Source: a virus. Taken from it: a stretch of 45,148 nucleotides of DNA. Position numbers and translations under genes: made by a program. The notes under the pieces are model-generated. The model did no database searches, was not told where the DNA came from, and saw nothing but the letters and a program-made list of their open reading frames with translations. This document shows positions 1-45,148 of the stretch, one piece after another. How positions within the stretch are numbered: the first letter of the stretch is position 1; each line of letters opens with the position of its first letter. The stretch lies in the IMG/VR virus record IMGVR_UViG_3300046665_000768, positions 1 through 45,148 of that record; one strand, given 5' to 3'.

Positions 1-483
1 CTTCTTCTGGGCCGGGCGGATTTCCTTGACCATCACGCGGGTCGCTTCCATCGCGTTGTTGGCCAGGTAGAGTTCCGATGCCTTGGCGATGGCCGGCATG
101 GCAGTGCTTTCGGCTTCCTTGATCCGGACCAGCAGGGCTTTCTCTTCGCTCGAGGCTTCCACCGAAAACTTCTCGGCCAGCTTCTGCTGCAGGGCGTCGT
201 ACTTGCCGGTCTGGTCCTTGAAGCGCTTCAGTTCCGGCTCCATGTCGGACGGGTCGGTCATCAGCGTCAGGGTGCGCAGCGAGGTCACGCGTTCGCTCAC
301 GTTGTTGCGCATGTCGACGACCAGGCGGGTCACGACATTGTTGACGCTCACGACGTGGTCGAGCCGGTTCTGGATCTGCGCCATGCGCAGGATGCCGAGC
401 ACGGTGACCATGACCAGCAGTACCAGCACCAGGGCAAAGCCCAGGCCCAGTCGCGTGCCGACCTTCATGTTTGCTAAATTCAT
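1..483 (-). CDS. Methyl-accepting chemotaxis protein, N-terminal part (runs off the window)
   Basis: Host chemoreceptor that would sense a periplasmic ligand and signal to CheA/CheW. Only the first 161 codons are present; the frame is open to base 1, so the HAMP and signalling domains lie outside the window. The start codon at 483 opens a peptide beginning MNLANMKVGTRLG, followed by a hydrophobic membrane helix (about residues 12-33). A helical stretch after it, with the VVDMRNNVSERV region and PSDMEPELKRF, is typical of a four-helix-bundle (4HB_MCP) periplasmic sensor. The second membrane span is not reached. It is transcribed in the same direction as dusA, separated by a 355-bp gap. Family assignment is firm; the ligand cannot be read from the sequence. 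Confidence 0.88.
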   Translation of the reverse strand, partial: MNLANMKVGTRLGLGFALVLVLLVMVTVLGILRMAQIQNRLDHVVSVNNVVTRLVVDMRNNVSERVTSLRTLTLMTDPSDMEPELKRFKDQTGKYDALQQKLAEKFSVEASSEEKALLVRIKEAESTAMPAIAKASELYLANNAMEATRVMVKEIRPAQKK

Positions 484-838
484 TGCTTGTCTTCCCTGTC
501 TCAAGTGATCGAAATCGCCCGGGAGCTGCTGCGCCGCGCGTCGCTTATTTACGAAAAGTCCGCTTCCCCGCAGAATTTCGTGGTTTTCTTTCAGGATAAA
601 CCAAAACGTAACAATTGCAGACAGGAAAATGCTTGTCTGCAAAAATGTTTCGCTACTACAACAGCATTGGTCGTCATGCAAGGAGAAGAGACCCGATTAT
701 GGGTCTATTCTTGCTTTAGAACAAGAGATTATGAGCGCAGGCAGGATGTCTATACATCATCCTGTGGCAGATTTTGAACAGCGCGGCGGCACAATGCCTG
801 TACCGCCGCGTGGAGAGAAACCAGAATGTAGTAGTTTT
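484..838. other. Intergenic region upstream of the chemoreceptor
   Basis: No convincing gene lies in these 355 bp. They are more AT-rich than the flanks and should hold the chemoreceptor promoter. Two perfect dyads are visible: TTGCAGACA / TGTCTGCAA at 615-623 and 634-642 with a 10-nt loop, and AGACCC / GGGTCT at 689-694 and 701-706. Neither is followed by a T-run on either strand, so they look more like protein-binding sites or RNA structures than intrinsic terminators. Confidence 0.5.
782..810 (-). terminator. Hairpin downstream of dusA
   Basis: About 30 bp after the dusA stop on the minus strand the sequence folds into a GC-rich stem of 11-12 bp (one G-U pair) with a 5-nt loop. It is well placed to end the dusA transcript or protect its 3' end, but no T-run follows, so intrinsic termination would be weak. 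Confidence 0.4.
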
Positions 839-1828
839 TCAGGCGGCCTGGCGCAGGCGGCCGGCGGCTTCCAGCAGCAGCGCGGGATCGCCGGCGGCGA
901 GGCGGCGCGAGTCGGACAGCAGCTGGCGGTAGCCGCGCGCGCCCGGCAGGCCGGCCATCAGGCCGAGCATATGACGGGTGATACTGTTCAGGCGCAGGCC
1001 GAGCGGGCCATATTGCTCGAGCTGGGCGCGGATGTAGGGCATCATCGCCTCCAGCACCTGCTCGCGCGTCCTGGCCGGCGCGGCGTCGCCGTAGAACTGC
1101 GCGTCCCAGCCCGCCATCATGTAAGGGTTGTGATAGGCCTCGCGCCCGATCATCACGCCATCCACGTGCTGCAGGTGGTGCGCGATCTCCTCGTTGGTCT
1201 TGACGCCGCCGTTGATGATGATTTCCAGGTCCGGGAACTCGCGCTTGAGTGCATGGGCGACTTCGTAGCGCAGCGGCGGGATCTCGCGGTTTTCCTTGGG
1301 AGACAGGCCCTTCAGTACGGCGTTGCGCGCGTGCACGATGAAGGTGCGGCAGCCGGCATCCGCGATGGTGCCGATGAAGTCGCGCACGAAGCCGTATTCC
1401 TCGTTGTAGTCGATGCCGATGCGGTGCTTGACGGTGACGTCGATCGTGACCGCGTCGCGCATCGCCTTGACGCAATCGGCCACCAGTTGCGGCTCCTGCA
1501 TCAGGCAGGCGCCGAACGCGCCCTTCTGCACCCGCTCGGAGGGGCAGCCGCAGTTCAGGTTGATCTCGTCATAGCCCCACTGCTCGCCCAGCTTCGCGCT
1601 TTTCGCCAGGTCGGCCGGGTCGCTGCCGCCCAGCTGCAGGGCGATCGGGTGCTCGATGCCCTCGTAGCGCAGGTGGCGCTCGACGTCGCCGTAGACCAGC
1701 GCACCGGTGGTCACCATCTCCGTGTACAGCCAGGTGTGGCGCGTGATCTGGCGGTGGAACACGCGGCAATGGCGGTCGGTCCAGTCCATCATGGGTGCTA
1801 CACTAAGTTTTCGCTTTCCGTAAGCCAT
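839..1828 (-). CDS. dusA: tRNA-dihydrouridine(20/20a) synthase DusA
   Basis: FMN-dependent enzyme that reduces uridine to dihydrouridine in the D-loop of tRNA. The 329-residue length fits DusA. Visible motifs are the N-terminal FMN-site APMMDWTDRH (residues 11-20), the catalytic-cysteine segment NLNCGCPSERV (about 91-100), TVKHRIG with the FMN-contacting lysine, IINGGVKT and GVMIGREAY. The gene is complete, but its 5' end abuts the prophage and the integrase starts only 100 bp from it. This matches the established dusA integration site used by a family of tyrosine integrases. The first ~10 codons (MAYGKRKLSV) use AT-ending codons unlike the rest of the gene, so they may be phage-supplied after integration. 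Transcription must now start in phage DNA. Confidence 0.95.
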   Translation of the reverse strand: MAYGKRKLSVAPMMDWTDRHCRVFHRQITRHTWLYTEMVTTGALVYGDVERHLRYEGIEHPIALQLGGSDPADLAKSAKLGEQWGYDEINLNCGCPSERVQKGAFGACLMQEPQLVADCVKAMRDAVTIDVTVKHRIGIDYNEEYGFVRDFIGTIADAGCRTFIVHARNAVLKGLSPKENREIPPLRYEVAHALKREFPDLEIIINGGVKTNEEIAHHLQHVDGVMIGREAYHNPYMMAGWDAQFYGDAAPARTREQVLEAMMPYIRAQLEQYGPLGLRLNSITRHMLGLMAGLPGARGYRQLLSDSRRLAAGDPALLLEAAGRLRQAA

Positions 1829-1930
1829 TGAATTCCCTGCTTTTCACTCTGCGCGGGCTGATTGCCATTTCCCGCAATTTCCCGCAAAATGCCCCACTCT
1901 CTCATCCTTAGTGCTACAGATTTGCTACAT
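1780..1930. other. Probable attL: host/prophage junction in the 5' end of dusA
   Basis: The junction lies between the conserved APMMDWTDRH codons of dusA and the integrase start. The heptamer TGCTACA occurs three times in the same orientation (1796-1802, 1912-1918, 1923-1929), the first inside dusA and the other two around the integrase start. The 10-mer ATTTCCCGCA is tandemly repeated at 1867-1876 and 1877-1886. These are candidate core/arm-type integrase sites. The exact crossover cannot be fixed because attR is outside the window. Confidence 0.5.
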
Positions 1931-2969
1931 GGCTTCTATTCTCAAGATCGGCGACACATGGCGGGCTCAGATCCGCCGGAAGGGCCACAAGTCGATGTCG
2001 GAAACATTCCCTACCAAGGCGCAGGCCGTTGCGTGGTCGCGAGGGGTCGAGGCGGAGATGGATGCCAGGCGCTTCAAGGATGTGCGCGGGCTGGCGAATC
2101 TTACCCTAAAAGTGCTGATCGGCCGATACCGCGAGGAAATCGGCGCCGAACACCCATTCGGGAAAAACAAGACCGCAGTACTTAATATGTGGGAACGCGA
2201 GCACGGCGACAAGACGGTAGACGAGATCACCGATGACTACTTGACCAAGTTCGTGCGCGACCGCCGGAAAGGCGGGGCCGGCGGCGTCACGATCAGCATT
2301 GACCTCACATACCTGGGCGGCGTATTCAAGACGGCGAAGGAGCTCTGGAAACTGCCAGTCAGCCTCGAGCCGATCGAGGCAGCACGCGCGAACATGGCTC
2401 ATCTGAAAATCTCGACCAGGTCGGAGGAGCGCCGACGCCGTCCGACCGACAAGGAGATCTCGGACTTGTGCGATTACCTGGACAAACACTCCACCCTGCC
2501 GATGCGCGACCTCATCCACTTCGCCATCGAGTCGGCCATGCGCATCGAGGAGATCACCATGCTGCGCTGGGTCGACCTGAACGAAGCGGACCGAACCATC
2601 ATGATCCGGGACCGCAAGCACCCGCGCCAGAAGAAGGGGAACGACCAGGAAGTGCCGCTGCTCGGCAAGACGTTCGGGATCGTCCAGAGGCAGCCCAGGC
2701 CGGGCACGTTGACGCCCGAGTGCCGGATATTCCCCGTCAAGGCCGAGACTGTCAGCACGATCTTCCCGCGCGCCAAGAAGGCACTCGGCATTGAGGATTT
2801 GCACTTCCACGACCTGCGCCACGAGGGCGTATCCCGGCTGTTTGAGCAAGGCTACCAGATCCAGGAAGTCGCGCTGGTCTCAGGGCACCGCGACTGGAAG
2901 ATGCTGGCTAGGTATACGCAGATCAAGGCAAAGGATCTGCATCGGATGCCGAAAATTGACGAGCAATAA
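1929..2969 (+). CDS. int: Phage tyrosine integrase, dusA-associated type
   Basis: Site-specific recombinase that integrates and excises the prophage. The 346-residue protein has an N-terminal arm/core-binding region and a C-terminal catalytic domain. Active-site residues can be followed: Arg205 in AMRIEEI, a lysine in the KHPRQKKG segment, H294-x-x-R297 in HDLRHEG, His320 in SGHRDW and the nucleophile Tyr329 in LARYTQ. ATG 1929 is preferred because the protein then starts MASILKIGDTWRAQIRRKG, the usual beginning in this family; a GTG at 1911 is possible. No strong ribosome-binding site is visible, so expression may be low. The gene points away from dusA, as is typical when the attachment site lies just upstream of int. 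No excisionase gene is recognisable beside it. Confidence 0.93.
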   Translation: MASILKIGDTWRAQIRRKGHKSMSETFPTKAQAVAWSRGVEAEMDARRFKDVRGLANLTLKVLIGRYREEIGAEHPFGKNKTAVLNMWEREHGDKTVDEITDDYLTKFVRDRRKGGAGGVTISIDLTYLGGVFKTAKELWKLPVSLEPIEAARANMAHLKISTRSEERRRRPTDKEISDLCDYLDKHSTLPMRDLIHFAIESAMRIEEITMLRWVDLNEADRTIMIRDRKHPRQKKGNDQEVPLLGKTFGIVQRQPRPGTLTPECRIFPVKAETVSTIFPRAKKALGIEDLHFHDLRHEGVSRLFEQGYQIQEVALVSGHRDWKMLARYTQIKAKDLHRMPKIDEQ

Positions 2970-3032
2970 AGCTGCCGAACTGGTCACGATAATGGAGTAT
3001 GCAACAGATTGTTGCGGCACCACGACAAGAGC

Positions 3033-3069
3033 ATTTACATACGGAAATACTCTATTTCCTTATGTAAAT
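3033..3069. repeat. Long AT-rich inverted repeat downstream of int
   Basis: Arms of 16 bp (ATTTACATACGGAAAT at 3033-3048, ATTTCCTTATGTAAAT at 3054-3069) pair with one mismatch around a 5-nt loop. There is no T-run after it in the plus direction, so it may be an int mRNA end, a retro-regulation structure or a protein-binding dyad. The surrounding 2970-3225 stretch holds no gene I can support. Confidence 0.65.
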
Positions 3070-3225
3070 AGATCCCAAAAAATCCTGAACTGAGCTCTAC
3101 CGGCGCGAGAATAATGCAGGTAGTATTCGACTTGAGCAAACGAAAACGCACGAAACCACAACGGTGACGCGTCGTAGTCTCGTGCGCTCGTTGCTCTCCT
3201 CAAGTCAACTTTAAGGAGAACAAAC

Positions 3226-3324
3226 TTGAAAATACTTTTCAAGTACAGCAACGCCAACGGGAAATTTGAGTTTGCAGCCCAGCTTCCCTACTGGCTCTTC
3301 CTCTGGCTCATAGTGAACCTATAA
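3226..3324 (+). CDS. Putative 32-residue hydrophobic peptide (TTG start)
   Basis: A short frame begins with TTG at 3226, seven bases after a perfect AAGGAG (3213-3218), and ends with TAA. It encodes a basic N-terminus (MKILFKYSNANGKFEF) and a C-terminal hydrophobic segment (LPYWLFLWLIVNL) long enough for a short membrane helix. A strong intrinsic terminator follows 12 bp later. The ribosome-binding site, short hydrophobic product and private terminator make an independent small transcript likely. It lies in the lysogenic-conversion zone between int and hicAB. It could be a membrane-active peptide, a superinfection-exclusion factor or a type I toxin; no homology is recognised, and no antisense RNA was identified. 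Confidence 0.5.
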   Translation: MKILFKYSNANGKFEFAAQLPYWLFLWLIVNL

Positions 3325-3336
3325 GCCTCGGATGCG

Positions 3337-3372
3337 GACCCTGGTCAGCAGCAACTGATCAGGGTCTTTTTT
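3337..3372 (+). terminator. Rho-independent terminator
   Basis: Stem GACCCTGGTCAG / CTGATCAGGGTC (12 bp, one G-U pair), 6-nt loop, then six T residues (3367-3372). This is a textbook intrinsic terminator for plus-strand transcription, ending the small-peptide and possibly int transcripts. Confidence 0.88.
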
Positions 3373-3616
3373 CTTACCGCTCTTGTAGCACTACTTAAGA
3401 CTCTTAAGCCTGCTTACGGTTTCGAATATAGCACACGATAAACGTACGGGACAACCAGACGTTGAATGTTGCGTCAGACATTCCGCAAAAACTACGACGA
3501 AGTCTACGAGCGATTTCGACATCGGAAACACCCATGATGCATCGGTGCTTTCCGCTATGAGAGATTAGGGTGCTTGACTGAAGTTACGCCAAATCTTACG
3601 CCTGAGATCGCGTTGA
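3373..3616. other. Gene-poor, AT-richer interval
   Basis: I see no supported gene, RNA or clear regulatory motif here. A pair of CTTAAG palindromes sits near 3393-3408. The lower GC content relative to the flanks fits the accessory zone of the prophage. Confidence 0.4.
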
Positions 3617-3916
3617 TCAGCTGCGTGATCCGACTAGTAGTGACCACTCCTGTACGTACGCCGGCCCGGCATCGCCCTGCGGCCGCTCCTCGCCCTTGAA
3701 AAGCATTTTGTCGCCATGCATGGTGATGAGCCGGGCGTCGTAGAGCCTGGGGAAGAGGCTTTCGCCAACCTGGGAGTTCGGGTCCTTTACCTCGAGCACA
3801 AGCGTGCCGCCGAGGCCGGCTAGGGTAATCTCGCCCTGAACAAACACGGCCTTGCCGATGTCGCGATCAGGCAGGCGCAGGCCGCGCTCCCGTAGCCGTT
3901 TAACTTTTCCGTACAT
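3617..3916 (-). CDS. Hypothetical phage protein
   Basis: A 99-residue soluble protein beginning MYGKVKRLRERG and ending in a segment (LYDARLITMHGDKMLFKGEERP ... AYVQEWSLLV) that resembles small uncharacterised proteins from Burkholderiales prophages. I chose the ATG at 3916 over a start 11 codons earlier because the extra residues (GCLCGATLRP) look unnatural. It has no signal peptide or membrane segment. It is divergent from hicA, with about 120 bp between starts that probably carry promoters for both. The function is unknown; the hydrophobic-strand pattern suggests a small beta-rich fold. Confidence 0.6.
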   Translation of the reverse strand: MYGKVKRLRERGLRLPDRDIGKAVFVQGEITLAGLGGTLVLEVKDPNSQVGESLFPRLYDARLITMHGDKMLFKGEERPQGDAGPAYVQEWSLLVGSRS

Positions 3917-3975
3917 GGGGCGGAGTGTAGCACCGCAGAGACAGCCCATCTATCTCAAAAAATCTATACACATGA

Positions 3976-4002
3976 CTACACAAAACAACATAAATTGTGT
4001 AG
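3976..4002. promoter_or_regulatory. Candidate HicB operator upstream of hicA
   Basis: A perfect 8-bp dyad CTACACAA (3976-3983) / TTGTGTAG (3995-4002) with an 11-bp spacer lies 34 bp before the hicA start in an AT-rich tract. HicB antitoxins with a ribbon-helix-helix tail normally bind such dyads to repress their own operon. The sequence is seen; the function is inferred. Confidence 0.55.
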
Positions 4003-4036
4003 ACTTACACACATCAGCAACGAACAAAGGGGGGCG

Positions 4037-4219
4037 ATGGACTCGAAAGCATTAATCAAGATGTTGGAAGCGGATGGTTGGAAGCTGGTGAGGGTAGTAG
4101 GAAGTCACCACCACTTCAAAAAGGCAGGAGTAGCGAAGTTGATCTCAGTGCAGCACCCAGAGAAAGACCTGCCGACTGGAACTCTCAACAAGCTCTTGAA
4201 GATAGCTGGTTTCAAATGA
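4037..4219 (+). CDS. hicA: HicA-family mRNA interferase toxin
   Basis: Small toxin of a type II system that cleaves mRNA when released from its antitoxin. It is 60 residues, the usual HicA size, with a single double-stranded-RNA-binding-like fold. The start at 4037 gives MDSKALIKMLEADGWKLVRVVGSHHHF. The conserved GSHHHF segment (residues 22-27) carries the catalytic histidine and is followed by the family pattern ISVQHPEKDLPTGTLNKLLKIAG. A purine-rich AAAGGGGGG stretch precedes the start. It is followed by hicB after 97 bp, more than in many hicAB pairs. It lies between int and the lysis cassette, a common position for phage accessory genes, and would favour prophage retention. Confidence 0.93.
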   Translation: MDSKALIKMLEADGWKLVRVVGSHHHFKKAGVAKLISVQHPEKDLPTGTLNKLLKIAGFK

Positions 4220-4226
4220 AGGACCG

Positions 4227-4260
4227 CCCCGGAGAAATCCGGGGATTTCGATGTATCGAA
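4227..4260 (+). other. Hairpins between hicA and hicB
   Basis: A perfect stem CCCCGGA / TCCGGGG with a GAAA tetraloop (4227-4244) is followed directly by a second dyad TTCGAT-GT-ATCGAA (4247-4260). They sit 8 bp after the hicA stop. They could attenuate transcription, process the hicA-hicB mRNA so that antitoxin and toxin levels differ, or form a second HicB operator. Confidence 0.5.
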
Positions 4261-4316
4261 GCGCCCACTTTTCGAAGTACCGAAATCCTGAAGCACCGCA
4301 GTATAGGAGAGAAAAA

Positions 4317-4769
4317 ATGGAAATACCCATCGCAATTCACAAAGACCCGGGAAGCGTATACGGGGTAACCGTTCCGGACGTCGAAGGATGCTTCGCGGCC
4401 GGCAACACGATTGAGGAAGCAGTGAAAAACGCACGCAGTGCGATCTACGCGCATATCGAGACAATGCTCGAGCTGGGGGACAGCGTCGACGTGAAGGCGT
4501 CGAGCATCGCAGATCTGGCAAGCCAAGAAGACTATGCCGGCGCTATCTGGGCGCTGGTGGATGTCGACCTGTCGAAGTTGGATCCTACACCGGAGCGCGT
4601 CAACATTTCGTTGCCGCGCTTCGTTCTGGGCAAGATCGATACCCACGCAGCGGCACGCAATGAAAAGCGGAGTGGTTTTTTGGCGCGCGCGGCGCTGGCT
4701 GTAATTGCGGAGGAGTCGAAGCCGCGCACTGTTGAGCTACCCCAGTTGCCACCCATTCTCAGGAGGTAG
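4317..4769 (+). CDS. hicB: HicB-family antitoxin with ribbon-helix-helix tail
   Basis: Antitoxin that neutralises HicA and autoregulates the operon. The 150-residue protein starts MEIPIAIHKDPGSVYGVTVPDVEGCFAAG, the characteristic partial RNase H-like HicB fold, with GNTIEEAVKNARSAI after it. The C-terminus (VNISLPRFVLGKIDTHAAARNEKRSGFLARAAL, from about residue 95) has the ribbon-helix-helix pattern for DNA binding. ATG 4317 is preceded by AGGAGAG at good spacing. Its last 33 bp overlap the convergent small minus-strand gene at 4737-4898, which suggests that the hicAB cassette was inserted against the end of the lysis operon. Confidence 0.92.
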   Translation: MEIPIAIHKDPGSVYGVTVPDVEGCFAAGNTIEEAVKNARSAIYAHIETMLELGDSVDVKASSIADLASQEDYAGAIWALVDVDLSKLDPTPERVNISLPRFVLGKIDTHAAARNEKRSGFLARAALAVIAEESKPRTVELPQLPPILRR

Positions 4770-4898
4770 CCTTGTGGGCATGACAAATTGGTCAAGTTGA
4801 CGGGTTGGCACCGGCGGCGGAATGATCTCCAGGCTGCCGGCGACCACGCGCATCAGCAGCTCGGGCGGGCGGCCTGGGGTAATGGCGTGGAAGTCCAT
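4737..4898 (-). CDS. Small protein at the end of the lysis cassette
   Basis: A 53-residue frame whose ATG overlaps the TGA of the preceding holin-like gene (TGATG), a sign of translational coupling. The first two thirds use the GC-ending codons of the neighbouring phage genes (MDFHAITPGRPPELLMRV ... IIPPPVP). The last ~20 codons do not, and they run antisense into the end of hicB. I infer a genuine small phage gene whose 3' end was replaced when the hicAB segment arrived. No homology or function is recognised. Confidence 0.45.
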   Translation of the reverse strand: MDFHAITPGRPPELLMRVVAGSLEIIPPPVPTRQLDQFVMPTRLPPENGWQLG

Positions 4899-5419
4899 CA
4901 GACGCCCGACAGTTTGTTGATAGTGTCGTCCTTCGTCTTGTTCGCCCGCGTGGTGCCGAATTCGAAGCTGAACAGCTGCTCGACCCAGCCCAGTGCGCGC
5001 CCAAGGATCAAGCTGATGGTCGCCTTGGCGAAGTCGTCGGCGTTCGACATCCAGATGACGATGGCCAGGCACAGGATCACCAGCAGCAGCGCTGCGCCGG
5101 CCAGCACGTTGGCGCGGTAGTTGTGCACGCCGGCTTTCGCCAACTCGACGTCGCGCGCCCGGGCGCTCTGCACATCGGCCAGGAAGGCGCGCGTCAGGTC
5201 AGCGTCCTGCGCGAGTGCGGCGGCGCGGAATTCGAGCACCTTGTTCGGGTCCGCCTTTAGCACATCGAGCGCCGTGTCGCCGCTCGGCGCGTCGGTGACG
5301 GTCTTGGCGATGTCAATTACCTTGCCGGCGACGTCGGCCGCCTTGTCGCTGCCGGTCAAGAATTTGATGAGCGACGGCGCGAACTGAGCCAGTGCCATAG
5401 CGACGGTTACCGGATCCAT
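4898..5419 (-). CDS. Putative holin-like membrane protein (3TM/GTA-holin type)
   Basis: A 173-residue protein starting MDPVTVAMALAQFAPSLIKFLTG. It has a long amphipathic helical middle, then a strong membrane segment (NVLAGAALLLVILCLAIVIWM, about residues 105-126) and a second weaker hydrophobic stretch near ATISLILGRALGWVEQLF. This layout resembles the 3TM-holin family found in gene transfer agents and in many siphophages. Such proteins permeabilise the inner membrane so that the cytoplasmic lysozyme can reach the wall. Its start overlaps the lysozyme stop (TGATG), so the cassette is translationally coupled. Holin identity rests on topology and context rather than on a diagnostic motif. Confidence 0.62.
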   Translation of the reverse strand: MDPVTVAMALAQFAPSLIKFLTGSDKAADVAGKVIDIAKTVTDAPSGDTALDVLKADPNKVLEFRAAALAQDADLTRAFLADVQSARARDVELAKAGVHNYRANVLAGAALLLVILCLAIVIWMSNADDFAKATISLILGRALGWVEQLFSFEFGTTRANKTKDDTINKLSGV

Positions 5420-5841
5420 CAGAATTCTCCTTTCCGCATAATGTTGGACAGCCGGGTGGCACGCGCTCCAACCTGTTTAGCCCAGGCCGAATCGAGCATT
5501 TCCTTGGCCGCTGCGTCGTATCGGCCAGCCTTGATCAGTTCGAGCGTCTGGGTAAATCCAAGCAGTTTTTTGATCCCGAGGTTGAACGCCATGTTGGCGA
5601 GAACGTTCTGCCGCGCCTCGCTGAGCTGCCGCCACCATGGTAAGCGCCGGTCAAGATCACTCTCGACCAACGCGATGTCGTTCTTCAGCATCAGGTCGAT
5701 TTCGTTGTCGAGGAATGGACGATCCGTGAGATTGCGGCCAACACCGCCTGTCCACTTGCCAGCCGTGTCCAGGTACATGAGGGGGCGGCGGCCCTCGTCG
5801 AGCGTAAGCTGGGCTGCGAGTTTTTCTGCGTCCATGATCAT
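5419..5841 (-). CDS. T4-type lysozyme (endolysin, glycoside hydrolase family 24)
   Basis: Muramidase that cleaves peptidoglycan at the end of the lytic cycle. It is 140 residues with the Glu-Asp-Thr catalytic set in the T4-lysozyme arrangement: Glu16 in TLDEG, Asp25 in MYLDT and Thr31 in KWTGGVG. A helical lobe with RQNVLANMAFNLGIKKLLGF follows, as in GH24 enzymes. ATG 5841 is preferred because it forms an ATGA overlap with the previous gene and has GGAG just upstream; a second ATG two codons later is possible. There is no signal peptide or SAR segment, so export must depend on the holin genes on either side. Confidence 0.92.
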   Translation of the reverse strand: MIMDAEKLAAQLTLDEGRRPLMYLDTAGKWTGGVGRNLTDRPFLDNEIDLMLKNDIALVESDLDRRLPWWRQLSEARQNVLANMAFNLGIKKLLGFTQTLELIKAGRYDAAAKEMLDSAWAKQVGARATRLSNIMRKGEF

Positions 5842-6083
5842 GCTCTCCAATGCGCCGCCAACCAGGTAAGGCCGCTGCCAATCGCACCGGCAGCGCCGCC
5901 CATTAACATGAGAGCCCGCCATCCGCCGCGAGCCTCGTCCATCGCGCTGATCAAGCGATCAAGCTTCGCGTTGAGTTCGACATTGGTCGTGCGAAGATCA
6001 GCCACTGCTACCTTGAGGTGAGCAACTTCCACCTGGATCGCGGCCACAGCAATAGCGTTTTGCTGTTCAAGCGTATGGTTCAT
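5838..6083 (-). CDS. XhlA-like small coiled-coil membrane protein of the lysis cassette
   Basis: An 81-residue protein with an N-terminal coiled coil (about residues 5-50, with VEVAHLKVAVADLRTTNVELNAKLDRL) and one C-terminal membrane helix (MLMGGAAGAIGSGLTWLAA). This is the plan of haemolysin XhlA-type holin-associated proteins. It is the first gene of the lysis cassette; AGGAGAGG precedes its ATG, and it overlaps the lysozyme by ATGA. A dyad element identical in plan to two others in this prophage lies about 70-100 bp upstream and probably drives the cassette. A holin or antiholin role is inferred from topology. No Rz/Rz1 spanin pair is recognisable nearby. Confidence 0.6.
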   Translation of the reverse strand: MNHTLEQQNAIAVAAIQVEVAHLKVAVADLRTTNVELNAKLDRLISAMDEARGGWRALMLMGGAAGAIGSGLTWLAAHWRA

Positions 6084-6124
6084 TACATCCCTCTCCTGTC
6101 CTAAAAGATTTCAGCTCTTGTGGG

Positions 6125-6183
6125 TATATCCACATGATGCGGATTTCCTTGTCTCAATTCTCGGAAAAGTGGGACAGTTTTTT
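6125..6183 (-). promoter_or_regulatory. Late promoter/activator element A (lysis cassette)
   Basis: Contains GTCTCA (6151-6156), a 13-bp spacer ATTCTCGGAAAAG and TGGGAC (6170-6175), flanked by six T (an A-tract on the transcribed strand, 6178-6183). A 56-bp block here (6126-6181) matches 23865-23920 with only three mismatches. CATCAT on the minus strand (6139-6134) is a candidate -10 element, 26-27 bp from the dyad centre. It lies in the 137-bp gap before the lysis genes. I infer the binding site of the Mor/C-like activator encoded at 28833-29189. Confidence 0.68.
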
Positions 6184-6220
6184 GAACGCATGAAATGGAA
6201 CGTACAGAGGTGTCGATCTA

Positions 6221-6727
6221 TCAGGCTTTCGCGTAAATAATCGATGCTTTCGGGTAGTCAACCATTTGCAGGTCAATCGGGCGAACACGCCTCATAACGC
6301 CCGGGTCGAACAGCCTCGTCCCGCCGGACAGGACGATGGCAAACACCAGGTCGGAACACCACCAGCAACTGTCGTCCGACCAGTCTTCCGAGTAGGTCAG
6401 CGGAATGCCGATAGCACCGAACCAGTCGTAGCCCTTGCCCACCTGAGCCTCAGCAAACTGGACAGCGGCATCAAGGTCAGGCACCCATACCTGCATGTCG
6501 CGGTAGACGACGACACCGGCCATCAGGTCGTCGACGGTGCCAGCCCGGCAGCCACGCGTCATCGACGCTTCGTAGGCCCGACCATCGATAATGGCGATCG
6601 CATGGCTGAACTGCCGCGATCCGGAGGCGATGCCTACGGCCAGGCTGAGTGGGTTGTAGGGCCAGCGGCTGGTGAGCCGGACCGTGATGTGGCCGCTGCG
6701 CCGGTTGCTCTTGATGGGCGTAAGCAT
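6221..6727 (-). CDS. Tail-tip peptidase-like protein (permuted papain/YiiX-like fold)
   Basis: A 168-residue protein with the His-then-Cys order of permuted NlpC/P60-like (YiiX/LRAT-type) enzymes: FSHAIAIIDGRAYEAS with His42 and, about 80 residues later, DDSCWWCSDLVFA with Cys124 as the likely nucleophile. Such proteins are common as the last tail gene of siphophages, where they may open peptidoglycan during DNA entry. The ATG at 6727 overlaps the previous stop (TGATG). Long in-frame sequence upstream is out-of-frame reading of the neighbour and was excluded. The fold is fairly clear; the substrate is inferred. Confidence 0.68.
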   Translation of the reverse strand: MLTPIKSNRRSGHITVRLTSRWPYNPLSLAVGIASGSRQFSHAIAIIDGRAYEASMTRGCRAGTVDDLMAGVVVYRDMQVWVPDLDAAVQFAEAQVGKGYDWFGAIGIPLTYSEDWSDDSCWWCSDLVFAIVLSGGTRLFDPGVMRRVRPIDLQMVDYPKASIIYAKA

Positions 6728-7560
6728 CAGATCTCCTCGATTTCGATGGTGGTGGAATAGGCCCGCGCGTACTGGATGGCGACGTCGGAGTCTTTGGAGC
6801 GCCGGCCGTAGATCATGTTGTCCCGCTCGAGCTCGAGATCCGACGAATTCGGGAACAGGCTGACCAGGATCGGATAGGCCCGACTGTTGCGCAGGATATT
6901 GACGAAGGTGGCCCGGTCGGCCGGCGGCATGAGCGACAGGTCGATCGGCATCTGGCGGTAGATGTAGCCAGCGTCCGCGCCCTGGCCGCCGGCGTCGGTC
7001 CGATAGAGATCCGTGGTGTCCACCGGCGTCATCGACGCACTCGATGCGTTGTACACCGGCGCCCAGTACGCGCCCACGACCAGGCAAGCCGCCTCGATGT
7101 AGCCCTGCAGGTTACTTGCGTCCGCCAGATCGATCACGATCCGCTGCACCGACGCGGCGGCAAACCAGATGCGCGCGTACGCCCCGCCACCGTTCGCGTA
7201 CGCACTTGCAGCCTGGGCGGCCGTCCAGCCGCGCAGGCGAACCGCCGGTGCCGGGCACGCCAGCTGTGCGGCGGTGTCGAATACCTGGGTTACGCCGGCC
7301 GCGTCGGAGTAGCCGCGCACGCGGATCGTCGCCGTCGGCGAAAGGTTGCAGAACGGGAGCGCGACGCACGACACGGTCTCGGCCGCGGACCAGGTCACGG
7401 TCAGCGTCGCCGTAGTGCCGGTGGCGCGCCACACGACGGACTTGTCATCGATCTGCAGGTTGGATACGGCCAGCACGCCCGAGGTGCTCGATGCGGTCAG
7501 CGTCGCCGCGCGGCTGGCGGCGTTGTCCGCCACGATGCGCATGTTGTTCACGCCGGCCAT
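6727..7560 (-). CDS. Minor tail/tail-tip structural protein
   Basis: A 277-residue beta-rich protein starting MAGVNNMRIVADNAASRAATLTAS. The N-terminal half (LTVTWSAAETVSCVALPFCNLSPTATIRVRGY) looks like a galactose-binding/discoidin-type jelly-roll, as in phage tail-tip proteins that sit beside an NlpC-like peptidase. It has no membrane segment. It starts inside the last codons of the upstream DUF4376 gene (13-bp overlap) and is coupled to the peptidase-like gene downstream. The virion role rests on position and composition; no exact family is named. Confidence 0.58.
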   Translation of the reverse strand: MAGVNNMRIVADNAASRAATLTASSTSGVLAVSNLQIDDKSVVWRATGTTATLTVTWSAAETVSCVALPFCNLSPTATIRVRGYSDAAGVTQVFDTAAQLACPAPAVRLRGWTAAQAASAYANGGGAYARIWFAAASVQRIVIDLADASNLQGYIEAACLVVGAYWAPVYNASSASMTPVDTTDLYRTDAGGQGADAGYIYRQMPIDLSLMPPADRATFVNILRNSRAYPILVSLFPNSSDLELERDNMIYGRRSKDSDVAIQYARAYSTTIEIEEI

Positions 7561-8192
7561 GCGATCGCCTCGACTTCTTCGATGGTGGTGGCGGCCGTGA
7601 TTTGCTCGCGCAGGGCCCGGCCAGTGTCGTACACCTGGGTGACCTGCATGCCCAGGGCGATGCCCAGCCCGATCATCCCGTCGGCGTCCAGCGTGCGCGT
7701 GGTGTTGTCGGTCAGGGTCCAGGTGATCGAGTACTCTTGGCCCGACTGCTTCGCCATCCAGGCCAACTGCGTCGCGCCGCTGATGCGCTCCTTGTCGGCC
7801 TGGTAGGCCCCGCCGTCGTAGATCACGTCCTTGGCCTCGGCCGCGGCGCGCGCCAGCTTGATGCGGGTCCAGGCGCGCTCCTTCGCCGCCTCAAGGGTGC
7901 CGCTGAGATCGAGCACGCGCTCGCCGCCGTTGAAAGGCGAGGCCTCGAGCGAGACCAGTGCCGTCTCCACCTCGTCCAGTAGGGTCGGCTCGTCGCCAGC
8001 GAGCCGGTCAACCGGCACCGAAACGCGCCACTGCCAGGCGATCGGCAACCCGTCGAGCGAAGCCTGCTCGCTCGCGTGCGAGTTCACCGTAACCAGTGCG
8101 GTATTCGCCACCAGGTCGACCGCAATGCTGATGGCGCGGTGGTAGTTGATCGTGATGCCGTTATCGGCCTGCACGGTTTTCGTGATGGGCAT
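7548..8192 (-). CDS. DUF4376-containing tail-fibre accessory protein
   Basis: A 214-residue protein whose C-terminal half has the DUF4376 pattern: an arginine/lysine helix (RAWTRIKLARAAAEAKDVIY) followed by DGGAYQADKERISGATQLA, a tryptophan-containing strand (SITWTLTDNTTRTLDADGMIGLG) and a final helical LREQITAATTIEEVEAI. DUF4376 proteins are found next to tail-fibre genes of many phages. The N-terminal half resembles a short phage tail protein. The start ATG 8192 has AAAGGACGACATG immediately before it. A second protein of this family is encoded at 25160-25648. Confidence 0.7.
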   Translation of the reverse strand: MPITKTVQADNGITINYHRAISIAVDLVANTALVTVNSHASEQASLDGLPIAWQWRVSVPVDRLAGDEPTLLDEVETALVSLEASPFNGGERVLDLSGTLEAAKERAWTRIKLARAAAEAKDVIYDGGAYQADKERISGATQLAWMAKQSGQEYSITWTLTDNTTRTLDADGMIGLGIALGMQVTQVYDTGRALREQITAATTIEEVEAIAWPA

Positions 8193-8201
8193 GTCGTCCT
8201 T

Positions 8202-9026
8202 TCAGGGGAATTTCGTGTTGTCGATGACGGCGAGGCGGGAATAGCCCGACACGCCAGTAGAGCCGATGCCGCTCAGGCCACCGTCGTATTCCTCGCGGCG
8301 GTCATAGACGCCAATCCGCTTCACGAGCAGGTTGTTGCCCGAGGCGGCATACGCCGTGTAAAACTTGTAGATGTCGTACTGTTCGACATATTGATTGGTT
8401 TCCCAGTTGGTATAAGCACCGACGAAATACGGCCAGGCGATCGTGCTGCGCGGCGCGGCCGAGATGGATTTGTTGGCCATATCGAACGGCATGACTACCG
8501 TGGCGTCGTATTTATTGGCGGCTTCGGACTCGGTGGGCACCGTCGAGACCAAGGTCAACTCAGTGCTGTAGGTGTCTCCGGCCAGCTTCAGCATGCGCAC
8601 TCCGGCATCGAATACCATCTTGCCGGCATCCGTACGGATGATCAGGTTGGGCGTCCGGCCGCTGCCATTCGGCCAGTTGTCGGCGAGTCGTCCGAACGCC
8701 CTCAAATACAAGCCAGACAAAGCTGCCCCGTTGTTCAGGTTGGACACGAAGATGTGCGCGGTCCAGGAGTTGCCGCCGTTGCTAACTAACCCGGCCAGGG
8801 ACACCCCGACCCTGTAGGCCAGCGGCGCGGCTGAAGTCGGGTTTGTGTCCGAGATGTTGTACGGGATGCTGAAGAACACCAGAGGCATGCCTACGCAGCT
8901 GAAGGTGACGGTGGTGAACCCTCCTCCGCCGTCAATTGCATACTTGCCCAGGTACGCATAGCCCACATGATCTTGGGTGATCGACAGGTTGCCGCGCTGG
9001 TTCACTGTCTTGAAAACCGCGCTCAT
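8202..9026 (-). CDS. Probable tail-tip/fibre structural protein
   Basis: A 274-residue, strand-rich protein starting MSAVFKTVNQRGNLSITQDHVG and ending in GVSGYSRLAVIDNTKFP. It is rich in Gly, Ser, Thr, Asn and Tyr and has no membrane helix, like receptor-binding or fibre-associated proteins. The start is set by an ATGA overlap with the gene at 9023-9367. It lies between the large tail-tip protein and the DUF4376 protein, as host-range modules usually do. No family is recognised, and its detailed role is unknown. Confidence 0.5.
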   Translation of the reverse strand: MSAVFKTVNQRGNLSITQDHVGYAYLGKYAIDGGGGFTTVTFSCVGMPLVFFSIPYNISDTNPTSAAPLAYRVGVSLAGLVSNGGNSWTAHIFVSNLNNGAALSGLYLRAFGRLADNWPNGSGRTPNLIIRTDAGKMVFDAGVRMLKLAGDTYSTELTLVSTVPTESEAANKYDATVVMPFDMANKSISAAPRSTIAWPYFVGAYTNWETNQYVEQYDIYKFYTAYAASGNNLLVKRIGVYDRREEYDGGLSGIGSTGVSGYSRLAVIDNTKFP

Positions 9027-9367
9027 TGCAACGCTCCCGAATACATGACCGTCAGGATGCCGGGCGCGATCGACATATCCGTGCGGGTGCTGTCCATGAA
9101 AACGGTCACAGTGGGCACGCCGCTGGGATACGTGACGCGGCAACTCGGGATCAGCATGGCGTCCAACGTCGTGTAATTGCACAGCATAAAAAACGCGGCC
9201 AGCTTTTTCCCTGCGTATTGCGGGTACGTCACCACGTACTGCCGGTTGCTGTAACTGGCCGCCACGAGCGTTATCTCTTGGCTGAAGAACAGCACATCGT
9301 CGACCCAGGAGTCGAACATGACTTCAGTGCCACTATCGTTCCAAATTCTGACGACAGGATTGGGCAT
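9023..9367 (-). CDS. Small tail-module protein of unknown function
   Basis: A 114-residue protein, MPNPVVRIWNDSGTEVMFDSWVDD, predicted to be mostly beta strand. It directly follows the large tail-tip protein and overlaps the next gene by ATGA. The small size, absence of a signal peptide and tight packing argue for a structural or chaperone role in the tail tip. It is not recognised further. Confidence 0.5.
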   Translation of the reverse strand: MPNPVVRIWNDSGTEVMFDSWVDDVLFFSQEITLVAASYSNRQYVVTYPQYAGKKLAAFFMLCNYTTLDAMLIPSCRVTYPSGVPTVTVFMDSTRTDMSIAPGILTVMYSGALQ

Positions 9368-12300
9368 CTAGAAATTCCCTACCTGGATTACTGGGACGTT
9401 TGCCGAGTTGAACCATTGATAGCCCTGATCACCCAACTCATAGTGCTGTCCGCTGGTCGCGTTGCGCAGTAGGCCGATCACCGCCGACAGCGCGGAGAGA
9501 TTGCCGATGCTGGCCTTGTTTATCAGGGCCAGGTCGATGGCCGCAGCCGCGATATAGGTCGAGATGTTCGCAGCGGTCATCTGGCCGCTCAGGTTCGCGC
9601 CGATCGTGGCGCCGTAGGTGGCGTTCAGATCGCCGGCGTAGCCAATAGCCCTGGAGTCCAGTGGGGCGCCCTCGGTCCAATTGGAGAACACTGTCTGGTT
9701 GGCTGTCGCATCCCCGAAGTAATACTGACCCGCGAACATATAAGGGTCAGCTTGCCCGGTGAGGATCATGGTCGATGTCACGCGCGCATAGAAAGCACCG
9801 GCCGGCGCTGTGACCAACATTTGCGAACGTGGATAGGGATTCCAATCGTACCTTGCTCCGTTGTCTACAACTTCGTTACCCCCGTCCCAGGTGACGAAGT
9901 TTTTGTTGGCGTCATACCAGCCCACCCTAACCTGGGTTCGGCAGCGGTGAGCACTAATGCCGACACTGGCCTCGTACCGCTGACCCGCAATCACAGGGAT
10001 GTAGCCATTCGCCTCGGAATACAGGTCAATTACAGCTCCCGCCGAGGGGGCGCCGAATGCGTGGAGGAAAACGCACTTTCGAGATGGCCCCCAATCGGAA
10101 TTGTCGGAGTAAAGCACCGTTCCGCCATCAAGCGCGATGGCGGAAGGGTTGCTGACCACGTACCCGCTTTTACTGGCCGGTGCGCTGTTTGCAAGCTTGT
10201 TCTTTCCGACAGCAATGCCGGACGCCATGGTTGCCGCCTTGGCTGCGATGGCGTTTTGCAGGATCGCCTTGGCTTCATACAAAAGCCGGAACGATTCTCG
10301 AAAAGCGGCTCGATCAATGACCGTATCCTGCGACACGTCGGCCCAGCCCGGGACCATGCTTAACAGATAGTTGGATGTATTGGTATGGCAGGTATCGTAA
10401 TAGGATACGTCCATGCCGAGATCGATAGCCTTGTTGCGCGTATAGGTCCAGTCAGCGTCGATGGTGACCCACTCGGTAACGAGCTGCGCCTTCTCATTAC
10501 GATCGAGAATGCCATCGTTCGCCATAGCATCCGTTATTGCCTTGGCTGCGTTGGCTGTAGTTTGGGCCCCCGCCGCGTTACTTTGAATCTTGGCTGCGAT
10601 GGCGTTGAGCAGCCCTTGCTTGGCGGTGTAATACGTGGCCCATGTGGTCCGGAACGTCACGCCATTTATCGGGGTGTCCCCGCCAGTATCGTCCCAGGCC
10701 GGGTACGCGCCAGATTGCCCTAATCCAAGGAGATGAGAGCTCAGTGCGCTGTACGCGTTGTCGTATGCAACCCTGGAAACTGCTAGTGCATCTGCCTGGG
10801 AGTCGATCCCTGACTTCTCTGCGTCGATCACCTGCCAAGCCTGGATCGTTTGCAGCTTCTCACCCTTCGACAGCACGTTATCGCTTGAGATTGCAGTGAT
10901 GGCTGTATTCGCAGCGTCAGCAGCAGCCTGTGCGGCGGCAACTGTGGTAACCGATGGCGCAGGGCCGTACTTGCCGATGGAAATCCAGTCCACGTCGAAC
11001 ACATCAGCTGCCGATGCGCCAAGGTCGATACGGATGTGGTTGATTGTCTGGCTCGTCCACCCTGGCACGGATGACATATCCCATTCAAGTACCGCCCATG
11101 TGTTTAGTGCCAGGGCTGTACCTGCGTTATAGCCAGAGCCATCCGTACCCTCCTGATTGAAGTACAGAGCGCCGTCCCACGCTGAACCTGCTGTACGGCG
11201 AATGCGTGCGCGCACCTTGTCGTAAATCCCCCCGGGGAACGACAAGGATGGGGATTCCAGGATAGGATCACCACTGGTTGACGTCACGTGCATTACGCCT
11301 GACGCCGACGTAATGTTAGCTCCGGTCACTCCAAACCAGCCTTCCGTAGAGCTTTCAAACTCCCAAGTCTTGTATGCGGCGAATACCGAGGTGGCTGCTG
11401 CATTGATGGCTGGCGTCAGTTCGCTGTTCAGCGTGCCCGCCGCCGCATAGGTGGTCGATAGCCCCGTTCCGGACCCGAGAATCACATTTCCTGCGGCATC
11501 GCGGATCGTCAGGCCTCGCGTGTCGATCGCTTCAGGTAGGATCGAGCCCTTGACGAACACATTCCCGTTCCAGACGTAGTCGACGGCGATCCAGGCACTG
11601 CCGCTGTACATCTTCTGGACGCCGAAGGTGCGATCCGCCTTGTACAGGTTGACCAGGTCGCGGACCTGCGGCGCGCCATAGCCGGCGGCGGCCAGCGCTG
11701 CCACCGCTTCGGCATCCACCCATACGCTGCTGGTGGTCACGGCAGAGATGTCGACGTTTCCGCGAATGCCCTGCGGCCCTGTCGTCCCGGGCACTCCATC
11801 GGAGCCACGGAACTTCGACCATACATAGTCGGTCTTCGTCGTCGACTCCGTCGCCGTCGTCTTGTTGACCGCGATGCCGATGTACAACGTCGACGCGGTC
11901 GGGGTGTCGTACAGGCCCGTGCCGTCGGCTGCATCCGAATACTTGATCCACGTGTACAGCGTGCTGCCGTCCGCGCCCTTGGCGCCTGCCACGCCATCGG
12001 CACCTTTGATCAGGGACCACGTGTAGTCGGAGGCGGTGGTCGACTCGGTGGCGGTCGTTTTGTTGTAGGCGAGCCCGATGTAGGCCTTGCCACTCGGGTC
12101 ATCGCTCAGCCCTGCGCCGGCGGCCGTGTCGGCGTACTTGATCCATGTGTACGAGGTCGCGCCGTCCGCCAGCTTGGTGACGGTCGCGATCTTGGTGTAC
12201 ACCTCGCCGTCCACGGTGATGGTGGCCGTGATCGTGCCCGACACCGCCGAGAAGTTGGCGTAGGTGAGCGTCAGCTCGTTGCCGTTCACCGTTGGCGTCA

Positions 12301-12511
12301 TCCCGTCGGTCCACGACCAGGTGACCGTGCCGGTGATGTTGAGTAGGGTCGCCTGGAAGAGAAACGATGCCGGGGACGCCGACGTCCCTGTCGACGCCAG
12401 CTTGAAGATGGCTGCCGGGGGCGTGACGAACATGCCGCGGTTGTTCGCCACGGTATAGCGTGGCGTGGTGGCCATGATCAGCACATCGCGGTCATTTACG
12501 ACTGTCGCCAT
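9368..12511 (-). CDS. Large tail-tip/host-specificity protein with collagen-like and tandem repeats
   Basis: A 1047-residue protein, probably the central fibre or adsorption protein at the tail tip. The N-terminal part has an Ig-like strand region. Two ~60-residue repeats of the pattern YTWIKYxDxAxGxGLxDxP ... YIGxAxNKTTATEST ... DYxWSxxxG follow, separated by short Gly-x-y collagen-like stretches (GADGVAGAKGADG; GSDGVPGTTGPQG). A carbohydrate-binding-like jelly roll is next (TWEFESSTEGWFG ... IHNIR-type region), then two helical repeats (ISSDNVLSKGEK and MANDGILDRNEK) and a second jelly roll. ATG 12511 overlaps the upstream stop (TAATG). Much longer in-frame sequence upstream is antisense-like noise over the next gene. 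It is the likely receptor-binding determinant. Confidence 0.75.
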   Translation of the reverse strand: MATVVNDRDVLIMATTPRYTVANNRGMFVTPPAAIFKLASTGTSASPASFLFQATLLNITGTVTWSWTDGMTPTVNGNELTLTYANFSAVSGTITATITVDGEVYTKIATVTKLADGATSYTWIKYADTAAGAGLSDDPSGKAYIGLAYNKTTATESTTASDYTWSLIKGADGVAGAKGADGSTLYTWIKYSDAADGTGLYDTPTASTLYIGIAVNKTTATESTTKTDYVWSKFRGSDGVPGTTGPQGIRGNVDISAVTTSSVWVDAEAVAALAAAGYGAPQVRDLVNLYKADRTFGVQKMYSGSAWIAVDYVWNGNVFVKGSILPEAIDTRGLTIRDAAGNVILGSGTGLSTTYAAAGTLNSELTPAINAAATSVFAAYKTWEFESSTEGWFGVTGANITSASGVMHVTSTSGDPILESPSLSFPGGIYDKVRARIRRTAGSAWDGALYFNQEGTDGSGYNAGTALALNTWAVLEWDMSSVPGWTSQTINHIRIDLGASAADVFDVDWISIGKYGPAPSVTTVAAAQAAADAANTAITAISSDNVLSKGEKLQTIQAWQVIDAEKSGIDSQADALAVSRVAYDNAYSALSSHLLGLGQSGAYPAWDDTGGDTPINGVTFRTTWATYYTAKQGLLNAIAAKIQSNAAGAQTTANAAKAITDAMANDGILDRNEKAQLVTEWVTIDADWTYTRNKAIDLGMDVSYYDTCHTNTSNYLLSMVPGWADVSQDTVIDRAAFRESFRLLYEAKAILQNAIAAKAATMASGIAVGKNKLANSAPASKSGYVVSNPSAIALDGGTVLYSDNSDWGPSRKCVFLHAFGAPSAGAVIDLYSEANGYIPVIAGQRYEASVGISAHRCRTQVRVGWYDANKNFVTWDGGNEVVDNGARYDWNPYPRSQMLVTAPAGAFYARVTSTMILTGQADPYMFAGQYYFGDATANQTVFSNWTEGAPLDSRAIGYAGDLNATYGATIGANLSGQMTAANISTYIAAAAIDLALINKASIGNLSALSAVIGLLRNATSGQHYELGDQGYQWFNSANVPVIQVGNF

Positions 12512-13971
12512 TAGACAGTTACCTCCAGGGTGGAACGAAGGGTGGCCCAGTCGACGGTGCGCGACGTCACCAGCCCGACCTTGCCGGCGGCGAGGCCGAA
12601 GCGGTTGCTGAACAGTTTCACGGCCTGCCCCAGCTCGGTCAGCAGCTGCGCCGGCGTGGCCTCGAAGCGGTACGTGGTGCGCGGCACCTTGACGATCGCC
12701 ACGCGGCGGTCGGCCTCGGCCTGGGCGTCGGTCTTGCGTAGCAGGCAGGTGTCGATCTGGTCCGGCTCGGCGTCGAGCTTGTAAGTGGCCTGCACCGCGG
12801 TGTCGGTCGACGTCACGGTCAGCCACTCCTGCGAGTACAAGTTCTTGTGCGCGTCCGGCAGCGAGGTTTGCAGGCTGTCCTGCACGGTCCAGTTCTTGCA
12901 GTAGCCGACCTTCACGGCCGCGGCCACCTCGGTGCGGTTCGTGATGGTGATGCTGCGGTCGAGCTGCTGCGACGGCCGGATCTCGGTGGTGGCCGAGGTC
13001 GGGATTGCGAACTGGATCAGGCGCAGCTTGCCTGCCATCGACGGCACAAGCTGGGCGCCGACGCTGCTGGCCAGCTGCTGGCACGCCACCAGCACGTTGG
13101 TGCGCTCGGTCAGGTACAGGCCGACCGGCTGCGGGTTTGCTGCCTCGAAGGCCGCCAGTTGCGCGGTGTCGAGATCGGCCGCGGTGAATCGCGTGGTCGA
13201 CTTGCCGCGCTGCGTCACCAGGTACTGCACCAGCTGCCCGATCGTGTTGACGTACGTGCCGTTGTACTTCGTGCCCTGGGCGCTGCAGGTGACGACGCCG
13301 GTACCGACTGCTTCGTTGAAGACCAGCCTGCCGGTGCCGGGCATGACGGTGATCGCGCCGCGCGGCTTGCCATCGGTGCGCACCTCGATGACGCCCTCGT
13401 TCACGCCGTCGCCCCAGGCGTATTCCAGCGTGTTCGGGTTGGTCTGCACCGGGCTGATGTTGTGGCACTCGCCCAGCAGCACTGGTACCAGCGCGTCCGG
13501 ATTGGTCGCGTTGCCGCCGATCTTCACGTCGGTCACCGGCGTGTTCAGGCGCTCGAGCTTGTTGGCCAGGCGCAGGTTCAGCCGGTCACGCGACTTGCAG
13601 CCGATGTCGATGATGACGCCGGCGAACACCTGGCGGAAGTCCGCCCGGGCCCAGCGCACGTCGCCCACGAAGGCGTTCACCGCCTGGTTGGCCCAGACAT
13701 CATCCAGCCAGGCGTCGAGTTTGCCGTCGCCGTTGTAGATCTCGATGTCGCCGGCCGACAGGCTAGCATCCGAATCCATCGAGATCGACTCCATCACCTT
13801 CAGGCCGCCGGCGACAACGGCCTGATACGGCGTGCTGGCCGAGGCGTTGTAGGCCTTGGTCGACAGGTAGCGGGTGGTGTCCACGCCGCCGACCTTGACG
13901 CAGACCTCGAACAGCATCACCCGCTGCGCACCCGAATCAGCCAGCCATGCAGCAAATTGTGCATCCGTCAT
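12511..13971 (-). CDS. Tail hub/baseplate-type protein
   Basis: A 486-residue protein starting MTDAQFAAWLADSGAQRVMLFEVC, with strand-rich segments and the sequence RLNLRLANKLERLNTPV. It sits between the tape measure and the large tip protein, the place of the distal tail/hub proteins of siphophages (analogous to lambda gpM, gpL and gpJ N-terminus). It has no catalytic motif or membrane helix. Its start overlaps the tape-measure stop by one base. Family members of this size are known from Burkholderiales siphophages; the hub role is inferred from order. Confidence 0.6.
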   Translation of the reverse strand: MTDAQFAAWLADSGAQRVMLFEVCVKVGGVDTTRYLSTKAYNASASTPYQAVVAGGLKVMESISMDSDASLSAGDIEIYNGDGKLDAWLDDVWANQAVNAFVGDVRWARADFRQVFAGVIIDIGCKSRDRLNLRLANKLERLNTPVTDVKIGGNATNPDALVPVLLGECHNISPVQTNPNTLEYAWGDGVNEGVIEVRTDGKPRGAITVMPGTGRLVFNEAVGTGVVTCSAQGTKYNGTYVNTIGQLVQYLVTQRGKSTTRFTAADLDTAQLAAFEAANPQPVGLYLTERTNVLVACQQLASSVGAQLVPSMAGKLRLIQFAIPTSATTEIRPSQQLDRSITITNRTEVAAAVKVGYCKNWTVQDSLQTSLPDAHKNLYSQEWLTVTSTDTAVQATYKLDAEPDQIDTCLLRKTDAQAEADRRVAIVKVPRTTYRFEATPAQLLTELGQAVKLFSNRFGLAAGKVGLVTSRTVDWATLRSTLEVTV

Positions 13972-16900
13972 TACTTCAACTCCCTGGTCGAATTGGCTTC
14001 GGCGTACGCCGCGTCGGTGACGGCCTCGCGGACGCCATCGACTACGGTTTCCGCCGCCTTGTTGGCGATCGTCTCGGCCGCCTGGATCTGGGCGCCCGTC
14101 TGCTGCTGGGCATCGGAGCGGCGGCCCTTAGCCTCGGAAAGTAGGTCGGCCACCTGGGTGCGCAGCGCTTTGATCTCGTCCACGAGCGCGGTCATGTTGC
14201 TAGTGCCGATGCTCGAGTAGTCGATCGCCGCGAACGCCTGGGCGTAGCTCAGCGTGTCCTGCCCCGTCAGCGCCGCCGGCAGGTACTGCACGCCTTGGGC
14301 GATGGCGGTCAAGGTCGCGCTGATGTCCGTCAGGCTGGCCGACGAATCGTTGAGCGCGTCCAGGCTGGCCTGGGCGACGTCCACCGAATCGGTCGCCCAC
14401 TGCGCCAACTGGTCGTTGGTCTGCATGACGGTTGCCAGGTCGGACGAATACTGCGCGTCGCTGCCATTGATCTGCTGCGACAGCTGCAGGAACGTTTGCT
14501 CGATCGCGCTCAGGTTGCCCTGTGCGGTCGAATCACCGGCGGCGGCCAGCGACCGGGTTTCTTCGAACTGCCGGCGCGCCTCTGCATACTGCTCCTCGGG
14601 CGTGAGAGTCGACAGGCCGCCCAAGACCAGGTTGTTGTTCAGGCCTGCGGCCGTGGTGGCGAAGGATTTCATCTGGGTGATGAAGTTGCCCAAGCTGGTC
14701 TTGGCCTCGTCCTGGGCGTCCCGCACCGCCTGCGCGGCCTGCACCTGGTCGAACAGCGACTGGTTGCTCGCGTCGAGCGCATCCCGCTGCTTTTCCAGCA
14801 GCTCGGCCGACGTCATCGTCAGCTGGTCCAGCTGGTCCTGCAGGTCGGTGCGCTCGTCCAGCACATCGCTCGCGGTATCGATGATCGTCTTGAACGCCGG
14901 GGCGATGGACATCAGGGCGGTGTAGGCCTGGGCGCCGGCTTCCGTGGTCGTGTCCAAGCCCACGACGAAGTCGCGGAACATCTGCGACGCGTCATCACCC
15001 TCCGTCGATAGGCCATACTGCGCCAGGGTTGGATCGATGCGGGCCTTGAGGGCCGCGGCCTGCTCCTGCTCGCTGAAGAAGTTCTCCAGGAAGTACTGCC
15101 CTTGGGATGCGAACTCGTCCAGGCCGCCGGCCAGGTCGATCAGACGCTCGCGCGCCTCCATGGATGAAAGCCCGACCTGGCCGAACGTCTTGCCGAACGA
15201 GTCAAACACCACCTCGACCGTCTGGTACTCGGTCGCGATGCGAGCCAGGGTCTCGAAGGCGCCCTCCCCGGCGTCCTGGAACTGCTGCAGGCCAGCCACG
15301 GCAAACTTCGCCATGTCGTCGCTCACCTTGCTCAACGCGTTCTGCAGGGCGGTTTGCACCTCTTCGGTGCTCATGTCCTTCGTGCTGATCTTGCCGAGGT
15401 CGACCACGAAGCTGTTGAGCTGCGCGGTGAACGCATCGCCGCACAGGCCCAGCATCGAGGCACCTTCGGTGATCGCATCGCGCATGTCGATGAAGATCTT
15501 CGTGAACTGGTCGTCCACTTCCGACCCCAGGCTGGCCAGCTGCGTGTTGTATTTGTCGCTGCTGAACCAGCCCCCATCGGTCTTGGTGTCCGCGTACTGG
15601 CTGACCGCGACGCCGGACGAGGCGATCTGACCGAGCGTGCCCGTCGACGCAGTGACGCCAGTATCCAGCGTGTGCACATTACCACCGAAGATGGAGTTGC
15701 CGATCTTGCCCAGCGTGCTGCTGATCCATCCTCCGGTAAGCTTGTCCAGCGTCAGACCAATGATGCCGCCGGTGACGGCGTTGAAGGCGGTGGAGCTGGC
15801 AAGGCTGGCGGCCGAGCCCAGCTGCGTGCCGGCCGTCGTAGTACTAAAGCCGTCCGTTTGGTACAGGATGTTGCCCAGACCATTGATGCCGGCGTTGATC
15901 GACTGGAGCACGGTAAGCATGCTCGAGCTAATCGCCAGATCCTGGTAGGTGGCGTTCTTGATCAGGTCCAGCGACTTGGAGATCGACTCGGACTTAGCAT
16001 TGCTGTCGCCCAAGATCGAGCCGGTACCGTTGGCCGCCTGTCGCTGCTCTGAAACGCTGACGCTGCCACCGCCGAGACCACCGACCATCTTGGCCCCTAC
16101 GGCCACCACTGCCGCCAAAGTGGCCGCGCCGGCTGCCAGGTTGTACGGGAACGGCAGCGATGCGATTGCCTTGACCACCGCAGTAACGCCCCAGGCGCTG
16201 GCTTCGGTTGCCGCCAGGCCCGTCGACGCAGCAGTGCTTGCTGCCTCGCCAGTCAGCTTGGTCGCGTTCAGCGCCGTGTTCGCGGCAACTTCCGATTCCT
16301 TGAAGAATATTTTCTGCGCCATCGACTCCAGTGCCATCGCCATCTCGGCGGCGCGGTAGGCCTTTTCTACTCCCTCGAGCACCTTGTAGCCTGCCGAGTT
16401 CTCGCTGAAGAAGTCCTTCGCAGCGCTGGCCATGTCGCCGTACGACTTGACCTGTGCCTGCGCCGATTGCTCGGCAGCCATGGCGTTGGCGCGCTGGACC
16501 TTCGTTTGATCCCCGCCGGCATCCTTGGTGGCGGCCGCCAGCTGCGCGGCAATCGCAGCCTGGGTGCGGCCGTAGCCGCTGAGCGCAGTCGTCAGCCCCC
16601 CGATCGCCGAGCCGACGCGGCCGAAGGAATCGGCCATACCCTGCGCAGCCGACTGGGCGGCCTCGTCGAGTGCGGACATGATGTCCAGCAGGGCCGTCGC
16701 TTGGGTCAGGTCGACGCTCGACGCGACGCCCTTCTGGCGATTCGCGTACCAGGTATCGAATTCAGCCTGCAGCTTCTTTTGTGCCTCGGTCCCTTCGCCA
16801 GCGATACGGATGCGCTCCCGCCAGGTATCCGCCTCGATGTTGAGGAGCGCTTGCTCACGAGCCTGCGGATCCGAAATCGATTCGGCAGCAAACTTCTTGT

Positions 16901-18797
16901 TTTCCGTCGCCAGCTGGGTCGCGTACGCAAGCGCCTTGGTCTGCGCGAGCGTGGCCTGCTCGACCTCGACGCGCATGTCTTTCTCGGCGCGCAGCTGGGC
17001 TTCCAGCTCGTCGCCGATCACGATGCCTTTGCTACGCTCGTCGGCCAGGAATTTTTCGAGATCTGCCTCAGCCTTTACTGCAACCATGGCGATATCGCGC
17101 GCGTCGGCGCTCTTGCCGTACAGTTCATATTCGGCCGCGAGCGAGGCGCTGGCCGCATTCCGCGCCTGGGCGCTCTGCTGCATCCAAGCCAGGCCATCCT
17201 TTTCGCCCTGCTGCGCCTTGGCCAGATCTTCCGTCGCGGCGAGCTCGCTGAGCAAGGCGCGCACTGCAGTCAGGTGCGCATCCGACAGCTTCAGTTTCCC
17301 TGAAGCCAGGTCATGATCCAGCTTGATCTGCATTTTCTGGCTTTCCGTCGCAGATTCGCCGGACGCCAGCTCAAGCTTGTTTTGCTCGATTTTTTCGCCG
17401 ATTGCCGATGAGAGGCCGGCGTAAGCTGCCTTTTCTTTCGAACTTGCCTCTGCCGCTTTTTTCGCGCCCTCGTCCATACTGGCAAAGTGCTTGCGGACAC
17501 GCGCCTCATCGGCGGCCGTGAACGTGCTCCCGAGTTCGCCCTTGAGCTTTTTCAGTTCCTCCGCCAGCTGCTCCGGGGCGGTGGCGTATTTCTTCATTGC
17601 GTCCGCGTGCTTGCGCGTAGCTTCGGCAGCCTGCTCGGCCGCACTCTGCACTGTTTTGTACTGGGCCAGGTCGTCCTTCCCACTGGCTTTTTTGGCTGCT
17701 GCTGCATCCGCAGCAGCCTTTTGGGCTTTGGCCGCAGCACCAAGAATAGCTTCACTCTTGGCGTCGACGTCCTTCCGCGCCTGCTCGGCCTCGGCTTTCA
17801 TCATTTCACCAATGGCCCTGGCGGCTGCAAGATCGCCGTGCGCAACTGCATTGGCCTGGGCGGCCAGGCCGCCGAGCTCTTTCCCCACCTGGGTGAATAC
17901 ATAGGCGACATTCACGCCCAGCACGGCAACCGCTTCGAAGACGGTGGTGAGGGCCACGTGCAGCAGGCTCGCCTCCTTGACAGACTCCCCTTCCTTCCGA
18001 GCCGAGCCGGCCACGGCGTCGAGGATCGCACTGAGGTCGGCGAGCGAGCTTGCGACAGCCATCACGCCGGACTGCATCGCTTCACCGATCCCGTTCTGTG
18101 CGATCGTCCGCATGGTGCTTTCCCAGGCATCGCCCAGGTTGCTGATAGCGCCGTCGAGCGTTGCGGCGCGCGCCTCCATAGCATCACCGAAGTTCGTTTC
18201 TCCGATGCCCTGCAGGTAGGCCTCGATTTCCTTGGCGTTGTTGCCGATCGTCCTGGTCACACCCTGGAAGGTTAGCGACACCTCGTCGCCGTTCTGCTTG
18301 GCCTTGATGCCGAATTCTTTCAGGCGCTCGAACTCGCCCGTTGCCGCGTCCGCCACGGCCTCGACCATCTGGTCCAGGCCCTTGCCCATCGCCGCAGCTG
18401 TATTGCCGTAGGCGCGCAGCGCCTTCTCGGACGGGTCCAGGCCCAGGTTCCGCATCTTGATGAAGGCTTCCGTCGCCTCGGCCACGCTGTATGGCGTGGT
18501 GGCGGCGAACGCCTGCAGAGCCTTGAATGCCTGACTGGCGTTGGCGGTCGAGCCAGTAGCTGTGACGAGGGACGCGTTGATCTTGTCGAATTCACGCTGG
18601 GCGCTCATCACCTGCTCGGTGAGGGCGCCCAGGCTGAGCCCGATGCCCGCAAATGCGGCCAGTTCCTTGAGCGAGGTTTTCGCAACAGCCGACAGCTCAC
18701 CGAAGGAGCCGCCGATTCTCTCGATCTGACGTTGCGCGGTCTGCGCGCCATCGACGACGAAACTGATTACGGCGCCTGATCCTGGGGTGAATGCCAT
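13971..18797 (-). CDS. Tail tape measure protein
   Basis: A 1608-residue protein that sets tail length and is ejected with the DNA. It starts MAFTPGSGAVISFVVDGAQTAQRQI. It has the tape-measure N-terminal domain (FKALQAFAATTPYSVAEATEAFIKMRNLGLDPSEKALRA), very long Ala/Gln/Glu/Lys helical coiled coil and a hydrophobic central region (about residues 740-990). The ATG at 18797 is chosen over one nine codons earlier because AAAAGGA lies about ten bases before it and the upstream gene stops at 18806. By the usual 1.5 Angstrom per residue this predicts a long flexible tail near 240 nm. The downstream neighbour is the hub gene. Confidence 0.93.
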   Translation of the reverse strand: MAFTPGSGAVISFVVDGAQTAQRQIERIGGSFGELSAVAKTSLKELAAFAGIGLSLGALTEQVMSAQREFDKINASLVTATGSTANASQAFKALQAFAATTPYSVAEATEAFIKMRNLGLDPSEKALRAYGNTAAAMGKGLDQMVEAVADAATGEFERLKEFGIKAKQNGDEVSLTFQGVTRTIGNNAKEIEAYLQGIGETNFGDAMEARAATLDGAISNLGDAWESTMRTIAQNGIGEAMQSGVMAVASSLADLSAILDAVAGSARKEGESVKEASLLHVALTTVFEAVAVLGVNVAYVFTQVGKELGGLAAQANAVAHGDLAAARAIGEMMKAEAEQARKDVDAKSEAILGAAAKAQKAAADAAAAKKASGKDDLAQYKTVQSAAEQAAEATRKHADAMKKYATAPEQLAEELKKLKGELGSTFTAADEARVRKHFASMDEGAKKAAEASSKEKAAYAGLSSAIGEKIEQNKLELASGESATESQKMQIKLDHDLASGKLKLSDAHLTAVRALLSELAATEDLAKAQQGEKDGLAWMQQSAQARNAASASLAAEYELYGKSADARDIAMVAVKAEADLEKFLADERSKGIVIGDELEAQLRAEKDMRVEVEQATLAQTKALAYATQLATENKKFAAESISDPQAREQALLNIEADTWRERIRIAGEGTEAQKKLQAEFDTWYANRQKGVASSVDLTQATALLDIMSALDEAAQSAAQGMADSFGRVGSAIGGLTTALSGYGRTQAAIAAQLAAATKDAGGDQTKVQRANAMAAEQSAQAQVKSYGDMASAAKDFFSENSAGYKVLEGVEKAYRAAEMAMALESMAQKIFFKESEVAANTALNATKLTGEAASTAASTGLAATEASAWGVTAVVKAIASLPFPYNLAAGAATLAAVVAVGAKMVGGLGGGSVSVSEQRQAANGTGSILGDSNAKSESISKSLDLIKNATYQDLAISSSMLTVLQSINAGINGLGNILYQTDGFSTTTAGTQLGSAASLASSTAFNAVTGGIIGLTLDKLTGGWISSTLGKIGNSIFGGNVHTLDTGVTASTGTLGQIASSGVAVSQYADTKTDGGWFSSDKYNTQLASLGSEVDDQFTKIFIDMRDAITEGASMLGLCGDAFTAQLNSFVVDLGKISTKDMSTEEVQTALQNALSKVSDDMAKFAVAGLQQFQDAGEGAFETLARIATEYQTVEVVFDSFGKTFGQVGLSSMEARERLIDLAGGLDEFASQGQYFLENFFSEQEQAAALKARIDPTLAQYGLSTEGDDASQMFRDFVVGLDTTTEAGAQAYTALMSIAPAFKTIIDTASDVLDERTDLQDQLDQLTMTSAELLEKQRDALDASNQSLFDQVQAAQAVRDAQDEAKTSLGNFITQMKSFATTAAGLNNNLVLGGLSTLTPEEQYAEARRQFEETRSLAAAGDSTAQGNLSAIEQTFLQLSQQINGSDAQYSSDLATVMQTNDQLAQWATDSVDVAQASLDALNDSSASLTDISATLTAIAQGVQYLPAALTGQDTLSYAQAFAAIDYSSIGTSNMTALVDEIKALRTQVADLLSEAKGRRSDAQQQTGAQIQAAETIANKAAETVVDGVREAVTDAAYAEANSTRELK

Positions 18798-18805
18798 ATC
18801 TAGAC

Positions 18806-19168
18806 CTATCCTTTTGCTGTCCACTCTTCAAGAGCGGCGTTTTCCATCGCCTGGATCAATCCGAACAACCGAAGCCGGTCTTTCTTGCGGATGCCGCGCA
18901 AACGCATGCATGACTCGACGCCGGCATAGTTAAGGCCGACACGGCGCTCCATGTCCTTTTGCCACTGTGTCTGGATCGACAACCAGAGCCAAAATGCCTC
19001 TTCGTTTTCCGGCCAGAGCCAGAACTCGTCTTCATCGATCACGGACTCTTCGGCGCAGTAGAGGCCGAGGGCGGCCAGTGCTTCCGCCACCATATCGCTA
19101 GCCTCGGGCTCGTCCTGCGCGCCCCACTGCAGCTGGCCACGCACCAGAAGGCGCGCAGCCTCCCTCAG
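18806..19168 (-). CDS. Tail assembly chaperone, T extension made by -1 frameshift (DUF1799-like)
   Basis: Encodes the C-terminal 120 residues of a G-T type fusion. The frame is open from the slippery site at 19168 and contains LREAARLLVRGQLQWGAQDE ... and a Trp-rich acidic region (DEFWLWPENEEAFWLWLSIQTQWQ), the hallmark of DUF1799 tail proteins. The only initiation codon near the start is a GTG at 19144 without a good ribosome-binding site, so production by frameshifting from the upstream gene is more plausible. The fusion would be about 230 residues. In lambda the matching gpGT recruits tail-tube subunits to the tape measure, and the tape measure is the next gene here. Confidence 0.82.
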   Translation of the reverse strand: MREAARLLVRGQLQWGAQDEPEASDMVAEALAALGLYCAEESVIDEDEFWLWPENEEAFWLWLSIQTQWQKDMERRVGLNYAGVESCMRLRGIRKKDRLRLFGLIQAMENAALEEWTAKG

Positions 19169-19174
19169 TTTTTT
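19115..19174 (-). promoter_or_regulatory. Programmed -1 frameshift signal
   Basis: The zero-frame codons GTA AAA AAC TGA contain the canonical heptamer A AAA AAC (19174-19168), placed one codon before the stop. Nine bases downstream begins a perfect 9-bp GC-rich stem, CTGCGCGCC (19158-19150) pairing with GGCGCGCAG (19123-19115). This is the position expected of a stimulatory structure. Slipping by -1 leads directly into the DUF1799 frame. Confidence 0.85.
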
Positions 19175-19497
19175 ACGACCGCGCCCACTTCCTTAAGGTA
19201 GGACTGGTAGCAAACCACCGGCATGCCCGCCTGTTCCAGCACGGCGGCCAGGGTGTCGGCATCGAACGGAATTGGCGCGCCGCCCTCTTCGAGGACATCT
19301 TCCCAACCGTTGGTGACGCGCTGGACAAAGTCCTTCACGGACTCCTCCTTGTTCTTGATCGCGTCATCGATCTCGGTCTGGGTCAGCCGATCACACAGGA
19401 GAACGAAGTTGAAATTAACGGGCTTGCCGTCTTCATCCTTGAGCGTGCCCTTGACCGGGACGCGCAGCTTTTTGCGGATTACGAGTTTGTATGCCAT
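19165..19497 (-). CDS. Tail assembly chaperone, G part
   Basis: A 110-residue protein, MAYKLVIRKKLRVPVKGTLKDEDG, located between the tail tube and tape measure genes, the invariant place of the gpG-like chaperone. It is rich in charged residues (DRLTQTEIDDAIKNKEESVKDFVQRV). It ends at a TGA immediately after an A AAA AAC slippery heptamer, so most ribosomes should make this short form and a few percent the G-T fusion. The chaperone function is inferred from synteny and the frameshift signal. Confidence 0.85.
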   Translation of the reverse strand: MAYKLVIRKKLRVPVKGTLKDEDGKPVNFNFVLLCDRLTQTEIDDAIKNKEESVKDFVQRVTNGWEDVLEEGGAPIPFDADTLAAVLEQAGMPVVCYQSYLKEVGAVVKN

Positions 19498-19528
19498 TGC
19501 AGAATCGCTTTCTATGTAGGGTTTCGGA

Positions 19529-20488
19529 TTACAGGTGGACGATGCGCCATTCGTCGTTGCCGTTGACCGGCACGAAGCGTACGTCGTAGCCGATCAGGCG
19601 CTTGCCGTTCTTGTCGACCTTCTTCGGCGCCAGGAACTGGGCCGCAGGGGCGAACAGGATGATCTTGTTGCCGGTGGTGGTCCCGATGGTGATCGCCAGG
19701 CTCTGGGTCGTGTTGGCCTTGACGGCGGCCATCAAGGCGACTTCCTGGGCGGCGCTCAGGTCGAGCTCCAGACTGCCGGTCGATTCACGGTCGGTGATGT
19801 CGACCGTCTCGCTGCTCAGCATTGCGTTGTAGTTGACCTGGTTGCCCGCCTTCAGCTCGAGGCCGGTGCTCGAGTAGACGGTGCCACCGGTCAGCACGCC
19901 GGCGGCGTAGGTCGCGCCCAGCGTGATGTCGACCACGTTGGCCTTGGTCATCGGAACCGGCTTCTTCCAGGCGGTGAACGTGCCGGTATCGCTGGCGGCG
20001 CTGATACCGCCGTCCAGGCCGATCCAGTCGAACTTCAGCAGCGGCCGCTCGCCGATCTTGGCCGACAGGGTGAAGTCGCCCATGGTGGCCAGCAGCTTGT
20101 GCAACACACCATCGTCGTAGTAGTTCTGGGTCGCGGACTTCAGGCCGGTCGAGACCGGGGTGTACTCCACACGGGCTGGGGTCGCCAGGACGCCTTCGGC
20201 GCAGGCGCAGGCCTGCAGCAGCTTGCCCCAGGCCGGCGCGGTGCCAGCGGTGCCAGAGCCGGCCAGCTCGACCGAGTAGCTCATCTTGATGCTGGCCGGG
20301 CCGACCAACTGCTCGCTTGCGCCGAACGTGCCACGGATGAGCGAGCGGTCGATGCTCTGGGCGTCGAGCGGGGTAATGCTCGCGTCGCTGATCAGGATGG
20401 CGTTGGTCGAGCCGGTGGGCGCGGCGTCGGTACCGGTGGTGGTTTCGATCGCTGCGGTGACGAGCGTGTTCTTGATGTAACGTGGCAT
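19529..20488 (-). CDS. Major tail tube protein
   Basis: A 319-residue structural protein that polymerises into the tail tube. It starts MPRYIKNTLVTAAIETTTGTD and shows the long alternating strand pattern of phage tube proteins (IKMSYSVELAGSGTAGTAPAWGKLLQACA; VEYTPVS). The C-terminal end contains a strand-rich segment ending in NGNDEWRIVHL. The order tube, chaperone pair, tape measure is the standard siphovirus order. ATG 20488 follows a GAATAAGCC stretch; no strong ribosome-binding site is seen, although tube proteins are abundant. Confidence 0.85.
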   Translation of the reverse strand: MPRYIKNTLVTAAIETTTGTDAAPTGSTNAILISDASITPLDAQSIDRSLIRGTFGASEQLVGPASIKMSYSVELAGSGTAGTAPAWGKLLQACACAEGVLATPARVEYTPVSTGLKSATQNYYDDGVLHKLLATMGDFTLSAKIGERPLLKFDWIGLDGGISAASDTGTFTAWKKPVPMTKANVVDITLGATYAAGVLTGGTVYSSTGLELKAGNQVNYNAMLSSETVDITDRESTGSLELDLSAAQEVALMAAVKANTTQSLAITIGTTTGNKIILFAPAAQFLAPKKVDKNGKRLIGYDVRFVPVNGNDEWRIVHL

Positions 20489-20491
20489 GGC

Positions 20492-20668
20492 TTATTCCTC
20501 GCTGGCGGCTTGTGCTGCGGGTTCGTCGGCGGCCGGCGCGGCGTCCGTGGCCGGGGTGTCTTCAGGAGCGGGGTCGTTCGAGATCCACTTCCACTCGGCT
20601 TCATCGAAGGTCCAGGAGCCGCCGCCGGGCGGCGTCGGGATCGCGCGTTTGATGTTTTCGTTCGTCAT
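20492..20668 (-). CDS. Small acidic protein between tail terminator and tube
   Basis: A 58-residue protein starting MTNENIKRAIPTPPGGGSWTFDEAEWKW, with a low-complexity Ala/Pro/Glu tail (PAPEDTPATDAAPAADEPAA). It is separated by 2-3 bp from genes on both sides. Similar Trp-containing small proteins with Ala/Glu-rich tails occur in the tail operons of related phages. Its function is unknown. The start was set from the tight spacing and the natural N-terminus. Confidence 0.55.
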   Translation of the reverse strand: MTNENIKRAIPTPPGGGSWTFDEAEWKWISNDPAPEDTPATDAAPAADEPAAQAASEE

Positions 20669-20670
20669 GA

Positions 20671-21102
20671 TCAGTTCAGGGTTGAATTGTTGGTACGGTG
20701 GTCTGCGACGTACGTCAGCCGGACCCACCCGGTTTTCTTTTCTTCGACCGTGTTCTCAGCCTCAAGCCCGGCGATACGCAAATCGCCTACCAAGCCACCC
20801 AACGTGCTGTCCTGCGCCAGGCGCTCGACCACTGCGGTGACCAGGTCATCGACTGCAAGGTCCCCCGAATCCTTCTGGCTGCGCGCCAGGCACTCGATCG
20901 TGATGCGCGTCTGCCAGTCGATCGGGCCGCCGGAGATCGTGCTCGCCTCAGGCAGGGCACTTTCCCACTGGACGCTGACAGCCTTCTCGGCCTGTCCAGG
21001 CACCACGGTCGCCCGGGCGCGGTCGATCAGAGTGCACACCGGGGGCGAGGCCTTGAGCGCGTCGATGACTGCGCTGACGATCTGGGCGAATGCAGTGTTC
21101 AC
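20671..21102 (-). CDS. Tail terminator / minor tail protein (gpU-like position)
   Basis: A 143-residue protein, MNTAFAQIVSAVIDALKASPPVCTLIDRA, with an N-terminal helix and the strand pattern VSVQWESALPEASTISGGPIDWQTRITIECLARS, characteristic of tail-completion/terminator proteins. This protein caps the finished tail tube and joins it to the head. It lies between the head-tail connector and tube genes and overlaps the upstream gene by ATGA. Confidence 0.7.
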   Translation of the reverse strand: MNTAFAQIVSAVIDALKASPPVCTLIDRARATVVPGQAEKAVSVQWESALPEASTISGGPIDWQTRITIECLARSQKDSGDLAVDDLVTAVVERLAQDSTLGGLVGDLRIAGLEAENTVEEKKTGWVRLTYVADHRTNNSTLN

Positions 21103-21395
21103 TGGGCGCTCGCAAGGGTCAGCACGGTCAGGCCGGTACCGTCAGGTGCTTCAGCCAAGATCTCGTAAGGCACGCCAGCGACCACGATCAGGTTGCCGAC
21201 CGGCGCGCTCATCACTGCGCTCGACGCCACCGTCACAGTCGGGCTCGTATCGGCAGCGCCCATGCCGAGGTTTGCCACGGACGACGGCTTGCGGAAAATG
21301 CCGGTTGCCGTAGCGCCGCCGATGATGACCTGCACGTTGGCGAGCTGGTTCAGGACTGCGGCGTTGGCAAACACCTCGAGATCGGCGAAGAACAT
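21099..21395 (-). CDS. Head-tail connector (gpFII-like)
   Basis: A 98-residue beta-rich protein, MFFADLEVFANAAVLNQLANVQVIIGG, with IFRKPSSVANLGMGAADTSPTVTVASS and VPYEILAEAPDGTGLTVLTLASA. This matches the lambda gpFII/Phage_attach type of head-tail joining protein, which follows the capsid genes and precedes the tail terminator. It overlaps the next gene by ATGA. Confidence 0.72.
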   Translation of the reverse strand: MFFADLEVFANAAVLNQLANVQVIIGGATATGIFRKPSSVANLGMGAADTSPTVTVASSAVMSAPVGNLIVVAGVPYEILAEAPDGTGLTVLTLASAQ

Positions 21396-21405
21396 GGCGG
21401 CCGGC

Positions 21406-21738
21406 TTAGCGGATGACGCCGTCGAGCAGGACGCGCGCGGTGGTGTCGCTGGCGGTCTTGGCCACCGTCAGCGCGCCCACGAGCGTGTTGTTCGTGGCGG
21501 TGGTGGTCAGGCGGCGGTTGGTGTTGTCCCAGTACATCTTCACGCCCTGGGCGCCGGTATCGGTGGTCAGCGCCGTGATATCGAACACGCCTGCGCGCTC
21601 GATTTCGACCTGGGCGCCGTTGGCGGCATCGCACGAGGCGACCCCGAACAGCGCGCCGACCAAGACACCTTGGCCACTGGTGACGGCGTAGGGGGCGATG
21701 ACGGTGATCGCACCGCCCTTTTGCACTTTGTTTTTCAT
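21406..21738 (-). CDS. Capsid decoration protein, DUF2190 family
   Basis: A 110-residue protein starting MKNKVQKGGAITVIAPYAVTSGQGVLVGALFGVA, the DUF2190 pattern, with AGVFDITALTTDTGAQGVKMYWDNTNRRLTTTA after it. DUF2190 members are beta-rich proteins that decorate the phage head and usually lie directly after the major capsid gene, as here (46-bp gap). Confidence 0.85.
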   Translation of the reverse strand: MKNKVQKGGAITVIAPYAVTSGQGVLVGALFGVASCDAANGAQVEIERAGVFDITALTTDTGAQGVKMYWDNTNRRLTTTATNNTLVGALTVAKTASDTTARVLLDGVIR

Positions 21739-21784
21739 GGTGGTGGTTCCTATGGATCAGTGGTGAACTGTGGCCACGCCGCGC

Positions 21785-23866
21785 TTATGCGCCGACGCCC
21801 TGGTACAAGCCGCGGTAGTCGACCGCCTTCGCGGCGAAGTCCAGGCGGCACTTCCAGGTGACGCCGTCGACTTCGAAGCCATTCTGGCTTTCGATGACGG
21901 GGCCTTCCGCGCCGTCCAGGTAGCAGTACTCGACGGTGTCGATCTGGCTGTTGTTGCTGGCCAGGTACCAGGCGGCGGAGCTCACGGCATCCAGGATCGG
22001 CTCGACGATCGGCTCCAGCGCGGTACGGCCGCCGGCGCGGAATTCGTTGACGTCGGTCTGCTTGGCCGGCACGTAGTTCGCGCTGGTCAGCTGGTAGGCA
22101 TCCTGCTCCAGGGCGACCGGCACGATCAGGAAGTTCGGCGCCAGATTGAGCTCTTCCTTGGCCAGGCCCTTCTGCAGACGCATCGCGGTGCGGCCGGCTT
22201 TCAGGGCGCTCAGCTGCAGCGCGGAGCCTGCGCCGGTGCCGAGGTTGCCGTGGCTGGCGTGGAACAGTGCGGTGCCGTCGCCCATCGCCGGGTTCGAGGT
22301 CAGCTGGCTGTACACCAGGCGGTTTTCCAGGCGGCTCGAGCTGGAGCCGAAGGCGCTGACCAGGCGCTCGAACGCGCGCAGGTCGTCGTTGATGATGGCC
22401 TGGCGGGTCAGCGCGACCATGCGGCCGTAGGTGACCAGACCGTAGGTGATGCCGGCATCGATCATGGTGCCGTATTTGAACTCGCCGGCTTCGTTGGTCT
22501 GCAGCAGGTCCGGTGCGCCCGACAGCTGGACGATGCTGATGTTCTTGAAGTCCGGGGCGTTCGGCGCGCGGCGGGCCCACTGGGTATAGGTGCCCTGGTT
22601 CTCCTGATAGGCCGCGCGCATGCGCTTGTTGGCGACGTTGGCGAAGATGGCGGCGAAGTCGCTCGTGCTGTGGGCGCCCGAGCGGTAGTGCAACATTTCG
22701 GTGGCCAGCTGCATGCGCGACATGCCACGCGTTTCGATGCCGCGCACACCCAGGAATTCGCGGCCAATCTCGATCAGGCTCAGGCCACGGTATTGGCGCC
22801 CGTTGTCGGTCAGCGCGGCGCGCGCGTCGACGCGGTTCATCATCGCTTCTTCGATGCCGGCCATGCGGGTCTGGTGTTCGTCGCCGACGGTCTGGATGCG
22901 CACGTTGCGATGGCCGCCGGTACCGGCGTCGGCGCGGGCCAGCTCTTCCAGCACGGCGGCGCGTGCCTGATCGACCGAGTTGCCGCTGCGGATCAGGCCG
23001 GCGGCCAGCTGGCCGACGCCGTGGCGGGTGCACATTTCGGTGATCTCGGCGGCGCGGGTGGCGGCCGCCGTCTCGGCAGCGCGTACGGCGGCGTCATCGC
23101 CGGCCGGCGGGGTCGCGGCGGCGGTGGGCGCAGTTGCCGGAGCCGGAGTTGCCGGGGCGGCGGAGCGGGTCGGATCGGCGGGCGCGGTGGTAGGTGCGCC
23201 CGGCTGGGTAACAGGGTTCGGCATATTGAGGTCCTCGTGGTTTGGGCTGGGCGCCCGGGTGGTGAATTCGCATGGATGGCCATCGGCCGGCTGGCTACGC
23301 GTGCTCGCGTCGGCGTCGGCCGGGACGGTGACAAAACTGATTTCGTTGGGCTGCCACGCGACGGCGCGGTACAGCGGCATGTTCACGCCGTCGGTGCGGT
23401 CGATGGCACGGGTGATCTCGTACTTGCTGATGCTGTAACCGAAGCTGATCGCGCGGATGATGCCGGCGCGGATATCGGCGACGATGCCAGCCATTTCCGG
23501 GCGCGTGGAGAGTTTCAGCGTCGCCCTGCCCTCGCCGCTCTCGATGCTGCCGCGAATAGCGATGCCGAGGATGGCGTTCACGCCGCCGTAGGTGCGGTGA
23601 CCGTCCAGCACTTGCACGGTTCCGGCGTCGAAGCGCGACATGTCCACCGCCTCCGGCGTGACTTCGAGCTCCTCCTCGTACATGGTCTCGGTCCACCAGT
23701 CGTAACGGCGCACGCGCGCGCCTGTGGTCCAGACCACGTCGATGGTGTTGTCAGCTTCGTTGAAAGTGGCCGGGACCAGCTCCGCGCCGCGGCTGAGCGG
23801 CGGCATGTTCCGAGGATCGGTCGCGGAGCGGGTGGCGTTCTGCGGGGTGGTGGTCGGTGTGGTCAT
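21785..23866 (-). CDS. Prohead protease - major capsid protein fusion
   Basis: A single 693-residue frame joins an HK97-type maturation protease to a capsid protein. Residues 1-205 contain FDAGTVQVLDGHRTYGG (His90 as probable catalytic base) and IIRAISFGYSISKYE (Ser141 as probable nucleophile). Residues 215-270 are a Pro/Ala/Thr linker. A helical scaffold-like segment (AAVRAAETAAATRAAEI ... ARAAVLEELARA) and the HK97-fold capsid domain follow, ending in DYRGLYQGVGA. Met215 (ATG 23224) is preceded by GAGGA seven bases upstream, so a separate 479-residue capsid/scaffold product may also be made by internal initiation. The first ATG (23866) has no clear ribosome-binding site and sits at the edge of late element B. 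Confidence 0.88.
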   Translation of the reverse strand: MTTPTTTPQNATRSATDPRNMPPLSRGAELVPATFNEADNTIDVVWTTGARVRRYDWWTETMYEEELEVTPEAVDMSRFDAGTVQVLDGHRTYGGVNAILGIAIRGSIESGEGRATLKLSTRPEMAGIVADIRAGIIRAISFGYSISKYEITRAIDRTDGVNMPLYRAVAWQPNEISFVTVPADADASTRSQPADGHPCEFTTRAPSPNHEDLNMPNPVTQPGAPTTAPADPTRSAAPATPAPATAPTAAATPPAGDDAAVRAAETAAATRAAEITEMCTRHGVGQLAAGLIRSGNSVDQARAAVLEELARADAGTGGHRNVRIQTVGDEHQTRMAGIEEAMMNRVDARAALTDNGRQYRGLSLIEIGREFLGVRGIETRGMSRMQLATEMLHYRSGAHSTSDFAAIFANVANKRMRAAYQENQGTYTQWARRAPNAPDFKNISIVQLSGAPDLLQTNEAGEFKYGTMIDAGITYGLVTYGRMVALTRQAIINDDLRAFERLVSAFGSSSSRLENRLVYSQLTSNPAMGDGTALFHASHGNLGTGAGSALQLSALKAGRTAMRLQKGLAKEELNLAPNFLIVPVALEQDAYQLTSANYVPAKQTDVNEFRAGGRTALEPIVEPILDAVSSAAWYLASNNSQIDTVEYCYLDGAEGPVIESQNGFEVDGVTWKCRLDFAAKAVDYRGLYQGVGA

Positions 23867-23921
23867 ATCCGCATGATGCGGATTTCCCTGTCTCAATTCT
23901 CGGAAAAGTGAGACAGTTTTT
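23864..23921 (-). promoter_or_regulatory. Late promoter/activator element B (capsid and tail operon)
   Basis: Perfect dyad CTGTCTCA / TGAGACAG around the 13-bp spacer ATTCTCGGAAAAG (core 23890-23914), with a five-T flank. It is 56 bp long and has three mismatches to element A. The minus-strand CATCAT (23878-23873) lies at the same distance from the dyad as in element A. If it is a -10 box, transcription would start at or next to the capsid ATG, giving a nearly leaderless mRNA. ATCCGCA-TGA-TGCGGAT (23868-23884) is an additional small hairpin. Confidence 0.7.
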
Positions 23922-23928
23922 AGACCCG

Positions 23929-24126
23929 CTATTTTTCGCGCTTGGCGACGTGGTATCGGCCGTTTTCGAGCACCAGGTTACGGGACGGGTAGACCGATGC
24001 TTGGGCGCTGTCGGCGGTGGCCTCGGCGTTCTGTACAGCCGTGGTTTGGGCCTGGGCGGCGTCAGCGGAGGCTGTCTGCGCCCCAGCGCTCGAGCGCGCC
24101 GCCGGCAAATCAGAGGCTTTGATCAT
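23929..24126 (-). CDS. Small hypothetical protein
   Basis: A 65-residue Ala/Gln/Ser-rich protein (MIKASDLPAARSSAGAQTASADAA ...) with a more ordered C-terminus (YPSRNLVLENGRYHVAKREK). It overlaps the upstream stop (TGATG). It ends just before late element B, so it closes the portal-side transcript. There is no recognisable domain. It may be a small virion or scaffold-like peptide. Confidence 0.5.
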   Translation of the reverse strand: MIKASDLPAARSSAGAQTASADAAQAQTTAVQNAEATADSAQASVYPSRNLVLENGRYHVAKREK

Positions 24127-24452
24127 CAGTTCTCCACCCTGTTGAAGCAGATCGTCCGGTCAAATTGCTCGGTATTCGCGCAGGTGACGCGGAAGGTGCA
24201 GAAGCTGTCCGTGCCCTCGTCGCCCATGCCACCGAGCTTTATCGCAATTAGGCTGCCTGCGGGCAGGCCTGGCCCATCCTGCAACTCGGGGCCCTCCAGC
24301 ACCTCGACGCCCTCCACAATGGCCTCGACATCGACAGCCGTCGTAGCACTGTCGATAAGAGCCTGGGAGATGTTACCCACATAGTAGAGTTTGTCGTTCG
24401 GATCTTTGTCGATCCACCACTTCCCATTCTTCTCGTACGGCTCGGATGCCAT
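24126..24452 (-). CDS. Hypothetical protein of the head module
   Basis: A 108-residue protein starting MASEPYEKNGKWWIDKDPNDKLYYVGNI. The middle part (VEAIVEGVEVLEGPELQDGPGLPAGSLIAIKLGGM) and the Cys-containing end (DSFCTFRVTCANTEQFDRTICF) look strand-rich, as in immunoglobulin-like accessory virion proteins. The first residue is taken as ATG 24452, not the TTG one codon earlier. Position and coupling to its neighbour suggest a structural accessory role, which is not proved. Confidence 0.52.
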   Translation of the reverse strand: MASEPYEKNGKWWIDKDPNDKLYYVGNISQALIDSATTAVDVEAIVEGVEVLEGPELQDGPGLPAGSLIAIKLGGMGDEGTDSFCTFRVTCANTEQFDRTICFNRVEN

Positions 24453-24472
24453 CAAAATCTCTCTTATCTGGT

Positions 24473-25159
24473 TCAGTTAAAAGCAACGACGCGGATGCCG
24501 CCCTCGAATTCGACGATGCGTTTCGCGCCGGGGAAATCGACCCGACGGGATGGTGGGACGAGCGCGGCATTAATACGCACACCCGGGGAGGCGGCGCTAC
24601 TCAATATGGCCGCAGCTGTGGCAGAGGCGACGGCGATTGCGGTCAACGCGAGCCTGGTTGTCAACGTGCCGGTGGCGGACGCCTGCGCAGCCGCCGACCC
24701 GGTCAATACCGCCGCGTTGCCCGCCAGGCCAGCAGAAGCGGACGACACCGCCAGCGCGGCGCCAGAAAGCGGGATCGCGGTCGACAGCGATCCTGATGCC
24801 CCAGCTTGCGCAACGGCCGAACCGGCGAGAGCAGCGGCACCGCCGGCTAGGCTGGCCGAGGCGGACGATTGCGCCAGGGCGGCACCGGCCAGGGGTATGG
24901 TGGTGAACAGCGTGCCGGCACCGGACGCACTGGCACTGGCCGAACCGGTCAACCGCACCGTGGTGGTCAGCGCCCCGGTACCCGACGCCACGACCAGTGC
25001 GGAGCCGGAAAGCGGGATCGAGGTGCTGAGCGTACCGGAACCGATGGCGACACAACTGGCCGAACCGGACAGAGCCGTGTCTGCAACGGGCGACCCTGAC
25101 GTGATTGCAGCCAGCCCGCCGAACGATGCGCGACCGAACGATGAATGGCCGAAACTCAT
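24473..25159 (-). CDS. Ala/Ser/Gly tandem-repeat virion protein
   Basis: A 228-residue protein with about eight copies of a 20-21-residue unit of the form LSGSA-x4-SGTGTLTTxIP between residues ~28 and 190. A non-repetitive Arg-rich C-terminus follows (RRVDFPGAKRIVEFEGG). Repeats of this length and composition suggest a beta-solenoid or fibrous shaft. It lies with fibre-like genes inside the head module, where related phages carry variable surface proteins. No membrane segment is predicted despite the hydrophobic Ala content. Function unknown. Confidence 0.6.
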   Translation of the reverse strand: MSFGHSSFGRASFGGLAAITSGSPVADTALSGSASCVAIGSGTLSTSIPLSGSALVVASGTGALTTTVRLTGSASASASGAGTLFTTIPLAGAALAQSSASASLAGGAAALAGSAVAQAGASGSLSTAIPLSGAALAVSSASAGLAGNAAVLTGSAAAQASATGTLTTRLALTAIAVASATAAAILSSAASPGVRINAALVPPSRRVDFPGAKRIVEFEGGIRVVAFN

Positions 25160-25648
25160 TTATAGCTCGGGCCAACCAGCGCTGAAATCATAGGCCGCCG
25201 GGTCCGCCGAAATCAGCATCGCATCCCGGTGCGCCTCGGCAGCAGCGAATATCGCTTGATCACTCGCGGCAGTGGCGGCAAATACTTGCGCAGCGAGACC
25301 TTGCGTCATCGTCACGAACGTGCCGTCCATCGTTTTCCATTGCAACCCTGCCGGAACAGCACTCCCCATCATGACCAGCCCAAGCTGCTGAATTCGAGAC
25401 TTGTCGTCAGAGTGGAACATGCTTCCGCCAACACGCACGCCGAGCCCCTGCCGACGGTCGCGCTCAGACTTAATCTCTTCCCATTTCGCAGCCCGCACCA
25501 ACGGGAATGGGTCGTACGCATTGATAATAGCCTGCACAGCAACAGGGTCGTCAGCCACCGTGCCTGTCGAATAATGAACGACCGAATGGCCAGCCGCCAC
25601 GATGCTGTCGTACAAGCCGGGGGCTTCTTTCCATACGATGTTCGCCAT
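25160..25648 (-). CDS. DUF4376-containing protein (second copy)
   Basis: A 162-residue protein with the DUF4376 signature: LVRAAKWEEIKSERDRRQ, then VRVGGSMFHSDDKSRIQQLG, a Trp-containing strand (LQWKTMDGTFVTMTQGLAAQV) and a final helix (AIFAAAEAHRDAML). It is distantly related in plan to the protein at 7548-8192, so the phage encodes two fibre-accessory proteins of one family, one in each structural module. Its start is 3 bp after the stop of the preceding fibre-like gene. Confidence 0.7.
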   Translation of the reverse strand: MANIVWKEAPGLYDSIVAAGHSVVHYSTGTVADDPVAVQAIINAYDPFPLVRAAKWEEIKSERDRRQGLGVRVGGSMFHSDDKSRIQQLGLVMMGSAVPAGLQWKTMDGTFVTMTQGLAAQVFAATAASDQAIFAAAEAHRDAMLISADPAAYDFSAGWPEL

Positions 25649-25651
25649 GAC

Positions 25652-26575
25652 TTAACCCATCCCGAAAATAACTTGCGGCGCCGAACCGCCCCCACTCGCA
25701 CCGCCGCCAGGATTACCCGAAAACGTTGTCGCCAGTGTGCTTGCACCCGCCGAATCAAGGAACGAAACCATTGGGCCGAAGGTGGTGCCCCTGCCGAGTA
25801 TCGAACCGTCGCAAACGAACGCATTCGCCGAGCAGCCTCGGAGGGTCGGGTTCGATCCTGACGCCGACGGAACGATTTGTACGAGGTAGGGCCCCGGTGG
25901 TAAATAGAGCGGAGCGAAATCGGTTGGAGCGACGCGCGTCTGCACGCCGGTCACGGTGCCGTCGAACGGAGACGACGCTGTGAATTCACGCAGCAATGCG
26001 AACGATCCGCTTCCGGTTCGCTCCATGATGCCGACTCGAAAACCGACAGTACCCGCACTTTTTACCGCAATGGAACAACTCGTAATCGGACGCGAGCCTG
26101 TCCACAAATATGAGTAATACGCCCGCCAGCCCTGAAGCGTAACTAAGGTCTGATCGACGTTGGTCAGATTGTCCGTGTAATAGCCGTTGCCCAAACCGAC
26201 CAGATTGCCCGACATACCTTGCGACCAAGGGGTAGCTGCGATAGCACCGGTGGCGTGGGGGGCACATCGTACGTTGACGGCGGCCGAGAACGTCGTCAAG
26301 ACGACAGCTCCGGTTGCCACGTACTTAGGTGTGGCCGCCGCATCGAATGTCGCGATTGGAAAATCCCTCGACAACGACGACGTGGCGAGGTTAAGCACGC
26401 CGTAGCCGATCTCGAAATGCCCCGCACCATCATCCATTTCGTATTCGACCATCCGTGACCCTGACGTACCGAACGCGTCGGAAAACGCCGGGTAGTTCGT
26501 CACGGACGAAATCACGGTTGGGTTTGCATTGGCCGCAACAGCTGTTGCGGCCATCACGATCCAGTTGGCACGCAT
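25652..26575 (-). CDS. Fibre-like surface protein in the head module
   Basis: A 307-residue strand-rich protein, MRANWIVMAATAVAANANPTVISS, with aromatic/Gly patches (GWRAYYSYLWTG; GFRVGIMERTGSG) and a Gly/Ser-rich end (GNPGGGASGGGSAPQVIFGMG). The flexible glycine tail and beta composition fit a head fibre or exposed adhesin. Its N-terminal hydrophobic run is weak for a signal peptide. It is placed between the Gp80-like gene and the DUF4376 gene. Assignment rests on composition and context. Confidence 0.48.
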   Translation of the reverse strand: MRANWIVMAATAVAANANPTVISSVTNYPAFSDAFGTSGSRMVEYEMDDGAGHFEIGYGVLNLATSSLSRDFPIATFDAAATPKYVATGAVVLTTFSAAVNVRCAPHATGAIAATPWSQGMSGNLVGLGNGYYTDNLTNVDQTLVTLQGWRAYYSYLWTGSRPITSCSIAVKSAGTVGFRVGIMERTGSGSFALLREFTASSPFDGTVTGVQTRVAPTDFAPLYLPPGPYLVQIVPSASGSNPTLRGCSANAFVCDGSILGRGTTFGPMVSFLDSAGASTLATTFSGNPGGGASGGGSAPQVIFGMG

Positions 26576-26577
26576 GA

Positions 26578-27048
26578 TCAGTTGTCGATCTGGTACGACA
26601 GCGTGCCGGCCGCGAACGACGGAGCGGGATCGCCGTTGTTAATCGTCTTGGGCGTGCCCAGCGCGGCGCGGATCAGCTCGGTGCCGCCGGTCAACGAATC
26701 GAACAGCGCCCACTCGGTGACCTGCCCCCACGCGGCGGTCGGTGTCGGGAAGGTGATGGCGTTGTTGTTCGAGGTGGTGCCGCTCGATCCGGTCGACGCC
26801 GTGGTGGTCCCGGCGCCCTGCGTACCAGCCCAGTTAACGAGCGACGCGGCCACGGCCACGCGCGCGTAACTGCCGCCGGACACTTCGGTACCCGCCGCCG
26901 AATCGCTGCCCGCTGCGGTGAACAGCGCGGCGTACAAGTTGGTCGGACCGCTGCCAGCACCCGCGCTGGAGTTGGCGAGTCCGAGTGCCTGGCCACGGAA
27001 AATGAAGTCGATCAGTTTGTTTTCGAATGCGTCGGTGTTCGCGCTCAT
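26578..27048 (-). CDS. Gp80-like head/tail fibre structural protein
   Basis: A 156-residue protein with the family pattern ENKLIDFIFRGQ ... PTNLYAALFTAAGSD ... GTEVSGGSYARVAVA ... NAITFPTPTAAWGQVTEWALFDS ... AGTLSYQIDN. This beta-sandwich family is widespread in siphophage heads and fibres. ATG 27048 starts MSANTDAFENKL. It follows the portal gene with a 39-bp gap. The family is recognised with fair certainty; whether it sits on the head or on the tail is not known. Confidence 0.68.
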   Translation of the reverse strand: MSANTDAFENKLIDFIFRGQALGLANSSAGAGSGPTNLYAALFTAAGSDSAAGTEVSGGSYARVAVAASLVNWAGTQGAGTTTASTGSSGTTSNNNAITFPTPTAAWGQVTEWALFDSLTGGTELIRAALGTPKTINNGDPAPSFAAGTLSYQIDN

Positions 27049-27087
27049 GGTTTTCTACCTCTTATATCGAGACGTATGGCTGCGGAT

Positions 27088-28572
27088 TTACGCCGCAGTG
27101 GATGTGCTTTGGTTGTTACTTTGCGGGTCAGTCGGCATATTGCCGCGCTGCATGAAGAGTAGCGTTTCGAGAATCCCGAGGTCCTTCAGCTTCTCTATGT
27201 CGTCCGCCAATTCTTCGAACACGACGTCCGGGTCATAGCCGCGCTGCCGCAACTTTTCGCTGAAGCTGGACAGCCCCGCGCCGATCTCGGCCAGGTCCGC
27301 TTTCACGTCCTGTTCCGGGTTCACGTAATCCCACTTCGGCGGGCTGAAGTCGACCGACATGTCGCGCGTACGGATCTTGCCGGCGAGGTACGCGGCCTCG
27401 ACGAAAGCCTCGTGGATCGGCACCAGCAGCTTGGGGATCAGGACCAGCCACTGCAGCTGCTGGACCGCGCGCCGGAAGTCGAGCAAGCGCACGCGCGCGC
27501 TGCTGAAGTTCACCTCCGCCATGTCCCCGGTCAGCGTCTCGTACGGCACGCCCAGGCCGGTCGCGATCAGGTGCAGCTGGTATTTCACGTATTCGACGTA
27601 GCCCGGCGCGGCTTTGGGCTCGACGACGGTGAAGCTCATCCCGGCCGGCATGCCGAAGATATTCCCGCCGCCGAGTTCGCCGAGGTCGCGCGCACCTTGG
27701 CCCTGCCCCGCACCGCCGTCGCCGAGCGCCGCCGGATTCTCCATCTGGCTGATGTCGCCGCTGGCCAGCACGCTCAGCCTGGTCTCCAGGTTCTTGCGCG
27801 CCAACTCGGCGTCCTCGTACAGCTGCAGATCGCGCACCCGGGCTATAACGGGACCGAAGCGCGAGAAGCCGCGTCCTTGCCCCGGCCGCTCCGGGTTGTA
27901 CAGGTGGATGATGTTTTGCGCCGGCACGCGCGAACTCTGCGCTTTGCGCGCGCGGATGAGAGTGGTGTCGCCCGGGTGCTGGTCCCACAGGTAGTACGCC
28001 GTGACGGCGCCCAGAGCATCGTATTCGATGCCGTTGACGATCTGGTTGCCGCCGTTGGTGCCCATCCGGTCGCTGTCGAGCCAGTCAATCTCCAGCAGCT
28101 GAAGCTGCAGCGGTGCCGGCAGGCCATCGCTGGGCCGGCGCGGGCGCAGGCGCACCAGCACCTCGCCGTCCTGTTCCATCGCCGCGTACGCCGCCTTCTG
28201 CAGGCCGAAGTAATCGAATCGACCGTCAGCGTCGCAGACCTTCATCCACTCGGCGAACAGCGCATTCAGCTTATCCTTGTCGGCGCCCGTGGCGCGGGGC
28301 ACGATGCCTGTGCCCACGGTTGCCGAGACCAGGCCACCCAGGGCCGCCGTGCAATACGGGACGTTCTGGACCAGCGCGCGTGCCTTGTTCCGCAAGACCT
28401 TGGCGTCGGCCTGGTGGTCGGCATTCGCACTCGCGCCGGCGCGGCGTGGGCGCCACGGGTCGCGCGGGCTGGCCGCCTCGTACGCGCGCTCGAGGCGCCT
28501 GCGCGCGAAGTGGCGGGCGATCCCTGCTTGGGGGCTGACCCAGCCGACGAGCCGGTCCAGGATGTTCGGCAT
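27088..28572 (-). CDS. Portal protein, lambda gpB family
   Basis: A 494-residue portal that forms the dodecameric DNA channel at the capsid vertex. Visible family features are SPRDPWRPRRAGASANAD near the N-terminus, VQNVPYCTAALGGLVSATVGTGI, FDYFGLQKAAYAAMEQDGEVLVRL, IIHLYNPERPGQGRGFSRFGPVI and VPYETLTGDMAEVNFSSARVRLLDFRR, the last highly characteristic of Phage_portal_2. It overlaps the gpW-like gene by one base. No separate capsid protease (gpC) follows; protease activity is fused to the capsid gene instead. Confidence 0.95.
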   Translation of the reverse strand: MPNILDRLVGWVSPQAGIARHFARRRLERAYEAASPRDPWRPRRAGASANADHQADAKVLRNKARALVQNVPYCTAALGGLVSATVGTGIVPRATGADKDKLNALFAEWMKVCDADGRFDYFGLQKAAYAAMEQDGEVLVRLRPRRPSDGLPAPLQLQLLEIDWLDSDRMGTNGGNQIVNGIEYDALGAVTAYYLWDQHPGDTTLIRARKAQSSRVPAQNIIHLYNPERPGQGRGFSRFGPVIARVRDLQLYEDAELARKNLETRLSVLASGDISQMENPAALGDGGAGQGQGARDLGELGGGNIFGMPAGMSFTVVEPKAAPGYVEYVKYQLHLIATGLGVPYETLTGDMAEVNFSSARVRLLDFRRAVQQLQWLVLIPKLLVPIHEAFVEAAYLAGKIRTRDMSVDFSPPKWDYVNPEQDVKADLAEIGAGLSSFSEKLRQRGYDPDVVFEELADDIEKLKDLGILETLLFMQRGNMPTDPQSNNQSTSTAA

Positions 28573-28784
28573 CAGTCGCCCCTCGATGTCGTGAAGCGAT
28601 AGCCGAAGACGCGCGGGCCGCGATTCTGCGACCCGGCGTTGACAACGCGCGCCACGTGGTCGCGCGCGGCGAGCAGCTGGCTGGTGGTCTGGTAGGTGTG
28701 CTTGCGACCCTCGAATTCCACGGACAAGGTGCCGCGGGCGATCGCCAGGTCAAGTGCATCGAGGTCGGTTTGAGAGAGGGCCAT
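28572..28784 (-). CDS. gpW-like head-tail joining protein
   Basis: A 70-residue protein starting MALSQTDLDALDLAIARGTLSVEFEGRKHTYQ, the typical gpW helix-hairpin-helix beginning, and ending RVFGYRFTTSRGD. gpW lies between terminase and portal genes in lambda-like phages, as here. It is the first gene after late element C, whose dyad ends 25 bp before the ATG, so the leader must be very short. Confidence 0.82.
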   Translation of the reverse strand: MALSQTDLDALDLAIARGTLSVEFEGRKHTYQTTSQLLAARDHVARVVNAGSQNRGPRVFGYRFTTSRGD

Positions 28785-28792
28785 GCCGCTGA

Positions 28793-28840
28793 GGGTAGCG
28801 ACATGGCCGTCTCATTTCTCGGAAAACTGAGACTATTTTT
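28793..28840 (-). promoter_or_regulatory. Late promoter/activator element C (gpW-portal operon)
   Basis: GTCTCA (28809-28814), 13-bp spacer TTTCTCGGAAAAC, TGAGAC (28828-28833), then six T residues: the same dyad, spacer length and A-tract as elements A and B. The right arm overlaps the TAG stop of the Mor/C-like gene, so the activator gene ends inside its own presumed binding site. TACCCT on the minus strand (28798-28793) is a weak -10 candidate at nearly the same distance from the dyad centre. Confidence 0.66.
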
Positions 28841-29189
28841 TCCCGCCCTCCTGCTTGATGATCCGGTACACCGTCGCCCGCCCAATGCCCAATTTTCGAG
28901 CGACCTCGGTCGCATTGCGCCCGTTGAACAGGCTGAGGACCTCGACGGTCAGCTGCTTGCGCCGCGCACTCGATCGCCGGGGGATGTAGATCTCGATGCC
29001 GCTGAATTCGTGCCGCACCTCCTCCTTCAGTAGCGTCAGGCGCGGGCTGAGCTGGGGGAACTCTTCGCCCAGGTACTGGAAGATTGCATCGACCAGGTCG
29101 GGATTATCGAAGACCTCGTTGCTCACCACTGTCTCCCGACTGGTCGGCGTGGCGGGGCGGAGCTGGTCTGTGGTTTCGGTGTCGGCCAT
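28833..29189 (-). CDS. Mor/C-family transcription activator
   Basis: A 118-residue DNA-binding protein. The sequence EIYIPR (66-71), FNGRN (88-92) and the helix-turn-helix ATEVARKLGIGRATVYRIIK (93-112) closely follow the C-terminal plan of Mu Mor (VYIPR, FNGRN, then SELTTRYGVTFNTVYKAI). In Mu, Mor and C activate middle and late promoters by binding dyads just upstream of sigma70 -10 boxes. The gene starts within the 3' end of terL (67-bp overlap) and ends in late element C. I infer that it turns on the gpW/portal, capsid/tail and lysis units through elements C, B and A. A resolvase-type helix-turn-helix was the alternative, but no recombinase domain is present. Confidence 0.82.
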   Translation of the reverse strand: MADTETTDQLRPATPTSRETVVSNEVFDNPDLVDAIFQYLGEEFPQLSPRLTLLKEEVRHEFSGIEIYIPRRSSARRKQLTVEVLSLFNGRNATEVARKLGIGRATVYRIIKQEGGKK

Positions 29190-31117
29190 GGGTCGGAGCG
29201 TGGTTGGGTAGGTGATGCGGGCGCCGGTGAGGCGGCGGTCTGGGTATCTGCGGTCTCCGCATCTGCGGCGGCTGGCGGTTCTTGGAACAGGTCTCGGGTA
29301 TCGGGGTCGACGAATTCACGCACCTGTTTCCACTGGGCGGCAGATTTCTTGTGGAGACCGAGGTAATGGGCGCAAGCCAGGGCATAGACCATCAGGTCGC
29401 CCGCCTCGTTACGGTCGTTCTTTTTCTTTTCCCAGACGCGAACCTTCCGGCCGCGCTTGTACACGGTGATGCAGTACTCGGCCGTCAACTGCTCGTAGTA
29501 CTCGATCGTCAGGCCGGACGGGAAGTGGATTGCGCCCGGGCCGCTGGCCAGGTGGTAGCGCGCCGCCAGGTAGTCCTTGGCCGTGTCCGTACCGATCAGC
29601 CACAGCTTGGCGCCGTGCGGCACGTGCTTGCCTTGCCAGTTCACATCCACGAGCGACGGCTTGGCGGCCAGCACCGGCTTGCCGTAGCGGGACTCGCCCT
29701 TGATGGCATAGACGTGCCGGTGCTGGCGGGTGCGCGTGAAGTTGTAGACGTCATGCGTGTTCGCGCCACCGGAGTCGATGAAGGTGGCCGAGATCGGCAG
29801 CTGGCGACCGCCGGCATGCGGGTAGTGCGCCAGCAGCACCTCGTTATCGAGCCGGTCCCACACATCCTGCTCCGATGGCGATCCGGGCAGCACCTGGTAG
29901 TCGACGATGAACACTTCCATGCCCTCGCCCCACGCCGTCACCTTAGCCTCGAGGCGGTCCGGCTGGGTGTCGACGGTGCAGACGAGGATCAGGCCGCCCT
30001 TCGGCACGGTGCCGAGTTTGTAGCTCTCGGCGCGCGCCTGCAGCTCGCTGGCCTTGGTCTGCTCTTTCTTGCGCTCCCAGCACCGGGCCAGCCTGGTGTT
30101 GTAGAACGTGATCATCAATTCCTCGCTGCCCTCATCGAGCTTGGCGCGCGCGGCCCGGTACTCGCGCAGCAGCGCGGCCCAGGTCAGCCAGCCGTACGGC
30201 GCGAACATCGCGTTGATGGTGAAGCTGACCGTCTCGCCGTCGCCAGCCACGCCCTCCGACCAGAGCCCTTTCGCAAACATGCGGTTCTTATCGGACTCGT
30301 ACATGAATTCTCCGCACGCGATGCACGGGTAGGCGGCTTGGCCGGCATCGTCCAGCTGCAGGCGCTCGAACACCAGAGGCTGCTCGTGATCGCAGTGCAC
30401 ACACTCGGCCAGCGCCTCCTGGCGCGTCCCCTGCAGGAACAGGTTCTCGATGATGGACTGACCGGTGACGGTCGGCGAGCTGGGGAAGTAGCTCTTGCGG
30501 TTGCGCTCGAACGAAGTCTGGCGGGCCTTCGCCAGGGCGACCGGATCGCCCTCGCCGTTGACGTTGTTCTCGGCGCGGTCGACTTCGTCGAACAGCACCC
30601 GGCGGGCCGGGATCTCGGACAGGTTGGCCGCAGCACCCGCGGTGACAATGTGCAGCGCGCCACCGATGTATTCCTTGGTGTCGAGCGTGTTCATCTTGTC
30701 GCGCGCTCGCGGGGCGGCAACACGCTCGCGCACCTCCGGCACGGCGTCGATCGTCTTGCCCACGCGCGCGCTGGTACGCTTGGCCAGCTTGCCGGTCGGG
30801 AGGATCCATAGGAAGTTCGCCGGCGACTGGTGGATGGTAGAGCAAAACCAGTTCAGGCCCACCTGGGTCTTGAGCATCTGCGAGGCGCCCATCAGAGCAA
30901 CCGTCTTGCACCAGTGCGAGTCGGACAGGGCCTGCATCACGGCGCGCGCGTGCGGCGTCCGACTGGTGCGGTACTTGCCCGATTCGTTCGCGCCAGATTC
31001 TTTCGGGATGATCATGTAGCGGTCCGACCAGGCGTCGACCGTCATGTTCGGATCCGGCATCAGGCCGCGGGAGAACGCAGGATGCACCACATCGACAGAT
31101 GGCGTCAGATTGGTCAT
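29123..31117 (-). CDS. terL: Terminase large subunit, lambda gpA family
   Basis: A 664-residue packaging motor and nuclease. The ATPase has a Walker-A-like GASQMLKT (77-84) and Walker B VLFDEVD (174-180). Two CxxC pairs (Cys239/242 and Cys265/268) form the zinc element seen in gpA homologues. The nuclease half begins near ILVCTVDTQPDRLE and includes GDLMVYALACAHYLG at the end of the conserved region. The last ~60 residues are a Pro/Ala/Thr tail overlapping the activator gene. It overlaps terS by ATGA. The gpA family cuts at cos sites, so this phage probably packages by cos. Confidence 0.96.
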   Translation of the reverse strand: MTNLTPSVDVVHPAFSRGLMPDPNMTVDAWSDRYMIIPKESGANESGKYRTSRTPHARAVMQALSDSHWCKTVALMGASQMLKTQVGLNWFCSTIHQSPANFLWILPTGKLAKRTSARVGKTIDAVPEVRERVAAPRARDKMNTLDTKEYIGGALHIVTAGAAANLSEIPARRVLFDEVDRAENNVNGEGDPVALAKARQTSFERNRKSYFPSSPTVTGQSIIENLFLQGTRQEALAECVHCDHEQPLVFERLQLDDAGQAAYPCIACGEFMYESDKNRMFAKGLWSEGVAGDGETVSFTINAMFAPYGWLTWAALLREYRAARAKLDEGSEELMITFYNTRLARCWERKKEQTKASELQARAESYKLGTVPKGGLILVCTVDTQPDRLEAKVTAWGEGMEVFIVDYQVLPGSPSEQDVWDRLDNEVLLAHYPHAGGRQLPISATFIDSGGANTHDVYNFTRTRQHRHVYAIKGESRYGKPVLAAKPSLVDVNWQGKHVPHGAKLWLIGTDTAKDYLAARYHLASGPGAIHFPSGLTIEYYEQLTAEYCITVYKRGRKVRVWEKKKNDRNEAGDLMVYALACAHYLGLHKKSAAQWKQVREFVDPDTRDLFQEPPAAADAETADTQTAASPAPASPTQPRSDPWPTPKPQTSSAPPRRPVGRQW

Positions 31118-31680
31118 TCGCCCAGGTCTCCCAGGTCGGAACCCAGCTTCTCGCCGAAGGCGTGCGCCATGCTCTCGAGCAGGAGGCGATGCTCCCGTTC
31201 GATCACGGCTTCGCAGTCGTCCGCGCTGGTCAGCGGCGCCACGTCGGCGGCGATGCGGCGGCCGCAGTTCATCACGCCGTCGCGCAGCGCCCGGGCGATC
31301 TCGAACACGGCCGAGTCGACGTCGCTCTTGAGCAGGAACTTGCCGGCCATCTCTGCCAGCTGCAGCTCGGCCTTTGCTGCCTCCGCTGCCTCCCGCCGCG
31401 CACGACTGCTGTCGTACCCGGGCACCTTCACTGATGCCTCCGAACCTCCAGTCCCTCCCGCACCCGCCGCGGTCCCGGGCTGCGCCCCGGGTGCCAGAGG
31501 GTCAGGCCGATTGCCGTTCGCGCGCTGGCGGGTGTTCTTGCGGTACAGGTGCGTCGCGTAGTCGGGATCGACCTTACCCTCCGTCACCGGGATCCCGCAG
31601 CGGTCGACCGCATCGTAGGCGGACTGGCGAGCAATCCCCACCAGCTTGGCCCACTCGGCAATGGTTGTCAGGTTCGGCAT
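31114..31680 (-). CDS. terS: Terminase small subunit (Nu1-like)
   Basis: A 188-residue DNA-recognition subunit. The N-terminus MPNLTTIAEWAKLVGIARQSAYDAVDRCGIP is a winged-helix/helix-turn-helix like lambda Nu1. A Gly/Ala/Pro linker (about 55-85) and a helical oligomerisation/terL-binding part (SRARREAAEAAKAELQLAEMAGKFL) follow. It overlaps terL by ATGA. The 135 bp upstream hold direct repeats that could be its binding sites. Confidence 0.88.
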   Translation of the reverse strand: MPNLTTIAEWAKLVGIARQSAYDAVDRCGIPVTEGKVDPDYATHLYRKNTRQRANGNRPDPLAPGAQPGTAAGAGGTGGSEASVKVPGYDSSRARREAAEAAKAELQLAEMAGKFLLKSDVDSAVFEIARALRDGVMNCGRRIAADVAPLTSADDCEAVIEREHRLLLESMAHAFGEKLGSDLGDLGE

Positions 31681-31815
31681 GTGCTTTTTGTACTTGTCAG
31701 GTTATCTGTCAGGAAATTGTTTGGGTATCCGCTAGTGCGATGACGGGGCCTGAATTACCCTTGCCACACCCTTCTCCGGAAGAACCTAACCCCGGGGAGG
31801 GGGTGGCCGGGCCGG
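31681..31815. other. Non-coding region upstream of terS; candidate cos site
   Basis: In gpA-type phages cos normally lies just before terS. This 135-bp gap holds direct repeats TGTCAGG at 31695-31701 and 31707-31713 (12-bp period, like terminase-binding R sites). A GC-rich tract with the palindrome CCCCGGGG lies near 31791-31798. The nick positions cannot be deduced. The gap could also hold a promoter. Confidence 0.38.
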
Positions 31816-32337
31816 TCAGGCCGCCTCCTCTGCCCGGGCCAGCCGGTGCAGGAACGCCGCGATCGACACGCCGGCCGCCTTCGGGATCGCGGCCACGGTC
31901 TCGCCGTCGCGCTGGATCTCGAGGATGCCGTCCGACCAGAGCGCGCAACGGTAGGCGCTGGGCGCGGACGCCTCGACCGAAGCCTGAGCGCCGCTGTCCT
32001 GGCTGGTCCGGAGCTGCGCCGGCACGAACGTTGGCACGATGATCGGCCCCGGGGCCAAGGGCGGAATTGCCTCGCATGCCGCCAGGACGTCAGCCGACGA
32101 GGCAATGGTGCTCGGCCGGCTGAGCCCAGAAAGCTTGTGCCCCTTCCTCAGGCGGTACAGCATGCACGCGACGCCAGCAGGCGAGGTGCCGGCACTGGCG
32201 ACCACGTCGCCCACGGCGATGAGCCCAGCCAGTGCGGTCTGCACGTCCACCAGGTCAACGTCCAGGCGGTCGGCCAGCTGCACGGCGCGAGACTGTGGGT
32301 GGAGAGCGAGTTGCTCGAGGATCTTCTGGTCATTCAT
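31816..32337 (-). CDS. Hypothetical protein with N-terminal winged-helix
   Basis: A 173-residue protein starting MNDQKILEQLALHPQSRAVQLADRLDVDLVDVQTALAGLIAVGDVV, a convincing winged-helix DNA-binding pattern. A Pro/Ser/Ala linker and a second helical segment with a probable helix-turn-helix (IQRDGETVAAIPKAAGVSIAAFLHRLARAEEAA) follow. It may regulate the late operon or act in replication. It is the last gene before the cos/terS gap. Its ATG lies inside the stop region of a 15-codon micro-ORF carried by a 35-bp repeat. Confidence 0.58.
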   Translation of the reverse strand: MNDQKILEQLALHPQSRAVQLADRLDVDLVDVQTALAGLIAVGDVVASAGTSPAGVACMLYRLRKGHKLSGLSRPSTIASSADVLAACEAIPPLAPGPIIVPTFVPAQLRTSQDSGAQASVEASAPSAYRCALWSDGILEIQRDGETVAAIPKAAGVSIAAFLHRLARAEEAA

Positions 32338-32352
32338 TCTTGGCTCCAGGTG

Positions 32353-32387
32353 CGCCACCCTCATCGCCGGGCGGCATGGCGTTGTTG
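32353..32387. repeat. 35-bp direct repeat, copy 1
   Basis: Matches 32843-32877 with one mismatch, exactly 490 bp apart. On the minus strand it encodes the beginning of a micro-ORF, MPPGDEGG ..., that runs 32377-32330 (15 codons plus stop) and terminates over the start of the next gene. It may be a duplicated leader or the scar of a gene insertion. Confidence 0.85.
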
Positions 32388-32422
32388 CTATCGCCCAGGC
32401 TGGCCGGGCGAGATGGTGCGGA

Positions 32423-32806
32423 TCAGCCGGCAGCGTCTTGCAGGCAGTGGGTGAACATCTCCTTCGCCTGGTCTGCCGACAGCAGGTTGGTGCCGACCGG
32501 CCAGCCGAGCGGATGGGTAGATGGGGTGAACGAGATGCCAGCATCGGGAGCGAAGTCCTGCGGCAGCTTCCATCCGAGGAAGCGGTCGACCGCTGCCTTA
32601 ACGTCCGGGGTCGGTGCGCGGTAGTGACGGAGGATGTCGTGCGCCAGGGCGACTGCCTGGGTACGGTCCAGAATGATCGAGCTCGCGTCGTTCTCGCCAA
32701 CAGCGCGCACGGTGATGATCACGTCGACGGGATTCGATACGCGTTCGCTGATGTTGATGTAGGCCGGATTCGGGCCGCGCGGTTCAGTGTATGCATGGAT
32801 GGTCAT
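32423..32806 (-). CDS. Hypothetical protein between two direct repeats
   Basis: A 127-residue soluble protein beginning MTIHAYTEPRGPNPAYINISERVSNPVDVII and ending WPVGTNLLSADQAKEMFTHCLQDAAG. ATG 32806 is preferred because GAAAGG lies about nine bases upstream; in-frame ATGs further up overlap the repeat. No family is recognised. The gene is bracketed by the 35-bp repeats at 32353 and 32843, so it may have entered as a unit or be lost by recombination. Confidence 0.55.
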   Translation of the reverse strand: MTIHAYTEPRGPNPAYINISERVSNPVDVIITVRAVGENDASSIILDRTQAVALAHDILRHYRAPTPDVKAAVDRFLGWKLPQDFAPDAGISFTPSTHPLGWPVGTNLLSADQAKEMFTHCLQDAAG

Positions 32807-32842
32807 ACGGTCTTGCCTTTCAGGTCGATACTGCTTCATGGT

Positions 32843-32877
32843 CGCCGCCCTCATCGCCGGGCGGCATGGCGTTGTTG
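32843..32877. repeat. 35-bp direct repeat, copy 2
   Basis: Second copy of the repeat at 32353-32387. Its minus-strand micro-ORF (32867-32820, MPPGDEGG...) stops 13 bp before the ATG of the 127-residue gene, mirroring the arrangement at the first copy. Confidence 0.85.
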
Positions 32878-32881
32878 ATGG

Positions 32882-33637
32882 TCAGCGCAACCTGGCCGTC
32901 GCCACCGCCTTCGCCCACTCGGTCTCGAAGTGGCGCGGGAACTGGGCGTTGGCCGTGGCCTCGCCGACCTCGAAGAAGCGCAGGCGCGGCCGGTAGTTCA
33001 GGGACTGGACGAAGATGAACACCGGGCGCACCGCCGTGCCGTGGGCGAACTTGCGCTTCAGGTAGATGCCCGGCTCCAGGCCGCGGCGCTTGGCCGGCAG
33101 CGCGAAGTAGGTCACGCCCTGGCGCGCAATGGTGCGGTTCGATCGGGCGCTGCCGGTGGCGCGCGACTCGAAGCCGGCCCCGCGCTGCAGCTTCAGCTGC
33201 GACAGGATCTGGACGATCTGGCTGCGCTTGACGTTGCCGTTGCCGTCCAGCTGGGCGCCGACAGCCGGCACGGCGAACCAGCCGGCCGGCATCAGGCCGG
33301 AGCGCTGCAGCAGGCGCTCCATGCCCTTCTGCCCACGGCCGCCGCCGTAGATCTGCGGCAGCAGGAAGCGGTCCGCCGGCGTGCCCTTGCCGAATGGGGC
33401 ATCCTTGACCCAAACGCGGGCCTCCAGCTTCTGCTTCGTGGCCGGCTTGATGAACGTGCCGTTCAGGGCGTACGCGGTCGGGCGATCGAAGACGCTCTGC
33501 ATCTCGCTCTTGATGGCGGCCTGGGCGTCCTTGATCGTGCGAGTCAGCGACACAGCAGCGACGAACGGTGCCTGGCGGCCCAGCTCGCTCAGCCGCTGGG
33601 CGACCTGGGGGAAGTTGGTCTGGATGTTGATTCTCAT
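32882..33637 (-). CDS. Putative minor tail protein Z-like / virion morphogenesis protein
   Basis: A 251-residue basic protein: MRINIQTNFPQVAQRLSELGRQAPFVAAVSLTRTIKDAQ, then KPATKQKLEARVWVKDAPFGKG and a central GLMPAGWFAVPAVG. The N-terminal helix followed by a lysine-rich strand region resembles gpZ-type tail-completion proteins. The position, before the terminase genes and away from the tail cluster, is unusual for such a protein. It is preceded by AAAGGGG at good spacing. The functional assignment is tentative. Confidence 0.45.
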   Translation of the reverse strand: MRINIQTNFPQVAQRLSELGRQAPFVAAVSLTRTIKDAQAAIKSEMQSVFDRPTAYALNGTFIKPATKQKLEARVWVKDAPFGKGTPADRFLLPQIYGGGRGQKGMERLLQRSGLMPAGWFAVPAVGAQLDGNGNVKRSQIVQILSQLKLQRGAGFESRATGSARSNRTIARQGVTYFALPAKRRGLEPGIYLKRKFAHGTAVRPVFIFVQSLNYRPRLRFFEVGEATANAQFPRHFETEWAKAVATARLR

Positions 33638-33639
33638 GA

Positions 33640-33930
33640 TCAGGCCCCTTTACGTGGCATATCAGGGCTGACACTGAACCCTGTTACGTTGAAACCCGCA
33701 TGGATACTGGCCTTGAACAGGGTTAACAGGGTTAACATTGTTCTCTTCATGCGCACGGGAGATTTATTAATGCTGTGCTGCTGTTGGATCGACTGCGAGA
33801 AAACAGGCGTGTGCGCACGCGCGACCCCTGTTAACCCTGTTAACCCTGTAGAACCCGCATGGATGCTGGCTTTCCGGCTATCAGCCTTCGGCGCAAGTGC
33901 GTTAAACCCTGTTACGTGATGGGCGCGCAT
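33640..33930 (-). CDS. Short ORF spanning the iteron region
   Basis: A 96-codon frame with an excellent start context: AAGGAG, the last codons of the primase gene, lies six bases before the ATG. The product (MRAHHVTGFNALAPKADSRK ...) contains duplicated KASIHAG and repeated LTG triplets simply because the DNA is made of 9-bp iterons. Translation is likely, but the sequence is probably shaped by its role as DNA. Comparable repetitive ORFs follow primase genes in other prophages. No function as protein is proposed. Confidence 0.42.
   Translation of the reverse strand: MRAHHVTGFNALAPKADSRKASIHAGSTGLTGLTGVARAHTPVFSQSIQQQHSINKSPVRMKRTMLTLLTLFKASIHAGFNVTGFSVSPDMPRKGA
33677..33917. repeat. Iteron array, candidate origin of replication
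   Basis: Seven copies of the 9-mer AACCCTGTT are arranged nearly symmetrically. One lies at 33677 (extended AACCCTGTTACGT). Two tandem inverted copies occupy 33716-33733 and three tandem direct copies 33824-33850 (outer ones one base off). One extended copy lies at 33905-33917. A separate 22-bp repeat with two mismatches flanks the core (33693-33714 and 33852-33873). An AT-rich stretch (GATTTATTAATG, 33761-33772) lies between the two arms. It is located right after the primase-helicase gene. Confidence 0.65.
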
Positions 33931-33933
33931 GAT

Positions 33934-36672
33934 CTACTCCTTAATCTCGGCCAGGTCGCGGAAGCGCTTGCACAGTTCGCTGAGCGATGGTTCCGCCTCT
34001 TTCTCGTCGGTCCACTCCGCGTGGAAGACGGTCAGGAGCTTCTTCTGGCCGGTGACGCCCAGGGCGACCCACTGGCGGTCCTTCCGGACGCGCTGGGCAA
34101 TCAGTTCGGCGAACTTCGTCATGGTCACCGACCGGTACCCGTACTTGTTGCAGTAGCGGGCGTACAGCGTGTACAGGTCGGTGGACAGACACGAGATGTA
34201 CGGTGCGGCCAGCTCGCCCGCCTTCCACGCCAGGTAGAAGATTTCCCAGTCCGGCCGGCCGAAGTTGATCATGCGTTCCTTCGACGACGTCATGATCGGC
34301 TTGGTGTGAGGCGTGAAGCCGTCGAGCGGGTACTCGAGCAGGTAGGCATAGAACGCCTCGCTGAGCCCATTGCCAAGTGCGGCCTGGATCTCCTTCAGCA
34401 GTGAGGGGTCGAGGGGATTGCGCGCCTCGGCCACCAGGAAGCGCCGATCGTCCGGCTCGATCGGGACCGCCTGGAACTCGTTCGAGAGCATCACCACGTT
34501 CATGTGGTTGGCCTCGGTGCGGTCGTCCTTGAATTTCTGGGTCACCATCTGGTCCCGGCCGGTGATCATGTGCTTGATCAGGCCGAAGTGGCTGTACTTG
34601 TCCTGCCTGGACAGGATCTCCTCGAACAAGACGAACAGCTTCTGCGATCGCCAGTGCGTGTACTGCGCGTCCAGCTGATGCTGCCCGCCGGTGGCACCGT
34701 GCGCGCCGTAGATCGGTTTGACGATCCCTTCGAAGAACAAGCTCTTGCCAGTACCCTGCCTCTCGCCGAAGAACAGCATCGCGGTTTGCATCTTGGCGCC
34801 CGGGTGCTGCAGCGGGTAGGCCAGCCAGCACAGGGCCCAGTGGAAGATCTCGTCGCAGTTCGCCTCGCTGCTGCACAGGCTATACAGCAGACCCAGGGCC
34901 AGCTGCGCCTTGGCCTCGTCCTTCTTCGGCGAGAGCGGGAAGCCCTCGAACATGTTGATGTGCGTATCCAGGTCGACCTTCTGGGTCGGGTCGAACACCA
35001 GCTTGTCCAGGTCGACCTCGCGGCGCATCGGGTGCTCGAGCCAGCGGGTTGCCAGATCGCTGCCGCGCGCCAGGGCCATTGCGTCGTAGGCGATGACGGT
35101 GCGCTTCTCCGCATCCCAGACCGTCTTGGTCCCGTAGAGCAGCGTGTACCGGCTCAGCATGTTGACGATGTTGTCGACCCCCGCCTCCCCTGCTTCGACT
35201 GCGACGCCGCGGCGGGTGGCCGGCAGGTTGCGCGGGCTGATCGAGCGCCGGTCGGTGTGCTCCAGCCAGGCGCGCGCCACATCCTTGCCCACCGTGTCCT
35301 GGAACCCGGGGCGCTTCATGCGCAGCTTGTTCAGCGAATCCCAGACGTCGGTCGTGCCCTGGACCAGGGCGCAGTGCGCGAGCGCCCATTCGAGCGTGAA
35401 GGCGCTGCGCGTTTCCGGCGCTGCTGCGCTTTCGGAGGGGACCGGGGAACTGGCCTCGTCGACCGGAGGAACATCGTCGAAGTGCGCCGGGATCTCGTCG
35501 CCGCTGGCCGGGGCCGATTCGGCGACGAGGGCGCGGGAGATCGCTGCCTGCACCTGGTCGCGGACCACGTCGAGCGATTCAGCCAGGTACAGGTCGTTGT
35601 AGTCGGACCACTTGTCGTCCTGGCGGTCGGAGAACGCCGGCCAGGCCACGGAGGCGTTGCCCACAGCCTTTGCCGCCGCGCGGGCGCGCGCGATGCCGGC
35701 GTTCTCGAACTTGCGCAGCGGCAGCAGGCGACGGCCGGCGCGCGCATCCGCCTCGATATAGTCGGTGCCTGCGGCGTCCTGGCGCCAGGTCGCGCGAAGC
35801 TGCACGATGTCGCCGTTGCGCCCCACGACCTCGTGGTCGGCTCCGTCGATAACCGGATCCCACTGAGCGTCGAAGTGCTTCTCGATCGCTTCGCGCAGCC
35901 GCGCGACCAGGCGCATGTCGTCGTCCGCGAAGAACAGGATGTGCGCTTTCGGGAAGTCATTGCGCAGCTGCTGCGCGACCGCCAGCAGGTTGCCGGCGTT
36001 GAAGGCGACCGCCACCGGGAAGTCAAAGCCGGTGGCCATGCGGATCGTCTCGCCGGTGGCGTAGCCCTCGGCCACGCCGATCAGCGGCGTGCTGTCGTTG
36101 ATGGCGCCAAGCAGGCATGCGCCGCCAATCATATCCATGGCCTTGGTGAAGCGCTTCGCGCCGTCGGGCGTGATCTTCTGCAGGCCGGTCATCGTCCCGC
36201 CGGTGCGGCTGTACTTGCGCACCGGGATCAGCAGTTCGCCCTTGTCGTTGACACGGGTGCACTCGCCGTCGACGCGCTTGCGCTCCAGGTAGCCGTGCTG
36301 AGCGGTCTCCGTCGCGACCCTCCACTGCTCGCGTGCGCGGTTGGCGGCCAGTTCGGCCTGGCGGCGCTTTTCTTCCTCGGCAGCGCGCTGGACCTCTGCC
36401 TGCTTGCGCTCGGCCTCGGCACGTTCCTCTGGGGAGATGCCGCTCCAGTCGACCGAGACCGGGATCGCGTTGTTGTCGTCCCCGTGCCAGACGCCGAAGC
36501 TGCCGGTGACGACGGCCTGACCGGTGCGCAGCGTGATCTCGCGCAGGACGTACCACGCCTTCTTTTCACGGCCGAAGCGGTGGATCTTACCGTCGAGCAG
36601 CGGGTGGCCCGCCGGGAGGTCCGGGAGGCCGCCGGCGCGCATCTGGACGGTGACCTGGTCAAGCGTTGCCAT
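33934..36672 (-). CDS. Primase-helicase with Toprim and DUF5906-type helicase domains
   Basis: A 912-residue replication protein. The N-terminal half has a zinc-less primase-like region and a Toprim domain: GVAEGYATGETIRMATG (about residue 200), VAFNAGNLLAVAQQLR and HILFFADDD. The C-terminal half is an SF3/D5-like helicase with Walker A GERQGTGKS, FVLFEEILS as Walker B and NVVMLSNEFQAVPIEPDDRRF as sensor region. Such proteins initiate phage or satellite replication at iteron origins; one such array starts directly downstream. A charged coiled coil (residues 80-115) links the N-terminal parts. The start ATG 36672 follows GAAAGG and overlaps the small upstream gene. Confidence 0.92.
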   Translation of the reverse strand: MATLDQVTVQMRAGGLPDLPAGHPLLDGKIHRFGREKKAWYVLREITLRTGQAVVTGSFGVWHGDDNNAIPVSVDWSGISPEERAEAERKQAEVQRAAEEEKRRQAELAANRAREQWRVATETAQHGYLERKRVDGECTRVNDKGELLIPVRKYSRTGGTMTGLQKITPDGAKRFTKAMDMIGGACLLGAINDSTPLIGVAEGYATGETIRMATGFDFPVAVAFNAGNLLAVAQQLRNDFPKAHILFFADDDMRLVARLREAIEKHFDAQWDPVIDGADHEVVGRNGDIVQLRATWRQDAAGTDYIEADARAGRRLLPLRKFENAGIARARAAAKAVGNASVAWPAFSDRQDDKWSDYNDLYLAESLDVVRDQVQAAISRALVAESAPASGDEIPAHFDDVPPVDEASSPVPSESAAAPETRSAFTLEWALAHCALVQGTTDVWDSLNKLRMKRPGFQDTVGKDVARAWLEHTDRRSISPRNLPATRRGVAVEAGEAGVDNIVNMLSRYTLLYGTKTVWDAEKRTVIAYDAMALARGSDLATRWLEHPMRREVDLDKLVFDPTQKVDLDTHINMFEGFPLSPKKDEAKAQLALGLLYSLCSSEANCDEIFHWALCWLAYPLQHPGAKMQTAMLFFGERQGTGKSLFFEGIVKPIYGAHGATGGQHQLDAQYTHWRSQKLFVLFEEILSRQDKYSHFGLIKHMITGRDQMVTQKFKDDRTEANHMNVVMLSNEFQAVPIEPDDRRFLVAEARNPLDPSLLKEIQAALGNGLSEAFYAYLLEYPLDGFTPHTKPIMTSSKERMINFGRPDWEIFYLAWKAGELAAPYISCLSTDLYTLYARYCNKYGYRSVTMTKFAELIAQRVRKDRQWVALGVTGQKKLLTVFHAEWTDEKEAEPSLSELCKRFRDLAEIKE

Positions 36673-36832
36673 GGCTGCGCCTTTCTACACCGAGCGCAGC
36701 CAGCTGCAGCGTAAGGCGCGCGAGGATGCGCGCCTTTTCTTCGGGCGTGAACTGCTTTTCCGGTGGTTCGGGCGGCAGCGACACCGCAGCGGCGCTCTGG
36801 CCCCGCGCCTGGTCGTTCATATCAGCGGTCAT
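36659..36832 (-). CDS. Small protein upstream of the primase
   Basis: A 57-residue frame (or 53 from ATG 36820, which follows the upstream TGA by one base). It has a Pro-rich beginning and a well-formed helical part, FTPEEKARILARLTLQLAALGVE. It overlaps both the CII-like gene and the primase start, so the three genes form a tight translational unit. GC-rich third positions match true phage genes. Function unknown; a replication accessory peptide is possible. Confidence 0.6.
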   Translation of the reverse strand: MTADMNDQARGQSAAAVSLPPEPPEKQFTPEEKARILARLTLQLAALGVERRSHGNA

Positions 36833-37298
36833 TCGAGTGGGACTGGTGGGCGCCCGCTGCCGGACGGCAGTAGACCTGGAACATCAGGGACATCAGCTCC
36901 TGCAGGGACTTGTGCATCTGCTGGGCGATGTCTTCCAACTGCACGCGTTCGCGCGCGTCGATCTCGCCGTCCTTCTTGGCGTCGCCATAGGTTTTCGAAA
37001 GATCGCCGAGCTCGCACAGAAGCTCGCGGAACTTGGATTCCAGATCCTCGTCGTGCCGGCATTCAGGGTCCGGCAGGTCGATATACACGCCGCCGCTGGC
37101 ATGGGCCACCGCCTGGGCGAAGTGCTTCGTGCCGGCGTAGGTTTGGATCAGCAGCGCGGTATCGACGCGCATGCCCGAGCCTTTCACCTCGTACACACGA
37201 GCCTCCAGGGCAGACTTGGTCATGCCGAGCGTCGCCGCAGTACCGTTCCAGCCGTGCACCTTGATCATTTCCTGGTAGGCGGTTAAGAGGTGGTCCAT
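36822..37298 (-). CDS. CII/YmfL-type phage regulator (Phage_CP76-like)
   Basis: A 158-residue protein. The N-terminal half MDHLLTAYQEMIKVHGWNGTAATLGMTKSALEARVYEVKG is the helix-turn-helix of phage CII-like/YmfL regulators, with the family stretch VDTALLIQTYAGTKHFAQAVAHASGGVYIDLP after it. The C-terminal half is a charged helix (DARERVQLEDIAQQMHKSLQELM). It lies downstream of cro-like and a terminator and before the replication gene, the same position as lambda cII. AAGGAAACCCT precedes the ATG. It probably helps the lysis-lysogeny decision. Confidence 0.78.
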   Translation of the reverse strand: MDHLLTAYQEMIKVHGWNGTAATLGMTKSALEARVYEVKGSGMRVDTALLIQTYAGTKHFAQAVAHASGGVYIDLPDPECRHDEDLESKFRELLCELGDLSKTYGDAKKDGEIDARERVQLEDIAQQMHKSLQELMSLMFQVYCRPAAGAHQSHSNDR

Positions 37299-37442
37299 AG
37301 GGTTTCCTTCAAATTCTTGGGTTTTGTGTGGAAAGCAACGTGCCTAAGATGCTATTAAGAAAAACATTCCCGAACTCAATTTCCCATGAGCAATCTTTAT
37401 CGCAAACGCAGTCCTGCCCGCATTCAGCGGCGCACTGCTATC

Positions 37443-37476
37443 AAAAAAAGGGGCAACCGATCGGAGGCGCCGGTTG
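37443..37476 (-). terminator. Intrinsic terminator after cro-like (tR1-like position)
   Basis: On the minus strand a CAACCG / CGGTTG stem (extendable by two pairs) with an 11-nt loop is followed by CCCC and seven T residues (37449-37443). It lies 33 bp after the cro-like stop. By analogy with lambda it would cut transcription before the CII-like and replication genes. No antiterminator gene is recognised. Confidence 0.65.
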
Positions 37477-37508
37477 TCGTGCTCGTGCGTTATGGAGCGG
37501 GAAAACGC

Positions 37509-37715
37509 CTAATCATCTTTACGTCGGCCCTGCGCAACAACCTCGGAGTGCAGCGCCGAGATTCGTTTAAACAAGCTACTTCGGCATTCGGTTTGCCCAT
37601 TAAGAATGCGGTTCACCGTCGGTTGCGAGGTTTCAAGTTCACGCGCAAGCGTGGGCTGGCCGCAGCCTTTGGCGGCTTTGATTTCTTGAAGCATCGTTGA
37701 AATGTTCTTCTCCAT
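37509..37715 (-). CDS. Cro-like repressor
   Basis: A 68-residue helix-turn-helix protein: MEKNISTMLQEIKAAKGCGQPTLARELETSQPTVNRILNG. The recognition helix (SQPTVNRILNG) closely resembles that of the divergent CI-like protein (PQPTINRILKD), so both probably bind the same operators. It is divergent from cI, the classical immunity arrangement. The promoter TTGTCT-16-TATAGT places the transcription start at or one base from the ATG, so translation may be leaderless; no ribosome-binding site is present. It is followed by a terminator. Confidence 0.82.
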   Translation of the reverse strand: MEKNISTMLQEIKAAKGCGQPTLARELETSQPTVNRILNGQTECRSSLFKRISALHSEVVAQGRRKDD

Positions 37716-37722
37716 ATCCGCA

Positions 37723-37750
37723 ACTATACGCGAATGAATAGAAAAGACAA
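37723..37750 (-). promoter_or_regulatory. Promoter of the cro-like gene (lytic, minus arm)
   Basis: -35 TTGTCT (37750-37745), 16-bp spacer and -10 TATAGT (37728-37723), the last base seven bases from the ATG. The spacer and -10 contain operator O1, so repressor binding would exclude polymerase. It is nearly identical to the plus-strand early promoter at 38931-38958. Confidence 0.72.
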
Positions 37751-37798
37751 TACCCGAATGAATAGCGACTTGGAGTTGCCCTATACGTGTGCGTATAG
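37724..37798. promoter_or_regulatory. Immunity operators O1, O2, O3
   Basis: Three 18-bp sites lie in the cro-cI gap: O1 CTATACGCGAATGAATAG (37724-37741), O2 CAATACCCGAATGAATAG (37748-37765) and O3 CTATACGTGTGCGTATAG (37781-37798, perfect palindrome at both ends). O1 and O2 are 24 bp apart. O1 covers the cro-like -10, and O3 covers the cI -10. They are probable targets of both CI-like and Cro-like proteins. Confidence 0.75.
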
Positions 37799-37799
37799 T
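37770..37799 (+). promoter_or_regulatory. Promoter of the cI-like gene
   Basis: TTGGAG (37770-37775), 18-bp spacer and TATAGT (37794-37799). The ATG at 37809 leaves at most a few leader bases, so the message may be leaderless, as for lambda cI from PRM. Operator O3 overlaps it. Confidence 0.5.
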
Positions 37800-37808
37800 C
37801 GGAAAGTT

Positions 37809-38522
37809 ATGACTATCGGAAAACGACTTGATGAAGCGATGCACGCTGCCGGGATCGAATCCCAGAGCGCCTTGTCGCGCGCATCTGGGGTACCTCAGCC
37901 GACAATCAATCGGATCCTGAAAGACGTTGGGACAAAGGGCCCAGAGAGCAAAACGTTGCTTCCCCTGGCCCAGGCCTGCCGGGTAAACTTCCGGTGGCTG
38001 ATGGAGGGACTAGGCCCGATGAAACTCGACCAGTCCGGCGACAATGTAGCTGCAATATTCCCTGGAGCTCGGCCTGTTGTCGCATCCAGTCCAGACGCTC
38101 TGTCGAGCACAAAGATACGTAAGGTTCTCGACATACGGCTCTCTGCCGGCATCAATGGCTTCGGCTTTGAACTTGACCCGCAGGATCACGGTAGCTGGGA
38201 TGTGCCCACAAGGTGGATCGAAAAAAATCGCTTGGTACCGAGTCAACTCTTTGCGATCGAAGTACGAGGCGAAAGCATGGAGCCCAGCCTGTACGAGGGT
38301 GACCTGGTGATCATCGATACTGGTGACACCAAAATGGTTAGCGGCTTGGTTTATGCTATCAACTTTGAAGGCGAAGCGGTCATCAAGCGGCTCGTCCGAG
38401 AAGGTGGACAGTGGTATCTGCATTCGGACAACCCATCCCCGCGTCACCCTCGCCTACTATGCCGCTCCGGCGACTGCAAAATGATTGGCAGAGTTGTTCG
38501 GCGAGAAACAGATCAAATTTAA
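37809..38522 (+). CDS. CI-like repressor with LexA-type (S24) autoprotease
   Basis: A 237-residue lysogeny repressor. Residues 1-40 form the helix-turn-helix (SALSRASGVPQPTINRILKD). A linker (about 70-110) includes a candidate Ala113-Gly114 cleavage site in RLSAGING. The S24 peptidase fold follows, with Ser156 in RGESMEPSLYEGD and Lys193 in EAVIKRLV as the catalytic pair. Self-cleavage stimulated by RecA after DNA damage would induce the prophage. The ATG at 37809 gives MTIGKRLDEAMHAAG; in-frame ATGs upstream overlap the operators and were rejected. A zinc-ribbon membrane gene follows after one base and probably shares its transcript. Confidence 0.93.
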   Translation: MTIGKRLDEAMHAAGIESQSALSRASGVPQPTINRILKDVGTKGPESKTLLPLAQACRVNFRWLMEGLGPMKLDQSGDNVAAIFPGARPVVASSPDALSSTKIRKVLDIRLSAGINGFGFELDPQDHGSWDVPTRWIEKNRLVPSQLFAIEVRGESMEPSLYEGDLVIIDTGDTKMVSGLVYAINFEGEAVIKRLVREGGQWYLHSDNPSPRHPRLLCRSGDCKMIGRVVRRETDQI

Positions 38523-38523
38523 C

Positions 38524-38835
38524 ATGGGGGTCCGAGTGCACCAGGTTTGCAAGCAATGCGGGACGGTGGCAGAGCCCAAAAAGAGCACGCCAGGCTCGAT
38601 ACTCATTGAGCTTGTGCTCTGGCTTATGTTCCTGGTTCCGGGCCTCATCTATTCATTGTGGCGATTGTCACGGCGAAAAAACGTTTGTCCGGCATGCGGC
38701 AGCGACCAACTCGTACCGCTAGACTCTCCTGTAGGCCGCCAGATCTCAGGCGGGACATCCGAACCTGCCTATCGCGGGTCCTCCAATGCAGAGGCATTCG
38801 GCCGGAAACTAGGCCGACTTTTCGCGAAAAAGTAG
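38524..38835 (+). CDS. Zinc-ribbon transmembrane protein co-expressed with cI
   Basis: A 103-residue protein with CKQC near the N-terminus, one hydrophobic segment (ILIELVLWLMFLVPGLIYSLW) and CPACG just after it, followed by a basic Ser/Gly tail. The two CxxC knuckles flank the membrane helix as in a split zinc ribbon. It starts one base after the cI stop, so it should be expressed in the lysogen. That context makes it a good candidate for lysogenic conversion or superinfection exclusion. The role is inferred; no specific family is recognised. Confidence 0.66.
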   Translation: MGVRVHQVCKQCGTVAEPKKSTPGSILIELVLWLMFLVPGLIYSLWRLSRRKNVCPACGSDQLVPLDSPVGRQISGGTSEPAYRGSSNAEAFGRKLGRLFAKK

Positions 38836-38915
38836 CAACACCGCAATCGCTTAGCTCGATCAAGCACCTTCATCCGACGGAATAAATATTCGGCGGCGAT
38901 TCCGCACAGCTGAAA

Positions 38916-38957
38916 TTATCCATTCGCGTATTGCGTAATTTATTCATTCGTGTATAG
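38916..38957. promoter_or_regulatory. Immunity operators O4 and O5 before the plus-strand early operon
   Basis: On the minus strand the sites read CTATACACGAATGAATAA (O5, 38957-38940) and CAATACGCGAATGGATAA (O4, 38933-38916). They match O1 and O2 at 16 and 15 of 18 positions and have the same 24-bp spacing. Duplication of the operator pair puts the second operon under the same repressor. Confidence 0.78.
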
Positions 38958-38958
38958 T
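38931..38958 (+). promoter_or_regulatory. Promoter of the plus-strand early operon
   Basis: TTGCGT (38931-38936), 16-bp spacer and TATAGT (38953-38958), with the spacer largely identical to that of the cro-like promoter. The predicted start near 38965 gives a ~24-nt leader with GGAG (38980-38983) before the first ATG. O5 covers the -10. Confidence 0.75.
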
Positions 38959-38988
38959 TCTAACCAGACTCTTCTGATTGGAGCTTCC

Positions 38989-39276
38989 ATGCGAAACGCC
39001 GAAATAACTCATCTCCAAAGCCCAGCTGGCATTGTGATCTATGGCCCGCAAGGCTGCGGCAAAAGCACCCACGCCACCGCGCTCGCGCGCCACTACGGCA
39101 AGACCCGCATAGTCGATGACTGGATGCCGGGCCGCCAACTGCCATCTGACACCCTCGCGCTTACCAATGCCTGCCACATCGGCGCCATCCACTTCCTGGA
39201 TGCTGCGAACGCCGCCGGCATCCGCCTGATGCCGGCTTTAAAGCGTGCCCTGACCGCTGACCGGAGGGCTGCATGA
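38989..39276 (+). CDS. Short P-loop NTPase-like protein, first gene of the early operon
   Basis: A 95-residue protein with a clear Walker A, GPQGCGKSTHATALA (about residues 19-33), and a hydrophobic strand before it (AGIVIYG). A possible Walker B is DTLALTN. It is far shorter than normal AAA or kinase proteins, so it is either a minimal nucleotide-binding protein or a part of a larger complex. ATG 38989 follows GGAG at six bases. It overlaps the next gene by ATGA. As the first early gene under repressor control it may act on the host soon after induction. Confidence 0.65.
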   Translation: MRNAEITHLQSPAGIVIYGPQGCGKSTHATALARHYGKTRIVDDWMPGRQLPSDTLALTNACHIGAIHFLDAANAAGIRLMPALKRALTADRRAA

Positions 39277-39416
39277 AGGACTTCCTCATCATCGCAGTCA
39301 CCGCCTCCGGCCCCGAGAAGTTCACCTGGATCGCCACCTCGAGCGGCGAAGCAGCCGAGCAGGTTGCAAGCCTGTTCGATGAGCCATGCGGCATCACCGT
39401 GATCGCCCAGGGGTGA
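39273..39416 (+). CDS. Small early protein
   Basis: A 47-residue frame, MKDFLIIAVTASGPEKFTWIATSSGEAAEQVASLFDEP..., starting at the ATGA overlap with the P-loop gene; CCGGAGG lies about six bases upstream. Codon use is phage-like with high GC at third positions. It could form a small alpha/beta fold. No homologue is recognised. Confidence 0.6.
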   Translation: MKDFLIIAVTASGPEKFTWIATSSGEAAEQVASLFDEPCGITVIAQG

Positions 39417-39421
39417 GAGCC

Positions 39422-40012
39422 ATGCTATTTCCAACCGCTAGCCGTGAATGGGACGGTGTTTGCATTGCTGGACAGCTCGTCAGTTTGTGCCTGCAGCCCG
39501 ATGCAGAAGGAAAGATCAGCGTGACGGTGATCGGACTTCCGGCGATCACTGGCTTTAACCATCCTTGTCGGTTGTCGTCTTGCGAAGCCGTGCCACGGTT
39601 TGACCCGGCCGAGATCCAGGTGCACGACACGCATCTTGAGTGCTTTGCAGCCGACGCATGCGCGCCGGTCCTGCGCACTGGGCTCACGCTCGAACTGGAA
39701 CCTGGCATGGCGCCGCTGTTGCGGACATGGCTGGCGAAGCTGGCAGCAGTCGCGACAGCATCCAAGGCGATCGCGGACAAGTTCAACGCGCAAATGCCGC
39801 CTCCGATCTACCACATGCTTGGTGCGGTCACGTCGGTGGTCGCGCGCATCGTTCTGAACGCCTGGGAGGTCGAGCATTCGGTCAGATACGAGAAGGAGCA
39901 TGGCATATGGTCCGGAGAACGTGAGTTCATGGCCCAGTTCGACGCGGAAGGCGTGATGCAAGACCTGCGCGCCCTCGACCGCTCTATTCAATCCGCACCC
40001 GCCGGAGCCTGA
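39422..40012 (+). CDS. Hypothetical early protein
   Basis: A 196-residue protein, MLFPTASREWDGVCIAGQLVSLCLQPDAEGK. It has a strand-rich N-terminal half and a helical C-terminal half (LLRTWLAKLAAVATASKAIADKFNAQMPPP ... RYEKEHGIWSGEREFMAQFDAEG). ATG 39422 was chosen because the extra in-frame residues upstream overlap the previous gene. It has no signal peptide. Function not recognised. Confidence 0.55.
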   Translation: MLFPTASREWDGVCIAGQLVSLCLQPDAEGKISVTVIGLPAITGFNHPCRLSSCEAVPRFDPAEIQVHDTHLECFAADACAPVLRTGLTLELEPGMAPLLRTWLAKLAAVATASKAIADKFNAQMPPPIYHMLGAVTSVVARIVLNAWEVEHSVRYEKEHGIWSGEREFMAQFDAEGVMQDLRALDRSIQSAPAGA

Positions 40013-40013
40013 C

Positions 40014-40106
40014 ATGCGCTTTTTTGCGATCTACCGCTACTACCGCTCCAGTGGCTTTCCCCGGGCCGCAGCACTGCGCCGGGCCTACCGCCTCCTGGTG
40101 AGCTGA
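40014..40106 (+). CDS. 30-residue basic peptide
   Basis: A tiny frame between two genes with 1-bp spacings on each side. The product (MRFFAIYRYYRSSGFPRAAAL...) is rich in Arg, Tyr and Phe. Similar short Arg/Tyr-rich peptides (with the RxxGFxRxxAxRRA pattern) recur in early regions of Burkholderiales phages. The spacing and the match to that pattern support translation. Function unknown; nucleic-acid or host-protein binding is a guess. Confidence 0.55.
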   Translation: MRFFAIYRYYRSSGFPRAAALRRAYRLLVS

Positions 40107-40107
40107 C

Positions 40108-40296
40108 ATGGACCGCATTTCGCCAGACCGCGCCGCACTGGAGGTAGCGCACAGCTGGCTCCAGACGCCCGCGCCGCTCGACGAAATGCTCAAGAACCCC
40201 AGCCTCAAAATCATTTTGGAGGCTGTCGCCCGCCGGCACATGCAGCGCCGCAGCCGGGTCGATGTGAAGAAGCTGCAGGCCAACGATAGAGAGTGA
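40108..40296 (+). CDS. Small early protein
   Basis: A 62-residue helical, basic-ended protein: MDRISPDRAALEVAHSWLQTPAPLDEMLKNP then ARRHMQRRSRVDVKKLQ. It starts 1 bp after the 30-residue peptide and stops 2 bp before the ParB-like start. The positively charged C-terminus suggests nucleic-acid contact. No family recognised. Confidence 0.55.
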   Translation: MDRISPDRAALEVAHSWLQTPAPLDEMLKNPSLKIILEAVARRHMQRRSRVDVKKLQANDRE

Positions 40297-40298
40297 GC

Positions 40299-41228
40299 AT
40301 GGGAGCTCCCCATTACAACACGAAGCCCACCGACAGCTTCGTTTCCCTGAAGGTCGCCGCCGAGAAGAAGATCCACGGCGACGGCGTATCGAAAGTGACC
40401 ACGTTCGCCGTGGACCCTCGCCTGCTGGAGGTCGAGGAAGGCTTCAACGCGCGCCCGCTGAACGCCGACCACGTGGCCGAGATGTCGCTGGCCTGGCGCA
40501 ACGGCGCGGTGTTCCCGCCGCTGGAGGTGCGTGTCGAGGAGGGCCGCATCATCCTGGTCGACGGCCACCACCGCCACGCCGCGGCGCTCGACGCGATCAC
40601 GAAAGGCGCGGACATCAAGTCGATCGACGTGCGCCAGTTCCGCGGCAACGACGCCGACCGCGTCGCGCACATGATCACCAGCGCTGGCGGCCTGCCGCTG
40701 ACGCCTCTCCAGCTGGGCATCCAGTACCGCAAGCTGATCGGCTTCGGCTGGACGGAGAAGGCCGTGGCGGCCCGGGTCGGCAAGTCGATCGAGCACGTGA
40801 AGAACATGGTCCTGCTGGGCGAAGCGAACAGCGACGTGCACCAGGCCGTCAACGCCGGCCAAGTTTCGGGCACCACTGCGGTCGCCCTGGTCAAGGAGCA
40901 CGGCAGCAAGGCCGGCCAGGTGATCCGCGACGGGCTGCAGCAGGCCCAGGCCAGCGGCAAGAGCAAGGTCACGCCGAAGGTGCTGGCCAAGCAGCGTACC
41001 GCGCGCGCACCGAAGAACAAAGTCACCGTCGAATGGTTCGCTGTCGGCGGCGCCAAGCTGCCTGATCCCGATGTCTTGGTCCTGGTCGCATTCACTGATG
41101 AGGAAGTCTGGCCGGCCACCCTTGACGGCGATACCTGGCGCAACGCCGAAGGTGGCCAAATCGACTCCGCGCGCATCACCGACTGGGCGCACATGCCCAA
41201 AGCACCGTCTACCAACAACAAGGAGTGA
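40299..41228 (+). CDS. ParB/Spo0J N-terminal domain protein
   Basis: A 309-residue protein with a ParB/sulfiredoxin-like domain: FNARPLNADHVAEMSLAWRNGAVFPPLEVRVEEGRIILVDGHHRHAAAL (about residues 50-100), whose GHHRH motif is the CTP/ATP-binding signature. A helix-turn-helix-like region follows (YRKLIGFGWTEKAVAARVGKSIEHVKNMVLLG). No ParA gene and no parS cluster are visible, so plasmid-like partition is not established. Stand-alone ParB-like proteins near methyltransferases are common in phages, where some act as DNA-binding or nucleotide-dependent regulators. ATG 40299 is preferred to GTG 40293. Confidence 0.82.
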   Translation: MGAPHYNTKPTDSFVSLKVAAEKKIHGDGVSKVTTFAVDPRLLEVEEGFNARPLNADHVAEMSLAWRNGAVFPPLEVRVEEGRIILVDGHHRHAAALDAITKGADIKSIDVRQFRGNDADRVAHMITSAGGLPLTPLQLGIQYRKLIGFGWTEKAVAARVGKSIEHVKNMVLLGEANSDVHQAVNAGQVSGTTAVALVKEHGSKAGQVIRDGLQQAQASGKSKVTPKVLAKQRTARAPKNKVTVEWFAVGGAKLPDPDVLVLVAFTDEEVWPATLDGDTWRNAEGGQIDSARITDWAHMPKAPSTNNKE

Positions 41229-41236
41229 ACTCCAAC

Positions 41237-41584
41237 ATGACTACCCAAGCATTTGCCGTGTTTCTGCAAGACCTGCGCGACGGCCGCGCCCACTCCGAGC
41301 TGTCGGCCGGCCTGGCCGACCTGCTCGCAGCGGTGAAAGACACGGGCAAGGGCGGCAGCCTGACCCTGCAACTGAAGGTCAAGCCGGGCGCCCGCGGCAA
41401 GGACGTCGACAAGGTGATCATCGTCGACAACGTCAAGGTCGACCTGCCCAAGCCCGAACGCGGAGAGGACTTCTTCTGGGTCACCGACGACAACGAGCTC
41501 TCCCGCAAGCATCCCCGCCAGCAATCGCTCGAACTCCGCGAAGCGCCGGCACCCCAACCACTCCAATTTAAGGAAGCGAAATGA
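41237..41584 (+). CDS. Hypothetical protein paired with DUF2303 gene
   Basis: A 115-residue protein, MTTQAFAVFLQDLRDGRAHSELSAGLADLLAAVKDTGKGGSLTLQLKVKPG, with an N-terminal helix and C-terminal strands. It overlaps the DUF2303 gene by ATGA, an association repeated in other siphophages. It may act with the DUF2303 protein. No catalytic motif is seen. Confidence 0.65.
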   Translation: MTTQAFAVFLQDLRDGRAHSELSAGLADLLAAVKDTGKGGSLTLQLKVKPGARGKDVDKVIIVDNVKVDLPKPERGEDFFWVTDDNELSRKHPRQQSLELREAPAPQPLQFKEAK

Positions 41585-42477
41585 ACGAAAGCCAGAACAC
41601 GACGGCATCCGGCGTAGTCGCCGGCCAGCTGCCGGCCAGCGCCGTCCAACCCCAGGAGCACCTGGAGATCAGCAAATCCGCCATCGAGCAGCTGGGCGCT
41701 CTCACGGTGGCCGCCGCCAATGTACGCTCGATCGGCGATGCGCACTTCCTGATTCTCCCGCCGGATTACAAGCATGTCGACGTGACGAAAGCGATCGAGG
41801 GCGCCCTGCCCGATCCGCATCGCAAGAGCGGCACCGTCGTCTTATCGGACCTGAGCAGCTTCATGCAATTCGTCGTGGACCAGGGTGCGATCGACGAATG
41901 CTACATCTACGCCCACCCCGACTCGCGCACCCTGGTCGCCGTGCTGAACGACTTCGGCCAGGGCAATGGCGGCCTGCCAGGCTGGCGCGACTTCCGCGTC
42001 TCCTACACCGCAGAGCTCAGCCGCGAGTTCGCCAGCTGGTTCAAGAACGATCGGAAGCCGATGGACCAGGAAGAGTTCGCAGTCTTCCTCGAGGACAACG
42101 TGGCCGACATCAGCGATCCGAGCGGCGAAACCATGCTGCAGGTTGCGCTGACGCTGCAGGCCAAGACCGAGGTCGCGTTCAGCTCGCACCGCCGCCTCGA
42201 CAATGGCCAGGTGCAGCTGACATACAGCGAGACCATCGACGCCCGCGCCGGCGCTGGCGACATCATGATCCCGCGCGAGTTCTCGCTGGGCCTGCGCCTG
42301 TTCAAGAATGGCGATGGCTACAAGGTCCGCGCCCGCCTGAAGTACCGCCTGGGCGGCGGCAAGGTCAAGTTCTGGTACGAGCTGGACCGCGTCGAGAACG
42401 CGATCGAGGATGCGTTCAAGGCCTACGTCGACCAGGCGCGCCAGAGCGGCTTCACCGTCCTCATCGGCAAGCCGTAA
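41581..42477 (+). CDS. DUF2303 protein (YfdQ-like)
   Basis: A 298-residue phage protein of the DUF2303 family, recognised from GTVVLSDLSSFMQFVVDQG, LVAVLNDFGQ, GWRDFRVSYTAELSREFASWFKND, FAVFLEDNVADISDPSGETMLQVALTLQAKTEV and EVENAIEDAF-like C-terminal sequence. The biochemical function of the family is not known; members lie in early regions beside recombination or modification genes. It starts by ATGA overlap with the previous gene. Confidence 0.85.
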   Translation: MNESQNTTASGVVAGQLPASAVQPQEHLEISKSAIEQLGALTVAAANVRSIGDAHFLILPPDYKHVDVTKAIEGALPDPHRKSGTVVLSDLSSFMQFVVDQGAIDECYIYAHPDSRTLVAVLNDFGQGNGGLPGWRDFRVSYTAELSREFASWFKNDRKPMDQEEFAVFLEDNVADISDPSGETMLQVALTLQAKTEVAFSSHRRLDNGQVQLTYSETIDARAGAGDIMIPREFSLGLRLFKNGDGYKVRARLKYRLGGGKVKFWYELDRVENAIEDAFKAYVDQARQSGFTVLIGKP

Positions 42478-42494
42478 GCCAGGGAGCGCCCGCC

Positions 42495-42911
42495 ATGCCA
42501 CGTTTTCATCACCGCGGCCAGTTGCAGCCCAAGGCCAACATCCCGATGGTCGGCGAGACCCGCGACCGGCTTGCGCTCGAGATCCGCATGGCGGGCGAGC
42601 ACCTGATCGGGGGCTCGTCCATCGAGTCGTACAACACCCTCTCGAAGATGTTCGCTGCCCTTGTCCGCGCCGGCATGGACGCCCACCTGGTGGATCCTGG
42701 CTCGAAGATCATGGGCGCCATCTGCGACCGCTACGAGCAGGCGGGGAGCATCACCGTGGAGCCCGAGGAGGCGGCCGGCCTGCGCCAGGCCGTCGCCGAT
42801 ATCGACGCCGGCCTGCATCGCATCCCGCTGCAGCGGTTCGCCCGGGCGGTGGCCGAGGTGGAGACGTTCGTTGCCGTGGTCGATCCTTCACCCAACGAAG
42901 ATAAAACATGA
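42495..42911 (+). CDS. Hypothetical protein upstream of the methyltransferase
   Basis: A 138-residue helical protein, MPRFHHRGQLQPKANIPMVGETRDRLALEIRMAGEHLIGG. GGGAGC lies eight bases before the ATG, and the end overlaps the methyltransferase start by ATGA. Its coupling to the methyltransferase suggests an accessory or regulatory function. There is no known motif. Confidence 0.58.
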   Translation: MPRFHHRGQLQPKANIPMVGETRDRLALEIRMAGEHLIGGSSIESYNTLSKMFAALVRAGMDAHLVDPGSKIMGAICDRYEQAGSITVEPEEAAGLRQAVADIDAGLHRIPLQRFARAVAEVETFVAVVDPSPNEDKT

Positions 42912-44725
42912 AGCGTGACGACTTCACCCTGCCGCTTGGCTTTGGCCACGAACGCATCGCCGACAACTTCGCCGGCGGTGGCGGTGCCAGCGAGGCGATC
43001 CGCCAGGCCTTCGGCCGTGACCCGGACATCGCGATCAACCACGACGGCGAGGCGCTGGCGATGCACGCCGCGAACCACCCGACCACGCGCCATCTGCGCG
43101 AGGACGTGTTCCTGATCGACCCGCGGCGCGAGATCGGCGACGGCCCGCTGGGCGCCGCCTGGTTCTCGCCGACGTGCACGCACTTCTCCAAGGCCAAGGG
43201 CTTCAACATCCTTAACCAGAAAGTGCGCGGTCTGGCCTGGGTCACGCTCAAGTGGGGCGTGGTGCTGGCGCCGCGCCTGATGTTCCTCGAAAACGTGGAA
43301 GAGTTCGAAGGCTGGGGACCGCTTGATGCGCACGGTCGCCCGGTCAAGGCCCTGAAGGGCAGGACCTTCCAGGCGTTCGTGCTGGCCCTGTCCACCGGCC
43401 TGCCGAAGGACCACCCGGATCTGCCTGAGATCGTGGATACGCTGGGCGAGGACTTCCCGGTCGAGCGCATCATCGCCGGCCTGGGCTACAAGGTCGAGTG
43501 GCGCGTGCTGCGCGCGTGCGACTACGGCGCCGGGACGATCCGCAAGCGCCTGTTCATGGTGATGCGCCGCGACGGCATCGCCATCCGCTGGCCGGAGCCG
43601 ACGCACGGCGACCCGGACTCGCGCGAGGTAAAGTCGGGCAAGCTGCTGCCATTCGTGACGGCGGCCGACTGCATCGACTGGTCGATCCCGTGCCGATCGA
43701 TCTTCGACCGCAAGAAGCCCCTGGCGACGGCGACGCTGCGCCGGGTTGGCCGCGGGTTCGAGCGCTACGTGAAGGATGCTGCGCGGCCGTTCATCGCGCC
43801 AACCGGGCCCCGTGGATCCGCCAAGGTTGCCTCGATGGTACAGATGGGCTATGGCGAAGCGCCCGGACAGGCCCCGCGTACCCTGGACATCAACGACCCG
43901 CTCGGCACGATTGTTGCCGGTGGCGGGAAGCACGGGCTGGTGACCGCATCGCTGGTCCAGTACTACAAGAGCGGCAGCCAGAACGTGCCGGCGGACCGTC
44001 CGATGCCGACCATCGTGACGAAGGACCGCGTTGGCGTCACCTGCGCCTACCTGGCCAAGCACTACAAGGGCGTGGTTGGCGCCAGCGTCGAGCAGCCGCT
44101 GCCGACTGTGACGACCACGGATCACAGTTCGCTGATCACCGCGCACTTGGTCGGCATCGACAACCAGAGCAGCGGCGCGGGCGCTGCCTGGGACGTGACC
44201 CGGCCGCTGAACACGATCGTGACCGAGAACCGCCATGCGGTCGTGACCAGCAACCTTCTCAAGCTGCGGGGCACCAGCACGGCCGCGGCCGTCGACGAGC
44301 CGCTGGCCACCGTCAGCGCCGGAGGCCAACACCACGCCGAGATGCGCACCACGCTGGCCCACCCGGGGCAGTCCGCCGCGCGCCGCGAGCAGGTCCGCGC
44401 CTTCCTGCGCGAGTACTGCCCGAGCCTCAAGGATGCCGAGCATCCCGAGCTGGTGATGATCAACGGCGAGCTGATGGAGGTAGTCGACATCGGCCTGCGG
44501 ATGCTCGCGCCCCGCGAGCTGGCCAACGCCCAGGGCTTCCCGCCCGGGTACATCCTGAACCCGCTGTACACGAAGGTATGCAAGCGCGGCCGCACGGTGA
44601 CCAGGCACCTGTCCGGTTCCGCCCAGGTCCGGATGATCGGTAACAGCGTGTCGCCGCCGCCGGCCGTCGCTGTCATTCGGGTCAACATCGCCTACGAACA
44701 ACAACTGATCGCGAGGGCAGCATGA
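42908..44725 (+). CDS. Orphan DNA (cytosine-5) methyltransferase
   Basis: A 605-residue phage-type C5 methyltransferase that methylates cytosines in a target sequence, probably to protect the phage genome from host restriction. Motif I is NFAGGGGASEAI (20-31), motif IV SPTC with Cys90 as nucleophile in place of the usual PPCQ, and motif VI ENVEEF (128-133). The conserved end is RMIGNSVSPP (motifs IX-X). Between residues 330 and 480 are five repeats of a 33-35-residue unit with a PLxTIVxxxxxHxLVT core, probably the variable target-recognition region. No restriction enzyme is encoded beside it. Confidence 0.92.
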   Translation: MKRDDFTLPLGFGHERIADNFAGGGGASEAIRQAFGRDPDIAINHDGEALAMHAANHPTTRHLREDVFLIDPRREIGDGPLGAAWFSPTCTHFSKAKGFNILNQKVRGLAWVTLKWGVVLAPRLMFLENVEEFEGWGPLDAHGRPVKALKGRTFQAFVLALSTGLPKDHPDLPEIVDTLGEDFPVERIIAGLGYKVEWRVLRACDYGAGTIRKRLFMVMRRDGIAIRWPEPTHGDPDSREVKSGKLLPFVTAADCIDWSIPCRSIFDRKKPLATATLRRVGRGFERYVKDAARPFIAPTGPRGSAKVASMVQMGYGEAPGQAPRTLDINDPLGTIVAGGGKHGLVTASLVQYYKSGSQNVPADRPMPTIVTKDRVGVTCAYLAKHYKGVVGASVEQPLPTVTTTDHSSLITAHLVGIDNQSSGAGAAWDVTRPLNTIVTENRHAVVTSNLLKLRGTSTAAAVDEPLATVSAGGQHHAEMRTTLAHPGQSAARREQVRAFLREYCPSLKDAEHPELVMINGELMEVVDIGLRMLAPRELANAQGFPPGYILNPLYTKVCKRGRTVTRHLSGSAQVRMIGNSVSPPPAVAVIRVNIAYEQQLIARAA

Positions 44726-44994
44726 CGGGCCCCGTCCCCAACAACCAGGACGAGCCTCTCGATCCTGAAGCCTGCCGACACCAGCTGCAGCTGCTGAAGT
44801 CTGCACACTGCTGCAGGCCCGTGTTGTACCAGGGTCGGCACCAGTTCATCAACGGCCTGACCCTGGTACAGGACGGCGGCCGGGTCGCCATGATCGTGTA
44901 CCTGGCGGGGATGGCGGGCGGCATCGATAGCAAGGATGTCCAGATCAAAGCGGCCGGTCACCAAGGACTCGGCGAAGGGGAACGCAATGGCTAA
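44722..44994 (+). CDS. Small hypothetical protein
   Basis: A 90-residue protein, MTGPVPNNQDEPLDPEACRHQLQLLKSAHCCRPVLYQG, that starts at an ATGA overlap with the methyltransferase gene and ends by overlapping the next start. It contains a Cys-Cys pair and a hydrophobic segment (VAMIVYLAGMAGGI). Function unknown. Confidence 0.6.
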   Translation: MTGPVPNNQDEPLDPEACRHQLQLLKSAHCCRPVLYQGRHQFINGLTLVQDGGRVAMIVYLAGMAGGIDSKDVQIKAAGHQGLGEGERNG

Positions 44995-45148
44995 AGAAGC
45001 CGACTCCTCAGACGGCATTGCCTGCCCGGAGTGCGAAGGCCTGGGGACGATCACCAGCTTCCTGATGCTGTGCCTCGACTGCAAGGGCGTGGGCCGCATC
45101 CCCGATCCAAACAAGCCGGCAGCTGAGCCAGCGCCGAACGACGAATAG
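44987..45148 (+). CDS. Small zinc-ribbon (DnaJ-type CxxCxGxG) protein
   Basis: A 53-residue protein with two zinc knuckles in the DnaJ style: CPECEGLGTI and CLDCKGVG, each CxxCxGxG-like, about 20 residues apart. It is complete, the TAG being the last three bases of the window. It overlaps the preceding gene by eight bases. Proteins of this type are common in early operons of phages and may bind protein or RNA. Confidence 0.68.
   Translation: MAKEADSSDGIACPECEGLGTITSFLMLCLDCKGVGRIPDPNKPAAEPAPNDE

Follow-up and report, generated by a model that had tools for sequence, protein, structure and literature searches.

Three dyad elements in the viral DNA analyzed here very probably are the operators of three late promoters that are activated by the phage's own Mor/C-family protein, a reading drawn from the sequences of the phage and its relatives. 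The window examined was the entire 45,148-nt record. An earlier note on this DNA had proposed that the dyads constitute a late regulon with transcripts that start on the minus strand. The proposal gains support from the presence of a cognate activator gene at one of the dyads (dyad C), from a -10 element at a fixed distance from the dyads, and from covariation between the dyad arms and the recognition helix of the activator.

Results

Three dyads lie upstream of late gene blocks

The exact pattern GTCTCA-N13-TGRGAC occurs in the 45,148-base record only at dyads A, B and C (Table 1), which agrees with the uniqueness that the earlier note had ascribed to these elements. The remaining matches in the window each bear two to three mismatches, and 32 were found versus 56 expected from shuffled sequences. 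All three dyads border minus-strand genes and, as originally described, each is positioned 5′ of a functional block: lysis for dyad A, capsid/tail for dyad B and gpW/portal for dyad C. When read on the gene strand, the elements comprise in order an A-tract, the left arm GTCTCA, the core TTTTCCGAGAA of 13 bp with a single free base to either side, and the right arm TGAGAC. The T-tract that had been placed after the right arm exists as such on the plus strand only, and on the gene strand it is the A-tract upstream of the left arm. Dyads A and B indeed are alike over 56 bp with three mismatches, and the similarity between them reaches 67 bp at 91%. The weak -10-like hexamers that had been noticed 25-27 bp from the dyad centers span 24-29 bp from the center. 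If the hexamer is taken as -12 to -7, the 25-bp dyad occupies -48 to -24 with its center at about -36. No plain sigma-70 promoter was found around dyad A, as would be expected if the promoter is activator-dependent.

Table 1. Positions in the window of the predicted activator gene, the dyads with their associated promoter elements, and the neighboring genes.
Feature	Position	Strand	Description
Predicted late activator	28833..29189	-	118 aa, Mor/C family; stop codon overlaps dyad C
CI-like repressor	37734-38522	+	
Dyad A	6151..6175	-	Predicted activator site of lysis promoter; gene strand GTCCCACTTTTCCGAGAATTGAGAC, one arm mismatch
Dyad B	23890..23914	-	Predicted activator site of capsid promoter; gene strand GTCTCACTTTTCCGAGAATTGAGAC
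Dyad C	28809..28833	-	Predicted activator site of gpW/portal promoter; gene strand GTCTCAGTTTTCCGAGAAATGAGAC
-10 element CATCAT, lysis promoter	6134..6139	-	11 nt after dyad A
-10 element CATCAT, capsid promoter	23873..23878	-	11 nt after dyad B
-10 element TACCCT, gpW promoter	28792..28797	-	11 nt after dyad C
A-tract 5′ of dyad A (gene strand)	6178..6183	-	
A-tract 5′ of dyad B (gene strand)	23917..23921	-	At about -55 to -51
A-tract 5′ of dyad C (gene strand)	28836..28841	-	UP-element-like
First gene of lysis unit	5838..6083	-	81 aa, holin-like, C-terminal hydrophobic stretch
Endolysin	5419-5922	-	After the holin-like gene
Protease/major-capsid fusion	21785..23866	-	Pfam Phage_capsid_4 (E 8.5e-56), Peptidase_S78
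gpW-like head-tail adaptor	28572..28784	-	PHROG head-tail adaptor Ad1 (E 7e-15)

The activator belongs to the Mor/C family

On the minus strand leftward of the CI-like repressor gene there are a gene of the primase type and a terminase gene, followed by the gene whose end overlaps dyad C. The product of this last gene matched Pfam family PF08765 (Mor) over residues 56-113 with an E value of 1e-8 (35.6 bits versus a cut-off of 24.9), and was the only protein in the record to do so. The PHROG match was to a late transcriptional activator (E 4e-10), and a profile search matched the crystal structure of Mor (1rr7) over the YIPR plus helix-turn-helix (HTH) region (E 7e-5). The recognition helix reads IGRATVYR. 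An AlphaFold model of the protein was of moderate confidence (mean pLDDT 73.5) and displayed helices in the order expected from 1rr7. Foldseek searches with the model produced no match at E < 0.001. The neighbors were Tn3 resolvase together with 1rr7 and the polymerase complexes 9l0x and 9l0y of Mu C and Mor; 1rr7 and 9l0x/9l0y ranked second to seventh (probability 0.82-0.99, E 0.05-0.11, TM about 0.3-0.35). As the Foldseek E values are near 0.05-0.1 and the model is moderate, family membership rests on sequence, by which the protein is a Mor/C-family transcription activator.

The dyad and a -10 element at fixed spacing recur in relatives

When viral contigs were scanned with the activator, 112 relatives were identified and 80 of them were kept. 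In INPHARED there was no close relative by DNA, and the Mor proteins retrieved by tblastn all were distant, at about 30-34% identity. Host records that contain the motif derive from Massilia, Undibacterium, Delftia, Comamonas, Caldimonas and Rhodoferax, with one further unassigned proteobacterial MAG. Massilia alkalitolerans DSM 17462 and M. yuzhufengensis CGMCC 1.12041 are among the hosts in which sites were present. The six named genera are members of the Burkholderiales.

The dyads, which the earlier note had suggested might be sought in related phages, were searched for in the 80 activator loci (998 kb) with the pattern GTnnCA, a spacer of 13-15 and up to one arm mismatch, and with no requirement for a -10. 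This wider search yielded 133 dyads of the form GTnnCA-N13/14/15-TGnnAC. The hexamer NANNNT was located exactly 11 nt past the right arm on the gene strand in 124 of the 133, compared to a single case on the opposite strand, and dyads near the activator stop codon possessed the -10 without exception (56/56). In a separate DNA scan of viral contigs for the dyad, in which the -10 again was absent from the pattern, the fixed bases of the dyad recurred exactly in 74 stretches. The -10 was included in the scan of whole records for sites and in the candidate step of part of the survey of arms and helices described below. Whole records of relatives typically harbored the site plus -10 two to three times, all on one strand, and there were no control matches. 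One PF08765 gene was detected by profile in 28 of 30 dyad-bearing records and none had two, with the proviso that the records may be fragments; the 29th record (the source of L124) encodes an activator relative that was found by tblastn and the 30th is a 22-kb fragment.

Alignment of 72 non-redundant elements revealed that -11A and -7T are invariant and at a fixed spacing from the dyad in all 72, whereas YANNNT was present five times or fewer at each of the other spacings. The -10 column was not built in, as the dyad patterns behind the alignment contain no -10. There was no TTGACA-like column at -35 in the alignment, and A was present at 61-87% in positions -55 to -51. The spacing and the A-tract are the two features whose conservation the earlier note had put forward as a means to examine the regulon. 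The site among relatives is 25-28 bp in length, with 6-bp arms separated by a spacer of 13-16 bp and a center at about -36 to -37.5. The distance from the right arm to the -10 is 11 nt whatever the spacer, and, with spacers of 14 or 15, the interval between the A-tract and the left arm is unchanged. The fixed interval between right arm and -10 suggests that the downstream subunit of the activator makes the decisive contact with polymerase.

Dyad arms covary with the recognition helix of the activator

The sequences of the arms tracked the recognition helix residues position by position and agreed with them in 94 of 96 distinct activators, which were distributed among five helix classes. The two exceptions each involved a one-base arm variant. 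The half-site TGAGAC is paired with helix [GS]R[AS]TVYR; TGGnAC, with the left arm as GTTCCA or GTCCCA, is paired with GRTTVYR; TGCGAC, with left arm GTCGCA, is paired with HRxTVYR; TGGCAC or TGTCAC, with left arm GTGnCA, is paired with S[RK]RTVYR (RR/KR); and TGAAAC, with left arm GTTnCA, is paired with xVTVW (VTVW). Sites within one genome mostly share the same arms and the same spacer length. On a tree that was constructed with the helix residues masked, there were 16 changes in the arms and 14 in the helix. The protein tree is short and poorly resolved with only three independent pairs on well-supported branches, in view of which phylogenetic independence is not proven statistically and no formal p-value is claimed. 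The covariation nevertheless is the strongest evidence that the 118-amino-acid protein, rather than another one, reads these dyads.

Capsid genes are predicted to be leaderless

In the window, the start codon of the capsid fusion gene is 6 nt, and that of the gpW-like gene is 7 nt, after the respective -10, and neither is preceded by a Shine-Dalgarno sequence. A lambda-type portal gene follows the gpW-like gene downstream of dyad C. The holin-like gene of the lysis unit is predicted instead to have a leader of ~44 nt and possesses a good Shine-Dalgarno sequence, GGAGAGGG. Among relatives, promoters before long genes were designated as capsid class. Of 59 non-redundant promoters in this class, 56 had an ATG 6-8 nt past the -10, as did about 21 of 50 promoters of the gpW class, whereas leaders were present at lysis-type promoters. 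Transcription that starts 7 or 8 nt past the hexamer would have its +1 at the first base of the ATG or one or two bases from it. The portal gene, as the second gene of the gpW operon, provided a comparison set for Shine-Dalgarno strength: an anti-Shine-Dalgarno energy of -4.5 kcal/mol or lower was calculated for 89% of portal starts, but for only 18% of leaderless gpW and 5% of leaderless capsid starts. The position of the ATG combined with the absence of a Shine-Dalgarno sequence thus predicts leaderless mRNAs, and the capsid messages in particular appear to begin at the start codon. In capsid-class promoters, a short inverted repeat also surrounds the -10 (z 5.2 versus shuffled sequences, a value that kinship among the sequences may inflate).

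Alternatively, the late regulon may be authentic, but its mRNAs may bear a short processed or alternative leader such that translation of the capsid gene is not leaderless. Start sites here are deduced from promoter positions, and certain gpW promoters of distant relatives have leaders of 22-70 nt that lack a good Shine-Dalgarno sequence; leaderlessness therefore is not universal outside the capsid class. Nevertheless, there is only a single position at which -11A and -7T are invariant, the ATG peaks within a 3-nt interval past the hexamer in almost every capsid promoter, and a Shine-Dalgarno sequence is missing precisely where a leader would need one, unlike at the second gene of the gpW operon. 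A short leader on the capsid message consequently is viewed as rather unlikely.

The dyads are poorly explained as RNA structures or recombination sites

The dyads also might act in RNA, where hairpins ahead of the start codon would regulate translation, for instance through a phage RNA-binding protein. The arms are inverted repeats with compensatory changes; many capsid and gpW genes have them about 24 nt upstream of the ATG, and the capsid class includes the second short inverted repeat around the -10. However, the ATG is from 6 to >40 nt from the hexamer, whereas the hexamer invariably is 11 nt from the dyad; it therefore is the -10, rather than the start codon, that is anchored. Furthermore, changes in the arms track the recognition helix of a DNA-binding activator, and spacers of 13-16 alter the putative loop freely. 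Translational hairpins accordingly are very unlikely.

The earlier note had offered plus-strand intrinsic terminators, in which a hairpin followed by a T-tract halts antisense transcription, as the alternative to a regulon. The three window elements do fold on the plus strand, with energies of -7.5, -10.6 and -8.0 kcal/mol, and are followed by five to six T residues, but these hairpins are weak and a terminator scan detected none around dyad A. Every bordering gene block is on the minus strand with no plus-strand gene upstream whose transcription would require termination. Conservation of the 13-nt loop extends to its individual bases, and the arms covary with the activator and not merely with each other. 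Moreover, a run of at least five A residues accompanies the arm in only 26 of 137 non-redundant sites although the -10 is near universal. The terminator reading was rejected on the grounds that there is no plus-strand gene, that the T-run is not general and that the loop is conserved, and it is considered highly improbable. The least credible proposal is that the dyads are resolvase-type recombination subsites, which would fit a profile match of the activator to Tn3 resolvase 5cy1 (E 1.5e-4) and the arms of some copies that read TGTC..GACA, but was rejected because the 118-amino-acid protein has no Pfam serine-recombinase catalytic domain and resembles the resolvase at the HTH level only, and because each site stands alone at the start of a gene, with a -10 at fixed spacing.

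Discussion

The dyads, as operators of activator-dependent late promoters, can be accommodated in the following scheme. The activator would be the last product of the leftward lytic operon, in which mor comes after the primase-type gene and terminase. A dimer, or two dimers given that the Mu structures contain four activator chains, would occupy the 6-bp arms, which are separated by approximately two turns of the helix and lie at roughly -48 to -43 and -29 to -24. The activator would take the place of a -35 element, with the subunit on the downstream arm holding host RNA polymerase and the C-terminal domain of the alpha subunit on the A-tract at -55 to -51, and polymerase would melt a poor -10 of the form [T/C]AnnnT. 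The gpW/portal, capsid/tail and lysis promoters then would be fired by the activator. Transcription of the capsid and gpW units would begin at the AUG or one or two bases from it to generate leaderless late mRNAs, and the lysis promoter would specify an ordinary leader with a Shine-Dalgarno sequence.

The site of Mu Mor consists of two 5-bp repeats in a 16-bp element that is centered at -43.5 (PMC4287176, PMC4390567), and the proximal UP element of Mu Pm is at -57 to -52 (PMC4390567). Published coordinates were used for the positions of the Mu Pm and Plys dyads. The promoters predicted here resemble Pm in the PF08765 family of the activator, in a dyad that would, like that of Pm with its activator dimer, replace the -35 and in a -10 without a -35. 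The A-tract at -55 to -51 is close to the location of the Mu UP element and probably has the same role. The arrangements differ in that the Pm site has 5-bp arms and a 6-bp spacer, compared to the 6-bp arms and 13-16 bp spacer in a site of 25-28 bp here. The right arm here ends at -24, and the activator would reach about 12 bp further downstream than in Pm. As the site is 7-8 bp nearer to the -10 than that of Mu, the activator may contact polymerase differently. In Mu, a ribosome binding site is annotated both for the first gene of the middle operon that Pm drives and for the gene that Plys precedes. The predicted regulon is akin to that of Mu C, which acts at Plys, PI, PP and Pmom, in that one activator of the same family serves several late units, including lysis, from weak promoters. 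However, Mu employs a two-step cascade of Mor and then C, whereas here there is a single PF08765 gene per record with usually two or three sites. The P2 Ogr and Delta-type proteins also are small phage activators that act on a dyad upstream of late promoters, but are zinc-binding proteins of a different family from Mor/C. A Pfam search with the 118-amino-acid protein gave no match to an Ogr/Delta-type zinc-binding family.

Leaderless phage mRNAs have been described for lambda cI and for the Thermus phage phiYS40 (PMC11514452, PMC3594737). The messages predicted here are similar in that the start codon is at or next to the 5′ end with no Shine-Dalgarno sequence. Whereas lambda cI is a repressor message and phiYS40 infects Thermus, the genes predicted here to be leaderless specify capsid and connector proteins under a dedicated activator in many phages of the Burkholderiales. 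In an E. coli extract, a leadered form of the lambda cI-lacZ message yielded more product (PMC11514452). That the capsid protein, the most abundant late product, would be made from a leaderless mRNA is for this reason a surprising prediction.

A literature search found no description of this regulon. It is likely that these phages represent a large clade of temperate phages of the Burkholderiales, for the most part undescribed, in which a Mor/C activator turns on the head genes and binds unusually low, at about -48 to -24 and into the interval between the -35 and -10, in which the promoter runs directly into the start codon of the major capsid operon to give a leaderless message, and in which the specificity of activator and operator has changed several times by a simple residue-to-base code. 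For a family known mainly from phage Mu, the regulon provides a defined regulator, its sites, and naturally matched variants in specificity, which opens both the recognition code and the geometry of activation to direct tests. The motif GTnnCA-N13/16-TGnnAC-N12-A-N3-T also is a practical marker by which late promoters and the start codons of capsid genes can be located in prophages that lack annotation.

A palindrome over the -10 element and leadered gpW promoters

The -10 element of promoter B, the predicted late promoter of the protease/major-capsid fusion gene, is overlapped by a 17-bp palindrome, ATCCGCATcATGCGGAT, which has a counterpart with one mismatch at promoter A of the lysis unit. 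Among relatives, the -10 flanks of capsid-class and lysis-class promoters also showed greater complementarity than shuffled sequences. Some gpW promoters of distant relatives, for example those at loci L058, L045 and L061, specify leaders of 22-70 nt. Good Shine-Dalgarno sequences were scarce at these leadered gpW starts, with 14% at or below -4.5 kcal/mol, and initiation at these genes may also be unusual.

Other features of the window

The primase-type gene lies immediately upstream of a perfect 21-bp inverted repeat with units of GTTAACCCT, whose copies, ACAGGGTTAACAGGGTTAACA and TGTTAACCCTGTTAACCCTGT, are separated by 91 nt. The repeat may be an operator, or a replication or partition site. 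An ORF matching a 'minor tail protein' family is flanked by the primase-type gene and the terminase, an unexpected site for a tail gene, and the family name may be wrong. The DNA methyltransferase perhaps acts in defence or counter-defence.

Positions of features in the window
Feature	Position	Strand	Remarks
HicB-like antitoxin ORF	4251-4769	+	PHROG 497; close to lysis end
Palindrome counterpart, promoter A	6128-6144		
Palindrome, promoter B	23867-23883		
ORF matching 'minor tail protein'	32882-33637	-	PHROG 1924; E 3.5e-72
Inverted repeat	33717-33737, 33829-33849		
DNA methyltransferase gene	42908-44725	+	PHROG 116

Follow-up and report, generated by a model that had tools for sequence, protein, structure and literature searches.

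PICI origins of the EcCICFT073 and SaPI type lie immediately 3' of rep and consist of an AT-rich stretch with an iteron set on either side, and plasmids carrying the rep-ori region of EcCICFT073 replicate in E. coli (PMC6092414). In P4, the alpha protein combines Toprim and SF3 parts in a single chain (PMC4234260) and its winged helix binds the repeats (PMC4234260, citing others). The crr region of P4 is located directly 3' of alpha and contains 8-bp type I repeats TGTTCACC, arranged as tandem units 9 bp apart and in inverted groups. pRN1 has its origin no further than 166 bp downstream of the gene for an SF3 replication protein with a C-terminal winged helix; the primase domain of this protein is of the archaeal type, and a stem-loop takes the place of iterons (PMC4234260). 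Origin DNA lying within translated sequence is known for the RepA origins of N15 and PY54 and for the lambda O origin, and the iterons of Francisella phage KIRK are inside a gene. The open-licence literature that we searched on translated or ORF-embedded phage origins contained nothing on the primase-iteron family described here.

The locus under study is part of a virus record of 45,148 bp with a G+C content of 63.1%, which was analysed over its whole length and is called the window. One end of the window contains, at 839-1828, a gene whose product we take from its sequence to be a DusA-like protein, and this is followed by a tyrosine integrase gene (Table 1). The window also has genes for CI-like and CII-like proteins together with a complete complement of head, packaging and tail genes, including portal, terminase, capsid-protease and tape-measure. 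A tRNA scan found none. From sequence alone, the element was inferred to be a complete temperate phage. PICIs are satellites, whereas this element carries its own virion genes; it is therefore not a PICI, and only its origin layout is PICI-like.

The region directly 3' of the primase-helicase gene, before the minor tail or neck type gene of the same strand, contains a cluster of 9-bp iterons with the sequence AACCCTGTT. Five exact copies (33677+, 33716-, 33725-, 33833+ and 33905+) and two copies with one mismatch (33824+, ACCCCTGTT; 33842+, AACCCTGTA) were found within 237 bp. An earlier sequence-only reading had described seven 9-mers in a 1-2(inverted)-3-1 layout; the layout held, but only five of the seven copies are exact. 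Exact matches to AACCCTGTT are expected by chance at a mean of 0.10 per whole window (100 shuffles), a single stray exact copy was seen outside the cluster at 23210, and no second iteron array was found elsewhere in the window. The two inverted arrays give rise to a 21-bp inverted repeat without mismatches (33717-33737 and 33829-33849), the arms of which are 91 bp apart. The 22-bp repeat pair of the same reading was confirmed (91% identity, same orientation) and is placed between the outer iterons and the arrays. Its short AT-rich core was only partly confirmed, as the 90-bp core is mildly AT-rich (47.8% AT) and its best 20-mer has 14/20 AT. The GC skew of the window showed no clear turn at the iteron cluster, gene direction being a confounder.

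Table 1. Coordinates of the iteron cluster, the ORF across it and the genes discussed in the text (window numbering).
Feature	Position	Strand	Remarks
Tyrosine integrase	1911-2969		after DusA-like gene
terS	31114-31680		iteron array about 2 kb away
Next gene, minor tail / neck type	32882-33637	-	phrog_1924, E 3.5e-72; ATG 2 nt past ORF stop
96-codon ORF covering the whole putative origin	33640-33930	-	starts 3 nt after primase stop, ends 2 nt before next ATG
Outer iteron AACCCTGTT, exact	33677-33685	+	
22-bp repeat, copy 1 (AACCCGCATGGATACTGGCCTT)	33693-33714	+	
Two exact head-to-tail iterons	33716-33733	-	inverted relative to other array
Core between inverted arrays, proposed melting region	33734-33823	.	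47.8% AT
Three head-to-tail iterons	33824-33850	+	1 exact, 2 one-mismatch
22-bp repeat, copy 2 (AACCCGCATGGATGCTGGCTTT)	33852-33873	+	91% to copy 1
Outer iteron AACCCTGTT, exact	33905-33913	+	
Primase-helicase, 912 aa, candidate initiator	33934-36672	-	phrog_2249 DNA primase, E 1.5e-144; DUF5906, E 2.6e-17
Shine-Dalgarno AAGGAG before ORF	33937-33942	-	within primase gene end, 6 nt from ATG
C-terminal winged helix, aa 815-886, proposed iteron reader	34015-34230	-	
CII-like protein	36822-37298		
CI-like repressor	37734-38522		

The features that define PICI and SaPI origins, two iteron sets flanking an AT-rich region and a location immediately 3' of the primase/Rep gene, are both present, and P4 crr shares this layout and place. 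The E. coli CFT073 primase locus, which we take to be PICI EcCICFT073, has nine copies of GGTAGATAG 3' of the gene. On anatomical grounds, and by analogy only, the element would work like the PICI, P4 crr and pRN1 origins; as in pRN1, the site is close behind an SF3 gene with a C-terminal winged helix, here a predicted one, and as in P4 the candidate initiator is a single Toprim-SF3 protein. P4 differs in that it needs a second region, its annotated origin being far from alpha, and in having a terminator between alpha and crr. Furthermore, the EcCICFT073 array is closed in every frame and P4 crr has no single frame open across it, unlike in the window, and thus the translated frame marks a variant of this origin type. 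The N15/PY54 RepA and lambda O cases are also different because what is translated in them is the initiator gene itself, whereas the window has a separate ORF with no conserved peptide.

The primase-helicase was predicted by modelling to contain a Toprim primase, an SF3-type helicase and a C-terminal winged helix, and the union of the Toprim and SF3 parts in a single polypeptide agrees with an initiator of the P4 alpha type. Model residues 105-375 matched T7 gp4 primase (1nui, Z 17.1), and helicase residues 569-886 matched the C-terminal region of NrS-1 (6lrb, Z 12.8) and the SaPI5 primase-helicase (7ola, Z 8.5). The AF2 model of aa 745-912 had a mean pLDDT of 83, and its winged helix matched the RFX DNA-binding domain 1dp7 (Foldseek probability 0.98, E 0.049, Z 5.4) and ORC winged helices (Z 5.2-5.7). 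These C-terminal fold matches are weak, with no Foldseek E below 0.001 and all Z below 6.

The covariation of iterons with the parts of this protein was examined over 108 loci. Iteron similarity tracked winged-helix identity when helicase identity was held constant (partial r 0.315; maximum of 500 permutations 0.092), and two pairs of loci with different iterons share most of the helicase core but only 44% (L106/L124, core 84%) or 36% (L101/L103, core 75%) of the winged helix. Helicase identity given the winged helix, however, predicted iterons better over all loci (partial 0.482), and in the stratum of helicase identity 0.70-0.85 residues 560-594 (0.65) exceeded the winged-helix segments (0.30-0.50). 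The covariation is real and not exclusive to the winged helix, which we regard as the probable reader of the iterons, unproven in the absence of binding data. In most lineages one half of the iteron is GGGT (ACCC), and it is the remaining half that varies (CAGGGT, TTGGGT, CTAGGGT, ACGGGT), which suggests that one reader contact is conserved and the other changeable.

When viral contigs were scanned with the primase protein alone, all 20 relatives had the array directly behind the primase stop. The viral set from this search together with a pattern search comprised 36 distinct loci including the window. The pattern search recruits loci through the iteron itself, and 16 of the 36, the window included, did not come from the primase-only search (L023, L025, L026, L029, L037, L045, L048, L050, L052, L056, L057, L058, L064, L069, L075 and the window itself). 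A further set of 84 loci was chosen by the primase and consisted of 79 genome-contig loci (the best 80 of 164 relatives were kept), mostly from Massilia, Duganella, Undibacterium, Pseudomonas and Acinetobacter, and five phage records. A script that was given no target 9-mer searched the 500 bp behind the primase gene and detected repetition of some 9-mer in 84/84 of these loci (4-13 copies per locus; shuffles, 2-5 copies). In a uniform count over 120 loci, including the 16 viral loci not found by primase alone, a 9-mer family of at least six copies was present in 116, and six copies were reached in 2/115 control windows inside the gene and 2/116 control windows 1 kb further downstream. The core was richer in AT than the primase gene in 116/118 loci (median 0.51 vs 0.40).

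The iteron sequence differed with lineage. AACCCTGTT is the iteron among the relatives of the window and ACCCAACAC that of most Pseudomonas loci; CCCTACACA, CCCTAGTCA, GCAGGGTTT and, in Acinetobacter, TGTTACGGG were found in other lineages along with others, and phage iterons include TCAGACAGT (Halomonas phage) and CCGCACATG (Stenotrophomonas phage S1). The order of tandem array, core, inverted array and single sites was retained in most loci. A constant layout with a sequence that varies by lineage is as expected if the sites follow their reader. The gene downstream of the array varies among relatives, as judged by a crude codon-usage score, and therefore the array travels with the primase. 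Among named phages, the array was present in Marinobacter phage PS3, pAN, Presto, LPPA56, Lodos and SC_9, and absent 3' of the more distant primases of KA2-1, Mulvp2, CN1, AXL_3, M29 and Haddon. The array, its conservation with the primase and its divergence between lineages are thus established. The result that would have refuted the sequence-only reading, iterons missing in relatives with the same primase, did not occur in 20/20 viral and 84/84 further loci; its proposal of an iteron origin is supported, replication from the site and binding by the primase remaining inferences. The primase and array were also seen in three contigs filed as Rhodopirellula, Verrucomicrobiaceae and Phycisphaerae MAGs (L098, L111 and L139), which may reflect a wide host range of the module or mis-binned Pseudomonas-type phage contigs.

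Iterons often act in autoregulation or control, and the cluster could be an operator or copy-control site for the primase or another phage protein, with the origin elsewhere. The CII-like protein and the repressor encoded nearby favour this possibility, as does the second iteron set of P4, which is in the annotated origin away from crr. Against it, the array comes after and not before the primase gene, a promoter scan of 33000-34600 found no promoter-like site, PICI origins that work in E. coli (PMC6092414) have a matching layout, the AT-enriched core included, and the window has no second array. We consider this alternative unlikely.

A packaging (cos/pac) site was also considered and is all but ruled out. 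In its favour, the 18-mer AACAGGGTTAACAGGGTT occurs between a cos-like stretch and terS in seven Pseudomonas-phage-like contigs. Against it, terS of the window is about 2 kb away from the array and has a separate cos-like stretch with other repeats, and the array stays with the primase across relatives while the following gene changes. The cos-like stretch of the window, at 31690-31820 before terS, contains CCTGACA repeats (CCTGACAGATAACCTGACAAG) unlike the iterons. In the seven contigs with AACAGGGTTAACAGGGTT (L028, L040, L043, L059, L062, L072 and L073) a third partial copy is present, and the stretch is GC-rich and in a cosB-like place beside a terminase-small-subunit-like gene, unrelated to the primase. 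The occurrence of AACAGGGTTAACAGGGTT there may be a coincidence, or the terminase may read the same word.

The whole cluster is covered by a 96-codon ORF with a Shine-Dalgarno sequence, as the sequence-only reading had noted. Its explanation that the three-codon iteron keeps the frame open needs correction; the 9-bp period maintains the phase of the arrays and is not enough on its own for an open frame. One of the three array frames has TAA in every unit. In the Pseudomonas relatives the ORF starts at an ATGA overlapping the primase stop and has 110-118 codons (46 loci), and an SD-like 4-mer was found in 45/48 loci with ATG at that position. In the annotated phages PG1 (338/330), pAN (329/325), Presto (344/336), Lodos (347/339) and S1 (350/342) the ORF runs 4-8 nt into the next gene; in several relatives the ORF bridges the primase stop to the start of the next gene, and several phages have stop-start overlaps at both ORF ends.

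A sense frame was open across the array in 32/44 Oxalobacteraceae-type loci (4.3 expected; antisense 8), 48/51 Pseudomonas-like loci (5.5 expected; antisense 5), 5/18 distant loci (1.4 expected; antisense 1) and 1/7 GCAGGG-type loci (0.5 expected; antisense 2), where the expectation was obtained by shuffling the DNA between iterons and the group labels were assigned by locus number. When a fixed stretch was compared among the 51 Pseudomonas-like loci, 46 had the ORF frame open, and the other five frames were open in 0, 1, 2, 1 and 1. The ORF is not universal, and therefore translation is unnecessary for an origin of the primase-adjoining iteron kind as such. The frame is closed in the PICI locus, Mcat3 and H4907 despite the same-strand genes that follow. 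The idea that the frame is retained only where same-strand genes follow was accordingly unsupported, Mcat3, H4907 and EcCICFT073 being closed with such genes behind. Since translation is not a feature of every co-directional operon either, its purpose may differ by lineage.

Selection on the frame was assessed from newly arisen in-frame stops, counted by codon and compared with an expectation in which the inferred substitutions were randomly reassigned among variable sites. In the nine closest loci (all loci with primase identity ≥79%) no new in-frame stop was found against 5.1 expected, and in the 51 Pseudomonas-like loci 21 were found against 87.4. The other sense frames were at expectation, with 6 vs 7.5 and 4 vs 7.4 in the nine loci and 102 vs 101.3 and 91 vs 99.1 in the 51. 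These counts are as required of a translated frame, in which in-frame stops should be rarer than expected and other frames should not. The loci with in-frame stops among the 51 were L081, L106, L124, L133 and L138. Sets chosen for the ORF gave 0 stops vs 6.0 expected (12 loci) and, with those five loci left out, 3 vs 79 (46 loci chosen as open).

The peptide behaved differently from the frame. In 12 close relatives the differences by codon position of the ORF were 0.229/0.226/0.228 with a median dN/dS of 0.97, and in 46 Pseudomonas loci 0.376/0.396/0.382 with a dN/dS of 1.03. The last 300 codons of the primase gave 0.111/0.074/0.315 and 0.14 in the 12 loci, and the primase of the 46 Pseudomonas loci 0.189/0.129/0.443 and 0.13. 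The locus sets for dN/dS were selected for having the ORF. At the DNA level, the conserved parts were the iterons together with the 22-bp repeats (0.06-0.13), and the core was not conserved (0.38-0.44). The stop deficit together with a dN/dS near 1 therefore shows that the frame is under selection and the sequence of the peptide is not: the ORF is held open while its peptide evolves neutrally. The earlier alternative of incidental translation or double use of the DNA is sharpened accordingly.

The ORF could instead encode a real small phage protein, with the repeats part of its coding sequence and no origin present. The start, the Shine-Dalgarno sequence and the frame are well preserved, as this would require. 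Purifying selection on amino acids, expected of a conserved small protein, was not detected, given the equal substitution rates at the three codon positions and dN/dS values of about 1; the product had no Pfam or PHROG match, and loci with a broken ORF still have the array. This explanation is thus very improbable. Similarly, the cluster could act as an RNA hairpin, i.e. a terminator, attenuator or RNase III site, for which the MFE of the ORF RNA (-109.8 kcal/mol, z -3.9) and one weak terminator-like match can be cited. Terminator matches were, however, at chance (1 found, 0.9 expected), no Rfam match at gathering thresholds was found in 33400-34200, and the non-hairpin iterons and the tandem units vary by lineage in step with the arms, although pairing alone would not call for this. 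We therefore give the RNA reading very little weight.

Our preferred reading, which we consider likely, is that the cluster is an iteron origin bound by the primase-helicase and translated for translation's sake. The open frame and the neutral peptide are shown; origin activity, binding and the reason for translation are inferred from sequence alone, and no binding, replication or ribosome data stand behind the origin reading. The cluster would be the replication origin of the temperate phage in the window, and the primase-helicase from the adjoining upstream gene would bind the 9-bp iterons, probably through its C-terminal winged helix. The inverted arrays would position two helicase assemblies face to face across the AT-enriched core, which would melt, and primer synthesis would begin there. 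Selection would act on translation through the origin ORF and not on the peptide sequence. The likeliest reason would be the maintenance of ribosomes on the primase-origin-late-gene transcript, which might be left open to Rho or RNase if its inverted arrays were free to pair. Protection from Rho, blocking of inverted-repeat pairing and delivery of the primase in cis all remain possible purposes.

A bolder reading, towards which we are more doubtful than favourable, is that selection acts on the passage of ribosomes through the origin as a function in its own right, the peptide being a by-product. An unbroken translational chain from the primase through the origin ORF to the next gene would then keep polymerase and ribosomes together over the iterons, and fresh primase-helicase made beside its own origin might act in cis, or the origin repeats might be unable to fold in the transcript. 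If true, this would be a gene-shaped stretch selected only for its readability.

Under the preferred reading of an iteron origin, the satellite-type origin layout would be extended to complete temperate phages of several bacterial families, and a simple rule for finding origins would be to look right behind the DUF5906/phrog_2249 primase. The loci would also provide many natural initiator-iteron pairs for studying how winged helices read DNA. The translated frame with its neutral peptide illustrates cleanly how an ORF can be maintained without selection on a protein; it cautions annotators that a conserved frame need not imply a functional peptide, and raises the direct question of why an origin should be translated.

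Two minor observations concern other parts of the window. A 703-aa protein encoded at 21785-23896 matches a fused head protease and major head protein (phrog_4523). A 45-bp GC-rich direct repeat is present at 32343-32387 and 32833-32877 (89% identical, 490 bp apart), and each copy immediately precedes a small minus-strand gene.
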